Shown: positions 1-64,000 of the stretch, one piece after another | How the letters are laid out: the number at the start of each line of letters is the position of its first letter | Numbering within the stretch: position 1 is the stretch's first letter | Assembly (NCBI GenBank): GCA_026225255.1 | Contig: JAMFSJ010000043.1 | Coordinates: 87,597 to 151,596, forward strand | DNA length: 64,000 bases | Origin: Methylacidimicrobium fagopyrum | Lineage (GTDB): Bacteria > Verrucomicrobiota > Verrucomicrobiia > Limisphaerales > UBA11358 | Reading direction: 5' to 3' | Position numbers and translations under genes: made by a program | The notes under the pieces: model-generated | What the model saw: only the letters and a program-made list of their open reading frames with translations | The model's database searches: none | What the model was told of the DNA's origin: nothing

Positions 1-62
1 AGTTGAAACGCTGACGCACTTCCTCGGCTCGACATAAAATCAATTCTTTCCTAACTTCAAGC

Positions 63-1139
63 GTGCATCGTGATTCGCTCAAATCGGTTTCCCGTCTCGT
101 CGTCAAACTTGGCACCGGCGTCCTTACCGACCCTCGGAAGCTGATTGATCCGGCGCAGTTGGAACAATTGGTCGCGCAAGTCGTCGCGTTGAAAAAGGCC
201 GGCAAAGAAGTCGTGCTCGTCACTTCCGGCGCGGTGGGCGCGGGCATGGGCGCGCTGGGTTACGAAGCGCGGCCGACAAATCTCGCCGAAAAACAAGCGT
301 GCGCCGCCGTCGGTCAATCGCGCTTGATGGCGGTTTATGACAAATTATTCTCCACGCACGGCCTCGTCGTTGCGCAAGTGTTGCTCACGCACGACGACCT
401 CGAACATCACGAACGCCATCTCAACGCGCGCAACACGCTCGTCACGCTGTTGGATCGCGGCGTCATTCCCATCATCAACGAAAACGACGCGGTTTCGTTC
501 ACCGAAATTAAATTCGGCGACAACGATAAATTATCCGCGCTCGTCGCGTCGCTTTTGCCCGCGGATTTATTGGTGATTCTCACAACCGTGGACGGCGTGA
601 TCGAACATTTTGGAAAACCCAATGCCCAGCTCCTGCCCGTCATCGAACAGATTGATTCCGCGATTGAAGACATGGCCGGCGGCACCACGAGCGCTACGGC
701 GGTGGGCGGTATGAAATCAAAAATTGACGCGGCAAAAATCGTCATCCGCTCCGGCATTCCTCTCGTCATCGCTTCGGGTAAAAAGACCGATACGCTCGCC
801 AAAATTGTGGCGGGTGAAAACGAAGGCACGTTATTCGTCGCGCCGCCCACGCGTTTGCAGGGCCGCAAACGGTGGATCGCTTTTTTCCATCATCCCCAAG
901 GCACGTTATTTGTGGACGACGGCGCGAAAAAGGCGTTGCGTGAAGGTGGCAAAAGTTTGCTCCCGCCCGGCGTCGCGCGTTGCGAGGGCGAATTTGCGGC
1001 GGACGACGTGGTTCGCATCTGTGACTTGGACGGCATGGAATTCGCGCGCGGCATTGCCCGCTTCAGTTCCGCCGCCGTGAACGAACGTAAATTGCCGAAG
1101 GAAGAACTCGTGCACCGCGACGACTTGGTGATTTTGTAA
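63..1139 (+). CDS. proB: Glutamate 5-kinase
   Basis: Phosphorylates L-glutamate to glutamyl 5-phosphate, the first step of proline synthesis, in the cytoplasm. The 358-residue product has the amino-acid kinase fold with the motif VTSGAVGAG near residues 53-61, a central INENDAV segment and the GGMKSKIDAA segment of the kinase domain. A C-terminal PUA domain follows from about residue 275, so this is the long bacterial form. The start is GTG at 63, giving MHRDSLKSVSRLVVKLGTG; no better start lies downstream. No proA is adjacent: the next gene is a phosphodiesterase on the same strand 60 bp downstream. Family assignment is secure; regulation by proline is expected from the family but not visible here. 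Confidence 0.95.
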   Translation: MHRDSLKSVSRLVVKLGTGVLTDPRKLIDPAQLEQLVAQVVALKKAGKEVVLVTSGAVGAGMGALGYEARPTNLAEKQACAAVGQSRLMAVYDKLFSTHGLVVAQVLLTHDDLEHHERHLNARNTLVTLLDRGVIPIINENDAVSFTEIKFGDNDKLSALVASLLPADLLVILTTVDGVIEHFGKPNAQLLPVIEQIDSAIEDMAGGTTSATAVGGMKSKIDAAKIVIRSGIPLVIASGKKTDTLAKIVAGENEGTLFVAPPTRLQGRKRWIAFFHHPQGTLFVDDGAKKALREGGKSLLPPGVARCEGEFAADDVVRICDLDGMEFARGIARFSSAAVNERKLPKEELVHRDDLVIL

Positions 1140-1201
1140 AAACGCTTCGCCGCTAAAAATTCCTTTGCGTTTCCTGCGATTTTTTGCAGCAATTCACGTT
1201 T

Positions 1202-2632
1202 GTGAAACGTCTTGCCGTCATCAATGTCGTTGGTCTCACCGAAGCGCTTATCGGCGAACACACGCCGCGCATCGCGGAATTTCGACGACGGGGCGCGCTC
1301 GCGCAAATCGTTCCCGCGTTTCCGGCGGTCACTTGCACCGCGCAATCCAATTATCTCACCGGCGCGCCGCCGAGTCAGCACGGCATTGTTGGCAACGGCT
1401 GGTATAATCGCGAACTGTCCGAAGTGCATTTCTGGAAACAGTCAAATCACCTCGTAACGGCGGATAAAATTTGGGACGAACTGCATGAACGTCCGGCCGC
1501 CGGCAACCGGCCATCAACCATCGCCAATTGTTTTTGGTGGTTCAACATGCATTCCAGCGTGGATTATTCCATCACGCCGCGCCCGATGTATCCGGCGGAC
1601 GGACGGAAAGTTTTCGATATCTACACGCAACCGGGAAAAATCCGATCGGACATAAAAAAGGATCTCGGTGAATTTCCATTTTTCGGCTTTTGGGGTCCGG
1701 CGGCCGGCATTAAAACGCCTCAAGGTTCCGCCGATTGCGCAACGCGGTGGATCGCCGAGTCTGCGAAGTGGATTGAGAATAAGCATTCGCCGACGCTCAA
1801 TCTGATTTACCTGCCGCATCTGGATTATAATCTGCAACGGCACGGACCTTACGACTCGGCGGGAAAATTAAACCCAAAAATTATTCCTGACCTGCGCGCG
1901 ATTGACGCGATCGTCGGCGACCTGTTGGATTTTTTTAACAAGCGGGAGGTCAAAGTGATTTTGCTTTCCGAATACGGCATCACGAACGTCAGCCAGCCGA
2001 TTCACTTGAACCGGTTGCTATGGAAATTTGGAAAATTCAATGTTGCCGTGCGCGAAGAAGCCGGCCGCGAAATCATGAATCCCGGTGCGAGCGAAGTCTT
2101 CGCCGTCGCCGACCATCAGATCGCGCATATCTATCTCAAAAATCCCGCGCTGGCGGGCAAGGTTCGCGATTTTGTGGAGAAATACACCGGTGCGACCGTG
2201 CTCGGTGCCAAAGAGAAAATCGCGGCGGGCATTGACCATTCACGCGCCGGCGACCTCATCGCCATCGCGCCGGAAAGCGCATGGTTTACTTACTACGATT
2301 GGGACGATGAGCGTCGCGCGCCGGATTTTGCGCGCACGGTGGACATCCACCGTAAGCCCGGCTACGACCCGGTGGAATTATTTCTCGATCCAAAAATCCC
2401 GCTGCCGAAATTAAAAATTGCGTGGCGGTTGCTGCAAAAAAAACTCGGCTTCCGCATGTTGATGGACGTCATTCCGCTCGATGCGACACTGGTAAAAGGT
2501 TCGCACGGCCGCCGACCGGCGGATAAAAAAGATTGGCCGGTGTTCATCACCGAATCGCCTGCAGATTTGCGCGCGAAGGAAATTGAATCCACGGACGTTT
2601 TCCAAATCCTGCGCCGACAGCTTTTAAGATGA
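1202..2632 (+). CDS. Alkaline-phosphatase-superfamily phosphodiesterase / nucleotide pyrophosphatase
   Basis: A protein of about 476 residues of the type I phosphodiesterase/nucleotide pyrophosphatase group. The segment AVTCTAQSNYLTG carries the Thr that serves as nucleophile in this family, and the metal-ligand type motifs LPHLDYN, SEYGIT, VADHQIAH and KGSHGRRP follow in order. There is no signal peptide, so it is probably cytoplasmic. The frame is open upstream to a TTG at 1184, but GTG at 1202 gives MKRLAVINVVGLTEALIG, the usual start of such proteins, and is preferred. The gene ends 2 bp before the convergent helicase gene. The physiological substrate is not evident. Confidence 0.85.
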   Translation: MKRLAVINVVGLTEALIGEHTPRIAEFRRRGALAQIVPAFPAVTCTAQSNYLTGAPPSQHGIVGNGWYNRELSEVHFWKQSNHLVTADKIWDELHERPAAGNRPSTIANCFWWFNMHSSVDYSITPRPMYPADGRKVFDIYTQPGKIRSDIKKDLGEFPFFGFWGPAAGIKTPQGSADCATRWIAESAKWIENKHSPTLNLIYLPHLDYNLQRHGPYDSAGKLNPKIIPDLRAIDAIVGDLLDFFNKREVKVILLSEYGITNVSQPIHLNRLLWKFGKFNVAVREEAGREIMNPGASEVFAVADHQIAHIYLKNPALAGKVRDFVEKYTGATVLGAKEKIAAGIDHSRAGDLIAIAPESAWFTYYDWDDERRAPDFARTVDIHRKPGYDPVELFLDPKIPLPKLKIAWRLLQKKLGFRMLMDVIPLDATLVKGSHGRRPADKKDWPVFITESPADLRAKEIESTDVFQILRRQLLR

Positions 2633-2633
2633 T

Positions 2634-3872
2634 TTACCGTCTCCGTCCACCGGGCGCGAAGTGATAGCCGCCGCGCACGCGCACGGCTTTCGCTTTGCCG
2701 GGGAAGCCTTGCGGGGCGCCGGGTTTGGCTTCTTCAAACAACGCGGTGTAACGGTAATCAAAATTTTCCAGCTTCACGCGCGGGATTTTCTGACTAATAA
2801 AACGTTCGATGGCGAAGACATGCGCGGCATCCTCCGCGATCATGATGGTGAACGCGTCGCCCTTCGCCTCGGCGCGACCGGTGCGGCCGATGCGGTGGAT
2901 GTAATCTTCCGGATGTTGCGGCACGTCGTAATTCACCACGTGGCTAACGTCTGCGATATCCAAACCGCGCGCGGCAATATCCGTCGCGACGAGCACTTCG
3001 AATTTGCCATTGCGGAAACCTTCCAGCGCCTGTTCACGTTCGCGTTGCGTGCGATTGGAATGCAACACGCAAACCGCGTGGTTCTCGCGTTTAAGCGTGT
3101 GCGCGATGCGATCCGCCCCGTGCTTCGTGCGGCAGAAAATGATGACGGAATCGTAATTCACGCGCTTGAGCAATTCGAGCAGCAGGTCGGTCTTCTGCGA
3201 ATCCGAAACGGGATAAATGACGTGCTTGACCGTTTCCGCCGGTGTGCGGCGCGCACCGATCTCGATCGTTTCCGGACTGTGCATCGCCCATTGGATGAGC
3301 GTTTCGATTTGCGGCGGAACGGTTGCGGAAAATAACGCGGTATGGCGCGCGCGCGGACATTTTTCGACGATGTGTCGCACGTCCGGCAAGAAACCCATGT
3401 CGAGCATCCGGTCGGCTTCGTCGAGCACCAGATATTCTACTTTGTCCAAGCGCAACGTGCCTTGTTGCAAATGATCCAGCAAACGTCCGGGCGTGGCGAC
3501 GACGGTGTCCGTGCCGGCTTTCAATTCGTCGTTTTGTTTGCCGTAACCGACGCCGCCGAACACGACGGTGGTTTTTAAATCGGTGAAACGGGCATAATCA
3601 CGCACGCTGGTTTCGACCTGCGCGGCCAGTTCGCGGGTGGGCTCGAGGATGAGCGCGCGCGGGCCGACGGCATTGTGCGCGACCAGCTTTGACAAGATGG
3701 GCAGCGCGAACGCGGCGGTCTTGCCGGTGCCGGTTTGTGCGCTGCCGATAACGTCCTTGCCGGACAAAATCAACGGAATTGCGCGTAACTGAATCGGCGT
3801 GGGTTCGGCGTAACCCATCGCCTTGACGCCTTCGAGGATTTTCTCAGAAAGGCCCAATGCGGAAAAACTCAT
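2634..3872 (-). CDS. rhlE: DEAD-box RNA helicase, RhlE type
   Basis: ATP-dependent RNA helicase of 412 residues, likely acting in ribosome assembly or mRNA turnover. Visible motifs in order are the Q motif (about residues 3-30), AQTGTGKT (45-52), PTRELA, TPGRLL, DEADRMLDMGF, SAT, then the C-terminal domain with ATDIAARGLD and HRIGRTGRA. The tail after residue 380 is short and basic, ending GGYHFAPGGRRR. It lies downstream of, and on the same strand as, an RGG-rich protein, from which it is separated by a strong terminator. RhlE is the best subfamily guess; assignment below DEAD-box level is less certain. Confidence 0.9.
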   Translation of the reverse strand: MSFSALGLSEKILEGVKAMGYAEPTPIQLRAIPLILSGKDVIGSAQTGTGKTAAFALPILSKLVAHNAVGPRALILEPTRELAAQVETSVRDYARFTDLKTTVVFGGVGYGKQNDELKAGTDTVVATPGRLLDHLQQGTLRLDKVEYLVLDEADRMLDMGFLPDVRHIVEKCPRARHTALFSATVPPQIETLIQWAMHSPETIEIGARRTPAETVKHVIYPVSDSQKTDLLLELLKRVNYDSVIIFCRTKHGADRIAHTLKRENHAVCVLHSNRTQREREQALEGFRNGKFEVLVATDIAARGLDIADVSHVVNYDVPQHPEDYIHRIGRTGRAEAKGDAFTIMIAEDAAHVFAIERFISQKIPRVKLENFDYRYTALFEEAKPGAPQGFPGKAKAVRVRGGYHFAPGGRRR

Positions 3873-3920
3873 GTTTGGAGTCTAACAGGAAACCGGCGGC
3901 TCGAAAGCAAATAGAATGAG

Positions 3921-3964
3921 GCGAAAAAAGAAGCGCGGCTGTGTTTTAATCACAGCCGCGCTTT
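3921..3964 (-). terminator. Rho-independent terminator of the RGG-protein gene
   Basis: A perfect 13-bp stem (3931-3943 with 3951-3963) closes a 7-nt loop. On the minus strand it is followed by a run of six T (3924-3929 read in reverse). It begins about 20 bp past the stop of the gene at 3985-5664, so it ends that transcript before the helicase gene. Confidence 0.85.
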
Positions 3965-3984
3965 GAAAAATAACGCTTACAAAA

Positions 3985-5664
3985 TTAGGCCGCCGGTTTT
4001 TCGGCTTCGGCAACCGGCTCAATAACCGGAGCCGGGGCTTCGGCGGTCGGTGCCGCTTCCGTAACCACTTCAGCCGTCGGCTGAAAGGCTTCGGTGGATT
4101 GAACTTCCGTCGGAGTGGCCGAGGCAGTTTCGGCGGGAACCGTTTCCGCGCTTTCGACTTTGTCGGCTTTTTTCTTTTCTTGTTTCACCGGCTTGGGCAC
4201 GGGCTTTTTGGCCGTTTCCAAACGTCCGTCGGCGAATTCCAAAACGTGGCCCTGGTGCACCAGCCAATGCAAATCGGAAACAATGGCGGTCTGTTCCACG
4301 GTCGGTTCCGCCGCTGCGGGAATGCTCGGAGCTTCAGCTTTCGGGGTTCCTTCGCTGGCTGCAACCGGAATAATCGTCGCCGGTTTAGGCGTCGGCGCGA
4401 GCGCTTCGAGCAATTTTTTGCGCGAGCATTTCGCGGTCGTGTTGATGAATTCCACGATGCGCTTGATGTTCTCGGAAACCGGCGTGGTTTCGAGATCAAG
4501 ATATTGCGGACGCGCCACTGAAACGTGCGTGACCGTTTTGTTGACCTTGAAAAATTGCAGGCCGTGCGACGCGAACTGATGACTCAACTTCGTCGCGAGC
4601 TGCAACGGGAAATGTTTTTGATGCTCCCATTCGCCGCGCACGAGCCGTTGCAATCCGCTATTGCGCAAACTGCGGCTGGGCACACCGGCGATGACCAACG
4701 TTTCCACCGACTTGATGATCGAATCTTTGTGCGTCGCGCGGAAATGTTTTTCCACTTCTTCCATGCTTGCGAGCGTCAGCGGCTCAGGCACGTTGAGGCA
4801 GGTGTATTCCGTTTTGAAGCTTTGATCTTCAATCCATTTTTTGACGACCGCTTCGTCTTTCACGATTTTCACGCGCGCCTTGAACATATCGAACGGCATG
4901 CGCGCGAATTTTTCCGTGTGCAGTTTACGCAATTGATTTTGGTAAGCGTGATAATTGGGCGGGCCGAGAATTTCGCCGCTCAAACCGCATTGCGCGACGA
5001 ACGTATAAACCCCTTTCGGTGCTTCCGTGGCAACGCGATCCACTTGATAAAACGTGGCGAAATGGCTTTTGAGAATGTGCGCCACGGCTTCGTCTTCGGA
5101 CAACCACGGCGATTCATCCAACTGGCAAATGAACAACGGTTGCGCGATGGTGCCGTCCGCTTTTTTCTTGGTCGCGAGCTGGACGGAATAACGTTCCGGC
5201 TTTTGCAACACGAGTTCCGCGATTTGGAACAGTGGATACGCGCGGCCGGTGACTTTGATCTGGCGCGCGAGTTGTTCCACGCCTTTTTCATCGGCCAAAA
5301 ACGTCACACCGATTTCCGGCAACGGCGCGAGGGCCGGTGCGGGTTCGCGGCGTTCGTCACGCCGATCATCGCGACGGCCAAAATTTCCTTTATCACCGCC
5401 GCCAAATTTGGGAGCGCCGCCGAAGCCGCCCGCGCGTTGCGGACGATCACCGCCGCGGCCACCTCCAGCCCCACCGCCGAAACCGCCGCCGCCATCGCGT
5501 CGCGGACCGCGACGTTCACCGGGCTTACCGCTGAAGCTGCGTTCGGGTTTAACACCTTCGTTGCCGGTGAATTTTGCAAAACGGTTGGACTCGGTTTTCG
5601 CCTGCGTCCACGCGGGCTGAAACAGGTTTTCCAAATCCAAGTTGATGTCAGAAACAGTGCTCAT
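3985..5664 (-). CDS. Conserved hypothetical protein with RGG/glycine-rich N-terminal region, possible RNA-binding protein
   Basis: I do not recognise a named family. The 559 residues fall into three parts. First comes an Arg/Gly-rich stretch (about 40-110) with RGG-like boxes such as GGGRGGDRPQR. Then comes a folded core (about 115-400) with no familiar motif, containing two Cys-bearing segments, FICQLDESPW and VAQCGLSGEILGPPNYHAY. Last is a low-complexity tail rich in Ala, Pro, Glu and Thr. There is no signal peptide or membrane segment. The RGG region and the neighbouring RNA helicase suggest an RNA-related role; this is inference. It is a single-gene transcript bounded by a clear terminator. 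Confidence 0.75.
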   Translation of the reverse strand: MSTVSDINLDLENLFQPAWTQAKTESNRFAKFTGNEGVKPERSFSGKPGERRGPRRDGGGGFGGGAGGGRGGDRPQRAGGFGGAPKFGGGDKGNFGRRDDRRDERREPAPALAPLPEIGVTFLADEKGVEQLARQIKVTGRAYPLFQIAELVLQKPERYSVQLATKKKADGTIAQPLFICQLDESPWLSEDEAVAHILKSHFATFYQVDRVATEAPKGVYTFVAQCGLSGEILGPPNYHAYQNQLRKLHTEKFARMPFDMFKARVKIVKDEAVVKKWIEDQSFKTEYTCLNVPEPLTLASMEEVEKHFRATHKDSIIKSVETLVIAGVPSRSLRNSGLQRLVRGEWEHQKHFPLQLATKLSHQFASHGLQFFKVNKTVTHVSVARPQYLDLETTPVSENIKRIVEFINTTAKCSRKKLLEALAPTPKPATIIPVAASEGTPKAEAPSIPAAAEPTVEQTAIVSDLHWLVHQGHVLEFADGRLETAKKPVPKPVKQEKKKADKVESAETVPAETASATPTEVQSTEAFQPTAEVVTEAAPTAEAPAPVIEPVAEAEKPAA

Positions 5665-5850
5665 GTAAAATTATTCCCTACGACACGCAGGGGTGAAGGC
5701 AAAGCATATCATGGTTTGAGGCGACTTGGAAAGCCCCAAGCGCGTTAATCAAAAGTAGAAAGTGGGAAAGCGAACAGCGGGATCAAAACGTCGGTAGCTT
5801 TCGAAAATCGGCTTCACGGCTTTGAATTTGTGCGCGTTGTTTCCGGTTCG

Positions 5851-5890
5851 CAAAAAAAGATCGGGCGAATCTCGTTCCAGATTCGCCCGA
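5851..5890 (-). terminator. Rho-independent terminator of recA
   Basis: A perfect 12-bp stem pairs 5861-5872 with 5879-5890. On the minus strand it is followed by a run of seven T (complement of 5852-5858). It starts 25 bp past the recA stop codon. The remaining intergenic sequence, 5665-5850, holds only the upstream region of the RGG-protein gene. Confidence 0.85.
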
Positions 5891-5914
5891 CAATTTTGAT
5901 CCAAACTTTGCCGA

Positions 5915-7015
5915 TTATTTCTCGGCTTTTTCCGGCGTCGCCACGGCGGCCGCGCGTTTGATCATGATGGCTTCAATGATTTTCTTCGCGAGCTCGGGTT
6001 TTTCCACCAACGCTTTTTTCGCGGCGTCTTTACCTTGGCCGATCAGCGCGCCGTCGAATTGCAGCCACGCGCCTTTTTTATCCACCGCGCCGCAGGTGAT
6101 GCCGACATCGAGAATGCTACCTTCTTTGTCCACGCCGTGATTGTAGATGATGTCGAATTCGGCTTCGACGAACGGCGGCGCGACTTTGTTTTTGACCACT
6201 TTCACGCGGGTGTGATTGCCGTAAACCGCGCCGGTCGCGTCTTTCAACTGATCTTTGCGGCGGATGTCCAAACGCACGCTCACATAAAATTTCAACGCTT
6301 TGCCGCCGGGCGTTGTTTCGGGACTGCCGAACATGACGCCCACTTTTTCGCGCAATTGATTGGTGAAAATACACGTCGTCTTGGACTTGCTCAAAATCGC
6401 CGTGAGCTTGCGCAAAGCTTGCGACATCAAACGTGCTTGCATGCCCATCGTGGCCATGCCCATGTCCCCTTCGAGTTCGGCTTTCGGCACGAGCGCGGCG
6501 ACGGAATCTACGACAATCACGTCCAACGCGTTCGAGCGCGCGAGCGTTTCGCAAATAGTCAGCGCTTCTTCGCCGGAAGACGGCTGGGAAACGAGCAGAT
6601 CGTCCAAGTTCACGCCCAATTTCTTAGCATAGCCGGGATCCAGCGCATGCTCGGCATCAATGAACGCTGCAAGGCCGCCGGCCTTCTGTGCGTTGGCGAT
6701 GACGTGCAACATCAACGTGGTTTTGCCGCTCGATTCCGGACCGTAAATTTCAATGACGCGTCCGCGCGGCACACCGCCAACACCCAGCGCAAGATCCAGC
6801 GCGAGCGCGCCGGTCGGGATGACATCAATCTTCACCTGCGCCCGCGCGTCACCGAGACGCATGATCGCGCCTTCGCCGTAACTCTTGGTGATCGCGGAGA
6901 TTGCGGATTCCAATTCGCGGTCGCGCGCGGCGAGTGCTTTCGCATCAACTGCGGCTTTTTCGGTGGATTTATCAGAGACTTTTTCGACAGATTTTTCAGC
7001 AGATTTTGCGGCCAT
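5915..7015 (-). CDS. recA: Recombinase RecA
   Basis: Strand exchange protein for recombinational repair and SOS induction, 366 residues. After a Lys/Ala/Glu-rich N-terminal extension (about 1-30), the Walker A motif GPESSGKT sits near residues 92-99, followed by the Walker B region [15 protein letters not shown] and the DNA-binding loop segments [16 protein letters not shown] and [17 protein letters not shown]. The C-terminal domain ends in a short acidic/basic tail. The start [10 protein letters not shown] is ATG with no obvious Shine-Dalgarno sequence. No recX or lexA is adjacent, and I see no clear LexA box upstream. Confidence 0.97.
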
Positions 7016-7050
7016 AAAATTAAAATTTCAGCGTTGTTTTTTGGAAGGCG

Positions 7051-7079
7051 AAGGTAGTTCATCAACTGCCAATAGTCAA
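7051..7079 (-). promoter_or_regulatory. Candidate sigma-70-type promoter of recA
   Basis: On the minus strand TTGACT (7079-7074) is followed, after 17 bases, by TACCTT (7056-7051), about 35 bp upstream of the recA ATG. The -35 element is good and the -10 element is poor, so this is tentative. Confidence 0.35.
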
Positions 7080-7125
7080 ACGCCGCCCGTGATATTATTT
7101 GTTTTTTAAAAACACATCCAAAACA

Positions 7126-7515
7126 TCATTTACGTTTCAACCAAAGCGTCTTTGCTAAAAATATCAGCGCGGGCAGGCAGAAAAAGACCCCGTAGATCCA
7201 TAATGGAATAAAAGCATATAATGGTTTTTACCCAACGCCCCAATCCGTCAGTTCAACTCCTCTCACACTGGCGACGGCATTAAACTCCACTCCGAAACGC
7301 CAAGAAAAAAGACTGTCAAAAAGAATCAAAATCACACCTATGGCCAGACTTTCGGTCAGGGCAATCATAAACAATTTTCTCATAATACAATACCGCGTAA
7401 ATTTTGGAGGCATTCGTTTCGCCAGCCACAACAGCTATGAAGTCCAAAAAATAGCGTTTGTAGCATATACGAAAACCAACGGCCACAAAATGTGCCAAAC
7501 GCACCGGCTCTTCAT
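7126..7515 (-). pseudogene. Broken small integral-membrane protein gene (two in-frame stops)
   Basis: Read in one frame from ATG at 7515 to TGA at 7126 this is a 130-codon gene for a membrane protein, interrupted by TAG at 7435-7437 (codon 27) and TAA at 7228-7230 (codon 96). The frame stays coherent across both stops. A first hydrophobic segment is HILWPLVFVYATNAIFW. After the first stop come basic LAKRMPPKF, a second segment (LTESLAIGVILILFDSLF) and a soluble loop. After the second stop comes a third segment (FIPLWIYGVFFCLPALIFLA) ending in the basic tail LWLKRK. The ATG overlaps the stop of the upstream gene (ATGA), the hallmark of translational coupling. No named family is recognised. Decay is preferred over stop-codon readthrough because different stops and frameshifts occur together across the cassette. 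Confidence 0.75.
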
Positions 7516-8470
7516 TCGTTGGCGAAGGGCACAAATAATTGAATGGTGGAATTTTCACCTGGCAAGTCAGTTTTGGCCTCCAAAACAGCGTAAGGATAAA
7601 TGTGGGTTTGTGACTCCGAACCAGAATTTTCCCAATAGTAAATGGACGCTTTGGTGATAATAAGCGCTTGAAGGTTCTATCTTTGTTTGTTTTGAATGGC
7701 TCAATATTGGGAATGAAAGTCCGACCTGATTTGACGCGGCTGATGAACCCGGCAATGTCAGGCACAGGACAATCTTTGTCCGGCTTGACTGCCCGCCAAA
7801 TTACGGACAAGTCCGCCAATTTTCCTTCATTGCCAAATCTTATTGAATACTGGTGACGCCCGAAACTAGAATGCCATTGATTTGACGAGTTAAATTTATT
7901 CCACGCCTAACTATATTCGACGAGTTGTCCGCTGGATTTGTCCTTTTGAAGGACGCTTGCTTCCGAGAAGGATAACAGAGTTTTTCCGTCCGAGTTGGTT
8001 GCCAATTCCGACTGGCTGATTCCAATTTTCCCCAATATATCCCAGGCCAACCGCAAAACCTCCTTGTCATCCGGCACGCCGATGGGCATTTCTTTTGGAA
8101 TTTGAGCGGTTGCGCTGTCTTTGCCAATGACAATGAATCCTTGCGAGGGAATAAGGTTAAGCTGGCGCGTGTCCTTTTGATCGCCGAAGAATTGCACATC
8201 CTTGCCAGCAAATACGCCACCTTGGTCTACGCGCTTCCGCTGGTTAGATTTTAACTCGGCAATTTGAAGCAAGTTGGAAACGGTGGTGGCTGAAAATGCC
8301 GAAGGCACGACGGTGAAAAATTTAACTGAAGCAGGAAAATTAGTTGGCGCTTCCTAAATCACGTCGCAATCTTTTCCGTTGAATGGTTCACAAAAATTCT
8401 CAAGCGGCGGCCCGGCGGCAAATGCCGCCAGCGCCAGCGCCAGCATTATTATTGTTATGAAACGTGCCAT
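7512..8470 (-). pseudogene. Broken secreted hypothetical protein gene (two TAG stops and a frameshift)
   Basis: From ATG at 8470 the frame encodes a signal peptide (MARFITIIMLALALAAFAAG) and then runs to TAG at 8354-8356 (codon 39). It continues in the same frame with protein-like sequence to TAG at 7907-7909 (codon 188), then continues again through RFGNEGKLADLSVIW and ISRVKSGRTFIPNIEPF to about 7670. There the coding frame moves by one base (apparent 1-nt loss between about 7640 and 7680) and continues as SIYYWENSGSESQTHIYPY to a natural end FVPFANE-TGA at 7512. The intact product would have been about 318 residues. I recognise no domain. The TGATG overlap with the gene above and the ATGA overlap with the gene below show it was part of an operon. 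Confidence 0.75.
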
Positions 8471-9492
8471 CAGAGTTGTTGTCTTATAGGATAAACCTCT
8501 TTGCGCCAGAAAAGAATTTCTGACGGATCATCAGAGCTGTTTTCCGTGTAATAAAAGAAATTTCTCGTTCACACAATCCGGCCAGTAGGCGCAGGCGCAT
8601 AATAACAGTGTGACCAACCGGGTTAACTAGCTTGTGGATCACTTCCGAGGCCGAAACCCAAGAATCGATCACCGTGTGTTTTCGCCCATCTTCTCCGCCA
8701 TTCATAAAACTGGCCCATTTCGTCCCAAATTCAACGCGTATATAGATGGAAGTTTCTTCCGCCAGCAAAATATTGAGGCTCGGATTCATGGGTCGCACTC
8801 CTTTGTTATACATATCCAGCGCGTTGTCGCGTGAGAGCATGTTGCAAGCGTAAAGCCCCATCCAACGCAGGCCCACCGGGCCGCCGCCAAAATCAAATTC
8901 GGACATTCGCACCCAATCATAAGCATTCACACCCTTTTTATAAATTGGCATATAGATTTGGAGCGACGGCGTAGGCGTGGCTTTGAAATCTTGGTTCGCA
9001 CCGCGAATTCCATGCCCAATTAACAATGGTTTCGGCCCGGCCAATTGGACCGTAAGGAAGGATATAATTGGGAGACAATTGGATTGAGCCAGACAAGTTT
9101 ACCGGCGGATTAAATCCAGCAATACCAGTCGGGGTGGGATCTGGATGATCGCCCTGCCACGCCACGCCAAATTTTCCCGGCGTGCCCTTGATAGGCTTGG
9201 GTGGTGGCCGATGTGGTTTTTGGGTTGCTTGGCTGGTTCCAGCAAACATCGGCGCAGGTGTGTTAAAAGATGATCCAGATTGAACAGATGCAGATGCTGC
9301 CGATGAACACATAGTCGGCTGCGGGATGAAATCCATGAGCGAACCTTCAAAAATAATCGAAGCTTGCGACTCGGCCATACCGGGCGGAAAAAGTGCCAAT
9401 GGCCCCACCCCACCCGAGCCATCTGTTGGCGTCACTAATAATTCAACAGAGTTTTCTGCGCCTGAAAATGAAGACGCACCTGATCTCGCCAT
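8470..9492 (-). pseudogene. Broken gene for a Pro-rich protein with a His/Cys 'HG...YACN' domain (two frameshifts and a TGA)
   Basis: ATG at 9492 opens a Pro/Ser-rich region of about 145 residues that reads well to LSPNYILPYGP. Near 9042-9050 the frame shifts by one base, and the continuation reads LAGPKPLLIGHGIRGANQDF, FGGGPVGLRWMGLYACNML and ASFMNGGEDGRKHTVIDSWV. A second frameshift near 8620-8627 and a TGA at 8569-8571 precede the final segment NFFYYTENSSDDPSEILFW, which ends at TGA 8472-8470, overlapping the next ATG (TGATG). The HG and YACN motifs about 50 residues apart resemble the His-Cys arrangement of caspase-fold proteins and the domain called DUF6345; this resemblance is from memory and unverified. 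No N-terminal signal peptide is visible. Confidence 0.7.
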
Positions 9493-9576
9493 CTATTGTT
9501 TTTGTGGCGGCGCGGCTTGGTTAGCAGTCAAAATAAGGTTGAAGGTGCCGTTGGCTGTGTAAAAAAATTTGCACAA
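9493..9576 (-). pseudogene. 3' remnant of an upstream gene of the decayed cassette
   Basis: In the frame directly abutting the next gene (TAG at 9495-9493 followed at once by ATG), the sequence encodes the coherent C-terminal stretch YTANGTFNLILTANQAAPP and then QKQ-stop. Homology-like character stops near 9576, where a small palindrome begins, and the plus-strand pseudouridine synthase gene starts 40 bp further on. The rest of this gene is therefore missing from the locus. Alternatively the TAG could be an internal nonsense mutation of the 9492-8470 gene. Confidence 0.5.
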
Positions 9577-9595
9577 GGCAAACCGCAGCTTTGCC
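9577..9595. repeat. REP-like palindrome at the edge of the decayed cassette
   Basis: GGCAAA (9577-9582) and TTTGCC (9590-9595) flank CCGCAGC. The same short design, GGGCAA - TTGCAGCT - TTGCCC, occurs at 42725-42744, and GCAGCTTTGCCC-like sequence recurs at 29891-29902, so this is a dispersed element. Confidence 0.55.
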
Positions 9596-9615
9596 CTACC
9601 ATTTCGGGTCAGAAA

Positions 9616-11235
9616 ATGTTTTCATGGCGCATGGTTTCGTGCGTGATTTTTGAGGATGAACATCTGCTGGTGGTTAACAAGCCCGCCGGTTGGAACACGC
9701 ACGCGCCCGGACCGCACGCGGGCGAAGGTATCTACGACTGGCTGCGATCGCGCGAATCACATTGGTCATCGCTCGCCATTTTGCACCGGCTCGATAAGGA
9801 AACGAGCGGCGTAATTATTTTCGGCAAAACACCACTCGCGAATCGTTCGCTGACGGAACAATTCACCCAACGCCACGTTCAAAAAAAATATCTTTTGCTC
9901 ACCGATCGCGCCGTGCCGCCAAAAGAATTCACGGTGAAAACGACGTTGGTTCGCATCGGTGAAAATTATGCGAGCCGGCCCGGCGGCGAAATGGCGGAAA
10001 CGAAATTCACGCCGATCATTGATGCTAAATTCGGAAATTCAAAATTGAAAATGGTGAGCGTGGAGCCGTTGACCGGACGCACGCATCAAATTCGCGTGCA
10101 CGCGGCGGAAAGTGGTTTTCCGATTTTGGGCGATACGCTTTACGGCGGCACGGCATCGTCGCGCGTTTTTTTGCACGCGGGTGAAATCACCTTCACCCAT
10201 CCGGCCACGAATGCGCCGGTAAAAATTTTTGCGCCGGTGCCGTTTGATCAAGCGCCGCGACTGGCTTTGCGTTCGGCCATCATCGAGCCAGATTTAACCA
10301 ATGCGTTTCGCGTGATTCACGGTGCGAGCGATGGCTGGCCGGGTTGGTTCGTGGAAAAGCTTGGTGATTTTTTGCTGTCGCAAGCGGATGCGCCGTTGAA
10401 CGCGCAGCAAAGCGAAGAGTTATCGTCGCTCGCCAAAACGTTCGCCGTTCGCGGTGCGTATCACAAAATTCTTTCACGCCACGTCCGTCGCTCGAATACG
10501 ACGGAAGCCTCCCCGCAATTGGTTTTGGGCGAAGCGGCGCCGGAACGATTTGAGATTTTGGAAAATGGCGTTCGTTACGAAATGAGTTTTAACGAAGGCT
10601 ATTCCGTCGGGCTATTTTTAGATCAACGCGATAATCGCCGGCGTTTTTTGGCGAATCATGTCGCGGCGGACTTTGAGTTGCTGAATTCAAAACTCATAAC
10701 TCATAACTCAAAACCAGAAGTTTTGAACACGTTTGCCTACACCTGCGGATTCTCCGTTTGCGCCGCGAAGGTGGGCGCGCGGGTAACGAGCCTTGATCTC
10801 TCTAAAAAATATCTCGAGTGGGGCAAACGCAATTTCGCGCTGAACGGTCTCGATCCGGCGGCGCATGATTTTATTTTCGGCGACACGTTTGATTGGTTGC
10901 GGCGGCTGGCGAAGAAAGGGCGCGCGTTTGACGTCATCGTGCTCGATCCACCGACGTTTTCGCAGTCGAAGGATCACGGCACGTTTCGCGCGGATAAAGA
11001 TTACGGCAAACTCGTGACCGCTGCGTTATCCGTGCTCAAGCCGGGTGGCGTTTTGCTCGCCTCCACCAACGCTGCCGAGTGGCCGCCGGAAGAATTTCTC
11101 GCGGATGTGGAAACGGCCATTCACGGCGCGAAGCGAAAAATTTTGCAAAAACATTACGTCCCGCAACCGCCGGATTTTCCAATCAGCCGTGACGAACCGG
11201 CGTATCTAAAAACAGTGTGGCTAAAAGTAGCTTGA
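9616..11235 (+). CDS. RluA-family pseudouridine synthase fused to a class I rRNA methyltransferase (RlmI/RlmK-like)
   Basis: About 539 residues with two RNA-modification domains. The N-terminal part (about 8-225) is an RluA-type synthase: EDEHLLVVNKPAGWNTHAPG, catalytic Asp in HRLDKETSG (about residue 60), and GRTHQIRVHAAESGFPILGD. The C-terminal part (about 240-539) is a SAM-dependent methyltransferase, with FNEGYSVGLFLDQRDNRR, SAM-binding NTFAYTCGFSVCAAKVGA and catalytic-loop DPPTFSQSKDHGTF, as in 23S rRNA m5C1962-type enzymes. Together they would modify two rRNA or tRNA bases. The frame is open from 9496, but that stretch overlaps the decayed minus-strand genes, so ATG 9616 or 9631 is the likely start. 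Two 7-bp-periodic tracts (10034-10054 and 10684-10711) lie in frame between conserved blocks. Confidence 0.88.
   Translation: MFSWRMVSCVIFEDEHLLVVNKPAGWNTHAPGPHAGEGIYDWLRSRESHWSSLAILHRLDKETSGVIIFGKTPLANRSLTEQFTQRHVQKKYLLLTDRAVPPKEFTVKTTLVRIGENYASRPGGEMAETKFTPIIDAKFGNSKLKMVSVEPLTGRTHQIRVHAAESGFPILGDTLYGGTASSRVFLHAGEITFTHPATNAPVKIFAPVPFDQAPRLALRSAIIEPDLTNAFRVIHGASDGWPGWFVEKLGDFLLSQADAPLNAQQSEELSSLAKTFAVRGAYHKILSRHVRRSNTTEASPQLVLGEAAPERFEILENGVRYEMSFNEGYSVGLFLDQRDNRRRFLANHVAADFELLNSKLITHNSKPEVLNTFAYTCGFSVCAAKVGARVTSLDLSKKYLEWGKRNFALNGLDPAAHDFIFGDTFDWLRRLAKKGRAFDVIVLDPPTFSQSKDHGTFRADKDYGKLVTAALSVLKPGGVLLASTNAAEWPPEEFLADVETAIHGAKRKILQKHYVPQPPDFPISRDEPAYLKTVWLKVA
10034..10054. repeat. Degenerate heptanucleotide tract in coding sequence
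   Basis: Three consecutive 7-mers, GAAATTC, AAAATTG and AAAATGG, lie in frame within the pseudouridine synthase domain, at residues GNSKLKMV. Confidence 0.5.
10684..10711. repeat. Heptanucleotide repeat tract in coding sequence
   Basis: Four 7-mers in a row: AATTCAA, AACTCAT, AACTCAT, AACTCAA. They encode NSKLITHNSK in the linker between the synthase and methyltransferase blocks, and the reading frame is unbroken. Confidence 0.75.
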
Positions 11236-11279
11236 TGCGCGGCGGCATTTCCGGCCGATTGAAAATCATTTTTCGCGAT

Positions 11280-14200
11280 TCATTCTTCCGCCACCGGCGC
11301 GGCAGGCGAACCTTCCCAGCGCGTCGCCGCGGGCAGGCGTTCGCCTTTGGTAACCAGTGTGAGCGGACCGAGCTGCACGCGATCGCCGACGTGCGTGTCG
11401 TAGAGAATCGTCGTGCGCGTTCCGATGGTCGTTTGCGCGCCGATTTCGACCTGGCCAATTTTCATCACGCGATCTTCAAACAAATGCGTTTGCGGACCGC
11501 ACCACGCGTTCAATTCCGCTTCGTCGCCGATGCGCACGCAATCGAATTCAGTCAGATCAGTGGTGTTCAAATAAACGCCTTTCCCAATTTTTGCACCGAG
11601 CAGCCGCAGCGCCCACGGCAACATCGGCGTGCCGCGGAGGATGTCTAAAAAATTTGGCACAGCGAGCGATTCATACAAATTTGTAACGGCTTCGCTGAGC
11701 CAAACGAACGGGGTCCACATCGCGCGCGCACAGGGACGATAACGTCCGACCAAAATCCATTTGAGTGCGACCACGAGTAGAAAAGACGCGAGCCCATACA
11801 AACAGCCGGCGACGGAAAGGGCGGCGGCCACTTCGATGCCCCAGCCATTTTCCGACGCCAGCGGCATCACCAAAATGACAATCAAATAACCGGTGGCAAT
11901 CACCAGCGCCAGCGGCAGAACGATCCGTAAACCTTCGATGAGACCACGCGCCACCCGCCGCCACTGTGAGGGCCGGAACGTTAGCGAGGCGGGAAATCCC
12001 GTCAGACATTCGCGCGCGGGCAACCGCATAGCGGGCGAACCAATCCACGTCTGGCCGGATTTGAGTTGCGCATTGTCGGGCGTGCGCGTTTGCACGCCGA
12101 TCAAAACATCGTCCGGCACGTTCGCCCCGCTTTGAACGTAAGCGCCGTTGCCGACGAAGGAGCGGTTGCCGATTTTCGTCCGCTGCAAAATCATCCAGCC
12201 GCCGCGCTGTTCTTCGTCGCCCAACATCGCACCATCGGCGATAAAACTGTCATCGCCCAACTCCAGCAATTCGGGCGTCATGCCTTCAGCAGTGGAAACT
12301 TCGGCGTGACGACCCACTTTAACCCCCAGAAAACGCAGCCACATCGGCGCAAACACAGAGGCGTAAATTCCGTGCAGCACTTGCAGACTATGATCCAAAA
12401 TCAAGCTGGTGAATTTTTTCCGCCAGAAAGCGTAGCTGTGAACCGACCAGGTGCCCGCGCGCTGGCGCGGCAAAATCCATCGCAACAATCCGGTTAACAA
12501 CGCCGTCAGCGCCACAAACAAAGCGCTGGCCGGAATCGCCAACATTAGAAATAGACCGTAGGCAAAAAGCAGATTGAAATCCGAATCAAAGACATCGGTG
12601 GTGTTCGCGTCAATCCAATCAATCAACATGAAGGCGGGAAAGCAGGGCAGAAAAAACAAGACCGAGCCGGCGATGGCCGTCGCGCCAAACAATGCCGCTT
12701 GCGCCCAGCGCCAGCCGAACCAGAGTTGCGGACGCGGCGGAAGTTCTTCGCGCGATTGCGGCACCCGGCGTGCGGGTGCGCCGTCCCAAGTTTCATCGTC
12801 GGGAATTTTCCGGCCGGCCGCTAACGCGGATTGGCCGCACAAATGCGCCCGTTGCCCGAGTTCTGTGTCGTTTTCTAAAACCGCATACGAATCTACGCCC
12901 GAATCGCGTCGCAGTTGAACGGGGCCGATGTGCAGCCTGCCTTTTTCGACGCGTGCGTTTTCGATGTTCACAAACGTCCCGATCGTAACGCCATCTTCGA
13001 CCGTGAGCAGTTCAGGCACGCCTAAAGTGATGTTATCAATCATCACGTTCCGGCCGATGCGGGCACCGAGGGCGCGCAAATAAATGGGCATCCACGGCGT
13101 GCCGGCGAGTAAATGATCATCCGGTAATTCGCAAAATTTGCTGGCCAGCCACCAACGAAAATAAGTGACGCCCCACAACGGATAACGCCCGGCTTGCAAC
13201 CGGCCGGCCACGAGCCATTTGCCCGCAATGGCCACGGGAAAGAGCGCGAGTTGAATCAAGACGAAGGTTCCCAACGAATATAAAACCGCCCGCAGAATAG
13301 TGTCACCGGGATCGCCGGTGTAATAATTATAAACAAAAAACGGTGCGAGCCAGTCCGCGATGTGCAACAAAATCAGCAGCGGAATAACCACGGCCTGGGC
13401 GAGTCCGCAAAAAAATCGCCGGCGTAAAGGAGTCGCGGCGCGCAACGTGGTTGCCGATTTTTTCCGACGACGTTGCTGCGCCATCACGCGGGCGATGCCG
13501 GCCAGTTGACGTTCGCGATAAATATCCTGCACGCTCAACGAAGCGTAGCGTTCGTCCGCACGCAGAATGGAAACCAACCGCGCCGCGAGCAGTGAATGGC
13601 CACCGAGGTCATCAAAAAAGTTCGCCGCCGGTTGCCAGCTGCAGCCAGGGAAAATTTTTTGCAGCGCAGAAAAAAGAATTTTTGCCTCCTCATCCGCCGG
13701 CACGTTTTGTTCGCCATCGCTGGTTTGCGCCAAATTGAGCGGCGCAACGCGTAAGGCGTTTAAATTAATTTTACCGGAGGTGAGGCGCGGCAATTCATTC
13801 ACCAATTCAAAATGCGCCGGAACCATATAAGACGGCAGTCGCGCTGCCAGTGCGTGCCGTAATTTTGACCGCTCCACGGTTTGATTTCCGAGGGGCACAA
13901 TGAATCCAACAATCTGATCCGTTTCCGCCAGCGAGCGAACCACCGCCGCCGCGGCGCCAACGCCTGGCTGATCTGTGAGGGCGGCGGTGATTTCATCCAG
14001 TTCCACTCGGAAGCCGCGGATTTTCACCTGACTGTCGGCGCGACCGAGGCAGTGCACCGCGCCATTGGCGGCGATGCGTGCCAGATCGCCCGTGAGATAC
14101 ATGAGCCGTTCGCCGGGATTTGCCGCGAGCGGATTGGCGATAAATTTATCCGCCGTCAAATCTGGCAATCCGAGATAGCCGGTCGCCAGCCCGGGCCCAA

Positions 14201-15302
14201 AAATGCATAACTCGCCAACTTCGCCCAACGGCAGTGGACGTCGCTGCTCATCAATAATCACTAGTCCGTAATTGGGCAGCGGCGTGCCGATCGTTACCGG
14301 CTCGCCGCGTTTCAATTCCGCCAGCGTCGCCGTCACGGAAGTTTCCGTCGGCCCGTAAGTGTTGAAAACTTTTCGACCCGATTGCACTAATTTTTGCGCG
14401 AGCAAATCGGGACAGGCTTCGCCGCCGAGGTTGATTAACCGCAATCCCGCCAGCGGATTGTCCATCAAACTTACCAACGTCGGCACGGCGTGCAGCACCG
14501 TGATTTTTTCGCGCGCTAACGTTTTCGCCAGCAAATCAGGATCGCCGACGAGCGTGGGTGGCGCGATCCAAAGCGTCGCACCGACGAGATAGGAAATCCA
14601 AATTTCCTCAAACGACATGTCGAACGCCACCGAGAAGCCTTGATAAACCTTGTCCGTTTCGCGCACGCCGAGAATCTCATTTTCGCTGCGGAGGAAATGG
14701 CAGATGCCGCGCTGACTGATGATAATGCCCTTGGGTTGCCCCGTGGAACCGGAAGTGTAAATTACATAAGCCGCATCCGCAGGTTGCGACCGGACCCGAA
14801 GCGAAGGTGATTGTTTATCCGCCAACAAATCTTCCAACGCCCACGCTGGCACTTTTAATTCGGCTAGTCGCGGCAACCATGCACGGCAAGTTACCAGACC
14901 GATAGCGTGGGCAGATTGCAGACAAGTGTTGATCCGTTCCAAAGGCGTTTCGGCGTCAAACGGCAGCCAAGCCGCTCCGCTTTTTGTAATACCCGCTTGG
15001 GCAATCAATAAATCTGCGCCGCGTGGCAGAAATAATCCCACGACCGAACCCACAGCCGCGCCGCGCGAAAACAACGCATCTGCCATCGCGTTGCTGATCA
15101 CGTCCAGTTCGCCGTAGGTGACAACTTGTTCACCCCAGATCAACGCCGGTTGCTGCGGAACCCGCTGCGCGGTGGCGGTGAGAATTTCAGCCAGACATTC
15201 AGCGCGAATCAAATTAGGACGGATTGCGCCGCGCAGGACCGCTGGATCTGCTGCCGCAGCGACGGAGACACCGTCGTCATTCTTCTGAGTAATGGCTGCC
15301 AT
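11280..15302 (-). CDS. Pls/PosA-type non-ribosomal peptide synthetase
   Basis: A 1340-residue single-module enzyme. Residues about 25-520 are an adenylation domain with YTSGSTGQPKGIIIS, NTYGPTETSVTA, YLTGDLAR and GRADSQVKIRGFRVELDE. Residues about 540-615 are a peptidyl carrier domain with the phosphopantetheine Ser in DLGGHSLLAARL. From about 640 to the end lies the membrane-embedded terminal region typical of the Pls/PosA family: several hydrophobic segments alternating with left-handed beta-helix acyltransferase-like repeats (for example GARIGRNVMIDN and GAKIGKGVYLN). There is no condensation or thioesterase domain. Known members make isopeptide homopolymers such as epsilon-poly-L-lysine or gamma-poly-diaminobutyrate; which amino acid is used here cannot be read off. 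No tailoring genes are adjacent. ATG start at 15302. Confidence 0.88.
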   Translation of the reverse strand: MAAITQKNDDGVSVAAAADPAVLRGAIRPNLIRAECLAEILTATAQRVPQQPALIWGEQVVTYGELDVISNAMADALFSRGAAVGSVVGLFLPRGADLLIAQAGITKSGAAWLPFDAETPLERINTCLQSAHAIGLVTCRAWLPRLAELKVPAWALEDLLADKQSPSLRVRSQPADAAYVIYTSGSTGQPKGIIISQRGICHFLRSENEILGVRETDKVYQGFSVAFDMSFEEIWISYLVGATLWIAPPTLVGDPDLLAKTLAREKITVLHAVPTLVSLMDNPLAGLRLINLGGEACPDLLAQKLVQSGRKVFNTYGPTETSVTATLAELKRGEPVTIGTPLPNYGLVIIDEQRRPLPLGEVGELCIFGPGLATGYLGLPDLTADKFIANPLAANPGERLMYLTGDLARIAANGAVHCLGRADSQVKIRGFRVELDEITAALTDQPGVGAAAAVVRSLAETDQIVGFIVPLGNQTVERSKLRHALAARLPSYMVPAHFELVNELPRLTSGKINLNALRVAPLNLAQTSDGEQNVPADEEAKILFSALQKIFPGCSWQPAANFFDDLGGHSLLAARLVSILRADERYASLSVQDIYRERQLAGIARVMAQQRRRKKSATTLRAATPLRRRFFCGLAQAVVIPLLILLHIADWLAPFFVYNYYTGDPGDTILRAVLYSLGTFVLIQLALFPVAIAGKWLVAGRLQAGRYPLWGVTYFRWWLASKFCELPDDHLLAGTPWMPIYLRALGARIGRNVMIDNITLGVPELLTVEDGVTIGTFVNIENARVEKGRLHIGPVQLRRDSGVDSYAVLENDTELGQRAHLCGQSALAAGRKIPDDETWDGAPARRVPQSREELPPRPQLWFGWRWAQAALFGATAIAGSVLFFLPCFPAFMLIDWIDANTTDVFDSDFNLLFAYGLFLMLAIPASALFVALTALLTGLLRWILPRQRAGTWSVHSYAFWRKKFTSLILDHSLQVLHGIYASVFAPMWLRFLGVKVGRHAEVSTAEGMTPELLELGDDSFIADGAMLGDEEQRGGWMILQRTKIGNRSFVGNGAYVQSGANVPDDVLIGVQTRTPDNAQLKSGQTWIGSPAMRLPARECLTGFPASLTFRPSQWRRVARGLIEGLRIVLPLALVIATGYLIVILVMPLASENGWGIEVAAALSVAGCLYGLASFLLVVALKWILVGRYRPCARAMWTPFVWLSEAVTNLYESLAVPNFLDILRGTPMLPWALRLLGAKIGKGVYLNTTDLTEFDCVRIGDEAELNAWCGPQTHLFEDRVMKIGQVEIGAQTTIGTRTTILYDTHVGDRVQLGPLTLVTKGERLPAATRWEGSPAAPVAEE

Positions 15303-15466
15303 GCTTATAATATTCGCACCCTAAGGCAAAACGTCTGCCAGATTGGTCCGGTGGTTTTCAACTACAAGGACGTTGCAATTATCAACAAGGTAACGCTGTT
15401 AGAATGGATTGCGGTTAGGATAGTTTGACCGGCCTAAGTCGGAGCGTTTTTTCAAAATACTATGGG

Positions 15467-16489
15467 TTAATTTTCTCCCGAAGGCACAAGCAAACTGACG
15501 CTCGGCGAAATCGGTTTGCCAAAATTCGGCGAACCATCCGCGTTCCAAGTGAAACGTTGGATGCGAACGTCACGTTGTTCAGTGCCGGAGTGAATATGCG
15601 CGTGATAGACAATCCAATCTTCCTTGCCGTCCGGCGATTTCATGAAGGAACAATGGCCGGGGCCGAACACGTCATCCGTGCGCGCGAAAACCGGTTCCGG
15701 ATTTTTGATCCACGACTTGGGATTTAGCACATCACCACCCGTCCACGTCAGTTGGCCGAGGCAATAGTTGTCGTTCCAATAACCGCTGGCGGAAAAGATG
15801 ATGAATAATTTGCCGTCGTGCCAGAGCGTTTCCGGTCCTTCGTTGATGTGCGGAACATCGCGGTTCTCCCAAGCGTGTTCGGGCTGCGAAATCAAAACGC
15901 GTTCGCCGCTGATCGTCCACGGATTGCTCATCGGCGCGATGTAAAGATTTTGCACACCGTCTTTATCGCCCGGCCAACCCGACCAGATAAAATAGAGTTT
16001 TCCATCCGGCATTTCCAACACCGTGCCGTCAATGGCCCAATGATCATCCGGCGTGGAAATTTTGCCCTTGACCGTGAACGGCGCCTGCGGATCGGCGGAT
16101 GTGCCTTCGAGCACATACATGCGATGATGCGCATTATCGCCGTCGTCCGCCGCGACGTAGACATACCATTTGCCTTGGATGAAATGCAGTTCCGGCGCCC
16201 AGACTTCTTTGGAATAACTGGTTCCTTTCGGCGCACGCCAGACGCATTTCCAATTATTGGTGCCAATATCTTCCAGCCGTGTAGCGCGATTCACCCAAAC
16301 AGCATCGCCATGCGATTGACAAAAAAAGTAATTCGTCTGCCAACGGATAACCCATGGATCTGCGCCGTGACTGACCACGGGATTTTTGAAAAAGCGGTTG
16401 GTGGCGACGTCAGCGGCGAAAGCGGAATGAAAGCTGGCCCACGTCAAATAAATGACCAGCAAGAAATGAAAATAGTGCGAACGTGTCAT
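15467..16489 (-). CDS. Secreted glycoside hydrolase family 43 protein
   Basis: An exported glycosidase of about 340 residues, likely acting on arabinan/xylan-type or related polysaccharides. A signal peptide (MTRSHYFHFLLVIYLTWASF, then HSAFAAD) starts at ATG 16489; the frame is open 20 codons further up, but the signal peptide decides the start. Five-bladed-propeller features are visible: SHGADPWVIRW (catalytic base Asp), KEVWAPELHFIQGKWYVYVA, DDHWAIDGTVLEM (pKa-modulating Asp) and INEGPETLWHDGKLFIIFSA (acid Glu), with GPGHCSFMKSPDGKEDWIVY near the end. It ends in IPSGEN-like sequence with no anchor. The gene is monocistronic and divergent from the PEP-CTERM gene. The 163-bp gap to the NRPS gene (15303-15466) shows nothing else. 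Confidence 0.88.
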   Translation of the reverse strand: MTRSHYFHFLLVIYLTWASFHSAFAADVATNRFFKNPVVSHGADPWVIRWQTNYFFCQSHGDAVWVNRATRLEDIGTNNWKCVWRAPKGTSYSKEVWAPELHFIQGKWYVYVAADDGDNAHHRMYVLEGTSADPQAPFTVKGKISTPDDHWAIDGTVLEMPDGKLYFIWSGWPGDKDGVQNLYIAPMSNPWTISGERVLISQPEHAWENRDVPHINEGPETLWHDGKLFIIFSASGYWNDNYCLGQLTWTGGDVLNPKSWIKNPEPVFARTDDVFGPGHCSFMKSPDGKEDWIVYHAHIHSGTEQRDVRIQRFTWNADGSPNFGKPISPSVSLLVPSGEN

Positions 16490-16565
16490 TATGGAATTAT
16501 TGAGGGGGAAAGATTTTAGTTCAAGCATCCGAACTACTTTATTCGTCACCGGGCAACGCTGGAAA

Positions 16566-16592
16566 TTAGCCAGCTACGAAGTGGCTGGTTAA
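16566..16592. repeat. Intergenic palindrome between GH43 and PEP-CTERM genes
   Basis: Nearly perfect inverted repeat TTAGCCAGC...GCTGGTTAA around a short loop, lying between divergent genes. It could be a dispersed repeat or an operator; nothing in the sequence decides between them. Confidence 0.45.
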
Positions 16593-16701
16593 TCGGAAAA
16601 TGATTTACGTCCTGAAGCAACGGGGTTAGTCGGCAATTTCAAATCTTGTTTTCGAAGGTATTTTAATTCATGGTTGATGGGCTAATTAAAACTCCTGAAA
16701 C

Positions 16702-17361
16702 ATGAAAAAACTATTTTATCTGTTCTCAGTTCTGGCAATCACTTCAACGGCTGGGGCGCAAGGTTCGGTCGAAGCCATGTTGAGTTACGTCGGCTCTTCT
16801 CCAACCAATAGCGGCCCGGTTTATTCGCTTATTTCAGCTGGAAATAATCAAACCCTTGGCTGGACGTTCCAACCATTGACCGATATTAGCGTGACCGCGC
16901 TGGGGGCATTTAGTTACGTCTTGCAAAATTCTGGAAGTCTTAAAATCGGATTGTGGAATTCCAGCGGAACCTTGCTCGCATCGAATACCGTTTCAATTAC
17001 CGGCACATCGGGCGACCGCGTTTACTCGTCGATAACGCCAGTAATGTTGTTGGCGGGTCAGACGTATTTTTTGGGGGATCAATCTGCGTCGACGCAATAT
17101 TTCTATGTTGTTGGTCCCGATAGCGAGCAAGGTGGATATGCCAGCATGTCTCCGGAAATACAACTTGGTCTGGCGGCTTATACTTCAAATGCTGGATTTG
17201 ACTTTCCTTCAACCACCACTGGTTCGCCCGGCGATGCCATCGTTTCACCCAACTTCCAGTTTCAAGTAGTGCCCGAACCTTCGGCTTTGGGATTGCTAGG
17301 AAGTGGTGCGATTGCCTGGTTACTGATCCGCCAACGCCAAAATCTAACCGCCATCAACTAA
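16702..17361 (+). CDS. PEP-CTERM sorted exported protein
   Basis: 219 residues. The signal peptide MKKLFYLFSVLAITSTAGAQ is followed by a beta-rich domain of about 160 residues (lectin- or choice-of-anchor-like: WTFQPLTDISVTALGAF, LKIGLWNSSGTLLASNTV, LLAGQTYFLGDQ). It ends in a canonical PEP-CTERM signal: VPEP (about 191-194), a hydrophobic helix SALGLLGSGAIAWLL, then basic IRQRQ. Such tails are processed by an exosortase, which must be encoded elsewhere. The body is the kind often found in envelope or exopolysaccharide-associated proteins; no enzymatic motif is seen. It stands alone in its transcription unit. Confidence 0.85.
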   Translation: MKKLFYLFSVLAITSTAGAQGSVEAMLSYVGSSPTNSGPVYSLISAGNNQTLGWTFQPLTDISVTALGAFSYVLQNSGSLKIGLWNSSGTLLASNTVSITGTSGDRVYSSITPVMLLAGQTYFLGDQSASTQYFYVVGPDSEQGGYASMSPEIQLGLAAYTSNAGFDFPSTTTGSPGDAIVSPNFQFQVVPEPSALGLLGSGAIAWLLIRQRQNLTAIN

Positions 17362-17391
17362 AATTGTATAGGGACATTATTCTGTCCATAT

Positions 17392-17583
17392 ATGAAAGCG
17401 ATCACTTACACGGCGGCACGCGAAGGATTAGCGTCCACGATGGATCAGGTTTGCCGCGATCGCTCGGTGGTGAGGCTTTCGTTGGAAGAATATTCTCAAC
17501 TGGAAGCAACCGCTCATCTGCTCCGCAGCCCGACCAATGCGCGGCGGTTATTATCGGCCATCGGCAGCTTGGAACGCGGCTAA
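17392..17583 (+). pseudogene. yefM: YefM/Phd-type antitoxin with internal deletion
   Basis: The 63 residues align by eye to YefM: MKAITYTAAREGLASTMDQV at the N-terminus and LSLEEYSQLEATAHLLRSP with NARRLL at the C-terminus. The usual middle block (the PVIITRQ...-like strand before VVxLSLEEY) is missing about ten residues, and the C-terminal tail is short; family members run to about 83 residues. Together with the truncated yoeB 30 bp downstream this is a decaying toxin-antitoxin pair. The frame is open, so a shortened protein might still be made. ATG start at 17392. Confidence 0.65.
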
Positions 17584-17612
17584 GGCCGCCCGCGAAAAAT
17601 TGATCTGGCCGC

Positions 17613-17729
17613 ATGAAAATCATTTTTGCCGAGCCGGCATGGGAAGATTATTTGCACTGGCAGCAGACGGATAAGCAAATCACGCGGCGGATTCACGATT
17701 TCCAATGCTCTTTCAGAGCAAAAGCGTAG
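17613..17729 (+). pseudogene. yoeB: Truncated YoeB-type toxin
   Basis: The frame MKIIFAEPAWEDYLHWQQTD followed by KQITRRIHDF matches the N-terminal 30 residues of the mRNA interferase YoeB, then runs into unrelated sequence containing a TGCTCT-TTC-AGAGCA palindrome (17706-17720) and a TAG at 17727. The catalytic core (normally to about residue 84) is absent, so the toxin is inactive. The order and spacing after yefM are those of an intact yefM-yoeB operon. The truncation point at about 17700 abuts the mfd 3' end. Confidence 0.75.
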
Positions 17730-17744
17730 AGGGATTGAATCCCC

Positions 17745-20700
17745 CTAAATTGCCAGCAACAGTCGCTTAATTTCCTTCAACCGCGCCTTCGCATCCTTCT
17801 TCGTGAGTCGCGGGAATTTTCCGCTGAACATGATGAAATCGTTGTGGCGCGTGATCTTTAATTTATCTTCGTCCACTTCGATGACGGTCACGGCTTTTTC
17901 GCTGGCAAGAATTTTCAGTTCACCAATGGCGAGCAATAATTCCACCGGCGGCGGCAACGGGCCGAAGCGGTCGCGCAATTCTTTTTGCAACGCGTCCAAC
18001 GCGGGCTTTTCGTTCGCTTGTGCAAGCTTGCGATAAATCTCAATGCGATGATGCGGTTCGGTGATGTAATTTTCAGGCAACGAAGCGTGAGCGGTCAGGC
18101 CTGATGTTTTTCCAACTTCGCGCCCGTCGCTTACCGCCTCACGACGCGCATTCATCTCCAGAAAATCCAGCGCGACGCGGACTTCCACGCGCGGTTTCAC
18201 TTTCTTGCCTTTCAAAGCACCGACGCTTTGCTTGAGCAACTGACAGTAAAGTTCGAAGCCGACGGCGGTGATGTGACCGCTTTGTTCCGCGCCTAAAAGA
18301 TTGCCCGCACCGCGAATTTCCAAATCGCGCATCGCGATCTTAAATCCACTGCCGAGCGTGGAATATTGCTTTATCGCGCTGATGCGTTTGCGCACATCGG
18401 TGAGCAGACGCGCGTGACGCGGCAACAGCAGATACGCGAAAGCCTGATGCTTGTAGCGCCCAACGCGACCGCGCAATTGATACAGTTCGCTTAAGCCAAA
18501 ACGGTCGGCGCGATCGATGATGATCGTGTTCGCATTCGGAATATCGAGGCCGCTTTCAATGATGGTCGTGGACAGTAAAACGTCCGCTTCGCCGTTGATG
18601 AATTGCGTCATCACTTCTTCCAGATCGTCCGCATTCATCTGGCCGTGACCGACGACGATGCGCGCTTGCGGCACGAGCGATTTTAATTTCGCCAGCATCG
18701 TATCAATCGTCGTCACGCGGTTGTGCAGAAAAAAAACCTGGCCGCCGCGATTCATTTCACGTTGGATCGCGTCGCGGATCGTGCGTTCGTCATAAGGCGT
18801 GGCAATCGTCTCGACGGGCAAACGATCGTGCGGCGGCGTCTGGATCGTGCTCATGTCGCGCGCGCCGGTGAGCGCGAGATAAAGCGTGCGCGGAATCGGC
18901 GTTGCGCTCAACGTCAGCACATCCACCATCGTGCGCAGACGTTTGAACTTTTCCTTGTGCATCACGCCAAAACGTTGTTCTTCGTCAATAACGACGAGGC
19001 CCAAATCTTTGAACGCAATATCGTCCTGCACGATGCGGTGCGTGCCGATAACGATGTCCACCGCGCCCGCCGCGAGTTCTTCCACAACGCGCGCCTGCTC
19101 GCGCTTGGTGCGAAAACGCGAGAGCAATTCCACGCGCACCGGATAATCCGCCATACGATCGCGAAAATTATTAAAATGTTGCTGCGCCAGAACGGTGGTC
19201 GGCACGAGGATCGCCACCTGTTTGCCGTCCATCACGCACTTGAATGCGGCGCGGATCGCAACTTCCGTTTTGCCAAAACCCACGTCGCCGCAGATCAAAC
19301 GGTCCATCGGCTTGGGGCGTTCCTGATCAGCCTTGGTCTCGGCGATGGCCGTGACTTGATCGCGAGTTTCCTCATAGATAAAGGCGCTTTCAAACTCGCG
19401 CTGCCATTGCGTATCCGGTTTGCACGCGTGGCCGACCTGCGTATCGCGCACGGCCTGGATGCGCAAAAATTCCGCCGCGACATCGCGCACGGATTTTTCT
19501 GCATGCTCCTTGGCTTTGTGCCAACGCGTGCCGCCGAGCGTGTTGAGCGGCGGATTCGCCTTGCCCGCGCCAACGTATTTGCTGACGAGATGCGCCTCGC
19601 TGACGGGCACGTAAAGTTTCGGCGACTCATCGCCAAAATTCGCAGGCGCGTATTCGATGACTAAACATTCCGTTTCCGCTTTCCGCTTTCCGCTTTCCGC
19701 TTTTCCCGCCGTGGTCTCGAGGTTTTTTAATCCGAGATAACGTCCGATGCCGTGTTGCAGATGCACGACCAGATCGCCTTCGTCCAAATCCGTGAAATCA
19801 ATGTCCAGCGCCGAACGGGCGGCCTGTGCGTGCGACGATTTTAATCGGCGCGGACGTTGGATTTTATAACGTCCGAAAATTTCCGCATCCGTGACGACGA
19901 CCAGCTTCGCTTCATCGCAAATAAAACCGCGGGCAAGCGAGCCGAGTTGGATTTGAGGTTTTGCGTCGGAAATTTTGGGCTTGGATTTTTTATTGCCCGA
20001 ATCTTTCTCACCATCCGAGCTGCCAGCCGCCAGTCCCAATTCAGTCCAAATTTCCTCAAAGCGTTGCTTCTCCCCGTCGTTGTTGCAAAAAACGTGGACG
20101 GCATAATCCTGCCGCAGCCAGCGGTGCAGTTGCTGGAAAAATTCGCGCCGCTGCGCCTCGGCGATTTGCGGTTCCGGCGCGCGTTCAGCCAGCGGACGGA
20201 AGGCGTCGAGCGAGGAAAACAATGGAGTGATCAACTGTGACCCGGTGGGGTGAGCGTCCTCGCGAGCCGCTACGGGCATTAAGTCATCATTTTCCGACGG
20301 CTCGCCGGGAGTCTCGCCCCACCCAATTTGTGGTTGGGGTATTTCATCATCCACCAATTCCACCGACGTAAAACCGCGACGATTTAAATCCGTCAAAAAA
20401 TCCGGCCATGAAATAAAGAACGGATCGTCCTTGGGGATTTGTTGGGCATACATTTCCGCATGAATGGCCAGCGATTCTGGTTCACATAAAATGAAAATCG
20501 TTTCACGCGGCAGGTAATCCAGCAAAGTGACTAGTGGATGGCTATTAGCTGAGTCTTCGACATTCTGACTCTTGGCTTCTGAATTCTGAATTCTATTTTT
20601 AAGAATTCCCAATTCGCCCGCCGGCGGCAAAATGATGGCCGTGATTTCTTCGCGTGAAATTTGCGTGAGCGGATCGAAATAACGCAATGATTCCAGTTCA

Positions 20701-21401
20701 TCGCCAAAAAACTCCAAACGCACCGGCCACGGACTGGTCGGTGGAAAAATGTCCACGATGCCGCCGCGCAAGGCGATTTCGCCTTTCTGTGACACTTGCG
20801 CTTCCGGTTCGTAACCCTGCGTTTCTAGAAATTCAATCAGGTCAAGCGGCGCGATTTTTTCGCCGCGTTGCAACGGACGCAAACGGCTTTTCAGATCGTC
20901 CGGCTCGAAGGTTTTTTGCAGCAATGCCGTAAGGTTCGTAACGATGATCTGAGATTGGCGATTTGAAATTTCAGAGGGAGCTGAAAGCGCGATGAGCGTT
21001 TCCAAACGGTCGCTGATGACATCGGCATGCGGCAATTTACCTTCATGCGGCAGGACTTCCCAAGCGGGATAAAAGGCCTGGTTGAAGGTTGAAGGTTGAA
21101 GGTTGAAGGTTTTTTTGGCGTCCGCTTCAACGGGCAAGACGGAATCTGCCTGCCGCCACGTTTCTAAATCTTGTTGAAAACTTTCCTGAGTTTTTAGATT
21201 TTCCGCGACGAGGACAATCGGGCGTTGGGGAAATTGTTTTTGCAGCAGCGCGGCAAAAAAGGGCTGGGCTGGCGCGGTGATGCCGGAAAAAGTCAGCGCG
21301 CCGCCAGCCTCCACGCGCCGCACAAGGGCTTGCACGGCGGGAGTTTTCAGGATGTCAGCGAACAGTTGGCCGGTCGCTGAAACGGATTTTGAGGGCGACA
21401 A
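17745..21401 (-). CDS. mfd: Transcription-repair coupling factor Mfd
   Basis: Removes stalled RNA polymerase and recruits UvrA to lesions. The 1218 residues comprise a UvrB-like N-terminal module, the RNA-polymerase interaction region ([20 protein letters not shown]), RecG-like helicase motifs ([53 protein letters not shown]), DADVLLST-like motif [16 protein letters not shown] and a TRCF C-terminal domain. It is longer than usual because in-frame inserts encoded by 7-bp repeats interrupt variable positions (at 19673, 20562, 20946 and 21081). The apparent start is TTG at 21401 ([12 protein letters not shown]); no ATG fits better. It ends 15 bp from the truncated yoeB. Confidence 0.95.
19673..19700. 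repeat. Perfect heptanucleotide repeat (TTTCCGC)4 inside mfd
   Basis: Four perfect copies of TTTCCGC in mfd. On the coding strand they specify AESGKRKAE, a basic insert just before the conserved CLVIEYA strand. The frame is kept. Confidence 0.9.
20562..20596. repeat. Degenerate heptanucleotide tract inside mfd
   Basis: Five 7-mers: ATTCTGA, CTCTTGG, CTTCTGA, ATTCTGA, ATTCTAT. They encode an insert around [10 protein letters not shown] in the N-terminal UvrB-like module. Confidence 0.75.
20946..20973. repeat. Degenerate heptanucleotide tract inside mfd
   Basis: Four 7-mers: GATCTGA, GATTGGC, GATTTGA, AATTTCA. They encode [10 protein letters not shown] in a loop. Confidence 0.65.
21081..21108. 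repeat. Perfect heptanucleotide repeat (GTTGAAG)4 inside mfd
   Basis: Four perfect copies of GTTGAAG near the 5' end of mfd, followed by a T-run. They encode [10 protein letters not shown] on the coding strand. Confidence 0.9.
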
Positions 21402-21551
21402 GCGATAAAATACTTGCAGCCAAACGGAATTAATTCAATTCAATTTGCCGCCGGAGCGCGAGGTCTTGAAACTGGCCGGGGACGCCCGTGCCAATAATTC
21501 ACTAAGTGGTTACTATTCTTCGACATCTAGGGTTGAAGTCCGGTTAATTTT

Positions 21552-21641
21552 ATGAAACATTTTGCCGCAATAGCCGTCCTACTATTATCGTTGAGTTTAT
21601 CATCGAGGTCGTCTTTTAATCTGAGTGCGAACATTTTATAA
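21552..21641 (+). CDS. Candidate 29-residue signal-peptide-like ORF ahead of waaA
   Basis: ATG at 21552 opens MKHFAAIAVLLLSLSLSSRS, a typical export-signal sequence, followed by nine residues and TAA at 21639-21641, overlapping the waaA start (GTG 21625). LSLSSRSS looks like a lipobox region in which Cys has been replaced by Arg, so this may be the remnant of a small lipoprotein, a leader peptide or chance. The rest of the 21402-21624 gap shows nothing clear. Confidence 0.3.
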   Translation: MKHFAAIAVLLLSLSLSSRSSFNLSANIL

Positions 21642-22953
21642 CATTTTGTTCCTGTTCTTTTTCGTGCTGGCCTCGCCGTATTATTTCTGGCGAATGGTTC
21701 GGCGCGGAAATTGGCAGCAGGATTTTGGTCAACGCTTTGCGAATTACGACGCGGCGGTCAAGCAGGCATTGACGAATCGTCATGTCATCTGGCTGCACGC
21801 GGTGAGCGTGGGCGAGGTCGGCTTGTGCACGCAACTCATCCGCGCACTCGAACCGCGTGTGCCCAATGCGAAAATCATCGTCTCTTGCACGACGACCACG
21901 GGCATGAATGAATATCGCAAACGCCTGCCGACGCGCATCACGAAAATTTATTACCCGGTTGATCGGCGCAAATATGTCCGCCGCGCGCTGGCGACCATCA
22001 ACCCGGAAGCGATTGTTTTGCTCGAAGCGGAAATTTGGCCGAATTTTCTCTGGCGCGCAAGCGACTTAAAAATCCCGTTGTTCCTCGCCAACGCGCGGTT
22101 GTCCGATCGTTCGTATCCGCGTTATCGCCGGTTTGGCTGGTTGTTCCGCCGGTTGTTCGCCACGTTCGATGGCGTGGGTTGCCAGAATGAAGAGGACGCG
22201 CAGCGGTTGCGCGCGGTGGGTTGTCGCGAAGACGCAGTGCGCGTGGTGGGAAATTTAAAATTCGACGCGGCCAAGTTTTCGGAGCGGCGACACTTGGATG
22301 TGCGCGGGTTGTTGCGGCAGATCGGCGTGGCGGATGACGCAGTGATTCTGGTTGCCGGCAGCACGCACGACGGCGAGGAAATCATCCTCGCGGAAATCGC
22401 GGCGCGGTTGCGGCAGAAATTTCCGAAATTATTTTTGATCATCGTCCCCCGCCATGCGGAACGCGCCGCCAGCATCACGCAGCAATTTCGCGCGCAAAAT
22501 ATCAAATCCATTTGCCGCAGCGAAATCGGCCACAGTGTGCAGCTGCACCCGGGGGCCGTGGATTGTCTGCTGGTCAACACGACGGGCGAATTGATGTTTT
22601 TTTACGAGCCCGCGGATTTGGTTTTTATCGGCAAAAGTATTACGGCGGTGGGCGGACAAAATCCGATCGAACCGGCGGCGCTCGGCAAAGCGGTGATTTT
22701 CGGACCGAACATGCAGAATTTTACGGACATCGTCCGGATTTTTCTGAAACACAACGCCGCGGTGCAGGTGAAAGATCCGGCGGAATTGGAACGCGTCTTT
22801 GGCGAATTGCTGCAAGCTCCGGCGCGGCGCGCGGAATTAGGCAGACAGGCGCGGGAAGCCGTCGCCGAAAATCACGGCGCGGTCGAGCGCACGGTGGAAA
22901 TGCTGTTGCCGAAGTTGAGCGCTTGCGGGATTTATGTCGCGCCTAAGAAGTGA
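21625..22953 (+). CDS. waaA: 3-deoxy-D-manno-octulosonic acid (Kdo) transferase
   Basis: A 442-residue inner-membrane GT-B glycosyltransferase adding Kdo to lipid A precursor. It has an N-terminal membrane anchor (residues 4-20), then RMVRRGNWQQDFGQRF, WLHAVSVGEVGLC with the catalytic Glu region, VLLEAEIWPNFLW, NARLSDRSYPRYRRF, VAGSTHDGEE, and the donor-site stretch GGQNPIEPAALGKAVIFGP. Start is GTG at 21625. It shows that the organism builds an LPS core with Kdo. The gene stands alone; the 210 bp to rpoD hold no feature I can name. Confidence 0.93.
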   Translation: MRTFYNILFLFFFVLASPYYFWRMVRRGNWQQDFGQRFANYDAAVKQALTNRHVIWLHAVSVGEVGLCTQLIRALEPRVPNAKIIVSCTTTTGMNEYRKRLPTRITKIYYPVDRRKYVRRALATINPEAIVLLEAEIWPNFLWRASDLKIPLFLANARLSDRSYPRYRRFGWLFRRLFATFDGVGCQNEEDAQRLRAVGCREDAVRVVGNLKFDAAKFSERRHLDVRGLLRQIGVADDAVILVAGSTHDGEEIILAEIAARLRQKFPKLFLIIVPRHAERAASITQQFRAQNIKSICRSEIGHSVQLHPGAVDCLLVNTTGELMFFYEPADLVFIGKSITAVGGQNPIEPAALGKAVIFGPNMQNFTDIVRIFLKHNAAVQVKDPAELERVFGELLQAPARRAELGRQAREAVAENHGAVERTVEMLLPKLSACGIYVAPKK

Positions 22954-23164
22954 GCGGATTGGGGTCTGGCGTCCAGGGTTTTGGGTCGGGGGAAATTATT
23001 TACGAGGCGTTTGATTTTGCCTGCGCCACTTTTTATTCGCAAAATTTCGCGGGCACGAACGCTTAAGTCCCAGACCCAGAGCGTGATTCGCCGCTTGACG
23101 TTCGCGGCCGGGCTTTTCATATTCGCACCCGTAAAAGCAACCAAGGATGTAACGAGTAGCAATT

Positions 23165-24883
23165 ATGCCACATTCGAAATCCCGCAACGCTGAAACGACC
23201 CCTGCCGTCGCAACGGAAAAATCGCGTTCCACCGCCGCCGCCAACGATCTCGCCGCCAAGTTCACGGAAAAAATCAAAGATCTCATCCGCACCGGCAAGG
23301 AACAAGGCTCGCTGACGATTGAAGATCTCAATGAAGTTTTAACGGAGGAATTTTCCACGCCGGCCTATCTCGACCAGGTTTTGGCGAAGTTGCGGGAATT
23401 GGAAATCGAAGTCGTGGACGCGGCCGAACTGGACGTCGTCAAACCGGTGGACAAGGACGATGACGAAGACGACCGCTCGCAAACGGATTCGCTCGACGAC
23501 CCGGTGCGGATGTATCTCCGGCAAATGGGCGCGGTGCCGTTATTGACGCGCGAGCAGGAAGTCGAAATTTCCAAACGCATCGAGGCGGCAGAATTGGATC
23601 TGGCGCAAATCATTGCCCGTTTCGGTTTCGCCGGCAAGGAACACGTCGCGGTGGCGGAAAGATTATTGGCCGAACCGCCGCGCGAACGTTTTGACCGCGT
23701 CATTTTGGAACGCAAAATTGACGAACGCGAAGAACATTTGCGGGCGTTGCAAAAGTTGATCGCCCGCGCGCGTGAATTAGATGCGGAAACGGATTTGCAT
23801 TTCAACCGTTGGCGCGAGGCGCATCGCAACGCAAAACGCAATCACGAACACGATGAGTTCGAGAAGTCTGACCATAAATTGCAGGCGTTGTTTCCTAAAT
23901 TTTATTTCAAGCAAAAGGTCATTGAAGAAATGGTGCTTGTCGCGGAAAACATCCACGACAAATTGCAATACAGCCTGGCCGCGTTGATGGAGGCGCAGCA
24001 GCAACGCGAATCCAGCGCGCAAAAGCATCTCGTCGAGGCGGAGCACCAAAAAATCCGCGCGCTCGAAGAATTTGTGCGGATGCCGCACGAGGATTTTCTG
24101 ATCGCATTCGACCGGTTGCGCGACGCGATGACGCACGCCACGCAGGCGAAAACCGAAATGGTCGAAGCGAATTTGCGGCTCGTCATTTCCATCGCCAAAA
24201 AATATACGAACCGCGGGCTGTCGTTCCTCGATCTCATTCAGGAAGGCAATATCGGTTTGATGAAGGCCGTGGAAAAATTTGAATACAAGCGCGGCTACAA
24301 ATTTTCCACTTACTCGACGTGGTGGATCCGGCAGGCCATCACGCGCAGCATCGCGGATCAGGCCCGCACGATCCGCATTCCGGTGCACATGATCGAAGTG
24401 ATCAACAAGCTGATGCGCGCGCAAAAAAAATTATTACAGGAACTTGGGCGCGAGGCGTTGCCGGATGAAATCGCAGATGAGATGCAAATTCCCGTGGACC
24501 GCATCCGTGGCATTTTGAAAATGGCGCAGCAGCCGGTGTCGTTGCAATCGCCGGTCGGCGACGGCGACGAGGCGAGCTTCGGCGATTTCATTGAAGATAA
24601 ATCGGCGGAAAATCCGCTCGACCTCACGAGTTTTAGTTTGTTGAAAGATCGCATCGGCGACGTGCTCGGCAGCTTGAACGAACGCGAACGGCAAGTGCTC
24701 GAATTGCGCTTTGGCATTGGCGACGGCAACGCGCGGACGCTGGAAGAAGTCGGCGCGCAATTCCACGTTACCCGCGAACGCATCCGCCAGATCGAAGCCA
24801 AAGCCCTCCGCAAAATGCGTCATCCCACACGGTTGAAATTGTTGAACGGTTTTCTCGACTTGGAAAAAAAGAGCGGGGGTTGA
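23165..24883 (+). CDS. rpoD: Primary RNA polymerase sigma factor
   Basis: Housekeeping sigma-70, 572 residues. A region 1.1-like N-terminus (about 20-90) contains the acidic stretch DKDDDEDD. Region 1.2 is [13 protein letters not shown] long non-conserved region, rich in coiled-coil-like Glu/Arg/Ala, precedes region 2 ([39 protein letters not shown]). Region 3 follows, and region 4 has [14 protein letters not shown] and the helix-turn-helix [23 protein letters not shown] start at 23165. It ends 41 bp before the convergent histidine kinase gene, with a REP-like hairpin in the gap. Confidence 0.96.
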
Positions 24884-24896
24884 AGTCGTGAATCGA

Positions 24897-24918
24897 GCGC
24901 GGACAGCCTTGTCCGCGC
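24897..24918. repeat. REP-like hairpin between convergent genes
   Basis: GCGCGGACA (24897-24905) pairs with TGTCCGCGC (24910-24918). It lies between the ends of rpoD and the histidine kinase gene, and could act as a terminator in both directions although no T-run follows. Confidence 0.6.
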
Positions 24919-24923
24919 CCCGC

Positions 24924-26507
24924 TCACGCCGCCACCTTCAAGTGCGTGATGCGGAAAATCGCACCGCGCGGTTCATTGGCGAGACAGACGATTTCCCAAC
25001 CCTGCGCCTGCACGTTCTGTTGCACGACGGCGAGGCCGAGGCCGGTGCCTTTTTGATGCGTGGTGAAATACGGCTTAAAAATTTCCGAGTGATTGACCGC
25101 GGAAACGCCGGGGCCGTCGTCGCGAACTTCCAACGTCGCTTCGCTCGCGCCGGAACGTTGGGCGCTGATCTTGATTTGCCCGCCCGGGTCCGCCGCTTGA
25201 ATCGCGTTGAGAATCAGATTAAATAAAACCTGCCGCAGTAATTGTTCGTCGGCTTCAATGGCGAACGCGGCGTCGGCGACCTCCACGCGCATTTTCTTTT
25301 CACCGATGTCAAAGCTCAACGTGCGGACAACTTCGTTGCACGCGGCCGCGAGCGCGATCTTGGTGCGCCGAACTTCGCGGGGCCGCGAGTAGTTGATGAA
25401 CTCGGTGAGCTGCGCGGTAACTCGGTCGGTTTGATCCACGATGGTTTTGGATTTTTCGACGACTTCGGGCGCGCTGTCGGGCAGGCGCGAAATCATCTGC
25501 GCCTGCCCGCGAATGATGTTAAGCGGATTGCGCGTTTCGTGCGCGAGACCGGCGGCGGCGAGATTCATTTCTTTCAAGTGCGAATTCAATTCGCTCGCGC
25601 GCACGAGGCGAATTTGCAAATCGGCCGTCTTGGCGATATTGCGCCACGCAAGGCCGACGCCGAGCGCGGAAATGCCGGCGAAAAAGCTGATGATAAAGCG
25701 CAGCCACCAGTCTTCGCTGGAAATGGCGCGCGACGTTTCCGTCGACATGACGAGCACCAGGCCATGCAATTCATGCGTGGAAATAAACGCCTTAAACTCC
25801 GCTTCGGACATGCTGCGCATCCACGGCGGGCGATGATCGCCATTGCGCGGACGACCTTCGCGTTCGGGCGGCGGACGACGGTCCTCACCGGGCGGGGGTT
25901 CGATTTCACCCGCAGCATTGGTGAACGGCGGCGGAAAATTACTGGCGGAAAATTCAGCGGCATTCGTGCCGTTGCCCGCATCCGGACGCGGACCGCGGCG
26001 GAAAAAATCCGAGTTGCGGGATCCGCGCGGGTCGCTATTGGTGAAATTTTTTGGCGGCGAAAAAACGACGGTCGGCGTGTTCGTCACGCCGGCGGCGTTG
26101 ACGCTGGCGCCTTCGAGCGGCCAGACAAACGTGGCGTTGTCATCCGACCAAAGTTCGCTGCCCGCCAAGGTTTCGCGCGAAAATAAATTGGTGTTGCCCA
26201 CGGCGACAATCGGCTGGTCATCCGTATTCAACAGGCCGACATACAGCAATTTGACGATGTAATTCGTGCGATTATTGACCAACTCGTTGAGCACCGGTTC
26301 GAGCCGGTCCTGAAAAACGGCGCCACGAAATTGCAAGGCACGCGTGACTGCGCTGAGCGTGCCCGCGATCTCGTGCGAACGGCTGCGCAGATCGGATTTC
26401 GCCGCCTCGACGACGCGATGATGTTCGTCAATCTGCCACGCGACCACGAGTAACCACGCTCCGAGCAGCAGCCCGAAAACCCATTTTCCGCGTTGGTTTA
26501 GTTTCAT
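24924..26507 (-). CDS. Membrane sensor histidine kinase
   Basis: 527 residues. One transmembrane helix (about 9-26), a periplasmic domain of about 240 residues containing a Pro/Arg/Gly-rich stretch (PPPGEDRRPPPEREGRPRNG), and a second helix (WWLRFIISFFAGISALGVGL) lead to the kinase core. The H-box is LAHETRNPLNIIRGQ, with the phosphorylated His near residue 320. Then come an N-box (VLFNLILNAIQAADPGGQ), a G1 box (VRDDGPGV) and G2 (GTGLGLAVVQ). There is no receiver domain and no response regulator gene nearby, so it is an orphan kinase. It sits downstream of the secretion operon on the same strand, 100 bp from the last gene; co-transcription is possible but a hairpin lies between. Confidence 0.92.
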   Translation of the reverse strand: MKLNQRGKWVFGLLLGAWLLVVAWQIDEHHRVVEAAKSDLRSRSHEIAGTLSAVTRALQFRGAVFQDRLEPVLNELVNNRTNYIVKLLYVGLLNTDDQPIVAVGNTNLFSRETLAGSELWSDDNATFVWPLEGASVNAAGVTNTPTVVFSPPKNFTNSDPRGSRNSDFFRRGPRPDAGNGTNAAEFSASNFPPPFTNAAGEIEPPPGEDRRPPPEREGRPRNGDHRPPWMRSMSEAEFKAFISTHELHGLVLVMSTETSRAISSEDWWLRFIISFFAGISALGVGLAWRNIAKTADLQIRLVRASELNSHLKEMNLAAAGLAHETRNPLNIIRGQAQMISRLPDSAPEVVEKSKTIVDQTDRVTAQLTEFINYSRPREVRRTKIALAAACNEVVRTLSFDIGEKKMRVEVADAAFAIEADEQLLRQVLFNLILNAIQAADPGGQIKISAQRSGASEATLEVRDDGPGVSAVNHSEIFKPYFTTHQKGTGLGLAVVQQNVQAQGWEIVCLANEPRGAIFRITHLKVAA

Positions 26508-26579
26508 GCGTGATTTTTAGTCGTAACGGTTTTGATCAAAATTACTGCGCTCGGCCAACGTGCTGTCAACGCCCGAGGC

Positions 26580-26604
26580 CGGGACATCGCCACGCGATGT
26601 CCCG
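26580..26604. repeat. REP-like hairpin after the secretion operon
   Basis: CGGGACATCGC (26580-26590) and GCGATGTCCCG (26594-26604) form a perfect 11-bp stem with a 3-nt loop, 5 bp past the stop of the secretin gene. It probably helps end or stabilise that transcript. Confidence 0.65.
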
Positions 26605-26609
26605 ACCGT

Positions 26610-27860
26610 TCAATGTTGTTTCTTCATCGGGATGCGTTCCAGATATTGATTCAATTGCTGTTCGGAAATGGAATTAGTGATGCCGGGCACTTGACCCGCT
26701 TCGGTGACCGCCATGGGCACCAGTTGACCCGGCTCACGCACGATGTGCGGGGTGAGGAAAATTAACAATTCATTTTTGAGCGCACTTTTGCTGCTGAATT
26801 TGAACAACACGCCGAGATACGGAATATCGCCGAGAAACGGCACTTTCGTATCGCTGCTGGCCTTGGTGTCCCCGATGAGGCCGCCGATAACCACCGGTTG
26901 CGCATTGGGCGTCACCACGACGGTATCCGCGATGCGCACATTCAAGTTCGGCGCAAAAATCGGCGTGCCTAAAACGCCGCCGCTGGCGATTTGTTGGCCG
27001 GGGCTGGAAGTATCTATCGACGTCGTTTGCGGTTGCAGAATCATCTGCACCAAATCATTGTCGCCGATGAATGGCGTGACATTCAGGATGATGCCGACGT
27101 CTTTGTAAGCACCATTGATCGTCGTGATGCCGGAGCCAATCCCGCCGCTGTCCGCCACACTGACGCCGTTCGGCAAATAAACTTGCTGGCCGACGACGAT
27201 CTGCGCCAACTGCCCGTCCCGCGCGAGAATGGACGGACGCGATAATATCTGCGCCTTGCCCGCCGCCGCCACCGCTTTGATCGTCGCCTGAAAATTCTCA
27301 CCCGCAATCTGGTAAAGGCCGCCGCTGCCCAGCGAAGAACCACCGCTCACCAATGAACCTTGATTCATCGGCTTGCCCAACGCCGTGAGATTGGTCACCG
27401 CCGAATTTAAACCGGACAAGCCCATGACCGTTCCCGCGGTTTGTTGGATGGTGCCGTTCTGCTGCCCCCAACCGCCTTCGACGCCCAATTCCAAAGCGTT
27501 ATTATCGTCCACTTCCATGAACACGACTTTGATCAACACCTGCGGTTTCGGGATATCAAGGTTCCGCAATACGTTGCTGATTTGAATCATCGTTTCCTTG
27601 TCGGCCGTGATGACAATGTTATGCGTGTCGGGATCCATCGAGATCACCGCGCTGCCCACGGTGCCATTGTTGTTGTAGGTGGTGCTCGTGCTGGAGCTAC
27701 TACCGCCACCACCACCGCCAAAACCACCGAAGCCGCCGAAGCCACCGCGATTGCCGCCACCGCCACCACCACCGGTGCCGCGTTGTTGCGCGTGAACAAC
27801 CATCGTGGCACTCAACAGCAACAGCGCCGCGACACTGAAATGTTTCATTAAATTTTTCAT
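26610..27860 (-). CDS. gspD: Secretin, C-terminal half: pore-forming GspD-type protein
   Basis: Outer-membrane secretin of the type II system, 416 residues. It has its own signal peptide (MKNLMKHFSVAALLLLSATM, then VVHAQ), a Gly-rich linker, a DPDTHNIVITADKETMIQIS N-domain (N3-like), then the secretin core: KVVFMEVDDNNALELGVEGG, QILSRPSILARDGQLAQIVV, GQQVYLPNG and VPFLGDIPYLGVLFKFSS, ending LLIFLTPHIVREPGQ. The frame is open to 27908, but ATG 27860 with CCAGG eight bases upstream gives the signal peptide. The usual N0-N2 domains are missing here and sit in the separate gene just upstream, 37 bp away. Confidence 0.88.
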   Translation of the reverse strand: MKNLMKHFSVAALLLLSATMVVHAQQRGTGGGGGGGNRGGFGGFGGFGGGGGGSSSSTSTTYNNNGTVGSAVISMDPDTHNIVITADKETMIQISNVLRNLDIPKPQVLIKVVFMEVDDNNALELGVEGGWGQQNGTIQQTAGTVMGLSGLNSAVTNLTALGKPMNQGSLVSGGSSLGSGGLYQIAGENFQATIKAVAAAGKAQILSRPSILARDGQLAQIVVGQQVYLPNGVSVADSGGIGSGITTINGAYKDVGIILNVTPFIGDNDLVQMILQPQTTSIDTSSPGQQIASGGVLGTPIFAPNLNVRIADTVVVTPNAQPVVIGGLIGDTKASSDTKVPFLGDIPYLGVLFKFSSKSALKNELLIFLTPHIVREPGQLVPMAVTEAGQVPGITNSISEQQLNQYLERIPMKKQH

Positions 27861-27897
27861 AATTAACCTGGAGATAAAATAATTATTCGTTGTCTGT

Positions 27898-29292
27898 TTA
27901 ACGGCCACCGCCGCCCGTGCTGCTGCCGCTGCCGAAACTGCTGCTCGTCGAACTGCTCGACGTGCTCGTCGTCGTCGCCGTGTTTTGCGCGCGCAACTGC
28001 AAGGGACTCTGCGTTTGGCTGCTGCTGCTGCTGCGGGATGAGCTGCTCGATTGGAACATGCTTTGCAACACGCTCAACGCTTGCGCCGGATCGGCGTTGT
28101 TCAAGTGAAACACATAAACGTCCTGATCGCGTTCGGAAGAAACATCCAAGCTCTGCATCATCTCCGCGATTTCCGGCATCATATCTTTCGGGGCCGTCAC
28201 GATGACGGCTTGGATACGAGCATCCGCCACGGCCGTGACCTGCGTCGCCTTTTTGATCCGGTCGGCATCGCTGCTGCTGCCGGAGCCGCTCCCACCCCGG
28301 CCGCCGCCGCCGCCGCCACCGCCGAAGCCGCCGCCGCCACCCATCATCCGTGCAAAAAATCCGCCGCCGCCGCCGCCAAACCGGGGCGTGGTCGAAGCTC
28401 CGCTGCTCGAACCGCTGGGACTGCTTTGGAACACACTGCCCAGTTCATTCGCAATATCCGACGGGTTCGCATATTTCATCCGAAACACGCGGATTTCCGT
28501 TTCCGCTTCCGCGCTACTATCAATCGCCTTGATGATCTGCATCAAATGCCGGATGTTCGATTGCGTGTCCGTGATGACAATAGAATTGCCCGCGTCATTC
28601 GCCACGACCGTTGCCTGGGGTGAAACGAACGATGATAAATCTTTCACCAAATCGCCCGCGTCCACGAAACGGATGGGAATGATCTGCGTCACGATCTCGT
28701 CGTTCTTCGGCACGGAACCAGGATCGTTGCTCACGTTCACCGGAATGTCGCGCGTCTTCGCATCGTTCTTATCGAGGATCGTCAACGTGCGATCGTTGCG
28801 GATCGCCGCGTAACCATTTTGGTTCAACACCTGGTTCAGCAAATCCACCGCCTCATCGCGCGTCAAAGCGCGGTTGCTGATGATGCTGACATTGCCGTGC
28901 ACCGGCGTATCCAGCACGATGATGAAACCGGCGGCGTCGCTCAAATAATTCAAAACCATTTCGAGCGGCGCATTGCGGAAATTCAAATGCAATTCGTCCA
29001 CGTTCGTGCCCGTTGCCGGCGGCATGAAATCGGAAATCACCTTGTCCCGATTGGCCGCAAACGGCTTCGTCGGCAAAATAGCGCTCGACGTATCCGGCTT
29101 ATTTTCCGTGGTTCCGCCCTCCTCCGGCACCGGCGGCGGCGCGACATCCGGCGGGACGACATTGGCCGCCTCAGCTTCGATCGGCGGCGGATTATTATTG
29201 GCCTCCGGCGCATTCGTATCCGTCTGCGCGAACGCCGGGACGGTCAACCCGGCCACGCCGAGCGCGATCACTGTTAAAATTATTTTTTTCAT
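27898..29292 (-). CDS. Secretin, N-domain half: periplasmic GspD N0-N2-like protein
   Basis: 464 residues with a signal peptide (MKKIILTVIALGVAGLTVPA). The N0-like domain is LHLNFRNAPLEMVLNYLSDA with a following STN-type fold, and two further KH-like N domains contain QIIPIRFVDAGDLVKDLSSF, KYANPSDIANELGSVFQSS and VYVFHLNNADPAQALSVLQS. Low-complexity Gly/Ser linkers (GGGGGFGGGGG; SSSRSSSSS) separate them. It ends in SSTGGGGR without any pore domain. It is the missing N-terminal part of the secretin encoded by the next gene. A normal stop and a separate signal peptide downstream argue that the two-protein arrangement is real, not a frameshift. Confidence 0.82.
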   Translation of the reverse strand: MKKIILTVIALGVAGLTVPAFAQTDTNAPEANNNPPPIEAEAANVVPPDVAPPPVPEEGGTTENKPDTSSAILPTKPFAANRDKVISDFMPPATGTNVDELHLNFRNAPLEMVLNYLSDAAGFIIVLDTPVHGNVSIISNRALTRDEAVDLLNQVLNQNGYAAIRNDRTLTILDKNDAKTRDIPVNVSNDPGSVPKNDEIVTQIIPIRFVDAGDLVKDLSSFVSPQATVVANDAGNSIVITDTQSNIRHLMQIIKAIDSSAEAETEIRVFRMKYANPSDIANELGSVFQSSPSGSSSGASTTPRFGGGGGGFFARMMGGGGGFGGGGGGGGRGGSGSGSSSDADRIKKATQVTAVADARIQAVIVTAPKDMMPEIAEMMQSLDVSSERDQDVYVFHLNNADPAQALSVLQSMFQSSSSSRSSSSSQTQSPLQLRAQNTATTTSTSSSSTSSSFGSGSSTGGGGR

Positions 29293-29293
29293 T

Positions 29294-30001
29294 TTATTCC
29301 TTGTTCCGTCGTTCCATCAGTCGTTTCAAAACATCGTTATTACCAAGATTCGGCGCGGGCGCAGCGGTCGACGCACCCGGCGTCGAAGTCGAACTGTCAC
29401 CACTCGGTATCAGGCTGCTGCCAATGCCCGAACCGGCGGGATCATCGGTGGCTTCCAACAATTGCCAACCGCTGTTACCCTGCTGCATCCGGTCACCGAT
29501 CTGCAGCGCAATTTCCTTTTTATCGGCACCCACCATTTTCACTCCCGTCGGCGTAATTTGCGTGACGGTGTAACCAACGATGCCACCGGCCACGGGCAGA
29601 ATTTTTTTCACGTCATCCGTGTTCCCGCTGAAAAAGGCGAACACGCCTTTCTCATAACTCATCGTGCCGACGAGCGTGAACGTCGGGGCCGAATTAGAAT
29701 GATGCTGGGTGTGCGTCGGGGGACGATAGGTGTGCGTCGAATGCGGATAACGCGCCGGATCAAAAATATTCCGCGCCGAAATGAACGCACTAAACCGCTC
29801 GTAATCCTGGTCGCCAGGAATGGAGCTGGATTGTGCGTGCGCGGAGAAACTGCCCGCCAATATCAGAGCCAGCAACATCAGCGGAGTGCCCAGCTTTGCC
29901 CGGCTCGAAAAATATTGCGCGCGCACCTGGCCGGGCAATGCTCGGCGCTCCGGGCCATACCCGCCACCACTTCCTTGTAAAATAATCGAAATGTTTTTCA
30001 T
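29294..30001 (-). CDS. GspC-like type II secretion protein
   Basis: 235 residues at the position expected for GspC. After an N-terminal stretch comes a hydrophobic helix (TPLMLLALILAGSFSAHAQ), then DYERFSAFISARNIFDP, a linker, and a beta-rich HR-like domain (FTLVGTMSYEKGVFAFFSGN, GYTVTQITPTGVKMVG, IALQIGDRMQQ). The ATG at 30001 overlaps the stop of the gene above (ATGA). Residues about 15-37 are encoded by a REP-like palindromic element (29891-29956), so the native N-terminus may have been altered by its insertion; the internal ATG at 29878 is an alternative start. GspC assignment rests on position and weak resemblance. Confidence 0.6.
   Translation of the reverse strand: MKNISIILQGSGGGYGPERRALPGQVRAQYFSSRAKLGTPLMLLALILAGSFSAHAQSSSIPGDQDYERFSAFISARNIFDPARYPHSTHTYRPPTHTQHHSNSAPTFTLVGTMSYEKGVFAFFSGNTDDVKKILPVAGGIVGYTVTQITPTGVKMVGADKKEIALQIGDRMQQGNSGWQLLEATDDPAGSGIGSSLIPSGDSSTSTPGASTAAPAPNLGNNDVLKRLMERRNKE
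29891..29956. repeat. REP-like element within the GspC-like coding sequence
   Basis: Contains CAGCTTTGCCCGGCTCG and the palindrome GCCGGGCAATGCTCGGC (29930-29946). A close relative lies at 34050-34090. On the minus strand both read through as the peptide RRALPG. Confidence 0.7.
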
Positions 30002-30537
30002 GGTTTTGTTGTCGTCGGCAACAGAGCCAATCCGTTGATTTCCAATCCCAGCGTCAGTTGTTGCCCAGCAGTGTCATGCGCGCCCAATTCCACCGAGTCC
30101 AAGCGCAACGGGGTCGGGCTGTTTTCAATCTCGTAAAGAAACCGCGTCAGCGCGCTGAGCGATCCGCCCGCTTCCACGCGGCACGTCAGTGTCATATAAT
30201 TCGTCGCATCGTTTTTCCATTGCGGCATGATGCCCGTCAATTCCGTGCCACTCTCACGTGACCAGCTATCGAACGACTTCAACACCTGTTGTTCCGCGAG
30301 CGACGTATTCGCCGGCAACGCATTTGATTGCATGTCCGACCATTGATGGCGGACGGAGAGATCGCGCTTGATCAGTTGATTGCCATCGCTGATTTTCCCG
30401 CGCAAATCGCGGATCTCCACCGCGCGTTTGCCCCACCAAGCCGAGAGCGGCGTATAAACAAAATCCACGCCGATCAACAACGCCAGCGCCACGCCGACGA
30501 GGATCATCAACATTTGCTGCCGGTTCTTAATTTCCAT
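29998..30537 (-). CDS. gspM: GspM/PilO-like secretion assembly protein
   Basis: About 179 residues. A single N-terminal transmembrane helix (MLMILVGVALALLIGVDFVY) is followed by a coiled-coil-like stretch (VEIRDLRGKISDGNQLIKRD) and a ferredoxin-like domain (YMTLTCRVEAGGSLSALTRF, LYEIENSPTPLRLDSVELG). This is the layout of GspM/PilO, which scaffolds the inner-membrane platform with GspL and GspE. ATG 30537 has a GGAGG Shine-Dalgarno six bases upstream inside the preceding gene, which decides the start over two ATGs further up. It overlaps the gene above by 11 bp. Confidence 0.75.
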   Translation of the reverse strand: MEIKNRQQMLMILVGVALALLIGVDFVYTPLSAWWGKRAVEIRDLRGKISDGNQLIKRDLSVRHQWSDMQSNALPANTSLAEQQVLKSFDSWSRESGTELTGIMPQWKNDATNYMTLTCRVEAGGSLSALTRFLYEIENSPTPLRLDSVELGAHDTAGQQLTLGLEINGLALLPTTTKP

Positions 30538-31984
30538 TTGCGCCTCCATTGCCATATTGAAATTCCACTGAAAATTGCATCGGCGCCTTGCCGCGCACCT
30601 GACCCCAATGAAAGTTACTCACGCCCGGCAGTGACTGCAGCTTGGACTGCATCGTAATCAGCGCCATGTTATCCCGCGCCGTGCCGGAACAATTCACCGT
30701 GTTGCCATCATGGATCTCGATCGTCTTCGCCGTCACCGAACCGTCTTCGGGAAACGCCACCGTTACTTCTTTCAAGATCGTCAATGCGCTAAACGACGTG
30801 TCATACCATGGACGAAATTGCCGGATATTATTTTGCACCGCTTGCAACTGCCCAACGTGGGCTTGCATTTGCGACCACTGCGAGCGCAGCCGCAGCAATT
30901 GATATTGCTGGAACAAAAAGAATAAAATCACGATCGCGGCGAGGGCCGCACCAATCATGCCCGCCGAACCTAAACGGCCGGATGAATATTTTTTGACCGC
31001 CTGCTCGATGACCGACGGCTTCGGCGGCAAAAACTCCATCCACGGTGACGATTCCGTCAATGCCCGCGCCGCTAAACTGAACGCGGCGGAAATCGTGATC
31101 CCCGGCGGCAGCGTGGCGGAAAATTCATTCAACGCGTAAGCCGTGACGAGTTCCACCTTCAAACCCAGCGGCTCAAAACGCAATTCCATTTCGTCCACGA
31201 GCGGCTGCGCCAATTCGCGCGAACCAAAAATACGGATGCGTTTTACGACGTCGCGCACTTCAGCGGGTAACTGGCCGAGCGTGACGCGGGCCTCGCGCGT
31301 GACGACATCCGCGTGCAAGCTGCGCCGGCTGTTCTCCGTGGTCACCGTGCCTTCCAACGCGCGCAACGCAGCGATGCCGCCGCCCGCCGTAATTTGCAGA
31401 CCCACGTTATTTTCGCCGATGACGAGCGCGAGCACGCCATTTGTTTTTTCATTACCCGGTGATTGCAGCGCCGAAATTCCCAGCGCAAAACTGATCGGCT
31501 TCAATTTCGCCGCCGCCAAAACTTTTTCAAGCGCGCTGATCTGCGGATGGGGAATGCCCGCGAACAAAACGTATTTTTTATCCGCCGCCAACGGCGTGCG
31601 TGAACCGGCGATTTGCAACGTCGCCACGTCCGATGAAAAACCGCGCTCGGCTTCCATCTCCAGCAAACTCGCCGCGTCAGCGTCCGGCAACGACGGCAAT
31701 TCGGTGTGCGCCGTCAAAACCCATTTCAGCGGCACGCCCACGATGCAATCACGCACGCGCACACCCGCCGCGTCGAGTTGATTGCGAATTTCGCGGCCCG
31801 CGAGTTCCGGCGTAGCGGTGAGCGGATCGAGCGTGAGCGCAACGGAAAAAGTTTGCAACGGTGACAACGCGCCGTTCGCGCGGCGCAGCACCACGCCCTC
31901 AAGCTTTTGGCCGTCGAACGCGAGCCCGAGCAGCGTCGCCGGAATTTTTCGTTTGGGCGAAGTGAATTTAAAATCAGGTTTCAT
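30527..31984 (-). CDS. gspL: GspL-type protein (PilM-PilN-like fusion)
   Basis: 485 residues. The N-terminal two thirds (about 15-320) are an actin-like cytoplasmic domain of the PilM/GspL kind (ATLLGLAFDGQKLEGVVLRR; CIVGVPLKWVLTAHTELPSL; LALVIGENNVGLQITAGGG). After it come a transmembrane helix (SAGMIGAALAAIVILFFLFQ), a coiled coil (LRSQWSQMQAHVGQLQAVQN) and a small periplasmic ferredoxin-like domain, as in PilN/GspL. It links the ATPase GspE to the membrane platform. The ATG overlaps the gspK stop (ATGA), and its 3' end carries the gspM ribosome-binding site. Confidence 0.8.
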   Translation of the reverse strand: MKPDFKFTSPKRKIPATLLGLAFDGQKLEGVVLRRANGALSPLQTFSVALTLDPLTATPELAGREIRNQLDAAGVRVRDCIVGVPLKWVLTAHTELPSLPDADAASLLEMEAERGFSSDVATLQIAGSRTPLAADKKYVLFAGIPHPQISALEKVLAAAKLKPISFALGISALQSPGNEKTNGVLALVIGENNVGLQITAGGGIAALRALEGTVTTENSRRSLHADVVTREARVTLGQLPAEVRDVVKRIRIFGSRELAQPLVDEMELRFEPLGLKVELVTAYALNEFSATLPPGITISAAFSLAARALTESSPWMEFLPPKPSVIEQAVKKYSSGRLGSAGMIGAALAAIVILFFLFQQYQLLRLRSQWSQMQAHVGQLQAVQNNIRQFRPWYDTSFSALTILKEVTVAFPEDGSVTAKTIEIHDGNTVNCSGTARDNMALITMQSKLQSLPGVSNFHWGQVRGKAPMQFSVEFQYGNGGANGN

Positions 31985-33354
31985 TGCATATTATTCGCGA
32001 GCGTGGTTTGCCGGACTTTATCGCCGAGCGCCCAGCCGAGCCGGCTCAAGTCTTGTCGATAAATAATTTTTGGCGTGACGTCGCTGATATCAAAAATAAA
32101 TTTCACGCGCCGGTAGCCGCGCCCGTAAGCGCCGACCGCCGCGATGTCCGCCGTGAATTGAAAACTTTTCGTCGTGAGATAATCGCCGCCTTGCAATAAT
32201 TTTAGCGTGGCATTGCCGGTGCCGAGCGCGTCATAAACCCAGCCGATGGAATTGAGCATCGTCGAATTTTGACCGCGATACGTGATGAGCGTCTGCGCGT
32301 CGGCGTCGGCTTGTTGTTCATTGCCACTGTTCAAACCCATGAACAACGCGGTCAACACATCTTCGTTCGCGGTGTTCACATTGACGCGCCCGTAAATGTA
32401 GATATTCGTGGTCGTCGTGATGTTCGTATAAACATTGGCGAAATCGGACGCGCTCATGCCGGAGTTGCGACAACGCACGGCGAAATCAACCAGGCCTTTG
32501 CAAGTATTCGCGGGGGCGTTATTGGGGGGATGAATGTTACCGTAAATCGTTTTCCCCATGGCCGTCGCGCCGCTGACATTGGCACTTTGAAACACGGATT
32601 GAAAATCGGTTTGCGTCAAAGTATTCACATTCGTCAGCAGCGTGCCGTCGGAATGAAAATTCGGTTCGCGCGTGTAAACGGTAGTGTAATCGATCAGTCC
32701 GGAATTTAATTGGCCGGTGCCGGTCGTATCTTTTTCATTCGCGTCGAGCACGCCGTTGCGGTTCAAGTCATCGCCGGAAAGCAAATTAATATCCGCGCCG
32801 GAAACGAGTCGCAGTTCGTCCACGGTTTCAAACGGCGCATTTTTCGGGGAGTAACCGAGGGACGCGTAATCCAGCGAAACAATGCCGTTCGTGCCGCGCC
32901 AATCCAAGATCGCATCCGCAAAATCAATCGTCATGTTCGGCAGATACGAAAGCGCGTTGGTGTTGGCGTAATTGAGATTTAATTTCGAGCCTTCGTCAAT
33001 CAAGCCAAAATGGATGTTGTTCGGATCATCGCCATTCGGGTTGCGACCGATGATCCAATAATGCGCGTCACCGACGGCCACATTTTCGCAGGAAAAATTG
33101 GCGTTGGTCGGGAACACGCCGTTCGTCGTATAATTCGCGAGAAAATAACTGACGTAACGTTGCGCGCCCGCGATGGCTTGCTCAGCGGAAATGCCGCTGA
33201 CGCGATTATCCGCCGCGCGCAATTCGTAAGCCATCGAGTTCGCAAAATACAGCGAGATGGTCACAAGACCGAGGCAAACCCACAACACGATAACGAGCAC
33301 CGAGCCGCCATTGCGGGCGGCTCGCGGCGTAGAGGCTTGAGGGGTGATTTTCAT
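31981..33354 (-). CDS. gspK: Type II secretion minor pseudopilin GspK
   Basis: 457 residues. The N-terminal pseudopilin helix is GGSVLVIVLWVCLGLVTISL, with the leader KITPQASTPRAARN before the GG-S processing site, then a large alpha-domain region of the GspK type (NRVSGISAEQAIAGAQRYVS; DEGSKLNLNYANTNAL; VDELRLVSGADINLLSGDDL). GspK caps the pseudopilus tip together with GspI and GspJ. Like other GspK proteins it lacks the Glu at +5 found in major pilins. It starts 1 bp after the gspJ stop. Confidence 0.88.
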   Translation of the reverse strand: MKITPQASTPRAARNGGSVLVIVLWVCLGLVTISLYFANSMAYELRAADNRVSGISAEQAIAGAQRYVSYFLANYTTNGVFPTNANFSCENVAVGDAHYWIIGRNPNGDDPNNIHFGLIDEGSKLNLNYANTNALSYLPNMTIDFADAILDWRGTNGIVSLDYASLGYSPKNAPFETVDELRLVSGADINLLSGDDLNRNGVLDANEKDTTGTGQLNSGLIDYTTVYTREPNFHSDGTLLTNVNTLTQTDFQSVFQSANVSGATAMGKTIYGNIHPPNNAPANTCKGLVDFAVRCRNSGMSASDFANVYTNITTTTNIYIYGRVNVNTANEDVLTALFMGLNSGNEQQADADAQTLITYRGQNSTMLNSIGWVYDALGTGNATLKLLQGGDYLTTKSFQFTADIAAVGAYGRGYRRVKFIFDISDVTPKIIYRQDLSRLGWALGDKVRQTTLANNMQ

Positions 33355-33355
33355 C

Positions 33356-34051
33356 TCAAGCTCCCGTCGTGGTGGTTGCCGTCAGCACGGCGTTCGTGCG
33401 GGCGATGGTTTCAATGGGCACCACGATTTCAATGGGCTGCGCGGCGGCATTGCCCACCATCTGAATATCCACGCGCACGGCGACCGGCAGGTTCGTGTTG
33501 ACCGAAGCCTGACTCGTCGTGTCCCATGTGGCATTCCAAAGAGCGCCGTCGTAACAGGAAAATTTAATGCTCTGCACGCCGCTCAACACGAGTTGATCGT
33601 CCACGTCCGGCGTGGTCGTGCTCAATAAATTCCGCGTCACCGTGCGATACAGATCGCGTCCGTCCGCGCCCATGGTGGCGGGCGCTTTCAATTCATACGT
33701 CACGCGCTGGACATCGCCCCAGGGCAAATTATCGCTCAACGCGCCGCTCGCCGTGCACATTTCGATCGAGACCGGTTCGCTGCTGCCGGTGCTCACGATA
33801 TCGCCCACGCGAAAGCCGCCGGACAAAACGGCGGTGGGCGAAGCATTGGTCGGCGCGACGCAATTTTGCAGATCGCGCTTCAAAAAATTCACCGCGAAAT
33901 CAACCGGCGACGCGGCATCCACCGTTTCCGCCGTGGCCTGACGCAAATTCAACGCGGCGAACAAAACGGAATTGATCACGACCAACACCAGCGCGGAAAT
34001 GCCGATGGCGAGGAGCATTTCAAGCAACGTGAAACCCGGTGCGCCGCGCAT
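33356..34051 (-). CDS. gspJ: Type II secretion minor pseudopilin GspJ
   Basis: About 232 residues from ATG 34051. A very short leader MRGAPG is followed by the prepilin motif FTLLEMLLAIGISALVLVVI and a beta-rich minor-pseudopilin body. The frame is open more than 90 codons upstream across the gspI 3' end, but that stretch is not conserved in character, and part of it is a REP-like palindrome reading RRALPGKRDSGRA. The start is therefore uncertain: the short leader is unusually basic-poor, and a longer one through the palindrome is possible. Confidence 0.78.
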   Translation of the reverse strand: MRGAPGFTLLEMLLAIGISALVLVVINSVLFAALNLRQATAETVDAASPVDFAVNFLKRDLQNCVAPTNASPTAVLSGGFRVGDIVSTGSSEPVSIEMCTASGALSDNLPWGDVQRVTYELKAPATMGADGRDLYRTVTRNLLSTTTPDVDDQLVLSGVQSIKFSCYDGALWNATWDTTSQASVNTNLPVAVRVDIQMVGNAAAQPIEIVVPIETIARTNAVLTATTTTGA

Positions 34052-34072
34052 AGCCCGGCCCGAATCTCTCTT

Positions 34073-34089
34073 GCCGGGCAATGCCCGGC
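34073..34089. repeat. REP-like palindrome at the gspI-gspJ junction
   Basis: GCCGGGCAATGCCCGGC, flanked by AGCCCGGCCCGAA (34052-34064). It matches the element at 29891-29956 in order and core sequence. It lies in the 59 bp between the gspI stop and the gspJ ATG. Confidence 0.7.
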
Positions 34090-34110
34090 GCGTTGATGTT
34101 TTGCCACTAT

Positions 34111-34602
34111 TCAAAATTGTGAACCGGTCGTTGTGCTGGTCGCTTGCGCTTGCGGGCTGGCCAGCGTGCTCATTTTTACCGAGTAATCTTTGCCTTGAGC
34201 GGAATATTTTACTTCCGCCGTGATCAATTGCATTTGGGCCACCGGATCTTGCGACCAAACCTGACTCGCCAACGTCCAGCGAAAATCCAAGGTGCCCTCG
34301 GTGATCGTGCCGCTCCGCGCGCTCATCCAATTCGTCGTCACGATGCTCTCGCTCAAAACCCGATCCGCCACCCGAGCCGCCTCGCTCTTGCGGGCCGCGA
34401 CTTCGCCCGCCAGGCTCGCGACGTGCAACACTTCCACCGCCGCTGGAATCACGATGGCCAAAAACAGTAACGCGGCTAAAACCTCCGCCAGCGTGAAACC
34501 ATTTTCGATCGCCGATTTTCGATCGCCGATTGAAAAAAACTTTCGGCGTAGGCGACCACGGCCCTCGATCCTCGGCAATTTATTTGCGGTCGCTATTTTC
34601 AT
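34111..34602 (-). CDS. gspI: Type II secretion minor pseudopilin GspI
   Basis: 163 residues. A long leader of about 35 residues ends in ENG, before FTLAEVLAALLFLAIVIPAA, with Glu at +5. The body is short, with VADRVLSESIVTTNW and SAQGKDYSVKMSTLAS, typical of GspI. The leader is lengthened by a heptanucleotide tract (34501-34535) encoding SIGDRKSAIE directly before the cleavage site. It overlaps the gspH 3' end by 23 bp. Confidence 0.8.
   Translation of the reverse strand: MKIATANKLPRIEGRGRLRRKFFSIGDRKSAIENGFTLAEVLAALLFLAIVIPAAVEVLHVASLAGEVAARKSEAARVADRVLSESIVTTNWMSARSGTITEGTLDFRWTLASQVWSQDPVAQMQLITAEVKYSAQGKDYSVKMSTLASPQAQATSTTTGSQF
34501..34535. repeat. Heptanucleotide tract in the gspI leader
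   Basis: Five 7-mers: ATTTTCG, ATCGCCG, ATTTTCG, ATCGCCG, ATTGAAA. They code for the residues just before the prepilin cleavage motif. Confidence 0.75.
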
Positions 34603-35152
34603 AACCTGTGCGGTTCCGCATTTCCGTCAATATCTGAGTGAAACCATCACCGTCCGCCAATTGCACCGTTTGCGGACTGCCTTCATCAATCGTGCCGTCC
34701 GGCAAAAAACGGATCGCCGGCATACTCTTAAACGTCGTTTGCGTGCCGGTGCCGAGATTCATCACGGCGATTTTCAACGTGTCGTCCACGGATAAATTTT
34801 CCGCTTTTGCATCGCCGGCTTGACCGGTCGTTTCCAGCGTGACGCCGTATTGACCGTGCGGCGCGTCGATCCACAATATCACCGGCATCCCTTCGGAAAC
34901 GGCGCGACTTTGCGCTTCGTGCATCAACGCCAGCAACCGCGCTGACTCGGAACCCAATGCCCGGCCGCGGATAAACCGCGACATCGTCGGCAACGCCATG
35001 GACGTGATGATCACCAGCAACGCGAGCACCAAAATCAGTTCGATCAACGTGAAACCGTTTGCGTGCCGCCAGACGCGTGGTGCGTGACAAGGCTTTTGCG
35101 CACGCGTTTTTTGCGCGTCACTTGTCATTCGCCACTCGTCACATTTTTTCAT
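34580..35152 (-). CDS. gspH: Type II secretion minor pseudopilin GspH
   Basis: About 190 residues. A leader of about 32 residues (MKKCDEWRMTSDAQ and so on) ends in HANG before FTLIELILVLALLVIITSMA, with the +5 Glu. A GspH-type body follows (ARLLALMHEAQSRAVSEGMP; IRFLPDGTIDEGSPQTVQLA). ATG 35152 overlaps the gspG TGA (ATGA), which decides the start. The leader contains heptamers GCGTCAC, TTGTCAT, TCGCCAC, TCGTCAC (35115-35142, plus-strand reading). Confidence 0.85.
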   Translation of the reverse strand: MKKCDEWRMTSDAQKTRAQKPCHAPRVWRHANGFTLIELILVLALLVIITSMALPTMSRFIRGRALGSESARLLALMHEAQSRAVSEGMPVILWIDAPHGQYGVTLETTGQAGDAKAENLSVDDTLKIAVMNLGTGTQTTFKSMPAIRFLPDGTIDEGSPQTVQLADGDGFTQILTEMRNRTGYENSDRK

Positions 35153-35643
35153 TTCGCCCAACTGACAACGTCATCGTCCGTGCCTTCTTTACCATCTGGC
35201 CCGGCCGAAAGCAGATCGTAGGAACCGGCCGCGCCGTGTTTGCCCGGAAAATAATAGATGTAAGGATTAAGCCACGGATCAATCGGCAATTTGTCCAAAT
35301 ACGGTCCGTGCCAATTCTTCGCATTGCCCGGCGCGACGATCAAATCTTGCAAGCTGTGCGGATACGCGCCCATGTCCACTTCGTAATTGCCGAGCGCGGA
35401 TTTGATGCCGCCGTTGATGTCCGCGCCGGCCGTGATCAGACGCGCGCGTTCGCCGCTGCCCGCGATGCGCGGAATAACCAACGCCGCGAGAATACCGATG
35501 ATGACGACGACCAACATTAACTCCGTGAGCGTGAAGGCGGATTGGCAATGCGTGACGAATGACGAAGGGCGCGTGAGCGCACGAACGTTTCGTCCGCCAC
35601 GGGTCATCCGCGATTTGTCACTTTTATTAATTTCGATTTTCAT
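35149..35643 (-). CDS. gspG: Type II secretion major pseudopilin GspG
   Basis: 164 residues. A long leader (about 36 residues) ends in CQSA before FTLTELMLVVVIIGILAALV, so the residue at -1 is Ala instead of Gly; Glu +5 is present. The body has the GspG hallmarks INGGIKSALGNYEVDMGAYP, QDLI, WHGPYLDKLPIDPWLNPYIY, YFPGKHG and the calcium-site end DLLSAGPDGKEGTDDDVVSW. It builds the pseudopilus shaft. The leader again carries 7-mer tracts (GTGACGA, ATGACGA at 35552-35565). It sits between gspF and gspH. Confidence 0.92.
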   Translation of the reverse strand: MKIEINKSDKSRMTRGGRNVRALTRPSSFVTHCQSAFTLTELMLVVVIIGILAALVIPRIAGSGERARLITAGADINGGIKSALGNYEVDMGAYPHSLQDLIVAPGNAKNWHGPYLDKLPIDPWLNPYIYYFPGKHGAAGSYDLLSAGPDGKEGTDDDVVSWAK

Positions 35644-35656
35644 AAATTTGTGATTT

Positions 35657-36892
35657 TTATTTAATGTTTGAACTCATGGTCAGCACCGGCAACAACATGC
35701 CGATGAAAATGGTGCCAATGAAACCGGCGATCAAAAACAGTAACAACGGTTCGGCAAACGCGACAGCGGTTTTCAGATTGCGATCCAGATCATTCTCCGT
35801 GACCGTTGCGATGCGGATCAATTCCACGTCGAGCCGGCCGCTTTCTTCGGCGACCGAAACCATTTCCAAAACCGAGCTGGGGAAAAGATATTTCGCATCC
35901 GCCAAACTTTGGCCGAGGCGACCGCCTTGCTGCACGCGTTCGATGGATTGCGAAACGGCGTCCACGAGAATCTGATTGCCGATGGAGCGGCGCGCGACGT
36001 TCAAGCCATAAACGAGCGGCACACCCGCGCCGATCAACGTGCCGAGCATCCGGCAAAAACGCGCCATCGCAAATTGCGCGATGAGCGGGCCGACGAGCGG
36101 CGATTTCAGAATCAAACCTTCCCAAACGCGCTTGCCCTTTTCAGAAACAAACCACGTCCGCACCATGAAACCGATGATGAATAATCCGCCCGCGACGAAA
36201 ATGCCATACGAACGCACCGTGTGGCTGACCGCGATGATGACTTGCGTGAGCAGCGGCAACTGGCTGTGCATGTTGTCGAAAATGCCTTGGAATTTTGGGA
36301 TGAAAAACGTCAGCAACAAAATCACCACGCCGATGGCGAGGAACAATAAAATGCACGGATACAACGCCGCCGTGAGCACTTTTGATTTCAATTCTTTTTC
36401 GCGCTGTTGAAATTCGGCGATCTGCGCGAGCACGACATCAAGAAAGCCGCCGGCTTCACCCGCTTCAACCATCGCGACGTAAACGCGCGGAAAGGTTTCG
36501 GGCGAACGCGCCATGGCATCCGCCAACGATAAACCGTCCACGACGAGGCCGTTGATTTCTTTCCACTTTGCGCGTGCGGCGGTGGAAGAAGCTTCTTTGC
36601 AAAGGATCGTCAGCGCGCGACTCAACGGCACGCCCGCCGCGAGCAAACTGGAAAGCAGGCGCGTGAAATTTTCCAGTTCCTTGCCGGAAACTTTTTTGGA
36701 TTCGAACTTGAAGGAAAAACCTTTCGCCGCCGCTGCGCCTTTTTTCTTGGCCGAAGCACTTTCCGAAACGTTCACCGGACGCAGGCCGAGAATCTCGATC
36801 TGCCGCAAGGCGTCCGGGCGTCCGGGCGCATCAATCACGCCTTCGGCAATCTTGCCGTTGGCCTGCAGTGCGCGATAGGAAAAGGTGGGCAT
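35657..36892 (-). CDS. gspF: Type II secretion inner-membrane platform protein GspF
   Basis: About 411 residues from ATG 36892 (MPTFSYRALQANGKIAEGVI). Two GspF domains, KELENFTRLLSSLLAAGVPL and FCRMLGTLIGAGVPLVYGLN, alternate with transmembrane helices (SKVLTAALYPCILLFLAIGV-type near the middle; LLLFLIAGFIGTIFIGMLLP at the end). It is the polytopic core that GspE turns over. An ATG nine codons further up exists but adds no family-like sequence. Confidence 0.92.
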   Translation of the reverse strand: MPTFSYRALQANGKIAEGVIDAPGRPDALRQIEILGLRPVNVSESASAKKKGAAAAKGFSFKFESKKVSGKELENFTRLLSSLLAAGVPLSRALTILCKEASSTAARAKWKEINGLVVDGLSLADAMARSPETFPRVYVAMVEAGEAGGFLDVVLAQIAEFQQREKELKSKVLTAALYPCILLFLAIGVVILLLTFFIPKFQGIFDNMHSQLPLLTQVIIAVSHTVRSYGIFVAGGLFIIGFMVRTWFVSEKGKRVWEGLILKSPLVGPLIAQFAMARFCRMLGTLIGAGVPLVYGLNVARRSIGNQILVDAVSQSIERVQQGGRLGQSLADAKYLFPSSVLEMVSVAEESGRLDVELIRIATVTENDLDRNLKTAVAFAEPLLLFLIAGFIGTIFIGMLLPVLTMSSNIK

Positions 36893-36898
36893 GAGATT

Positions 36899-37079
36899 AA
36901 AAGCTCCAAACACCAACATCCAAGCACCAGAGAATGTTCAAATACCAAACATCAAAACGAAATGCATCACTCAAAGCGGGTTGATGATCACCACCCATTG
37001 TAAACCAAGCGCGCACTGCCCGATTGGAGTTTGAAGCTTGATGCTTCTCTGGTGCTTGGATGTTGGAGCTTGGATGTTT
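36899..37079. repeat. Heptad-periodic inverted repeat between gspE and gspF
   Basis: The left arm 36899-36935 and right arm 37040-37079 are inverted complements over about 30 bp (CAACATCCAAGCACCAGAG against CTCTGGTGCTTGGATGTTG). Each arm is a chain of 7-mers: TTGAAGC, TTGATGC, TTCTCTG, GTGCTTG, GATGTTG, GAGCTTG, GATGTTT on the right. They flank a 100-bp unremarkable spacer. The transcript would fold into a long hairpin inside the operon. Confidence 0.75.
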
Positions 37080-37083
37080 CATC

Positions 37084-38802
37084 TTAGCGCGCCACCGCGA
37101 TGCTCGCGGCGGATTCAGTCACTTGCGTCGTGGTCGTGGTCTCGACTTCTTTCGCGGTCGTCACGCTCAAAACTTCTTCGACGGTCGTCACGCCGGTGGC
37201 AACCATGCGCCAACCGTCTTCGGCGAGCGTGCGCATGCCACCTTTGCGGGCGGCGGCGCGAATCTGGTCGGTCGAGGCGGATCGCAAAATCAACTGACGA
37301 ATTTCTTCGTCGGTGTCCATCCATTCAAAGATCGCGCAACGGCCGAAGAATCCGGTGTTGCGGCATTCGCGGCAGCCGACGGCTTTGTAAAGCAACTGAT
37401 CTGCCGCCATGCCCAATTTCAATTTGAACTGCATCGCGGTCGGCGAATTATCCGGCTGTTTGCAGTGCGGACATAGCACGCGCACGAGACGTTGCGCGAG
37501 CACGGCTTCGAGCGAAGACGCGACGAGATACGGTTCAACGCCCATGTCTACCAGACGGGTCAGCGCACCGGGCGCGTCGTTCGTGTGCAACGTGGAGAAA
37601 ACCAAGTGACCCGTGAGCGACGCTTGCACGGCGATCTGCGCCGTTTCTTGATCGCGAATTTCACCGATGAGAATCACGTCCGGATCATGGCGCAAAATCG
37701 AACGCAACCCGCGCGCAAACGTCAGCCCGGATTTTTCGTTGACCTGAATTTGATTAACACCCTTCAACTGATATTCAACGGGATCTTCGACCGTGATGAT
37801 TTTGCGGACGGAATCATTGATCTCGTTCAACGCCGTGTAGAGCGTCGAAGTTTTACCGGAACCGGTCGGGCCGGTTACCAAAATAATTCCGTGCGGCATG
37901 CCCAGAACTTTTTTGAAATGTTCGTATTCGCGCGGGCCGAGACCGATCTGACCGAGACCGCGGAGCGTGGAATTCTGGCGCAACAAACGCATGACGACCG
38001 CTTCTCCGTGCAACATCGGAATGATGGAAACGCGGATGTCCACGTCGGCATCAGCGATGCGGACTTTGATACGACCGTCCTGTGGCAACCGTTTTTCCGC
38101 GATGTTAAGATGGCTCAAAATTTTCACGCGCGAAACGATCGCGGGTTGAAAACGCTTGAGCTGCGCAGGCACGGGCACTTCCTGCAGTTCACCGTCAATA
38201 CGATAACGGATGCGAAATTCGTCCTCGAACGGTTCGAGGTGGACGTCAGACGCGCGCAGTTCGATCGCATCTTTCAAAACCTGGTTGACGAAGCGGATGA
38301 TCGACGCTTCGTCTTCCGCGCCGTCGTCGAGATTGTTGCCCTCGGCATTTTCATCGATGACTTGGATGCCTTTTTCTTCGTCGAGCGTGCCGATGGTATC
38401 GGCGCCCACGCCGAGGCGCTTTTTGATTTCGCGCTGGATCGCTTCGGTGGAGGCGAGGACGGGTTTTAAATTGAGGCCGGTCAAGGTCTTGAGCGCGTCG
38501 AGACCTTGAGTGGCAAAGAGACGGCTGGTCGCGACTTCGACGTGGCCGTTCACGCGCTGGAGCGGAAGCAATTCTTCCTTCAACAAAATGCGCGCGGGAA
38601 AAAGGGAAAGCAACTGACGATCCGGTTCGACGTCTTCCAACGTCGTGTAAGTCAAACCGTATTCCGCCGCGAGCCAGCGCAGAATTTCTTCTTCGCTTTG
38701 CAAGGGCTTTTTCGCCAACACCGCAGCGTCGAGCGAAGACAGTTGCCGGGACGCAACCATGCGTCCCAGCAACTCTTTTTCTTGAACCGGTGTGGCAGAC
38801 AT
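37084..38802 (-). CDS. gspE: Type II secretion ATPase GspE
   Basis: 572 residues. It drives pseudopilus assembly from the cytoplasmic face. An N1E-like domain (about 1-150) precedes IIRFVNQVLKDAIELRASDV, Walker A GPTGSGKTSTLY, the Asp box TVEDPVEYQLKGVNQIQVNE, Walker B LRHDPDVILIGEIRD, the His box TGHLVFSTLHTNDAPGALTR, and a zinc-binding pair CPHCKQ and CRECRNTGFFGR. Length and motifs are normal. It opens the operon core after the small Arg/Gly-rich gene, and 200 bp containing an inverted repeat separate it from gspF. Confidence 0.95.
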   Translation of the reverse strand: MSATPVQEKELLGRMVASRQLSSLDAAVLAKKPLQSEEEILRWLAAEYGLTYTTLEDVEPDRQLLSLFPARILLKEELLPLQRVNGHVEVATSRLFATQGLDALKTLTGLNLKPVLASTEAIQREIKKRLGVGADTIGTLDEEKGIQVIDENAEGNNLDDGAEDEASIIRFVNQVLKDAIELRASDVHLEPFEDEFRIRYRIDGELQEVPVPAQLKRFQPAIVSRVKILSHLNIAEKRLPQDGRIKVRIADADVDIRVSIIPMLHGEAVVMRLLRQNSTLRGLGQIGLGPREYEHFKKVLGMPHGIILVTGPTGSGKTSTLYTALNEINDSVRKIITVEDPVEYQLKGVNQIQVNEKSGLTFARGLRSILRHDPDVILIGEIRDQETAQIAVQASLTGHLVFSTLHTNDAPGALTRLVDMGVEPYLVASSLEAVLAQRLVRVLCPHCKQPDNSPTAMQFKLKLGMAADQLLYKAVGCRECRNTGFFGRCAIFEWMDTDEEIRQLILRSASTDQIRAAARKGGMRTLAEDGWRMVATGVTTVEEVLSVTTAKEVETTTTTQVTESAASIAVAR

Positions 38803-38827
38803 GAGGATCGTCAGTTGGCTAATATTA

Positions 38828-39418
38828 TTAGTTCAACAAACCGAGCAAGGTCGCTTGCGCTTCCTGCTTCCCGGTAAGAACTGCGCGCAAATCGGATTCC
38901 GCCTGCGCCAGCTTGGCCTGTTTGGTTTTTTGCGCAGCCTGATATTTGGTGAGCAAATCTTTAATCTGTGCAGCCGGTGCGCCGGCATCAACGGCTTTTT
39001 GTAGCGCTTCTTCTTCCGGTCCAGGGGTCGCACCAAAGGCTCCGCCGCGACGACGATTATTACCACCTTGGTCGCCACCGCCACGTTCGCCGCGATCGCC
39101 ACCGCGATTGCGGAAGAGGGCACGCATCAAGCGGGCACCAGTATCAGCATCGCGGCGGGCGTCCAAAACTTTCTGCACCAGCGGCGAAACCGCATCCCAA
39201 TCCGTGTCGTTGGTAAAATTCAAATCATCCCGGACGCTATCCAAGAGGCGCTGCTGCATTTGCGCCGGATCAAAATTGCCGCCGCCAGGGCCGCCACGTT
39301 GACGACGTTGACCGCCCTGGTCGCCGCCGTTGTTATTGTCTTGAGCCAGCAAGCTGCTCGCGCTCAAAGCGAGCGTCGCCATGACCGCGCACAAGGTAAA
39401 GATACGATTCAATTTCAT
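38828..39418 (-). CDS. Secreted Gly/Arg-rich hypothetical protein
   Basis: 196 residues from ATG 39418, giving the signal peptide MKLNRIFTLCAVMATLALSA (then SSLLAQ). The mature part alternates helical segments (FDPAQMQQRLLDSVRDDLNF; VSPLVQKVLDARRDADTGAR; IKDLLTKYQAAQKTKQAKLA) with disordered Gly/Arg/Gln stretches (GGDQGGQRRQRGGPGGG). The helical pattern recalls Spy/CpxP-like periplasmic proteins, but I cannot assign a family. It precedes gspE by 25 bp on the same strand, so it may be the first gene of the secretion operon. Confidence 0.75.
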   Translation of the reverse strand: MKLNRIFTLCAVMATLALSASSLLAQDNNNGGDQGGQRRQRGGPGGGNFDPAQMQQRLLDSVRDDLNFTNDTDWDAVSPLVQKVLDARRDADTGARLMRALFRNRGGDRGERGGGDQGGNNRRRGGAFGATPGPEEEALQKAVDAGAPAAQIKDLLTKYQAAQKTKQAKLAQAESDLRAVLTGKQEAQATLLGLLN

Positions 39419-39607
39419 AGAGTTTTCCGTTGTTTGTTGTTTATTTATCCAGAGTCGCGCGCTAGAGCCAACGCTGGGTTCGCCCTCAAGCATTGCAAGT
39501 AACGTGCCAGCGCAAAAAAGTGGAATTTCGAGCAAATCAGCAAATCCCGCCGCGCAAACTCTGCACGCCGGGCAGTAGTTGCGCAGAATTTGCGCAGATG
39601 GTTGGAG

Positions 39608-39651
39608 CAGAATTACAGATTCAACAAAATTGAATTCTTTAAAATTCTGTC
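39608..39651. repeat. Dispersed AGAATT-rich repeat, copy 1
   Basis: AGAATTACAGATTCAACAAA, AATTGAATTCTTTAAAATTC and TGTCG run together here and share order with 40646-40698 (AGAATTAACAGG, GAATTCAATTCTGCAAAATTC, TGTCG). The 39419-39736 gap also holds a short inverted repeat (CGCAAACTCTGC and GCAGAATTTGCG) near 39550-39596, and no gene. Confidence 0.55.
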
Positions 39652-39736
39652 GTCCGGCCTAAACCTCCGGTGCTTTCGCCTTTGCATTTCTACCGCTTTG
39701 TCTCATTGTGCCAGTTCACAATTATTTTATAATTTT

Positions 39737-40621
39737 ATGGCTGAAAAAATTGGCATCGTCGGGGTCGGTCGCATGGGCGCAAACATGGCGCGGCGTTTGC
39801 AGGAAACCGGATTCACGGTCGCGGCGGTTTTTGACACAAATGCCGCCGTCGCCCAAGCGCTGGCGCAGGAATTGAATTGCACGGCGGCTACGGATTTGAA
39901 AACCATTACCGCGCTGGCCGACGTCATTCTCACGGTCGTCAGCGACGATCAGGCGATGAAGAAGATTTTCACCAGCGGTCTGCTGGTTCGCGCAAAAGGG
40001 AAATTATTCATCAACTGCGCCACGGTTTCGCCCGCGATTCACGTTTGGGTCGAACAAAAATGCGCCGCTAAAGGCGCGAGTTCGCTCGAAGCGTGCATGG
40101 CTTCCAGCATCACGCAGGCGCGGCAAGGTTCGCTCTATCTGATGTGCGGTGGTCGCGAAGAAGTGTTTCATCGCGCGCAGCCGATTTTGGAAAAACTGAG
40201 CGCATCGCTGCGTTACATTGGCGCGGCGGGCACCGCGGCACAGGTCAAAGCGCTCGTCAACATGGTGATGAACGCCAACACCGCCGCGCTGGCGGAAGGT
40301 CTCGGTCTCGGCGCGGCGCTCAATCTGGATTTAACGATGTTGCGCGAAGTGTTTTCGCAGACCGGCGCGCGTTCCGGCGTATTGCAGACCGATGGCGAAG
40401 ACATGCAGAACCGCGATCATTCCTGCTTTTTCTCTGCCGCCCACGCCGCAAAGGATTCTGGCATCGCGCTCAAACTGGCGAAAGCGCAAGGCTTAAACCT
40501 GCCGCTCGCCACCGCGACTAAAAAACAATATGACCGCATGATCAAAATTGGTTTGGGTGAACTGGATAAATCCGGCATAGCGGAACTGACGTTCAAGGGG
40601 CGCAAAGGCGAGGCGGCTTAA
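39737..40621 (+). CDS. NAD(P)-dependent 3-hydroxyacid dehydrogenase (3-hydroxyisobutyrate dehydrogenase family)
   Basis: About 294 residues from ATG 39737; the frame is open further up without conserved sequence. The Rossmann motif is IGIVGVGRMGANMARRLQ (residues about 5-22). The substrate-binding segment is EACMASSITQARQGSLYLMCGG, the catalytic Lys lies in GTAAQVKALVNMVMNANTAA, and the C-terminal KDSGIALKLAKAQGLNLPLA helix completes the family pattern. It could act on 3-hydroxyisobutyrate, tartronate semialdehyde, glyoxylate or succinic semialdehyde; the sequence alone does not decide. It is flanked on both sides by copies of an AGAATT-rich repeat. Confidence 0.88.
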   Translation: MAEKIGIVGVGRMGANMARRLQETGFTVAAVFDTNAAVAQALAQELNCTAATDLKTITALADVILTVVSDDQAMKKIFTSGLLVRAKGKLFINCATVSPAIHVWVEQKCAAKGASSLEACMASSITQARQGSLYLMCGGREEVFHRAQPILEKLSASLRYIGAAGTAAQVKALVNMVMNANTAALAEGLGLGAALNLDLTMLREVFSQTGARSGVLQTDGEDMQNRDHSCFFSAAHAAKDSGIALKLAKAQGLNLPLATATKKQYDRMIKIGLGELDKSGIAELTFKGRKGEAA

Positions 40622-40641
40622 ACCGTAAACCGGAATTTTTA

Positions 40642-40697
40642 GACAGAATTAACAGGATGAACCGAATTCAATTCTGCAAAATTCTGTTAATTCTGTC
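40642..40697. repeat. Dispersed AGAATT-rich repeat, copy 2, with hairpin
   Basis: GACAGAATTAACAGGAT (40642-40658) is the near-perfect inverse of ATTCTGTTAATTCTGTC (40681-40697), one mismatch apart. It is followed by AAAGGTTTTTT, so the structure may double as a terminator for the dehydrogenase gene. Confidence 0.65.
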
Positions 40698-40762
40698 GAA
40701 AAGGTTTTTTCTTTGCGTTGAATTTCGACTCATTTTGATTCATCTTCTCCGCCGCAATTTCT

Positions 40763-42607
40763 ATGGCTGATAAACCAAAAGCAGTTTACGACGAAAGCAA
40801 GATCAAGACGCTGTCCTCGCTGGAGCACATCCGGCTGCGCACCGGCATGTATATCGGGCGCACGGGCAACGGCAGTCACCCGGACGACGGCTGTTATGTC
40901 CTGGTCAAGGAAGTCGTGGATAATGCGATTGATGAATACATCATGGGCCACGGCAAGGAAGTGCAGATCACGCTTGATGGCAGCAAGGTTTCCGTGCGCG
41001 ATTTCGGCCGCGGCATCCCGCTTGGCAAGATCGTGGACTGCGTTTCCAAGATCAACACCGGCGCGAAATATAACGACGACGTCTTCCAGTTCAGCGTCGG
41101 CTTGAACGGTGTCGGGACGAAGGCCGTCAATGCCTTGTCAAAAAACTTTCTCGCGCGCAGCCATCGCGACGGCGAATTCGCCGAGGCGCAATTCAAGGCG
41201 GGCAAACTTAAAGGCGAAGACACCGGCAAAACAAATGAACCGAACGGCACGTTCATTTCATTCGAACCGGACGAAGCTATTTTCAAGGACAGTGAATATA
41301 AGCTGGAATTCATTGAGCGCCGCCTGCGCCATTACAGCTATTTGAACACCGGTTTGAAGCTGATTCTTAACACGCCTGGCGCGGAACCGAAGGTATTTCA
41401 ATCGCGTCACGGACTGATGGATCTCGTCATGGAAGACATGACGACGGATGGCAGCGAACCGATTTATGCGCCGTTGCATTACAGCGGCAAGACGTTGGAA
41501 TTTTGTTTCACGCACAGCAATTCGCGTTATGGCGAAACGTTTTATTCCTTCGTCAACGGCCAATATACGAGCGACGGTGGCACGCATTTAAGCGCGTTCC
41601 GGGAAGGTTTGCTCAAAGCCGTCAACGAATACGGCAATACCAAATATGAAGGCGACGACGTGCGCGAATGCATGGTCGGCGCGGTGGCGATCCGCCTGAA
41701 AGATCCGATCTTTGAATCGCAGACGAAAAATAAATTGGGCAACACGGATATCCGCACGGACCTAGTCAACAGCGTGCGCGAGGAATTGCTGCATTTTTTC
41801 CAGCGCAACAAATCCATCGCCGAGACGATCATGGCGAAGGTCAAGGACACACAGGAATTGCGCAAGGAATTGCAGAATGTGAAGAAGCTGGCGCGCGACC
41901 GCGCGAAGGCGATCACGTTGCGCATTCCGCAGTTGAAAGATTGCAAGCATCACTTCGACAAGAAGAAAGGCAAGGGCGCAGGCACCATGGTTTTCATCTG
42001 CGAAGGTCAATCCGCCGCCGGCTCGATCACGAGCTGCCGCGACGTAAATAATCAGGCCGTGTTCGTGCTGAAAGGCAAGCCACTCAACGTCTGGGATCTC
42101 AAGCGCGACGTGATGTATAAGAACGACGAGATGTATAATCTCATGCAGGCGTTGCAGGTGGAAGACACGACCGAAAGCCTACGCTACGACAAGGTGATTC
42201 TCGCGACCGACGCGGACGTGGACGGCATGCACATCCGCAACTTGATGATCACGTATTTCTTCAAGTTCTTCGAGCAACTCGTCCACGACGGTCACGTTTA
42301 CGTTTTGGAAACGCCGTTGTTCCGCGTGCGCAACAAGGCCGAGACGATTTATTGCTACAGCGAAAATGAACGTGATGCGGCGTCCGCGAAACTTGGTGGC
42401 AAACCGGAGATCACGCGGTTCAAAGGTCTCGGTGAAATCAGCCCGAAAGAATTCCAACAATTCATCGGCAAACAGATGCGTTTAAGCAAAGTGGAATACG
42501 CCCCGCGCGCCGAGTCCACGAACATCTTCAATTTCTACATGGGTAAAAATACGCCGGAGCGGAAAGATTACATCATGGATAGCTTGGTCGTGCCGGTGGA
42601 GGATTGA
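40763..42607 (+). CDS. parE: DNA topoisomerase IV/gyrase-type subunit B
   Basis: Type IIA topoisomerase ATPase subunit, 614 residues. GHKL motifs: EVVDNAIDEYIMGHGK, VRDFGRGIPLG and VGLNGVGTKAVNALS. The transducer domain follows, then a TOPRIM domain with FICEGQSAAGSITSCRD (about residue 412), ATDADVDGMHIRNLMITYFF (about 482), and the C-terminal RFKGLGEISPKEFQQFIG. The short length and lack of the GyrB insert favour ParE. EGQSAAGS departs from the common EGDSAGGS at the third residue, although the metal-binding Glu and DxD are kept. No parC is adjacent within the window. Confidence 0.9.
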   Translation: MADKPKAVYDESKIKTLSSLEHIRLRTGMYIGRTGNGSHPDDGCYVLVKEVVDNAIDEYIMGHGKEVQITLDGSKVSVRDFGRGIPLGKIVDCVSKINTGAKYNDDVFQFSVGLNGVGTKAVNALSKNFLARSHRDGEFAEAQFKAGKLKGEDTGKTNEPNGTFISFEPDEAIFKDSEYKLEFIERRLRHYSYLNTGLKLILNTPGAEPKVFQSRHGLMDLVMEDMTTDGSEPIYAPLHYSGKTLEFCFTHSNSRYGETFYSFVNGQYTSDGGTHLSAFREGLLKAVNEYGNTKYEGDDVRECMVGAVAIRLKDPIFESQTKNKLGNTDIRTDLVNSVREELLHFFQRNKSIAETIMAKVKDTQELRKELQNVKKLARDRAKAITLRIPQLKDCKHHFDKKKGKGAGTMVFICEGQSAAGSITSCRDVNNQAVFVLKGKPLNVWDLKRDVMYKNDEMYNLMQALQVEDTTESLRYDKVILATDADVDGMHIRNLMITYFFKFFEQLVHDGHVYVLETPLFRVRNKAETIYCYSENERDAASAKLGGKPEITRFKGLGEISPKEFQQFIGKQMRLSKVEYAPRAESTNIFNFYMGKNTPERKDYIMDSLVVPVED

Positions 42608-42724
42608 AAAGCACCAAGCGCCAACAACAATGGCGGAGCGGCGAGGAGTTTTTGACAGAAGCCAACTAAGGGAACGAACAGTCTTTGTTCTCTTCGTGGC
42701 CTTCTGTTGAAAAAAATTTAAACT

Positions 42725-42744
42725 GGGCAATTGCAGCTTTGCCC
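42725..42744. repeat. REP-like palindrome between convergent genes
   Basis: GGGCAA (42725-42730), TTGCAGCT, TTGCCC (42739-42744), lying between the ends of parE and gmhA. Same design as 9577-9595. Confidence 0.6.
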
Positions 42745-42760
42745 GACCGAAAATTGATTT

Positions 42761-43327
42761 TTAATTCTTCGGCAATTTTTCTTCCACCATTTCGCAGAGC
42801 GCGTGGAACAAAACTTTTTGCCCTTCCTGAATCCGCGCGGTGACGGTGCCGGGCACGATCAAGTCAATCGTGGCCACGCCTTTGGTGTAACCACCGTCGC
42901 GTCCGAGAATCGCGATGCTTTCCACGCCTTTGCGCTTGGCTTCTTCCAGCGCGCGCAAAATATTTTTGGATTTGCCGCTCGTGGTGATGGCGAGGAGCAC
43001 GTCGCCTTTTTCCGCCAGCCCCCAGACTTGGCGCGCAAAAATTTCATCCGCATGATAATCATTGCACACGGCGGTCATTAATTCGCCGTTGGCCGTGAGC
43101 GAAATAGCCGGATAGGGTCGACGTTCTTCGCGGAAACGGCAGAGAAATTCTGTGGCGAGATGCGTGGCGTCCGACGCGCTGCCGCCGTTGCCGCAGACGA
43201 GCAATTTGTGTCCGCCCACAAACGAGCGTAACAACATTTGCGCCGCGCGCTCCAGCGGTTCTTCCAACGCGGACAAGCTGCGCAGGGTCGTGATGGAATC
43301 TTCAATCGCCTTTTGCAAATGACTCAT
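42761..43327 (-). CDS. gmhA: Phosphoheptose isomerase-type SIS-domain protein
   Basis: About 188 residues from ATG 43327 (MSHLQKAIEDSITTLRSLSA). One SIS domain: GGHKLLVCGNGGSASDATHL, ATEFLCRFREERRPYPAISL, FARQVWGLAEKGDVLLAITT, SGKSKNILRALEEAKRKGVE. GmhA converts sedoheptulose 7-phosphate to D-glycero-D-manno-heptose 7-phosphate for LPS heptose, which fits with waaA in the same window. The related DiaA proteins share the fold, but the GNGGSASDA loop and length suit GmhA. The frame is open 27 codons upstream, but that part is not conserved. Confidence 0.88.
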   Translation of the reverse strand: MSHLQKAIEDSITTLRSLSALEEPLERAAQMLLRSFVGGHKLLVCGNGGSASDATHLATEFLCRFREERRPYPAISLTANGELMTAVCNDYHADEIFARQVWGLAEKGDVLLAITTSGKSKNILRALEEAKRKGVESIAILGRDGGYTKGVATIDLIVPGTVTARIQEGQKVLFHALCEMVEEKLPKN

Positions 43328-43497
43328 GCCGACAGCGTAAATGTTGGCCGTTGAAAGAAAAGCTGAAATGGTTTCCAACCGGAATGAGTTTTTTAATAAG
43401 GAAGGCATGAAGACAGGAAAAATCGTTTCCTACTTTCCTGCTTTCATTATTCACACCTCCGGGGTTGAGCTTTTTTTCATTTGGATTATTTTGCGCC

Positions 43498-43719
43498 ATG
43501 CCGATTTATGAATTTCATTGCGAACAGTGCGAACACGACAGCGAAATCCTCGTCCGTTCCGCCGATTGGAAGGGCACGAAATGTCCGCAGTGTGGTTCGG
43601 TCAAAATCTTCAAGAAATTTTCCACCTTTGCGGCGGCCGGTGCGGGCGGTGGTTCAACACCGGTTAAAACTGGCGGCGGTGGCGGACATTGCTGTGGCGG
43701 CGGTTGCCACTCGCATTAA
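43498..43719 (+). CDS. FmdB-family zinc-ribbon protein
   Basis: 73 residues from ATG 43498 (MPIYEFHCEQCEHDSEILVR). Two CxxC pairs, CEQC and CPQC, form the FmdB regulatory-type zinc ribbon. A Gly-rich tail ends in GGHCCGGGCHSH, a second potential metal site. FmdB-type proteins are small and of unclear biochemical role. ATG 43498 is chosen over the longer open frame because the family begins MPIYEF/Y. Confidence 0.88.
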   Translation: MPIYEFHCEQCEHDSEILVRSADWKGTKCPQCGSVKIFKKFSTFAAAGAGGGSTPVKTGGGGGHCCGGGCHSH

Positions 43720-43730
43720 AAAAATCGAGC

Positions 43731-43748
43731 GCCGATCTCCTAGTCGGC
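43731..43748. repeat. REP-like palindrome between convergent genes
   Basis: GCCGA-TCTCCTAG-TCGGC, preceded by GAGC, located after the FmdB gene and before the end of the convergent membrane protein gene. Confidence 0.5.
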
Positions 43749-43783
43749 ATAATAGTTAGGTCAAGGCGGAATCTTGAGGCGTA

Positions 43784-44125
43784 TTATTCAGAACCATCGC
43801 CATCCTGTAATCCTACCTTCCAAATAACATCGCAATCCTTGCAATAAAAAAAACAATCTCTTGGGCGTGTCTTGTCCTTATGACGTGGCAACTTTGTCTG
43901 GCATTGCAGGCATTGATAACCTCCCAATACTCGGTGATGAAGCAAAGCCAGTAGAACAACCATCACAATAATCAGACAACAAAACAACATGATCCCCAAG
44001 CGTTCATGCTGTGGCATCACCAAACCAATAGTTATGCATGCCAATAGCGACGAAACGCCGAAAATACTAAACAACGGAACAAAGAATCGTTCAAAGAAGG
44101 TCGGATCTTTCTTCTCGATGGCCAT
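43784..44125 (-). CDS. Hypothetical two-helix membrane protein with CxxC pairs
   Basis: 113 residues, not recognised. Two transmembrane helices (PLFSIFGVSSLLACITIGLV; GIMLFCCLIIVMVVLLALLH) are followed by a cytoplasmic or periplasmic tail with CLQCQ and CKDCD, which look like a small zinc ribbon. The base composition is lower in GC than that of the neighbours. It ends 20 bp from the HAD phosphatase gene, which is upstream on the same strand, so the two may be co-transcribed. Confidence 0.7.
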   Translation of the reverse strand: MAIEKKDPTFFERFFVPLFSIFGVSSLLACITIGLVMPQHERLGIMLFCCLIIVMVVLLALLHHRVLGGYQCLQCQTKLPRHKDKTRPRDCFFYCKDCDVIWKVGLQDGDGSE

Positions 44126-44145
44126 GACTGTTCCTTGACTGTTTC

Positions 44146-44823
44146 CTAACCCACTAACTGTTTCGCCCTAATATGCGTCAGGTCAGCCACGGTCCAGTCC
44201 GCGGCGCACGGTTTTAGTTCTTCCAATTTTGAACCGCCCGTCGCCACCGCCAACGTTTTCGCGCCAATGAATTTCCCGCAGCGCACGTCGAATGGCGTGT
44301 CGCCGATGACAATAACTTCCTGCGGTTGCAAATCGTTCCCCAACACGCGACGCCCACGTTCCAGCGCGGCGGCGGCGATGTGATTGCGATCTTCATGGTC
44401 GTCGGCAAACCCGCCGAATTTAAAATGTTCCCACAATCCGAAGTGGCGCAATTTGACTTCGGCGCCGAGCTGGATATTGCCGGTGAGCAGGCCGAGCACC
44501 GGCGGATTCGGCAGCGTTTCCAAATCGTGGATGAGCTCGCGCACGCCGCGGCACATATCACCGCCGTTGCGCGTGAGAATATGGTCGAGCCAAAAAATGT
44601 AATGCTCGAAGAACGTTTTGAAATGTTCCGCCGTGGCGGTGATGTCGTGAATGCGAAAAAATTCGCGAACGAGACTGACATCCGTGCGGCCGGCGAACTT
44701 CATTTTTTCCGTGCCGTGATGCAAATTAAAATGTTTGGCGAACGTCCGCGTGAACGCCGCCGTGCCTGCACCGCCGGTGTGAACCAGCGTGCCGTCGATG
44801 TCGAATAAAACCAGCCGAACCAT
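44146..44823 (-). CDS. HAD-superfamily phosphatase (phosphoglycolate phosphatase-like)
   Basis: About 225 residues from ATG 44823 (MVRLVLFDIDGTLVHTGGAG). Motif I DIDGT carries the nucleophile Asp and acid Asp. A cap domain of about 80 residues follows, then motif II LGLLTGN, a Lys/Arg in the linker and motif IV VIGDTPFDVRCGKFIGAKTL. It belongs to the Gph/PGP group by layout; the substrate cannot be told. The open frame extends 16 codons further up but the family start is MxRLVLFDIDGTL. Confidence 0.85.
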   Translation of the reverse strand: MVRLVLFDIDGTLVHTGGAGTAAFTRTFAKHFNLHHGTEKMKFAGRTDVSLVREFFRIHDITATAEHFKTFFEHYIFWLDHILTRNGGDMCRGVRELIHDLETLPNPPVLGLLTGNIQLGAEVKLRHFGLWEHFKFGGFADDHEDRNHIAAAALERGRRVLGNDLQPQEVIVIGDTPFDVRCGKFIGAKTLAVATGGSKLEELKPCAADWTVADLTHIRAKQLVG

Positions 44824-45021
44824 GCGGGAAATTATCAGGCGCGAACGGAGGCGGCGAGATTTTACCGGCAAAAACTTGGTCGGAACGAACGCGGTGAGTT
44901 TTATATTTTATCCTTAAGTTGTTGTTTAAAAGGATTTTGTGCTGCTGCCGCTGAACTTTGAAAAACTATTTTTTGCAGGCAGGTCTCGCGGGCGTTAAAA
45001 TGGCCAGCAATCAGACCGACC

Positions 45022-45699
45022 ATGAAAACTTTACGCGCGTTCACGCTCATCGAACTGCTCGTGGTGATTGCCATCATCGCCATCTTGGCGGCATTACTTT
45101 TACCTGCGCTAAGTCGGGCGAAGGAAATTTCCAAAGCGGTTGGTTGCCAAAACAATCTCAAACAATGGGGTTTGGCCACGCATCTTTACGCAACGGAACA
45201 CGATGATCTATTGGTGAAGGAAGGTTTTGCCAATCCGACGAGCGCGAAACAACTGACCCAAGGTTGGTATTATTATTTGCCCGAAGTGATCAACACCAAA
45301 CCTTACGCCGAAATGGATTGGCGCACGAACGCCGACATTGATCCCGGCAAAACGATTTGGATTTGTCCGAGCAATCCGCGCCGCAGCAACGGTAAAAATC
45401 TTTTCCTCTACTGTTTCAACGGCCTCATTGATGGCACGGGAACCACCGATCATCCGGTTCGCATTGGCAATCTGCCGCATCCGGCCACGCTCATTCTTTT
45501 TTTCGACAGCAAAAATTTACCCGCCGTCCAGACCGACCCAGGTAATCCTGGTAATTTTGTGCACACGAATTTGCACAATAACGGCGCGCAATTTGTTTTC
45601 GTGGACGGTCACGTGCAGCGTTTCCGCAACACGGCCTATTGGGATTTAAAGACGAACAAAGGTCTCACCAATAATCCGGAATTGACTTGGGTTCCGTGA
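45022..45699 (+). CDS. Prepilin-type N-terminal cleavage protein (pilin-like secreted protein)
   Basis: 225 residues. The leader MKTLRA is followed by [20 protein letters not shown], so cleavage occurs after Ala rather than Gly. The body has the verrucomicrobial/planctomycete pilin-like layout: [53 protein letters not shown]. Such proteins are numerous in these phyla and are thought to be handled by type II secretion/prepilin peptidase machinery; their role is unknown. The gene is monocistronic, with about 200 bp of featureless upstream sequence. Confidence 0.85.
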
Positions 45700-45725
45700 G
45701 CCGCTTGGCCCGACCAAAAAACCAT

Positions 45726-46409
45726 TCAGCGTTTGCGGTTGAAAGCTTCCTTGGAAAATTTTTCCCGGGTCGAAAATTCCACCTGCGCGCGGAAATTTTC
45801 CGGCGGCAAAAAATTCGCCCAATCAACGCCAAATTGTTTCTGCGCCACCACGAACATGGCGTTTTCCCAATCGGTTCGCGCCAACGAAAGCGGCGGCGGT
45901 TGCACGGAGCCTTGGATGAGCAGGCCAAATTTATTCCGACGTTGCGCTGCCCCGGCAATTTTTTGGCCGCGCCAGAGCAGATCGAATTTTTCGTAGCCGA
46001 CAAAACATTGACCGGGCAACGTTTTTTTACAGCACGGCGCGAGTTCGGTTTCGATTTTTAATTCGGCGAACGCGCTTTGGATCCAGGCGTGCATTCGTCG
46101 GTAACTTTCCAGGGCGGAAAACGCATACCATTCGTGGCCGGGCCGAACGACGAAGCTGTAAGTCCAATCCGCGTCGTGCGGCACGATGCCGCCGCCGGTC
46201 GGACGCCGAATCAGCGGGCGCAGTTGGATCGTGCTTTCGACTCCGGAAATTTTTTGAAAATAACCAAAGGTCGCCGCCGGTTGCGTCCAGCCGTAAAAAC
46301 GTAAAACCGGGGCGCCGAGTGATCCGGCCGATTCGAGCAATACATCGTCGAACGCCATGTTAAACGCGGCGTCGCCCTTGCCAGAGTTGAGTAAAAGCCA
46401 CGAATTCAT
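45726..46409 (-). CDS. Lipoate-protein ligase A family protein
   Basis: 227 residues with the BPL/LplA/LipB fold: MNSWLLLNSGKGDAAFNMAF, DDVLLESAGSLGAPVLRFYG, WTQPAATFGYFQ, RRPTGGGIVPHDADWTYSFV (the RRxxGGGxxxH motif), and KIAGAAQRRNKFGLLIQGSV with the catalytic Lys. It attaches lipoyl or octanoyl groups to E2 proteins. The short size and missing C-terminal accessory domain fit LipM/LipL-type or bipartite LplA proteins as well. The start MNSW is ATG 46409. Confidence 0.85.
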   Translation of the reverse strand: MNSWLLLNSGKGDAAFNMAFDDVLLESAGSLGAPVLRFYGWTQPAATFGYFQKISGVESTIQLRPLIRRPTGGGIVPHDADWTYSFVVRPGHEWYAFSALESYRRMHAWIQSAFAELKIETELAPCCKKTLPGQCFVGYEKFDLLWRGQKIAGAAQRRNKFGLLIQGSVQPPPLSLARTDWENAMFVVAQKQFGVDWANFLPPENFRAQVEFSTREKFSKEAFNRKR

Positions 46410-46622
46410 TTTTTAACTACCGATGGACACTATCAACCACGGATGGGAAAACTTTGACACGAATTCCATGAATTTTCACGAATTAAACCCGCCGAATTTA
46501 AGGCGTCTCAAAAAATCTTTTCCCAGCCACGTCCGTTCGTGGTTTGGAAAATTTGCCCAAATACGCGGCAATCGCCGCTCGTAAATCTTGAACTTCACGC
46601 CCGGCAGTTGAATACTCACCGC

Positions 46623-47198
46623 ATGGCACTGACACCTTCCACCATGTTGCCGCTGGGCACAAGCGCGCCAGACTTTAACTTGCCGGATACCAACGGCAAA
46701 ACGGTTTCGCTGCCCGACTTCAAGGACCACGCCGCGCTGCTCGTGATTTTCATGTGCAATCATTGTCCGTATGTAATCCACCTGCGCGCCGCCCTCGCGC
46801 AACTGGCGCGCGATTATGCGCCGCGCAACGTCGGCATCGTCGGCATCAGTTCCAATGACGCGAAAAATTATCCGGCGGACAGTCCGGCCAAAATGCAAGA
46901 GGAAGTGAAAATCGCCGGTTACATTTTCCCGTATCTTTATGATGAAACTCAGGCGGTCGCCAAAAGCTATCGCGCCGCCTGCACGCCGGATATTTTCCTG
47001 TTCGATAAAACCCGGCAGCTCGTTTATCGCGGTCAATTCGACGCCAGCCGTCCGCACACCCAGGTGCCCGTGACTGGCCACGATCTGCGCGTCGCGCTGG
47101 ACGCCGTGCTCACTGGGCAGCCCGTGGCCGCGAAGCAAATTCCTAGCATCGGTTGCAACATCAAGTGGCAGGCGGGTAACGAACCGGATTATTTTTGA
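46623..47198 (+). CDS. Thioredoxin-fold peroxiredoxin-like protein
   Basis: About 191 residues from ATG 46623. The AhpC/TSA-redoxin fold is clear: LGTSAPDFNLPDTNGKTVSL, LLVIFMCNHCPYVIHLRAAL with a CxxC active site, VGIVGISSNDAKNYPADSPA, YLYDETQAVAKSYRAACTPD (with the cis-Pro TPD) and LFDKTRQLVYRGQFDASRP. It has no signal peptide, so it is likely a cytoplasmic thiol oxidoreductase. Homologues of this CNHCPYV type are common in soil bacteria; the partner is unknown. Confidence 0.87.
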   Translation: MALTPSTMLPLGTSAPDFNLPDTNGKTVSLPDFKDHAALLVIFMCNHCPYVIHLRAALAQLARDYAPRNVGIVGISSNDAKNYPADSPAKMQEEVKIAGYIFPYLYDETQAVAKSYRAACTPDIFLFDKTRQLVYRGQFDASRPHTQVPVTGHDLRVALDAVLTGQPVAAKQIPSIGCNIKWQAGNEPDYF

Positions 47199-47318
47199 AG
47201 CCACCTGAAACCCACAAAATAATACCGGCCGTTTTTTTCCCTGTTTCGAGCCGTTCACTCGCTCGTCACTCTGAAATGCGCTTGCTGCTGCGCGTGGTGT
47301 GGCGCAAGCTTTCGCCCG

Positions 47319-48335
47319 ATGTCCGAACGACCGGTTGCCACTTTGAACAAACCTGACTCAGCGCTGGAAATGACGCTGCGTCCGTCACTCTTTTCCGATT
47401 TTACCGGCCAGCCGAAAGTGAAAGAGCGGCTCGAAATCGCCGTGGCCGCCGCGAAACAACGCGGCGAAGCACTCGATCACATTTTGCTCAACGGCCCGCC
47501 CGGCCTCGGCAAAACCACCATCGCCAATATTCTCGCGAAAGCGATGGGCTCAAACATGAAGGCGACGAGCGGGCCGACGATTGAAAAGGCCAGTGATCTC
47601 GCGGGTTTGCTGACGAATCTCGAGGAAGGCGACGTATTGTTCATCGACGAAATTCATCGGCTGCAAAAAACTATCGAGGAATATTTGTATCCGGCGATGG
47701 AAGATTTCAAACTCGATATCATCATTGATCAAGGCCCGAACGCGCGCAGTGTGCGGCTGAATCTGCCGCGCTTCACGCTCATCGGCGCCACCACGCGCAG
47801 CGGTTTGTTGAGCGCGCCGTTGCTCACGCGTTTTGGGATCCGCGAACGCCTGGATTATTACGTCGCCGAAGATTTGCAGAAAATCGTTTTACGCTCGGCC
47901 AATTTGTTGAATGTTGAAATTGAGCAAGCGGGCGCGCATGAAATTGCCCGGCGCAGTCGCGGCACACCGCGCATCGTGAACAATCTGCTGCGGCGCGTGC
48001 GCGATTACGCGCAGGTGCGTGGCGATGGCCGGATCACGTCCGACATCGCGGACAAAGCGTTGGCGATGCTCGAGATTGATCAAAATGGTCTCGATGAAAT
48101 GGACAAGCGCATTCTCGAAGCGATCATCGTGAAATTCGGCGGCGGCCCGGTCGGCGTGAATTCGCTCGCCGTCGCCGTCGGTGAAGAACCGGACACGATT
48201 GAAGAAGTTTACGAACCGTATTTGATCATGGAAGGTTTTCTCAATCGCACGCCGCAAGGCCGCATCGCGACGGAATTGAGTTATAAAAAATTAGGACTAA
48301 AAGCCGTTTCCGGCAATCAATCGAAGTTGTTTTAA
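47319..48335 (+). CDS. ruvB: Holliday junction branch migration ATPase RuvB
   Basis: 338 residues of the expected length. Walker [16 protein letters not shown] (about 57-71), Walker [12 protein letters not shown], sensor 1 [19 protein letters not shown], the arginine-finger region and the C-terminal winged helix ([40 protein letters not shown]). It drives branch migration with RuvA. Neither ruvA nor ruvC is adjacent, unlike in many genomes. Confidence 0.96.
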
Positions 48336-48511
48336 AATTGCCCGCGCTGGCGCAGGCATTTCCATTCGAACACCTCTAAAATGGCGACGGTTCGTTTGGC
48401 GAACGTTGCCGTGCCGTCTATTTTCTTAGTCATCACCGAGCGCTCCCGGCGGATGGATTCCCACCACTGCATTCTCAGACGGGGCGCTAAATAATCCAGA
48501 GTGTGAATCAA
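48332..48511 (-). CDS. Possible small protein or gene remnant
   Basis: A 59-codon frame on the minus strand starting from TTG 48511 (or from ATG 48472) with protein-like composition: [20 protein letters not shown] and [18 protein letters not shown] before TAA, which overlaps the ruvB stop by 4 bp. No domain is recognised and no Shine-Dalgarno sequence is visible. It may be a remnant of a longer gene or part of a dispersed repeat. Confidence 0.3.
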
Positions 48512-48612
48512 AGATCGGCTTTGAATTTTATTAAGCCCTTAATAATTTAGCACTACCCGGCAGTAGAAATTCCGACGACTTTTGCAAGAAAAGGCCGATA
48601 GAATTTTCCTAA

Positions 48613-48628
48613 CTTACTTATTAGTAAG
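48613..48628. promoter_or_regulatory. Palindrome in AT-rich leader of the pilin-like gene
   Basis: CTTACT-TATT-AGTAAG, with further TTAGTAA/TTACT motifs within 40 bp, in the otherwise empty 48540-48769 region upstream of the pilin-like gene. It could be an operator; this is not demonstrable from sequence alone. Confidence 0.3.
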
Positions 48629-48769
48629 CACTTACACGAAGTTAGTAATCCATCGGTAAAATAAGGGTAAAATCGACATATAGCATCTTTATGCCCTATA
48701 AAAACCAACCTGCCAGTGTTACTGTTTAAGTTACAACCTCACCACTCAGATTTGTTACGCAAACCATTT

Positions 48770-49585
48770 ATGAAAAGAACTTGTAGATATTCCGGGCGAC
48801 CGTCCGGTTTCACGCTTATCGAATTGTTAGTGGTGATTGCCATTATTGCCATTTTGGCGGCGATGCTGTTGCCGGCGCTGGCGCGGGCCAAGGAAAAAGC
48901 CAAGCGGATTGCGTGTTTGAATAATTTGCGACAGATCGGTTTGGGCGTAACAATTTATGCGGGCGATAATGCCGATCGAGTGATCGTGGCCCGTAATACG
49001 GATACGACGGGTGCCAATACTGGTAGTTGGGTGCAATCGTCCATGAATCCACCGATGGTGGAGGCCATTGCCACGATATTAAATCTAGGCACGAATGTGG
49101 GTTCGGTTTGGAGTTGTCCCAACCGTCCGGGCTATCCGTATTTGGATCCAGTTTATACGCAATGGATTTTGGGTTGCCAGTATATGGGCGGTATCACCAA
49201 ATGGGTCAATGCGGTCGGCACATTTCAAGGTGCCAGTCCGATTAAACTGGGAACCTCCAAGCCGGGTTGGTGTCTGGCAGCGGATGCCATGGTGCGGGTC
49301 AATGGTAAATGGGGGGCAGACGATGGCACGGGTTATTTCAATAATACCCCACCGCACCGCAATGCCGGTAATATGATGCCCGCCGGCGGTAATGAAGTGT
49401 TTGCGGATGGCTCGGCGCGCTGGATCAAGTCCGATCAAATATATGCTTACACTACTTGGGGGGTTGGCACGCGCGATTATTTTTTCTATCAGGATACCTT
49501 GGGCATGGATCCTTCATTGATTCCGCAACTCCCCCAATTGTCCTTGAAACCACCGGCATCATCGGGCGGTTCCGGCGGATTTTAA
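48770..49585 (+). CDS. Prepilin-type N-terminal cleavage protein (pilin-like secreted protein)
   Basis: About 271 residues from ATG 48770. The leader [13 protein letters not shown] precedes [20 protein letters not shown], with canonical Gly at -1. The body has [60 protein letters not shown] and a Pro/Ser/Gly tail ending SGGSGGF. Same family as the gene at 45022. It precedes the giant beta-strand repeat protein by 114 bp on the same strand and may be co-expressed with it. Confidence 0.87.
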
Positions 49586-49699
49586 GGGCTTGTAGCCGAC
49601 GTGAAATCACGCGTTGGCTTTTACCACCACGATTCATTCACAACCATTTTTTCCAATTCCATTCCGTCCGCGTCGGTAAAGTAAAACTGAATTATAATT

Positions 49700-52600
49700 A
49701 TGAAAAACCAACCTCGATCCAGCCTTAAAGTTCCCTTGTTTAATCGAACCGGTAAAACCCCGTGGCCGTTGTCACGCTTGATGTGGTTGCTACTGGCAAC
49801 CCTGTTGGCTACGCCCAGTATGACGCGGGCCCAGACCATCACTTGGGGCGGCGGCACGGAGACCGCGGATACGGACGTGGTGACCAATGGGACGTCGGTC
49901 ATGGCGTATTCTTTTTCCGGCCAAAGCCCGACGGTAAACGGCGTGGCCTTCACCGGCACTTTAACGACCAGTGGCGTCGCGCCTAATTTTTCATTGTCCG
50001 GCACTACCAATGGGGTGGCTTCGCCGGTTCAAAACAGTCAAAATTATATCGTCGGTGCGAATGGGGCTCCTTACACCACCTTATCCCCGATTTACCAACA
50101 GACGATTCAAGGCGCAGCTTATGGCGCCAACTCCAGCATCCTGAATTTGAGCGTCAGCAATTTGACGGTAGGTCATGCGTATGCGTTGCAGTTGTGGATA
50201 TTAGAGACACGGGCGGCGTATAAAACTCGCACGGTCATCATTGCCGGCGCCAACACGAATGCTGCCAGCACGGTGACGATCGCTTACAACTTGATCCAAG
50301 CCGCCAACGGCGTGGGGCAATATGCCATTGGTGTTTTCACGGCCACGAACGCGACGCAAAAATTTTCGCTTACCGGCGCCGCGCCTCAAATCAATGCGTT
50401 TCAAATTCGCGATGTCACGGGCGCGGGCTATACGCCACCGCCCGTTCCGCGCGCGTTGACGGTCACTTGGAATGGCGGCAGTGCGGCGGACTCCAACTGG
50501 AGCGATAGCACCAACTGGAACGGTTCGAATGTGGTCAACAACGCCGTTTTACTTTCTGCCACCTTTAGCGGCGTGGTTCGGCAATCCAATACCAATGATC
50601 TTTCCGGCGTGAACCTCAGCGCGGTTTCCATCACCAGCAGCAATTGGAATTTCACCGGCAATCCGGTGACCTTGAACGGCACCTTTGCCGCCAATGTCGG
50701 TGGCACAAATGTCTGGGGGTTGGATTCGACGTTGAATGCCACGCCGGTCGTTACCTTGACGGTTCCGAGCACTTATCTCAATTTCTCCGGCTTACTGTCT
50801 GGCGGCGGGGCAATCGCCTTGAATAATAGCACGACCAGTTCGGGCACCATGGCCCTTTCCAATCCCAACAATAATTTCACCGGTGTCTTTATCAATTACG
50901 GCGGTAATCTGGTTTATAACGTGCTGGCACCGAGTGGCCAGCCAAGTAGTTTGGGTGCGGGCACGACGCCGCTTTATGTGGGTAGCGGGGGCAGTCCCGC
51001 CGCAATGACTTTTGTCGGCACGAGCAGCGTGAACACGGACCGTGGTTTAGTCGTGGCCAATAACAGCGCCGGCGGCCGAATCACGTTCAATAACAATAGC
51101 CCGAATAATTCGAGCCAGACGTTTAACGCCCGCACTTATAGCGATTCGGATGGTTCCCGCATCACGGCGGTCAGCCTGAATTTGAGCGGAGCCACCAGCA
51201 CCAATGACACTTACACCGTCTATTTGGGTGGAACTTCCAGCGGCACGAATAGTGTGAACGGTGGCGTTTTCCAAGTCGTCAGCAATTACGTCAACGCCTC
51301 GCAAACCTACAACTACTCATATTATTCATTCCTGGGCAATCTAGACATCAGCGGTCCGGGCACTTGGTTGTTTAATGACATCGTGAAAGTGACAGGCACG
51401 GCGACGGTGGAACCGGGCGCACATTTAGCGTTGGGTTACAGCTCTAAATATGGCAATTCCAACATCGGATTGGGCGCGCTGGTGGTCAAGCCGGGCGGCA
51501 TTTTGGATGTTAGTTCCTATGACCAAAATGGCGCGACATTTGCCGTGGGCGGACATTATCCGGGATCGTTGACGGCGGGCCGGACGGATGGCACGTCGGC
51601 CACGGACATCAACGGCAGTTTAAGTTTAGGCGCGTCGGCGAATTCTATTTTGAGCATTGCGGGCAATGGTGTGCCCGGCACCTTGACGATCAATGGTAAT
51701 TTTACTCCCGCCATCGCCAATAGCGGCGTGGATTTAATCAATTTTGATTTTGGCAGCACCACGAATGCCGGAGCGGCGGTGAATGATTTGATCCAAGTCA
51801 ACGGCAACCTGGATTTGAGCCAAGGCGTGGCGACCATTTTGGTGTATGCGTTACAAGGCACGGTGCAAACCGGCACGCCTTACACGCTGATTAATTATAC
51901 CGGTTCATTGACGGGCAATGCTTCGGGCTTGACCGCTCCCGTATTTGATCGGGCGCACACGGGCGTGATTTCCACGGCGACTCCGAACGTGGTAACGGTC
52001 ACTTTCAACGCGAGCGGAAATCCGCCGGCGAGTCATCTGGTGTGGACGGGCGCCAGCAGCGCGAACTGGGATGTCGCCGCCACGACCAACTGGTCAAACG
52101 GGGGTAATAGCGATTATTTTTATCCGTTTGATAACCCGTTCTTTGACGACACCGCGAGTCAGTTTAACGTCAGTCTGGTCGGCAATGTGCAAGCGGGCGT
52201 GGTGACGGTGACCAATAACAACAATCCTTACAGCTTCGGCGGCGGCCAATTGGTCGGCGCGGCCAGCTTGGTCAAACAAGGCACCAGCACGTTGACCTTG
52301 AATGCGGCGAACAGTTACAGCGGCGGCACGGTGATCAACGACGGCACGGTGGCGGTGGCGAGCGGCGCGGCGCTGGGCAGCGGTCCGGTCACGAATAACA
52401 GCACGTTGAGCATCATCAATCCCAACAATCTGTTATTGCTGGCGTTCAGCAATACGATCACCGGGGTGGGCAGCCTCAGTTTGCCCAGCGCGGAAGTGGT
52501 TAATTTTATTGGCGCAAATTCACTGGCCGGTTTCACGGGCGGCGTCAGCGTTCCCAGCGGCGGCGCTTTTTGGGCCAGTGGCGTGCAGACGCCCGCGACG

Positions 52601-54325
52601 ATTAATATTTCCGGCACCGGTGTCGGCACGACGGCGGCGTTGCAGGTGGATAGTTCATCCAGCCTGACCGGACCGGTGAATTTGCAGGGAAATATCACGT
52701 TCGGCGTGGCGAGCGGCACGAGCACGATCAGCGGCAATATCAGCGATGGCGGCAACGGCTACGGTTTGACCAAAGTCGGCGGCGCTGGAAACTTGACGCT
52801 GACGGGCACAAATACTTACACCGGCACGACGTTGGTGACCAATGGCACGGTGAATGTGACCGGCATTCAAAACGGTGGCGGTTGGAATATGCCCCTCAAC
52901 TCCGTGGCGGGAACCGTGAACTTTCAACCCGGTTCACGCGTGACGGTTAATAATACAAACGTGGTTCAGCTCGGCAGTTGGCCGGCCGTTGGTTCGGCTA
53001 ATGAAACGTTGAATAGTTACGGCTTTGTGACCAACAACGGCACCTTATTTGTAGCGCGCGCCGGCAACTTGATCGTCAGCAGCAATGTCTGGGTGCAAAA
53101 CGGCAACCTGACCAATAACCCGCCGAATGTATCCGGCTATAGTTCGTTCATGCAGGTCAATCCGGCGGGCACCTTTATTTACAATGGCACAAGCTCGATC
53201 ACGATGGGTTCGTCGGTGGGCAACAGCGGCAACGGCAATTTAACAATCAACGGCGGCGTGTTCAAAACCGGTCAGGGATTTGTCAACGCCTCGGCCACCA
53301 GTTTGGCAACCGCAGCGACCACTGGATATGGCAACCTCGTCATCACCAACAACGGCACGCTGGCGTTCAGTGCCAACTTGTCCGGCTTGATGACCAGCAC
53401 TTACGGCGCGACCAACTATTTTAGGATCGGCGCGGCGAATATTGACAACGGCGGTTACAACATCGTGTTGCCGGATAATATCATCAATGTCGCTGGCCAG
53501 ATTGGGTCGTTGACCTTGACCAACACCGGCACGGTGACCTTGGCAGGCACGAACACCTACACCGGGGTCACGACGATCAGCGGCGGACGGCTGATCGTAA
53601 ATGGCACATTGGCCAGCAGTAATATCAACGTGAATGCCGGAACGATTTTGGGCGGCACGGGCGTGATCAGCGGCAGCGTCGCCATCACCGGCACCGTATC
53701 GCCGGGCGGGTCGGCGAACGTGGCGACGTTGAAAACTGGAGCCGAAACTTGGAACAGTGGCGGCGCGTATGAATTCAGCGTGAGCAATACCGTGAGCGGC
53801 GCGGGTCAGGATTTATTGAACCTCACCGGCGGTTTGACGTTGCCCACGAACACGGCGACCTTCACCGTGAAACTAGTATCGTTGGCGGGGAATGCCCCTG
53901 GTGCTTTGGCCGATTTCGATGCGAACGGCAGCTATGCTTGGACGCTAGCGACGGCGAGCGGCGGCATCACTAACTTCGTGCCCGGCGCCATTATCGTGGA
54001 CACCACAGGTTTTGCGAACGCCTTCACCCAATCGTTCGGGGTCACGACGAATGGCAATTCGCTCGTGCTGGTTTATCCTTACACCGCGCCTATTATCCCG
54101 CCGACGTTGATTAAAACCTCCACTTCATTTAGCGGCGGTGGTTTTAACTTCAGCTTCAGCGGACCGAGCGGCCAGACTTACAAGGTGTTGACGAGCACAA
54201 ACCTGACTTGGCCCTTGGCCAGTTGGACGGTGTTGACGTCCGGCACTTTCGGCTTCACGCCGGTGATGTATCAAGATACCGGCGCCACGAATGAGCAGCA
54301 ATTCTACCGCGTCACGTCGCCATAA
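49700..54325 (+). CDS. Giant secreted autotransporter-associated beta-strand repeat protein
   Basis: 1541 residues with a long signal peptide ending SMTRAQ (about residue 45). The chain is Gly/Asn/Thr/Ser-rich beta-helix with recognisable PATR units: LTLNAANSYSGGTVINDGTV, LTLTGTNTYTGTTLVTNGTV and VTLAGTNTYTGVTTISGGRL, the last followed by the classic GGTGVISGSV and SPGGS. There is no autotransporter beta-barrel. Instead it ends in a small domain (FSGPSGQTYKVLTSTNLTWP ... ATNEQQFYRVTSP) that recurs at the end of verrucomicrobial exported proteins in my recollection. It is therefore more likely released by the type II system than self-transported; that is inference. A strong terminator follows. 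Confidence 0.85.
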   Translation: MKNQPRSSLKVPLFNRTGKTPWPLSRLMWLLLATLLATPSMTRAQTITWGGGTETADTDVVTNGTSVMAYSFSGQSPTVNGVAFTGTLTTSGVAPNFSLSGTTNGVASPVQNSQNYIVGANGAPYTTLSPIYQQTIQGAAYGANSSILNLSVSNLTVGHAYALQLWILETRAAYKTRTVIIAGANTNAASTVTIAYNLIQAANGVGQYAIGVFTATNATQKFSLTGAAPQINAFQIRDVTGAGYTPPPVPRALTVTWNGGSAADSNWSDSTNWNGSNVVNNAVLLSATFSGVVRQSNTNDLSGVNLSAVSITSSNWNFTGNPVTLNGTFAANVGGTNVWGLDSTLNATPVVTLTVPSTYLNFSGLLSGGGAIALNNSTTSSGTMALSNPNNNFTGVFINYGGNLVYNVLAPSGQPSSLGAGTTPLYVGSGGSPAAMTFVGTSSVNTDRGLVVANNSAGGRITFNNNSPNNSSQTFNARTYSDSDGSRITAVSLNLSGATSTNDTYTVYLGGTSSGTNSVNGGVFQVVSNYVNASQTYNYSYYSFLGNLDISGPGTWLFNDIVKVTGTATVEPGAHLALGYSSKYGNSNIGLGALVVKPGGILDVSSYDQNGATFAVGGHYPGSLTAGRTDGTSATDINGSLSLGASANSILSIAGNGVPGTLTINGNFTPAIANSGVDLINFDFGSTTNAGAAVNDLIQVNGNLDLSQGVATILVYALQGTVQTGTPYTLINYTGSLTGNASGLTAPVFDRAHTGVISTATPNVVTVTFNASGNPPASHLVWTGASSANWDVAATTNWSNGGNSDYFYPFDNPFFDDTASQFNVSLVGNVQAGVVTVTNNNNPYSFGGGQLVGAASLVKQGTSTLTLNAANSYSGGTVINDGTVAVASGAALGSGPVTNNSTLSIINPNNLLLLAFSNTITGVGSLSLPSAEVVNFIGANSLAGFTGGVSVPSGGAFWASGVQTPATINISGTGVGTTAALQVDSSSSLTGPVNLQGNITFGVASGTSTISGNISDGGNGYGLTKVGGAGNLTLTGTNTYTGTTLVTNGTVNVTGIQNGGGWNMPLNSVAGTVNFQPGSRVTVNNTNVVQLGSWPAVGSANETLNSYGFVTNNGTLFVARAGNLIVSSNVWVQNGNLTNNPPNVSGYSSFMQVNPAGTFIYNGTSSITMGSSVGNSGNGNLTINGGVFKTGQGFVNASATSLATAATTGYGNLVITNNGTLAFSANLSGLMTSTYGATNYFRIGAANIDNGGYNIVLPDNIINVAGQIGSLTLTNTGTVTLAGTNTYTGVTTISGGRLIVNGTLASSNINVNAGTILGGTGVISGSVAITGTVSPGGSANVATLKTGAETWNSGGAYEFSVSNTVSGAGQDLLNLTGGLTLPTNTATFTVKLVSLAGNAPGALADFDANGSYAWTLATASGGITNFVPGAIIVDTTGFANAFTQSFGVTTNGNSLVLVYPYTAPIIPPTLIKTSTSFSGGGFNFSFSGPSGQTYKVLTSTNLTWPLASWTVLTSGTFGFTPVMYQDTGATNEQQFYRVTSP

Positions 54326-54348
54326 AACTTAGAAGGGCAGGCAACACT

Positions 54349-54376
54349 GGCCGGAAAAGCGAACGCTTTTCCGGCC
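54349..54376 (+). terminator. Rho-independent terminator of the giant repeat protein gene
   Basis: GGCCGGAAAAGCG (54349-54361) pairs perfectly with CGCTTTTCCGGCC (54364-54376), followed by TTTT. It lies 23 bp after the stop codon. The convergent TPR gene ends 14 bp beyond. Confidence 0.85.
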
Positions 54377-54390
54377 TTTTGGCTTCCCAT

Positions 54391-57300
54391 TTAAAATGCT
54401 GATTCGTCCGTCATCTGGCTGCTGTTGTTGAGCAACATCTGGCCCGCCAGTTGCACGAAAGACGTTTGCGCGATCGCGGAGGCAGGACTGGTGGTTTGAT
54501 TATTTGATTCCATTCGCTGCATCTGTTCGGCCATCCGCCATTGCATGGTTTGATCGGTAGTATTAGCCGGTTTCTTTTCCAAAGCCACTTTGCTGGCGGT
54601 CAGCGGATAAAGATCGGTGATGACCGGCGGTTGATGCGTCGTGGCGGTGGCGATGGCATTCCATAAGCCGACCAAGTCGCTGACATGGCTAAAATCAGCG
54701 GTCGCATGACGGCTGAGCGGATCGAGGCGAATGATATTGAAACTGATTTCATCCCGTTCTTTGGCGGGCACCAACGTCTGGTCGCCGGCCTCCTGCGCCT
54801 TGACCCAAGCATTCAAATAATCAGGATCCAGCTTCGTGGCGGTGAGAAAATTGGTCCGCGCTTCATTAAAACGATCCTGTTCAAAACGGAGATAACCGAG
54901 CAGATAATGCACCTGCGGTTTGTCCGGACGATCTAGGACGAGCTGGGTGAAAACTTTTTCCGCGATGCTTTGGGCATGTTCGCCGTCGAAGGCTTTTTCA
55001 CAACCGAAACAATGGCTTTCCACGCGACCAAAACTGTCCGGCATCAATTCGTAGGCGCGACGATAATGTTCCTCCGCCTCCGCGTTCATGCCGAGCGCGG
55101 AGAGTTGGATCGCGAGGCGCGACTGGATGCAATACGCATCGGAAAAATGCGTCAACCCTTCCTTATACATGCCGATGGCGTGTTTCAAAAGACCGGCGGC
55201 GTAAAACTGGTCGGCGTTCTCGGACAGACGGATGGCTTTCACAATTTCGCGATATTCGGCCGCGTCCTTTTGGTTGCCGCGGGCGTCCAGAATTTCGGCC
55301 AGTTCAGAATAAGCGCGCATCCGGTCGCCGCGACCTTCTTCGCCATCTGACGGATCAATGGCAATGGCCTGACGGATGATTTTTTCGGCGTCATCGAGCC
55401 GGCCTGTTTCGCGCAGCAAATGCGCTTTCCAAATCAACGGACGTTCCTCAAATTGGTCGCGCGCAAATAATTGATCCAGCTCGGAAAGGGCATTCGTGCC
55501 ATCGAAGGCGAGCAACAATTCATAACCGCGATCCAAGCCGGGGTAACGGACTAACAAGGCTTCGTTGATTTTTCTAGCCGCTTCTTTTTGGCCGGTGGCG
55601 AGCAACGCTTTTGCGGCCAGATACGGCACCGGCACCGGCGATGCGCCGGTGTGCAGCCACATCACCGAAACGCCTTCGCCCCACAATGAAGTGTTCATTA
55701 AACCGCTCAAATCGCCCGCGCCCCAGACCGGCGATTGTTGCAATAATTGCAAAACGTCCTGATCGCGTCCGGCCAGTGAATACAGCGTCGCCAGCTCGGC
55801 CAGAATCTTACGCGTCACCGGACCGTCCCATTCATAGTCCGATCGTGAATTGTCGCGGGCGGCATTGGCCAGCGCGTCGGTCAAAAGGGCTTCTGCTTCC
55901 GGTCCGCGTTTGAGTTCGAACAAGGTCTGCACGATGGAATTCAAAACATTATCGGCCGCGCCATTTTGAAAATTCTGACCTTCCGGCGTGGCCAGCCATT
56001 TTTTTACAACGTCAATGCCTTCGGTGGTCCATTCGGGTTTTTGCAGCAAAATTCCCAGGCGCGCGAGCAAGGCACCGAGTTGTCCGTGATTATAATTATC
56101 GTTGCCGGATGGTTCGGAGGGCGTTTCGGTCGCGATCAATTGACGCATTTCCGAAACGGCTTCGTCCGCTTTATCCGCCGCCAGTAAGGCTTTGAAAAGG
56201 ATTTGGTGCAGGGCCGCTTTTTTAGCGTCGCTCAAACTTCCGCCGGCAAGGGTGCCGCGCACCAGCACGAGCATCCGGTCGGTCGTCCCCGCATTGGCGG
56301 CCAGTTCGACGTATTTATCCCAAAACGGCAACGTGAGATTTTGTGAAAGCAGTTCGTAAAAAAAGTTATCCAGTTCAGCGGTATAGCCGGCGCGTTCCAT
56401 GGACTGAAAGGCTTCATCAAAATAATATCCTTTATTTTGCCCGTTAATTTTTTTTGCGACGGCTACGGCATCCTTCGACCGGTCATGGCTGATCAGACCG
56501 AGCAGATAATAAATCTGCGCCGTCGTTTTGGAACCCGCGTCCCCGTCATTATCCATCTCCGGGCTCGAGTTCCCCGGGAGAAAAGCCAGCAATCCCGCCA
56601 GTGGCGTAGCGGCGGCCGTATTGGTCGCCGGCGCAAAACGTTTCTCCAATGCCTCGTAAAGATCCACAGCATTAAGCGAATTGACCAAGCTCCACTGCGG
56701 CAGTTTGAGTTGCGGCATCAACTCCAGCGCCAGCTTTTGCGCGAGGCGGGAGGTTTCATTGGGATTGCTGAAGGTCAGGATAATATTTGGCGTCACCAAC
56801 GCTTTCCGCAAAAAGGCTTCGGCCTTCACCGCGCCGATCTGCGGAACCAGATTGGGGATGGGCAATGTTTGATCCCCATTGTGGCCATTGCCTTTCACGT
56901 TCAATTGATATTCCAACGATTGCAAAATGGCGTCGGGATCATCCGATGTGGCGAGCATCGTTTGACTGATTTGCTCCAGCAGATTCCGATAAAAGTAGGC
57001 CTTACCATCGCTGGTATTTTGCGCCTTGGCTTGGAGGTTGGTGATCACTTGATTGCGCGCTTCACTGTCGCTGGTCAGAGTTGCCGCAAGTAAACGCAGA
57101 CCCACTTCGCCGGCGTTATCATCACCGCTCTTGGATGGCGGACGGGCCGCAATCGCCTTGGCCAGTTCGCTCCACGCTGGCGGCGGCGGCAACGCGCCCA
57201 ACAAATCTTCCGCCGTGACGGGTGCGCTGGCGGCATTATAATTCCGGGCGGACTGCGGTTGCGGCTTGCGTGCGCGATCTACAAATTCCAACCAGCGTTG

Positions 57301-57531
57301 GGCGGCCTCGGCCGGCGCAAGCTGGGTGACGGATTGACGGAAGGTTTTTAATTCGTCGTGTAATCGGGACTGTTCGTCCGCCGGTTTTTTTTCAACGGGT
57401 TTGGCGATGCGCGTTTCGACTTGTTGCAGCACCGCTGACGCGCCTAAATAATCTTGCGCCGGGACCACCGTGCTGAAAAATCCGAAGGCTAGAAAAATGA
57501 GCGGGACTTGGGGCAATAGATATTTTCTCAT
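54391..57531 (-). CDS. Large exported TPR-repeat protein
   Basis: About 1046 residues from ATG 57531, giving signal peptide MRKYLLPQVPLIFLAFGFFS (then TVVPAQ). Most of the chain is helical repeat. Clear TPR units lie in the C-terminal third, such as DDAEKIIRQAIAIDPSDGEE, ELAEILDARGNQKDAAEYRE, EAEEHYRRAYELMPDSFG and YLLGYLRFEQDRFNEARTNF. A single CxxC-type site, SHCFGCEKAF, sits among them. No enzymatic domain is seen. It lies at the downstream end of a same-strand run with a lipoprotein and two DUF11 proteins, so it may act with them at the envelope. The open frame extends 28 codons upstream without signal character. Confidence 0.82.
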   Translation of the reverse strand: MRKYLLPQVPLIFLAFGFFSTVVPAQDYLGASAVLQQVETRIAKPVEKKPADEQSRLHDELKTFRQSVTQLAPAEAAQRWLEFVDRARKPQPQSARNYNAASAPVTAEDLLGALPPPPAWSELAKAIAARPPSKSGDDNAGEVGLRLLAATLTSDSEARNQVITNLQAKAQNTSDGKAYFYRNLLEQISQTMLATSDDPDAILQSLEYQLNVKGNGHNGDQTLPIPNLVPQIGAVKAEAFLRKALVTPNIILTFSNPNETSRLAQKLALELMPQLKLPQWSLVNSLNAVDLYEALEKRFAPATNTAAATPLAGLLAFLPGNSSPEMDNDGDAGSKTTAQIYYLLGLISHDRSKDAVAVAKKINGQNKGYYFDEAFQSMERAGYTAELDNFFYELLSQNLTLPFWDKYVELAANAGTTDRMLVLVRGTLAGGSLSDAKKAALHQILFKALLAADKADEAVSEMRQLIATETPSEPSGNDNYNHGQLGALLARLGILLQKPEWTTEGIDVVKKWLATPEGQNFQNGAADNVLNSIVQTLFELKRGPEAEALLTDALANAARDNSRSDYEWDGPVTRKILAELATLYSLAGRDQDVLQLLQQSPVWGAGDLSGLMNTSLWGEGVSVMWLHTGASPVPVPYLAAKALLATGQKEAARKINEALLVRYPGLDRGYELLLAFDGTNALSELDQLFARDQFEERPLIWKAHLLRETGRLDDAEKIIRQAIAIDPSDGEEGRGDRMRAYSELAEILDARGNQKDAAEYREIVKAIRLSENADQFYAAGLLKHAIGMYKEGLTHFSDAYCIQSRLAIQLSALGMNAEAEEHYRRAYELMPDSFGRVESHCFGCEKAFDGEHAQSIAEKVFTQLVLDRPDKPQVHYLLGYLRFEQDRFNEARTNFLTATKLDPDYLNAWVKAQEAGDQTLVPAKERDEISFNIIRLDPLSRHATADFSHVSDLVGLWNAIATATTHQPPVITDLYPLTASKVALEKKPANTTDQTMQWRMAEQMQRMESNNQTTSPASAIAQTSFVQLAGQMLLNNSSQMTDESAF

Positions 57532-57615
57532 AAGCTCTCTGCTGGGTTGGAATGTTGAATCGACCGACAGCAAAGCAGACTGATGAATCAAGTCAAGCGC
57601 GGTAATCGCTTCCAA

Positions 57616-58203
57616 TTATTTTGACGCCGATTCCAATTTCTCCGCCGCCATTTGCAGGCTGGTTTGATAGTCGGGCGGTAATTTAATTTCTTGCCACGGG
57701 TATTTATCCGTGGCCACCGGCGACCAATGAAGTTTGCCGACCGTGCGCCAGGCGTCGAGCGCGATGCCGTCGTTGAACGGTTGTCCGGGCGCGGTGACGA
57801 CCACGCTGCTGTGTTCGCGGCGCGTGTCCAAATGCGCGACGCCACGATGCCATTCCAAGGTGCGCAGGTGCAAGGTCATCAGTTTGCTCGTGAGGTCATC
57901 GGCCCATTGATAACACAGCCCGCGCGGATGAACGCCGCTGTTGATGAGCACATTATTAAACCACGCGGGCGAAATGGCGTGATATTCCGCCGCCAGTTCC
58001 AATGGATAACGGATCGCAACGTCGGCTGCGCGTGCCGCTTCAGCCGGATCAATGGACGGCGAAAGCGCGCGAAATTTTTCCGCCAACGCCGTTGATTCTG
58101 ACCGCAAAATGGGTTCCGGCACTTTGCCCGTGGCGCAACCGGTGATGAGCGTCAGACTGACCGCCGCGCCCCCAAGGAAAAATATTTTCCAAGCTCGCTT
58201 CAT
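57616..58203 (-). CDS. Lipoprotein of unknown function
   Basis: 195 residues. A clear lipobox ends the signal peptide (MKRAWKIFFLGGAAVSLTLI, then TGC), placing it on a membrane facing the periplasm or surface. The mature part includes FNNVLINSGVHPRGLCYQWA, DDLTSKLMTLHLRTLEWHRG and WRTVGKLHWSPVATDKYPWQ; the Cys-Tyr-Gln-Trp and His residues might form a cysteine-protease or transglutaminase-like site, but I cannot support this further. It lies 85 bp upstream of the TPR gene and 35 bp downstream of the DUF11 gene on the same strand. Confidence 0.75.
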   Translation of the reverse strand: MKRAWKIFFLGGAAVSLTLITGCATGKVPEPILRSESTALAEKFRALSPSIDPAEAARAADVAIRYPLELAAEYHAISPAWFNNVLINSGVHPRGLCYQWADDLTSKLMTLHLRTLEWHRGVAHLDTRREHSSVVVTAPGQPFNDGIALDAWRTVGKLHWSPVATDKYPWQEIKLPPDYQTSLQMAAEKLESASK

Positions 58204-58238
58204 CCTTCATCCGTGACGGCTTTGAGCGCCCGCTTTCA

Positions 58239-59396
58239 TCAATAAACCATCGTGCTTTCTTCGGCATAAATGCCGGGTTTCAGCAGGTCGGACGTTAAAT
58301 CAAAGCGCGTGTGGCCGTCGCCCGCTTTGACGCCTTTGGCGATGATGGTGTAAGTGACCGCTTGTTTCGCCGCCAGCACGGGCACAACGGGCAACGTGAC
58401 CCTTTGACCACTGATAGAACCAGTGCTCGCACTGACGGGGACCAGTTCGGGCGCGAGGGTCACCACCACTTGAACATTCGCATCATCCGCCGAGCCTTGG
58501 TTGGTGACTTTGACCGTGTAAGTCGTCGTGTCCCCAATCGCCACAGGATCCGGATGATCGGCTTTCTCCAACAGAATCGCCGCGATGCCGCTGACGGCGA
58601 TTTCGCAGGAACTTTGCTGGGGCGCCACGTTGTCGCCGCGGACGATGGGATTGAAATGTAACGTCCCGACCTGGCTGGGTTTGAACCGGGCGCAAACGCT
58701 TTTCGATACGTTCGCCGGCAAATTGGCGAGCGTCCATTCCACCGCGTTATTGGTGACCACACCGCCGTCCGTGGTCGCGGTGACAACGGAATTATCCGGC
58801 ACGGGCAGCGAGACCAACACGTTGGAGGCCGTCAGGTTGCCAATATTGTGGATGTTCGCGCAGGCTTTAAATTTTTGTCCGACCAAAATCTTTTCCGGCA
58901 AATCGCAATCAATCGCCAATGCCGATCGAGGCGCCTCGCCCAAATCCATCACGAAAAAATTACTGCACGGTTTAGGGATGATGCAGCGGTAAATCCGGCC
59001 GTTGGAAAGGAATGTGAAGGCATACGCGGAAATGGGTTCTTTGCCCGCCCAAAGCACGTTGCGCAAACAGATGGGTTTGCCGCCGTCGCGGGAAGACATG
59101 AACGGCATCACGCTGCCGACGGGAATATCCATGGCCATAATTTCATTCGTCAAACCGGCGGCGAAAAAATCATCCAAATTTCCCGGCCAACCCCATTGCC
59201 GCAAAACTTCAACGAAATCCGGGCGCAATTGAGGATCTTGAAAGCGTGCGCGCAAATCGTCCGGCGTGAACATAGTGGGCGCAAAACGCGTCACGGGATT
59301 TCCGAGGTGCGTGGCGCGATGTTGTTCCCCGTGGGCGGCCTGACTCAAGGTCAACGCCCAGACCAGCCCCAAAACGAAATAAAATCTTTTTTTCAT
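58239..59396 (-). CDS. Exported DUF11/OmcB-like protein
   Basis: About 385 residues from ATG 59396 (MKKRFYFVLGLVWALTLSQA signal peptide). A unique N-terminal domain (about 25-180; RFAPTMFTPDDLRARFQDPQ and ICLRNVLWAGKEPISAYAFT) is followed by two DUF11-type Ig-like repeats with Cys residues (IDCDLPEKILVGQKFKACAN; SVCARFKPSQVGTLHFNP; QSSCEIAVSGIAAILLEKAD). The second repeat and the end (YAEESTMVY) are nearly the same as in the lipoprotein at 59513. OmcB of chlamydiae is built of such repeats and is disulfide cross-linked; a structural role in the outer envelope is plausible. Confidence 0.78.
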   Translation of the reverse strand: MKKRFYFVLGLVWALTLSQAAHGEQHRATHLGNPVTRFAPTMFTPDDLRARFQDPQLRPDFVEVLRQWGWPGNLDDFFAAGLTNEIMAMDIPVGSVMPFMSSRDGGKPICLRNVLWAGKEPISAYAFTFLSNGRIYRCIIPKPCSNFFVMDLGEAPRSALAIDCDLPEKILVGQKFKACANIHNIGNLTASNVLVSLPVPDNSVVTATTDGGVVTNNAVEWTLANLPANVSKSVCARFKPSQVGTLHFNPIVRGDNVAPQQSSCEIAVSGIAAILLEKADHPDPVAIGDTTTYTVKVTNQGSADDANVQVVVTLAPELVPVSASTGSISGQRVTLPVVPVLAAKQAVTYTIIAKGVKAGDGHTRFDLTSDLLKPGIYAEESTMVY

Positions 59397-59471
59397 GAGC
59401 AAACTTTCTTTGAAAACCCGTGTTTAGCCATCCCATCTTTAGCCCGCCAGATTTGATTTAAATAATAAAAA

Positions 59472-59495
59472 GGCCGCCAAATTGCTTTGGCGGCC
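59472..59495 (-). terminator. Rho-independent terminator of the DUF11 lipoprotein gene
   Basis: GGCCGCCAAA (59472-59481) pairs with TTTGGCGGCC (59486-59495) around TTGC. The minus-strand transcript continues into TTTTTATTATTT. It separates the two paralogous DUF11 genes. Confidence 0.82.
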
Positions 59496-59512
59496 CGTGT
59501 GATCAATTTCGC

Positions 59513-61024
59513 TCAATACACCGTGGTGCTTTCTTCAGCCGTAATCGGCGAAGACAACATGGTGGATTGCAGGGAGAATTTGGTGACGGCCATGCCGGCT
59601 TTCACGCCTTTGGCAATCACCGTGTAAGTAACCACCTGCTTGGCGGCCAACGTCGGGATAACCGGGAACGTCACGGTTTGTCCGTTGATGGTGGCGTTCG
59701 CATTATCGCTGCTGACCGGCACAAGTTCGCCGTCCACCAAGATGCTGATCGCAACGTTCGAGTCGTCCGCCGAGCCTTGGTTCGTAACGCGGACCGTGTA
59801 GGTCGTCGTATCGCCAATCGCAACCGGATCCGGATTGTCAGATTTTTCCAACAAGATAGCCGGAATACCGACGACCTTGGTCTGGCAAGTGGAGGACGCA
59901 GCGGCGGCGCAGGTGCCTTTGACCGTGCCCGCGAATTGAAAATTGCCAGCATTCGCGCCGATGAAGGCGATGCTCACATTTTGCGGCGCGTTCGCAGCCA
60001 CCGTGCCGAGGTTCCAAGTAACGTTGCCATTCTGAACCTGACCATTGTTGTCAGCAGAATCAACCGTTAAACCAGCCGGAACGGGAACGGTCAGCGTGGC
60101 TCCCGCCGCCGGCGCGTCGCCCGTGTTGGAAACCGTGTAGGTCACTTTGAATTTGCGACCCATATATTGCTGATCTTGCGCATTGCAAGTGATGGCGAGC
60201 ACCGGTTGATGGACCATCGTGGTCGCGGAAGCCGTTGCGCTCACACCTTCGGTGGCCGTGGCTTTCGCGTTATTCACGAATGAGCCCGTCTTGTTGACGC
60301 TGGCATTATATTTGAAATCACGACTTTCACCGGGAGCCAAGTTGCCCGCATTGAAAGTCGTGCCATTCGTGCTGTCGCTCGTCATACCATCCGGCAACGT
60401 ATCAACGATTTGCACACCCGTAAGCTGGCTGCTGCCGGTGTTTTTTACGGTCAGGTTGACGGGAATAGCATCGCAGATCAGACCGTCCGCCGGTTCCGTC
60501 TTGGTCAAGGCGATGCCCGCTTTAACCGCGTGAATTTCCTGACAAACGACCGGCGTGTAAGTGGCCCAACCGCAGGTGATCAAGGTGCCTTCATCCGTCA
60601 TCGAACCATTGACGGTGATGAGCTTGGATTCCTTCGCACCCAGCGGGCCGAGGTTCCAAGTAGCGATGCCATTCGCAGTGCTTGTGGCGGGCGGCGTGGA
60701 ATCCGTCGGCGTAAAAGCTCCCACCATACGGTCGCTCACCGAGACATTTTCCAAGGCGGCGTCGGTCAAGTTAGACACCTTGTAGGTGTAATCAAACGGT
60801 TGACCGGCAAGAACTTGTGCCGGAGCGGATTTTTCAACTAAAAGACCGCTGCCATCGGCTTTGCCGGTCGGAAAGTAAGCGGACACCGTGCCGGATTTTG
60901 GCGCGGCCGGCGCGGGGGCGGTCGCCGCCGGAGCGGAGTGATAGCCATTTTGTTGTTGAGCGCAACCCGTCAAGACGGCGATGCATCCGGTTAAAACGAT
61001 GATTTTATTAAGGTTTTGTTTCAT
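59513..61024 (-). CDS. DUF11-repeat lipoprotein, OmcB-like
   Basis: 503 residues. The signal peptide MKQNLNKIIVLTGCIAVLTG ends at a Cys in VLTGCAQQQ, so a lipoprotein is likely. After an Ala/Pro linker come four DUF11-type Ig-like domains: QPFDYTYKVSNLTDAALENV, IPVNLTVKNTGSSQLTGVQI, FKVTYTVSNTGDAPAAGATL and TYTVRVTNQGSADDSNVAIS. Scattered Cys could form disulfides. It ends in ITAEESTTVY, the same tail as its smaller paralogue downstream. The ATG has no Shine-Dalgarno sequence; a terminator-like hairpin lies just before it. Confidence 0.82.
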   Translation of the reverse strand: MKQNLNKIIVLTGCIAVLTGCAQQQNGYHSAPAATAPAPAAPKSGTVSAYFPTGKADGSGLLVEKSAPAQVLAGQPFDYTYKVSNLTDAALENVSVSDRMVGAFTPTDSTPPATSTANGIATWNLGPLGAKESKLITVNGSMTDEGTLITCGWATYTPVVCQEIHAVKAGIALTKTEPADGLICDAIPVNLTVKNTGSSQLTGVQIVDTLPDGMTSDSTNGTTFNAGNLAPGESRDFKYNASVNKTGSFVNNAKATATEGVSATASATTMVHQPVLAITCNAQDQQYMGRKFKVTYTVSNTGDAPAAGATLTVPVPAGLTVDSADNNGQVQNGNVTWNLGTVAANAPQNVSIAFIGANAGNFQFAGTVKGTCAAAASSTCQTKVVGIPAILLEKSDNPDPVAIGDTTTYTVRVTNQGSADDSNVAISILVDGELVPVSSDNANATINGQTVTFPVIPTLAAKQVVTYTVIAKGVKAGMAVTKFSLQSTMLSSPITAEESTTVY

Positions 61025-61052
61025 TTAATTTGCTTTATAGACTAAAAAAAAG

Positions 61053-61104
61053 AACGCAATCGCGCTGCTGCTCACTTGAGCTTTCCCAGCAATGCGATTG
61101 CGTT
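61053..61104 (-). promoter_or_regulatory. Terminator-like hairpin in the leader of the DUF11 lipoprotein gene (possible attenuator)
   Basis: AACGCAATCGC (61053-61063) pairs with GCGATTGCGTT (61094-61104). Inside, GCTC-AAGT-GAGC and TGCT/AGCA extend the stem with a GGGAAA bulge. On the minus strand it is followed by eight T with one C in between, then by the ATG 20 bases later. It stands between any promoter and the gene, which is where an attenuator or riboswitch expression platform would be. Confidence 0.6.
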
Positions 61105-61200
61105 TCCCGTGATCACTTTCGTTCTAAAAGTGCCGGATGTCAATTTTCCAGACATGTTTTGGGGCAACATAAACATGTGGTATTGAGCCACTTTTTTAAC

Positions 61201-61220
61201 TTGACCCGCCACCGGGTCAA
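61201..61220. promoter_or_regulatory. Inverted repeat between divergent genes
   Basis: TTGACCC-GCCACC-GGGTCAA, midway between the divergent DUF11 lipoprotein gene and carB. A 7-bp dyad with a 6-bp spacer could be an operator. No promoter is certain in the rest of 61105-61281. Confidence 0.35.
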
Positions 61221-61281
61221 ATTTTCATTTCCCTCCTTTCTTTTTCATCCGAATCCGTGTTCAATCTCCACCGTTTGAACT

Positions 61282-62781
61282 ATGCCTAAGCGCACCGACA
61301 TTCACAGCGTCCTCATCATTGGCGCCGGCCCGATCATCATTGGCCAGGCGTGCGAATTCGATTACTCCGGCACGCAAGCCTGTAAAGCCCTCAAGGAAGA
61401 AGGCTACCGCGTCGTGCTCGTGAACTCCAACCCGGCCACCATCATGACCGACCCCGAGTTCGCCGACCGCACCTACATCGAGCCCATCACGCCCGAATGC
61501 GTGGAGAAAATCATCATCCGCGAGAAGGCCGAAATGAAGCGCCTCGGCGTCACCGGCAAACTCGTTTTGCTCCCGACGCTCGGCGGCCAGACCGCGTTGA
61601 ATACCGCGATGTCATTGAATAAAAATGGCGCGCTCGAGCGGCACGACATTGAGATGATTGGTGCGAAACCCGAGGCGATCCACAAGGGCGAAGACCGTTT
61701 TGCGTTCAAGGAATTGATGCTCGAAATCGGCCTCGACGTGCCCATTTCCGGCGTCGCCCACAACATGGATGAAGCTCGTGCCGTTGCGGAAAAAATCGGC
61801 CGTTACCCGCTCATCATCCGTCCGGCCTTCACGCTCGGTGGCACCGGCGGCGGCATTGGTTACAATCAGGAAGAATTTCTTGAGATCGCCAAACGCGGCA
61901 TCGAACTCTCGCCCGTGAACGAAATTCTCATTGAAGAATCGTTGCTCGGCTGGAAAGAATTCGAGATGGAAGTCGTCCGCGACAAGGCCGATAACTGCGT
62001 CATCATCTGCTCCATCGAAAACTTCGATCCGATGGGCGTCCACACCGGCGACAGCATCACCGTCGCGCCGATCCAGACGCTCACCGACAAGGAATTTCAG
62101 ATCATGCGCGATCAAAGTTTCGCCGTGATCCGCGCCGTCGGCGTCGAGACCGGCGGTTCCAACATTCAATTTGGCGTTAGCCCGGATAACGGCCGCATGG
62201 TCATCATCGAGATGAATCCACGCGTCTCCCGCAGCTCCGCGCTCGCGTCCAAGGCCACCGGTTATCCCATCGCCAAGATCGCCGCGAAACTCGCCGTCGG
62301 CTATCTGCTCGACGAACTCAAAAACGACATCACGCACACCACGCCCGCGAGCTTCGAACCGAGCATTGATTACGTCGTCACGAAGATCCCGCGTTTCGCC
62401 TTCGAGAAATTCCCGATGGCCGATCCCACACTCACCACGCAAATGAAAAGCGTTGGCGAAGCGATGGCCATCGGCCGCACGTTCAAGGAAAGCCTGCAAA
62501 AATGCCTGCGTTCGCTGGAGATCGGCCGCAGCGGCCTCGGCGGCGACGGCAAACCCTGGCGCATCGGCACCGAACTCTACGGCGACCGCGACATCCTGCC
62601 TCGCGACCTGATCTCGCGCAAACTATCCGTCCCGAACGCCGAACGCATTTTCTTCATCCGCCACGCCCTGCGCGCCGGTTTCAGCGTGGAAGAGATTTTC
62701 AATCTTACGAAAATCGACCGCTGGTTCTTGGTGCAGATTCAGGAGATCGTGGATTTTGAGGAGGAGTTAGCGGGAGGCTAA
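61282..62781 (+). CDS. carB: Carbamoyl-phosphate synthase large subunit, N-terminal half
   Basis: 499 residues covering the first synthetase half of CarB (phosphorylates bicarbonate, forms carbamate): [33 protein letters not shown]-grasp segments [58 protein letters not shown] and [20 protein letters not shown]. The protein stops in the oligomerisation domain ([20 protein letters not shown] then EELAGG), about half the usual 1070 or so residues. The stop is followed by unrelated AT-rich genes, so this is either a split carB1 with carB2 elsewhere, as known in some archaea and Aquifex, or a truncation. All active-site motifs of this half are intact, which favours a split gene. Confidence 0.85.
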
Positions 62782-62795
62782 ATCAAGGAAATAGT

Positions 62796-63545
62796 GTGCC
62801 ACCAAATAAACTATTTGAATCGGTGAAAAAAATAGTTCCAGCTATTTTACTCGGTTTATTTTTCTTTGCTAGCTCTCTGCCGCTATCAGTCTTTGGACAA
62901 GCAAATCTTGTGACTAATACTGCAAATTCACCCGATTTAACAAACCAAATCCCCACCAGTGTTACAAAAAAAGATTTGGCAGTATTGGGACTAACTGTAA
63001 TGTTGGGATTATATGTCATGACGTTTTTTATCACACTTGGCCAAGCTAAGCGTTCAACTGCTTCCAGCGGAGGTAAAACAATTTTGGTAAAAATCAAAGA
63101 ATGGGATGGCTGTGTATCTAACTATGGTTTTATTATTACAACCTTTGTATTGTCCATAGGAATCACATTTGTTCCCGAAATGAAACAATTTTTTGGGGCA
63201 ATCGATTCTAGCACATCCTCGCATTCTGCTGCTCATATCCTGAGTGAAATGTTGTATTTTTTATCTGTCGCCAACTTGACAGTTCTCATCACCCTTGAGA
63301 TATCATATGCCTTTTCATTTAAAGGCAGTGATCGTGTTTGGCTGCATTTGTTGGTAACGGCCTTAGTAGTCGACTTAATAGCATATTTCTTTTTAATTTT
63401 TGCGGTCACTGAACCTGATTTAAAAGGTGATGGAATTAAGTGGATTGAGACCAGTTGGACGACGGTTATATTTTTACTTGCCACTTTGATTGGTTCCTTT
63501 GTGTCGAGTGCCTTTGTGATAATTTGCTCGAAGGAGTCAAAATGA
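62796..63545 (+). CDS. Polytopic membrane protein of unknown function
   Basis: 249 residues, not recognised. GTG 62796 has AAGGA six bases upstream. A signal-anchor region (IVPAILLGLFFFASSLPLSV) is followed by about five more hydrophobic segments: LAVLGLTVMLGLYVMTFFIT, FIITTFVLSIGITFV, LYFLSVANLTVLITL, LHLLVTALVVDLIAYFFLI and VIFLLATLIGSFVSSAFVII. AT-rich codon use sets it apart from carB. It overlaps the next gene by 4 bp (ATGA), so the two work together. Horizontal acquisition is likely. Confidence 0.7.
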   Translation: MPPNKLFESVKKIVPAILLGLFFFASSLPLSVFGQANLVTNTANSPDLTNQIPTSVTKKDLAVLGLTVMLGLYVMTFFITLGQAKRSTASSGGKTILVKIKEWDGCVSNYGFIITTFVLSIGITFVPEMKQFFGAIDSSTSSHSAAHILSEMLYFLSVANLTVLITLEISYAFSFKGSDRVWLHLLVTALVVDLIAYFFLIFAVTEPDLKGDGIKWIETSWTTVIFLLATLIGSFVSSAFVIICSKESK

Positions 63546-63874
63546 GAAAACGGATAAAAAAGGAATTTAAGGTAGAAGAAAAGGTGAGTTTTCGTAGAAC
63601 AATGCCATGGTTTATTGCTATGGCTTCTTCATTGATCGCAGTGGCATTATTTGGATTAATTGGAAATCGTTCGGATAGCATATTGGAGGTGCAGAAACGT
63701 CTACAATTCATTGAAACGCAAAATGAATTATTACGACAACAAATTGAACAGGCTTCGAAAGACAATTTGGTGGTTTCTTTAAGCAATCAACTCATGACAG
63801 TCCGCACTGAATTGCATGACGCACAGACTAATGCTGCTTATTGGAGCAATGTTGTAACCAAACTTAAAAAGTGA
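63542..63874 (+). CDS. Small membrane-anchored coiled-coil protein of unknown function
   Basis: 110 residues from ATG 63542, overlapping the upstream stop. A basic N-terminus (MRKRIKKEFKVEEKVSFRR), one transmembrane helix (WFIAMASSLIAVALFGLIG), then a coiled coil (ILEVQKRLQFIETQNELLRQ and onward through TVRTELHDAQTNAAYW) to the end. It probably partners the polytopic protein before it. Not recognised. After it, 63875-64000 holds nothing I can identify. Confidence 0.7.
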   Translation: MRKRIKKEFKVEEKVSFRRTMPWFIAMASSLIAVALFGLIGNRSDSILEVQKRLQFIETQNELLRQQIEQASKDNLVVSLSNQLMTVRTELHDAQTNAAYWSNVVTKLKK

Positions 63875-64000
63875 TTTTGACTCTTTAATTTCAATCAAGA
63901 GATTAATGATCCATCCGCGAAATAGAGAAAATTCAAATTTATTAATTCTGAAGGAGTTACATCCTCTTCGCCGCCACCTAGTCGTAGCTCTTTCAAATTT

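Follow-up and report, generated by a model that had tools for sequence, protein, structure and literature searches.

Why should one stretch of a bacterial genome hold many tandem heptamer tracts whose unit differs from tract to tract, with several lying in frame inside conserved genes? We addressed this question in a 64-kb stretch of Methylacidimicrobium fagopyrum DNA (hereafter the window), in which an initial annotation had listed such tracts, described their period as always seven, and related them to the heptamer repeats of cyanobacteria.

Heptamer tracts in the window

Tract scores are based on base-identity runs at lag 7, and the reference was a set of 4000 random 90-bp stretches from the same 64 kb, in which the tracts themselves are included. 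Of 11 positions scored, six lay beyond 99% of the random stretches: those at 19673, 21081, 10684, 20577 and 10034 (Table 1), and a tract at 37040-37078 (score 8.5). Three more (35115, 35552 and 36899) were weak, with scores reached by 2-5% of random stretches. The score at 20946 was at chance level, being equalled by 12% of the 4000 stretches, and position 34501 gave no lag-7 signal (26%), holding a perfect 14-base unit instead. The statement that the period is always seven was therefore too strong, as it is clear at only six of the 11 positions. The tract first placed at 20562 is scored here at 20577.

Table 1. Repeat features of the window, with their strand, gene context and lag-7 score.
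Feature	Position	Strand	Context	Lag-7 score
Short GAAATTC-type tract	10034..10055	+	Inside ORF 9496-11235	8.5 (moderate)
AACTCAT-type tract, solo	10684..10714	+	Inside ORF 9496-11235 (RluA fusion of the initial annotation)	16.5
(GCGGAAA)4 on the coding strand, solo	19673..19703	-	ORF 17745-21401 (mfd)	24
TCAGAAT-type tract with short inverted partner (small hairpin)	20577..20615	-	In mfd	11
(GTTGAAG)4 tract, solo	21080..21111	-	mfd loop occupied by other heptads in relatives	25
14-base unit ATTTTCGATCGCCG, 2.2 copies	34501..34531	-	Leader of ORF 34111-34602	
GTGACNN-type hairpin, arms 20 nt, spacer 29 nt	35072..35140	-	Leader of ORF 34580-35161	6.5 (weak)
TGACGAA-type units with short hairpin	35550..35594	-	Leader of ORF 35149-35643 (GspG-like)	7 (weak)
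Hairpin with 56-nt heptad arms, read as a complete ORF-less element	36900..37079		Between ORFs 35657-36919 and 37084-38802	

The tract at 10684 had no significant inverted partner (p 0.19), and none was found for those at 19673 (p 0.91) and 21080 (p 0.86). Positions 36900-36955 and 37024-37079 form a single hairpin, its arms 77% complementary and 68 nt apart, which folded as RNA with z = -7.3. This pairing had been missed in the initial annotation.

Period-seven signal in the genome and its relatives

Our sample of the genome, consisting of the window and 12 stretches chosen without regard to tracts (265,189 bp), contained six runs scoring at least 14 at lag 7, compared with three each at lags 6, 8, 9 and 11, one at lag 13, and none at lags 5 and 10. 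The lag-7 excess within this genome is modest. In relatives, 58 mfd and GspG loci (269,634 bp) held 53 such runs at lag 7 and 30 at the harmonic lag 14, with zero or one at each of lags 4-6 and 8-13. A lag-7 signal no stronger than lags 6, 8 or 9, which would have told against the initial annotation, was not obtained: the excess is large in the relatives and modest in the genome itself.

Many IVP genes lie between inverted heptamer arms

The genome encodes five proteins of the PF05635 family (23S rRNA IVP, S23 four-helix; hereafter IVP), all above the Pfam curated cut-off and all, by eye, in protein-coding surroundings. Inverted heptamer tracts flank each of the five by eye and four of them by threshold. 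Across 120 IVP loci, a lag-7 tract lay within 170 bp of the gene in 84/119 cases upstream and 88/120 downstream, compared with 40/1265 far windows; lag 8 was also slightly raised beside the genes (7/119 and 7/120 vs 12/1265), which tells against a mobile-element origin. Each locus has a single unit of its own in its two inverted arms: the upstream unit and the inverted downstream unit agree at 6.05 of 7 bases within loci and at 3.71 between loci. Both the association of arms with IVP genes and the locus-specific inverted units were observed directly.

The arm unit tracks the IVP subtype (Mantel r 0.20, 0/2000 permutations), and at least 6/7 of the unit was shared by 19/60 inter-phylum IVP pairs with at least 55% identity, compared with 63/1600 pairs below 40%. 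Unit sequences therefore differ because IVP subtypes carry different heptamers, and the earlier suggestion of one common cause behind tracts of different sequence is borne out by these inverted, subtype-specific arms. Its link to cyanobacterial heptamers also held, since cyanobacterial plasmids have IVP loci with GGGAACA, TCAGGAG, AAAAGGG and GTGACAG units on their flanks. A search of 50,697 phage records with one query protein returned no IVP match.

Several window tracts share units with IVP arms. The GTTGAAG unit at 21080 and the TGACGAA-type unit at 35550 match arm units exactly, the unit at 19673 is the arm unit of an IVP element elsewhere (C18, locus L082), with (TTTCCGC)3 occurring at nine distinct exact places in the genome, and the AACTCAT-type unit at 10684 matches at 6/7. 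Counting against an origin from elements, the units of the 36900-37079 hairpin match known arm units at only 5/7, no better than random, no IVP gene lies in the window, and in the genome sample five of 16 tracts had an inverted partner at p<0.05, three of these five adjoining IVP genes. The tandem heptamers of this 265-kb sample fall into 31 classes, nearly all occurring once, too sparse for ranking the genome's own IVP units. Tract density speaks for elements: after masking of N and exclusion of tracts next to IVP genes, we found five tracts in 638 kb of IVP-less genomes and 24 in 477 kb of genomes with at least five IVP genes. The test is a weak one, as zero vs nonzero IVP gave p 0.10 and a genome with one IVP gene (G090) had the second highest density.

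Plain replication slippage, with a polymerase that favours heptamers and tracts arising in place wherever they are tolerated, would need no element at all; the idea is cited from earlier work in the available text of PMC4692102. It accords with the majority of tracts being solo and with the variation in arm copy number between close relatives (for example, loci L198 and L199). However, it leaves unexplained the concentration of tracts beside one gene family, the inverted same-unit arms, the sharing of units between phyla by IVP subtype, and the insertion of whole elements described below. We regard slippage as an unlikely account of the tracts overall, and it is already disfavoured for arms adjoining IVP genes.

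Occupied and unoccupied sites on plasmids

On a Trichormus plasmid, a 423-bp IVP element lies between copies of a 5-bp repeat (a GTAAT duplication), and the same site is uninterrupted in three 98%-identical plasmids. At this site, related plasmids have either a miniature hairpin or just one arm. We thus directly observed occupied and unoccupied versions of one site, as well as full, miniature and one-armed forms. An element of 416-419 bp occurs as the same type at unrelated sites, and one plasmid family has two insertion positions for the IVP element. A clean 5-bp duplication was found at one of seven compared sites, the other six showing small changes or no clear outcome, which weighs against insertion.

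The annotated plasmid IVP loci lie between protein genes, without rRNA gene context, and the genes beside them are unrelated (cas, tra, integrase). On two plasmids the IVP gene lies between cas6 and cas4 and on a third between cas10/cmr2 and cmr3; for each of these three loci, a relative lacks the gene at that place. In the accessible part of PMC10910872, the legend of a figure about CRISPR-linked proteins mentions IVP.

A sense bias was observed directly: IVP genes are in sense to both neighbours in 43/44 cases, and all 12 annotated plasmid loci are co-directional with both neighbours. Such strong co-directionality would suit an ordinary operon gene, with heptads serving as regulatory sites or as binding sites of a translation regulator, of the kind proposed for TAACTGA heptamers in the portion of PMC4679880 available, and with no inserting element. 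Yet the whole arm-IVP-arm unit is present or absent among near-identical plasmids, one element type recurs at unrelated sites among unrelated neighbours, and hairpins in frame within mfd would stay unexplained; we consider this account very unlikely. Arm mismatches at 100 loci showed no preference for sense-strand G-U wobbles (135 vs 181), and AG, AT and AC were all above their mirror classes. A-rich upstream arms would account for the opposite wobble excess, so there is no RNA signature either way, and an RNA-level pairing constraint on the arms is unsupported.

The IVP protein and candidate enzymes

The PF05635 model matches 21/21 aligned IVP proteins, and residues Q34, R37, S41, N45 and E71 (alignment numbering) are invariant. 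The predicted structure (mean pLDDT 94.8) is a four-helix bundle close to XCC0516 (2gsc; TM 0.91), and its fold also resembles Avd of diversity-generating retroelements (DGRs), with TM-scores of 0.81-0.84 to 4dwl and a further match to Avd inside the DGR ribonucleoprotein. Sequence kinship is weak, the bAvd model matching 10/21 IVPs. The full element encodes IVP, which has no known catalytic activity, between the same arms as the ORF-less forms.

Avd works with a DGR reverse transcriptase, and a reverse transcriptase or telomerase-like enzyme might make the heptads. The predicted fold and the transcript-sense bias of IVP genes are consistent with this. RVT_1, however, is absent from the M. fagopyrum genome and from 15/31 relatives with a completeness of at least 90% and five or more IVP genes, being present in 33/97 relatives in all; these are drafts, and absence is not absolute. 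We reject a required reverse transcriptase on this pattern, and an origin of the heptads in such an enzyme appears highly improbable.

A Y1 (IS200/RAYT-type) transposase could mobilise hairpins in trans, as with REP sequences. At least one Y1_Tnp gene is present in 31/31 of the IVP-rich, near-complete relatives, and in M. fagopyrum such a gene and an IVP gene are about 2 kb apart. Against this, Y1_Tnp is common anyway (85/97 relatives), and seven of the 12 relatives without it have IVP genes, including one with seven (G053, 89% complete). Moreover, the one clean site shows a target duplication, which Y1 enzymes are not known to make. We consider mobilisation by Y1 quite improbable.

In-frame tracts in mfd and Gsp leaders

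Among the best-scoring 30 mfd loci from 59 relatives and the genome itself with a match, the match lies within a single open frame, 1089 codons or longer, in 30/30. Loop lengths vary by whole codons, from 5 to 38 residues at one site (23/30 loci parsed) and from 14 to 44 at a second (29/30). In many of the long forms, though not all, the extra residues are heptad-encoded, and the units differ between genomes. The residues are not conserved in Mfd or GspG orthologues, in line with insertion. Intervening sequences of 23S rRNA are cut out of the RNA by RNase III; the mfd insertions preserve the reading frame, which suggests that they remain in the mRNA.

Exact matches to IVP-arm units occurred in 14/57 in-gene tracts at mfd loci, compared with 2.1% of random heptamers. 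The 30 genes contain 53 unpaired tracts and 11 hairpins, and this solo majority speaks against elements. Hairpin polarity agreed in 9/10 by simple sign, only a hint because relatives share sites. The earlier claim of in-frame residue insertion thus stands for Mfd; in GspG leaders, heptad hairpins were seen by eye in two relatives (L234 and L241) and not in most others. In relatives, the matched part does not include the leader of ORF 35149-35643.

A small inserting element as the probable source of the tracts

We conclude that the window tracts are most likely the arms, or arm remnants, of small inserting DNA elements that form a very widespread family and often carry an IVP gene. The tracts may be read as members that lack the ORF or retain one arm, and that inserted in frame. 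The initial annotation had preferred a mechanism generating or inserting period-7 DNA over a mobile sequence; the evidence favours a mobile element with inverted heptamer arms, the full form of which carries the PF05635 IVP. This full form would span about 0.4-0.5 kb, with the Avd-like IVP gene between two inverted tandem-heptamer arms; miniature forms would retain the two arms as a hairpin, and decayed forms one arm, a solo tract. Elements would settle in the intervals that separate co-directional genes or, keeping the reading frame, in protein loops and leaders, and the IVP gene would almost always share the orientation of its neighbours. IVP may recognise its cognate arms and guide insertion of its own element and, in trans, of ORF-less copies. 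Transcription coupling or a single-stranded step could produce the sense bias, slippage would afterwards lengthen and shorten the arms, and most solo tracts, including the window's, would descend from IVP elements. A common origin for the heptamer repeats of many bacteria would follow.

More tentatively, such elements could form a mobile-element class across bacteria and in archaea, with no recognised transposase or reverse transcriptase and encoding just an Avd-like four-helix protein that recognises its own arms and inserts the element, or miniature hairpins in trans, in transcript sense. This class might be the source of much prokaryotic heptamer content, the parent of rRNA intervening sequences (IVSs), and the reason for CRISPR-linked IVP genes.

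Relation to known systems

IVSs of 23S rRNA share the S23/IVP ORF family and the placement of the ORF between inverted repeats. The available text of PMC4990558 describes a Coxiella IVS of 428 nt with tandem heptamers before the ORF, compared with 423 bp plus the 5-bp repeat here. Unlike IVSs, the present elements are located away from rRNA genes, either between protein genes or within them, and their ORF-less forms are read in frame. MITEs and REPINs, miniature elements that rely on a transposase acting in trans, are likewise short hairpins with dispersed ORF-less copies, and MITEs also share the short terminal inverted repeats, whereas the arms here are subtype-specific tandem heptamers and the full element encodes IVP but no recognised transposase.

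Dispersed tandem heptamers also characterise cyanobacterial STRR, Beggiatoaceae TAACTGA, and the GGGAATC and GGGGA(T/C)T repeats of Xanthomonas and Nostoc, as far as the accessible reports describe them. Cyanobacterial DNA contained tandem heptanucleotides here too. The available text of PMC4692102 reports inverted pairs for the Xanthomonas heptamers and describes heptamer repeats as generally without mobile-element association. Unlike in our data, no IVP gene link is described for any of these repeats in the parts of the reports available, and in the open-licence PMC literature, as covered by accessible text and exclusive of preprints, we found no report tying heptamer repeats to IVP genes other than those within rRNA genes. 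DGR Avd shares the predicted fold and the weak sequence kinship given above; DGRs differ in that RVT_1 is missing from many IVP-bearing genomes here.

PF05635 is a common protein family without an assigned function. The findings join four separate matters: bacterial heptamer repeats, PF05635 proteins, rRNA intervening sequences and Avd of DGRs. They also caution against inferring the function of IVP genes from their operon or CRISPR neighbourhood. The origin of heptamer repeats becomes directly testable, by asking whether IVP binds and moves its own arms, and in-frame insertions keep adding loop residues to conserved proteins such as Mfd.

Period-7 tracts in the window and in related genomes

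We scored runs of base identity at a spacing of seven (lag 7) in the window and in 12 other stretches not picked for tracts (265,189 bp in total) from the draft assembly (79 contigs, 3.92 Mb). The initial annotation had described at least ten tracts in the window, always of period seven; four strong and two moderate tracts bore this out, but three further tracts were weak and two others fell short (see table). That period 7 exceeds other periods was evident as a modest excess over neighbouring periods in the own genome, and overwhelmingly so in relatives: across 58 mfd and GspG loci (269,634 bp), 53 lag-7 runs scored at least 14; the harmonic lag 14 gave 30 such runs, and lags 4-6 and 8-13 gave at most one each.

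Features and their coordinates (window positions unless a contig is named)
Feature	Coordinates	Result
Tract	10034	moderate lag-7 signal
Tract	10684	far above chance
Tract in mfd	19673	far above chance
Tract in mfd	20577	far above chance
Tract	20946	lag-7 signal not above chance in the window scoring
Tract in mfd	21080	far above chance
Tract	34501	14-base unit
Hairpin	36900	both units 5/7 at best against IVP-arm units, no better than random
Tract	37040-37078	moderate lag-7 signal
IVP and Y1_Tnp genes, own genome	G000:C25:18815-19033 and G000:C25:20873-21217	about 2 kb apart

Heptamer arms flank IVP genes

The array (TTTCCGC)3 occurs at nine distinct exact places in the own genome and at 17 when up to three mismatches are allowed (34 overlapping matches), and its backward control had no match there. 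On contig C18, two facing TTTCCGC arrays flank a small ORF that a Pfam search identified as one of the five PF05635 (23S_rRNA_IVP) genes of the genome. Inverted heptad tracts, or arms, lie on both sides of all five IVP genes by eye, and of four by the arm threshold. PF05635 is present in 82 of 97 relatives. We fetched 35 IVP loci and dropped six whose contig ends were too close; the remaining 29 showed a lag-7 peak immediately outside the gene (0.43 and 0.45 vs 0.25), with no comparable peak at lags 4-6 and 8-12.

The wider sample comprised the best 80 of at least 580 matches from a single search across 84,980 species genomes, and these named loci represent 15 phylum-level groups, including two from Methanophagales. 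The share of lag-7 identities was 0.34-0.45 upstream (20-150 bp) and 0.37-0.47 downstream of the domain (20-100 bp), compared with 0.24-0.26 past 200 bp, and lag 14 mirrored the rise near the gene. We then pooled 120 loci (the 29 above, 80 from the species scan and 11 from plasmids, excluding L196 and L199, near-duplicates of L197 and L198). At least one arm was found at 98 of them and both at 74. Windows adjoining the IVP gene passed at lag 7 in 84/119 and 88/120 cases, compared with 40/1265 far windows; the corresponding lag-8 counts were 7 and 7, compared with 12/1265, and 0-5 adjoining windows passed at lags 5, 6, 9, 10 and 11. The slight lag-8 excess fits the few loci with 8-base units. 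Inverted arms of 8- or 9-base units were seen in Granulicella (L144), Muribaculaceae (L180) and Flavobacterium (L172). Pseudanabaena galeata (L207) has very long arms, with more than 10 AAAAGCT-type copies on one side and GGCTTTT-type copies on the other, a case of array expansion.

The arm unit follows the IVP subtype

Set against the inverted downstream unit, the upstream unit agrees at 6.05 of 7 positions in its own locus and at 3.71 between loci; with the downstream arm read directly, the figure is 3.38. Each IVP locus therefore carries a heptamer of its own, in opposite orientation on its two sides. Unit similarity tracks IVP protein similarity (Mantel r 0.20, 0/2000 permutations). Among inter-phylum pairs, which are non-independent, 6 or 7 of 7 unit bases were shared by 19/60 at 55% protein identity or more, 27/285 at 50-55%, 119/1977 at 40-50% and 63/1600 below 40%. 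One subtype and its unit are common to L089 and L103, from the own order, and to the cyanobacterial loci L200, L220 and L221. Judging from these comparisons, the heptamer unit most probably belongs to the IVP element. Exact matches to IVP-arm units were also found for 14 of 57 in-gene tracts at mfd loci (2.1% for random heptamers from the same loci) and for three of nine window units (TTTCCGC, GTTGAAG and TGACGAA; random 2.9%).

Occupied and empty insertion sites

In Trichormus variabilis plasmid C, GTAAT stands on both sides of a 423-bp IVP element, while three plasmids 97.6-98.4% identical to it have a single, uninterrupted GTAAT. In Brasilonema this site holds a hairpin that has the same type of unit but no ORF, and in Nostoc C052 a single-armed tract; one site is thus represented in empty, full, miniature and one-armed states. 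Elements of the Trichormus type (416-419 bp, 78-82% identity) also occur at unconnected locations in plasmids of Aulosira and Nostoc. In one family of Nostoc plasmids, L221 carries an element between genes A and B, L225 carries another, different element in the gap from B to C, and L224 has neither. The cas10/cmr2-cmr3 gap contains an IVP element in Picosynechococcus PCC 7003 and none in PCC 7002; the cas6-cas4 gap contains one in Anabaena 90 and Pseudanabaena galeata and none in Nostoc UHCC 0302. Of the seven compared sites, all but Trichormus gave no readable clean duplication, because at these six bases were lost or replaced or flanks had diverged. In the cas6-cas4 gap (L204), where Anabaena 90 has its IVP element, Dolichospermum UHCC 0315A carries another kind of palindromic insert (GTAGGTTGGGTT...AACCCAACCTAC), which marks this gap as a repeated target.

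Insertions within mfd and GspG

The names mfd and GspG are those of the initial annotation, which had described the tracts as adding residues without breaking the frame. Mfd was matched in 59/59 relatives; in each of the 30 loci fetched, best matches first, a single reading frame stays open for 1089 codons or more across the match. The QDLETW-FYPAWE loop (23/30 loci parsed) has 5 residues in five relatives and 11-38 in the others; in many long loops the added residues are heptad-encoded, by a unit that varies from genome to genome. The loop preceding GSLARGF (29/30 parsed) ranges from short forms of 14-15 residues to 44. GspG was matched in 40/40 genomes; among 30 loci fetched, inspected by eye, the leader bears differing heptad hairpins in two (L234 and L241) and none in most. 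The heptamer tracts therefore read as lineage-specific insertions. A further in-frame mfd insert (LTPALSPGERE...LPAGEGQGEGE, in translations of L053, L069, L077 and L080) appears to be another palindromic family, not built of heptads, at the same loop.

Solo tracts predominate: the mfd genes contain 53 unpaired tracts and 11 hairpins. Of 16 tracts in the sample from the own genome, five had a partner at p<0.05, and three of these adjoin IVP genes. Unit matching and the single-armed state seen at the Trichormus site, rather than a census, suggest that solo tracts derive from IVP elements. We also counted tracts away from IVP genes on the first contigs of 26 genomes, a sample from which 15 planned genomes were absent. 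Nine genomes without IVP had 5 tracts in 638 kb (control-lag mean 3.4), eleven with one or two had 26 in 664 kb, 15 of them from G090 (2.0), and six with five or more had 24 in 477 kb (5.0). Density correlated with IVP count (Spearman 0.48, p 0.014; control lags 0.17, p 0.42), and zero against nonzero IVP gave p 0.10; the test is supportive of the link, not decisive. G090 (L328-L331) has 15 heptad tracts in 70 kb despite one IVP gene found, the second highest density of the 26.

Orientation, structure and relation to known elements

For calls based on the longest ORF, the flanks were long enough at 95 of 109 loci. When the genes on either side were both called and on one strand, the IVP gene was sense in 43 cases and antisense in one (L084, an own-genome copy); at five loci the neighbours lay on opposite strands, and a further 46 were uncallable on one or both sides. 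In all 12 annotated plasmid loci the IVP gene ran in the same direction as its two neighbours. In the upstream arm unit G outnumbered C in 63 cases, C outnumbered G in 10 and the two were equal in 11, and 9 of 10 mfd-internal ORF-less hairpins with skew had the same coding-strand polarity as upstream arms. Need for a host promoter could account for the sense bias of IVP genes, but not for the hairpin polarity, which could also stem from constraints on coding or from sites inherited in common. Our preferred reading is that IVP would recognise its heptamer arms and guide strand-specific insertion.

The IVP structure model (mean pLDDT 94.8) best matched 2gsc (TM 0.91) and also 2rld, the only two recovered by sequence search. 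It also resembled Avd, the DGR accessory protein, alone and within the DGR ribonucleoprotein (TM 0.81-0.84, Foldseek E 0.02-0.1), a likeness of PF05635 already pointed out (PMC10053308); the Pfam bAvd model was reached by 10 of 21 IVPs, the displayed match being below cut-off. Reverse transcriptase was rejected as a required partner: none was found in the own genome, and it was likewise missing from 15 of the 31 relatives that have five or more IVP genes and a completeness of 90% or above. A Y1 transposase may be a partner: its genes occur in all 31, though 7 of 12 relatives without one still have IVP genes.

The Coxiella 23S rRNA IVS (428 nt) has an S23 ORF, tandem heptamers ahead of it and RNase III excision; its description also considers inverted repeats and the idea that the element is a remnant of transposition (PMC4990558). 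In CPR bacteria, IVP ORFs lie within 16S and 23S insertions (PMC11270868). Heptamers were described in Beggiatoaceae (PMC4679880) and, with inverted pairs, in Xanthomonas and Nostoc (PMC4692102), their origin left unexplained. Because ORF, arms and size are common to both, we regard the heptamer-armed IVP elements as a genome-wide variant of the rRNA IVS and not as something entirely new, although their way of moving may be.
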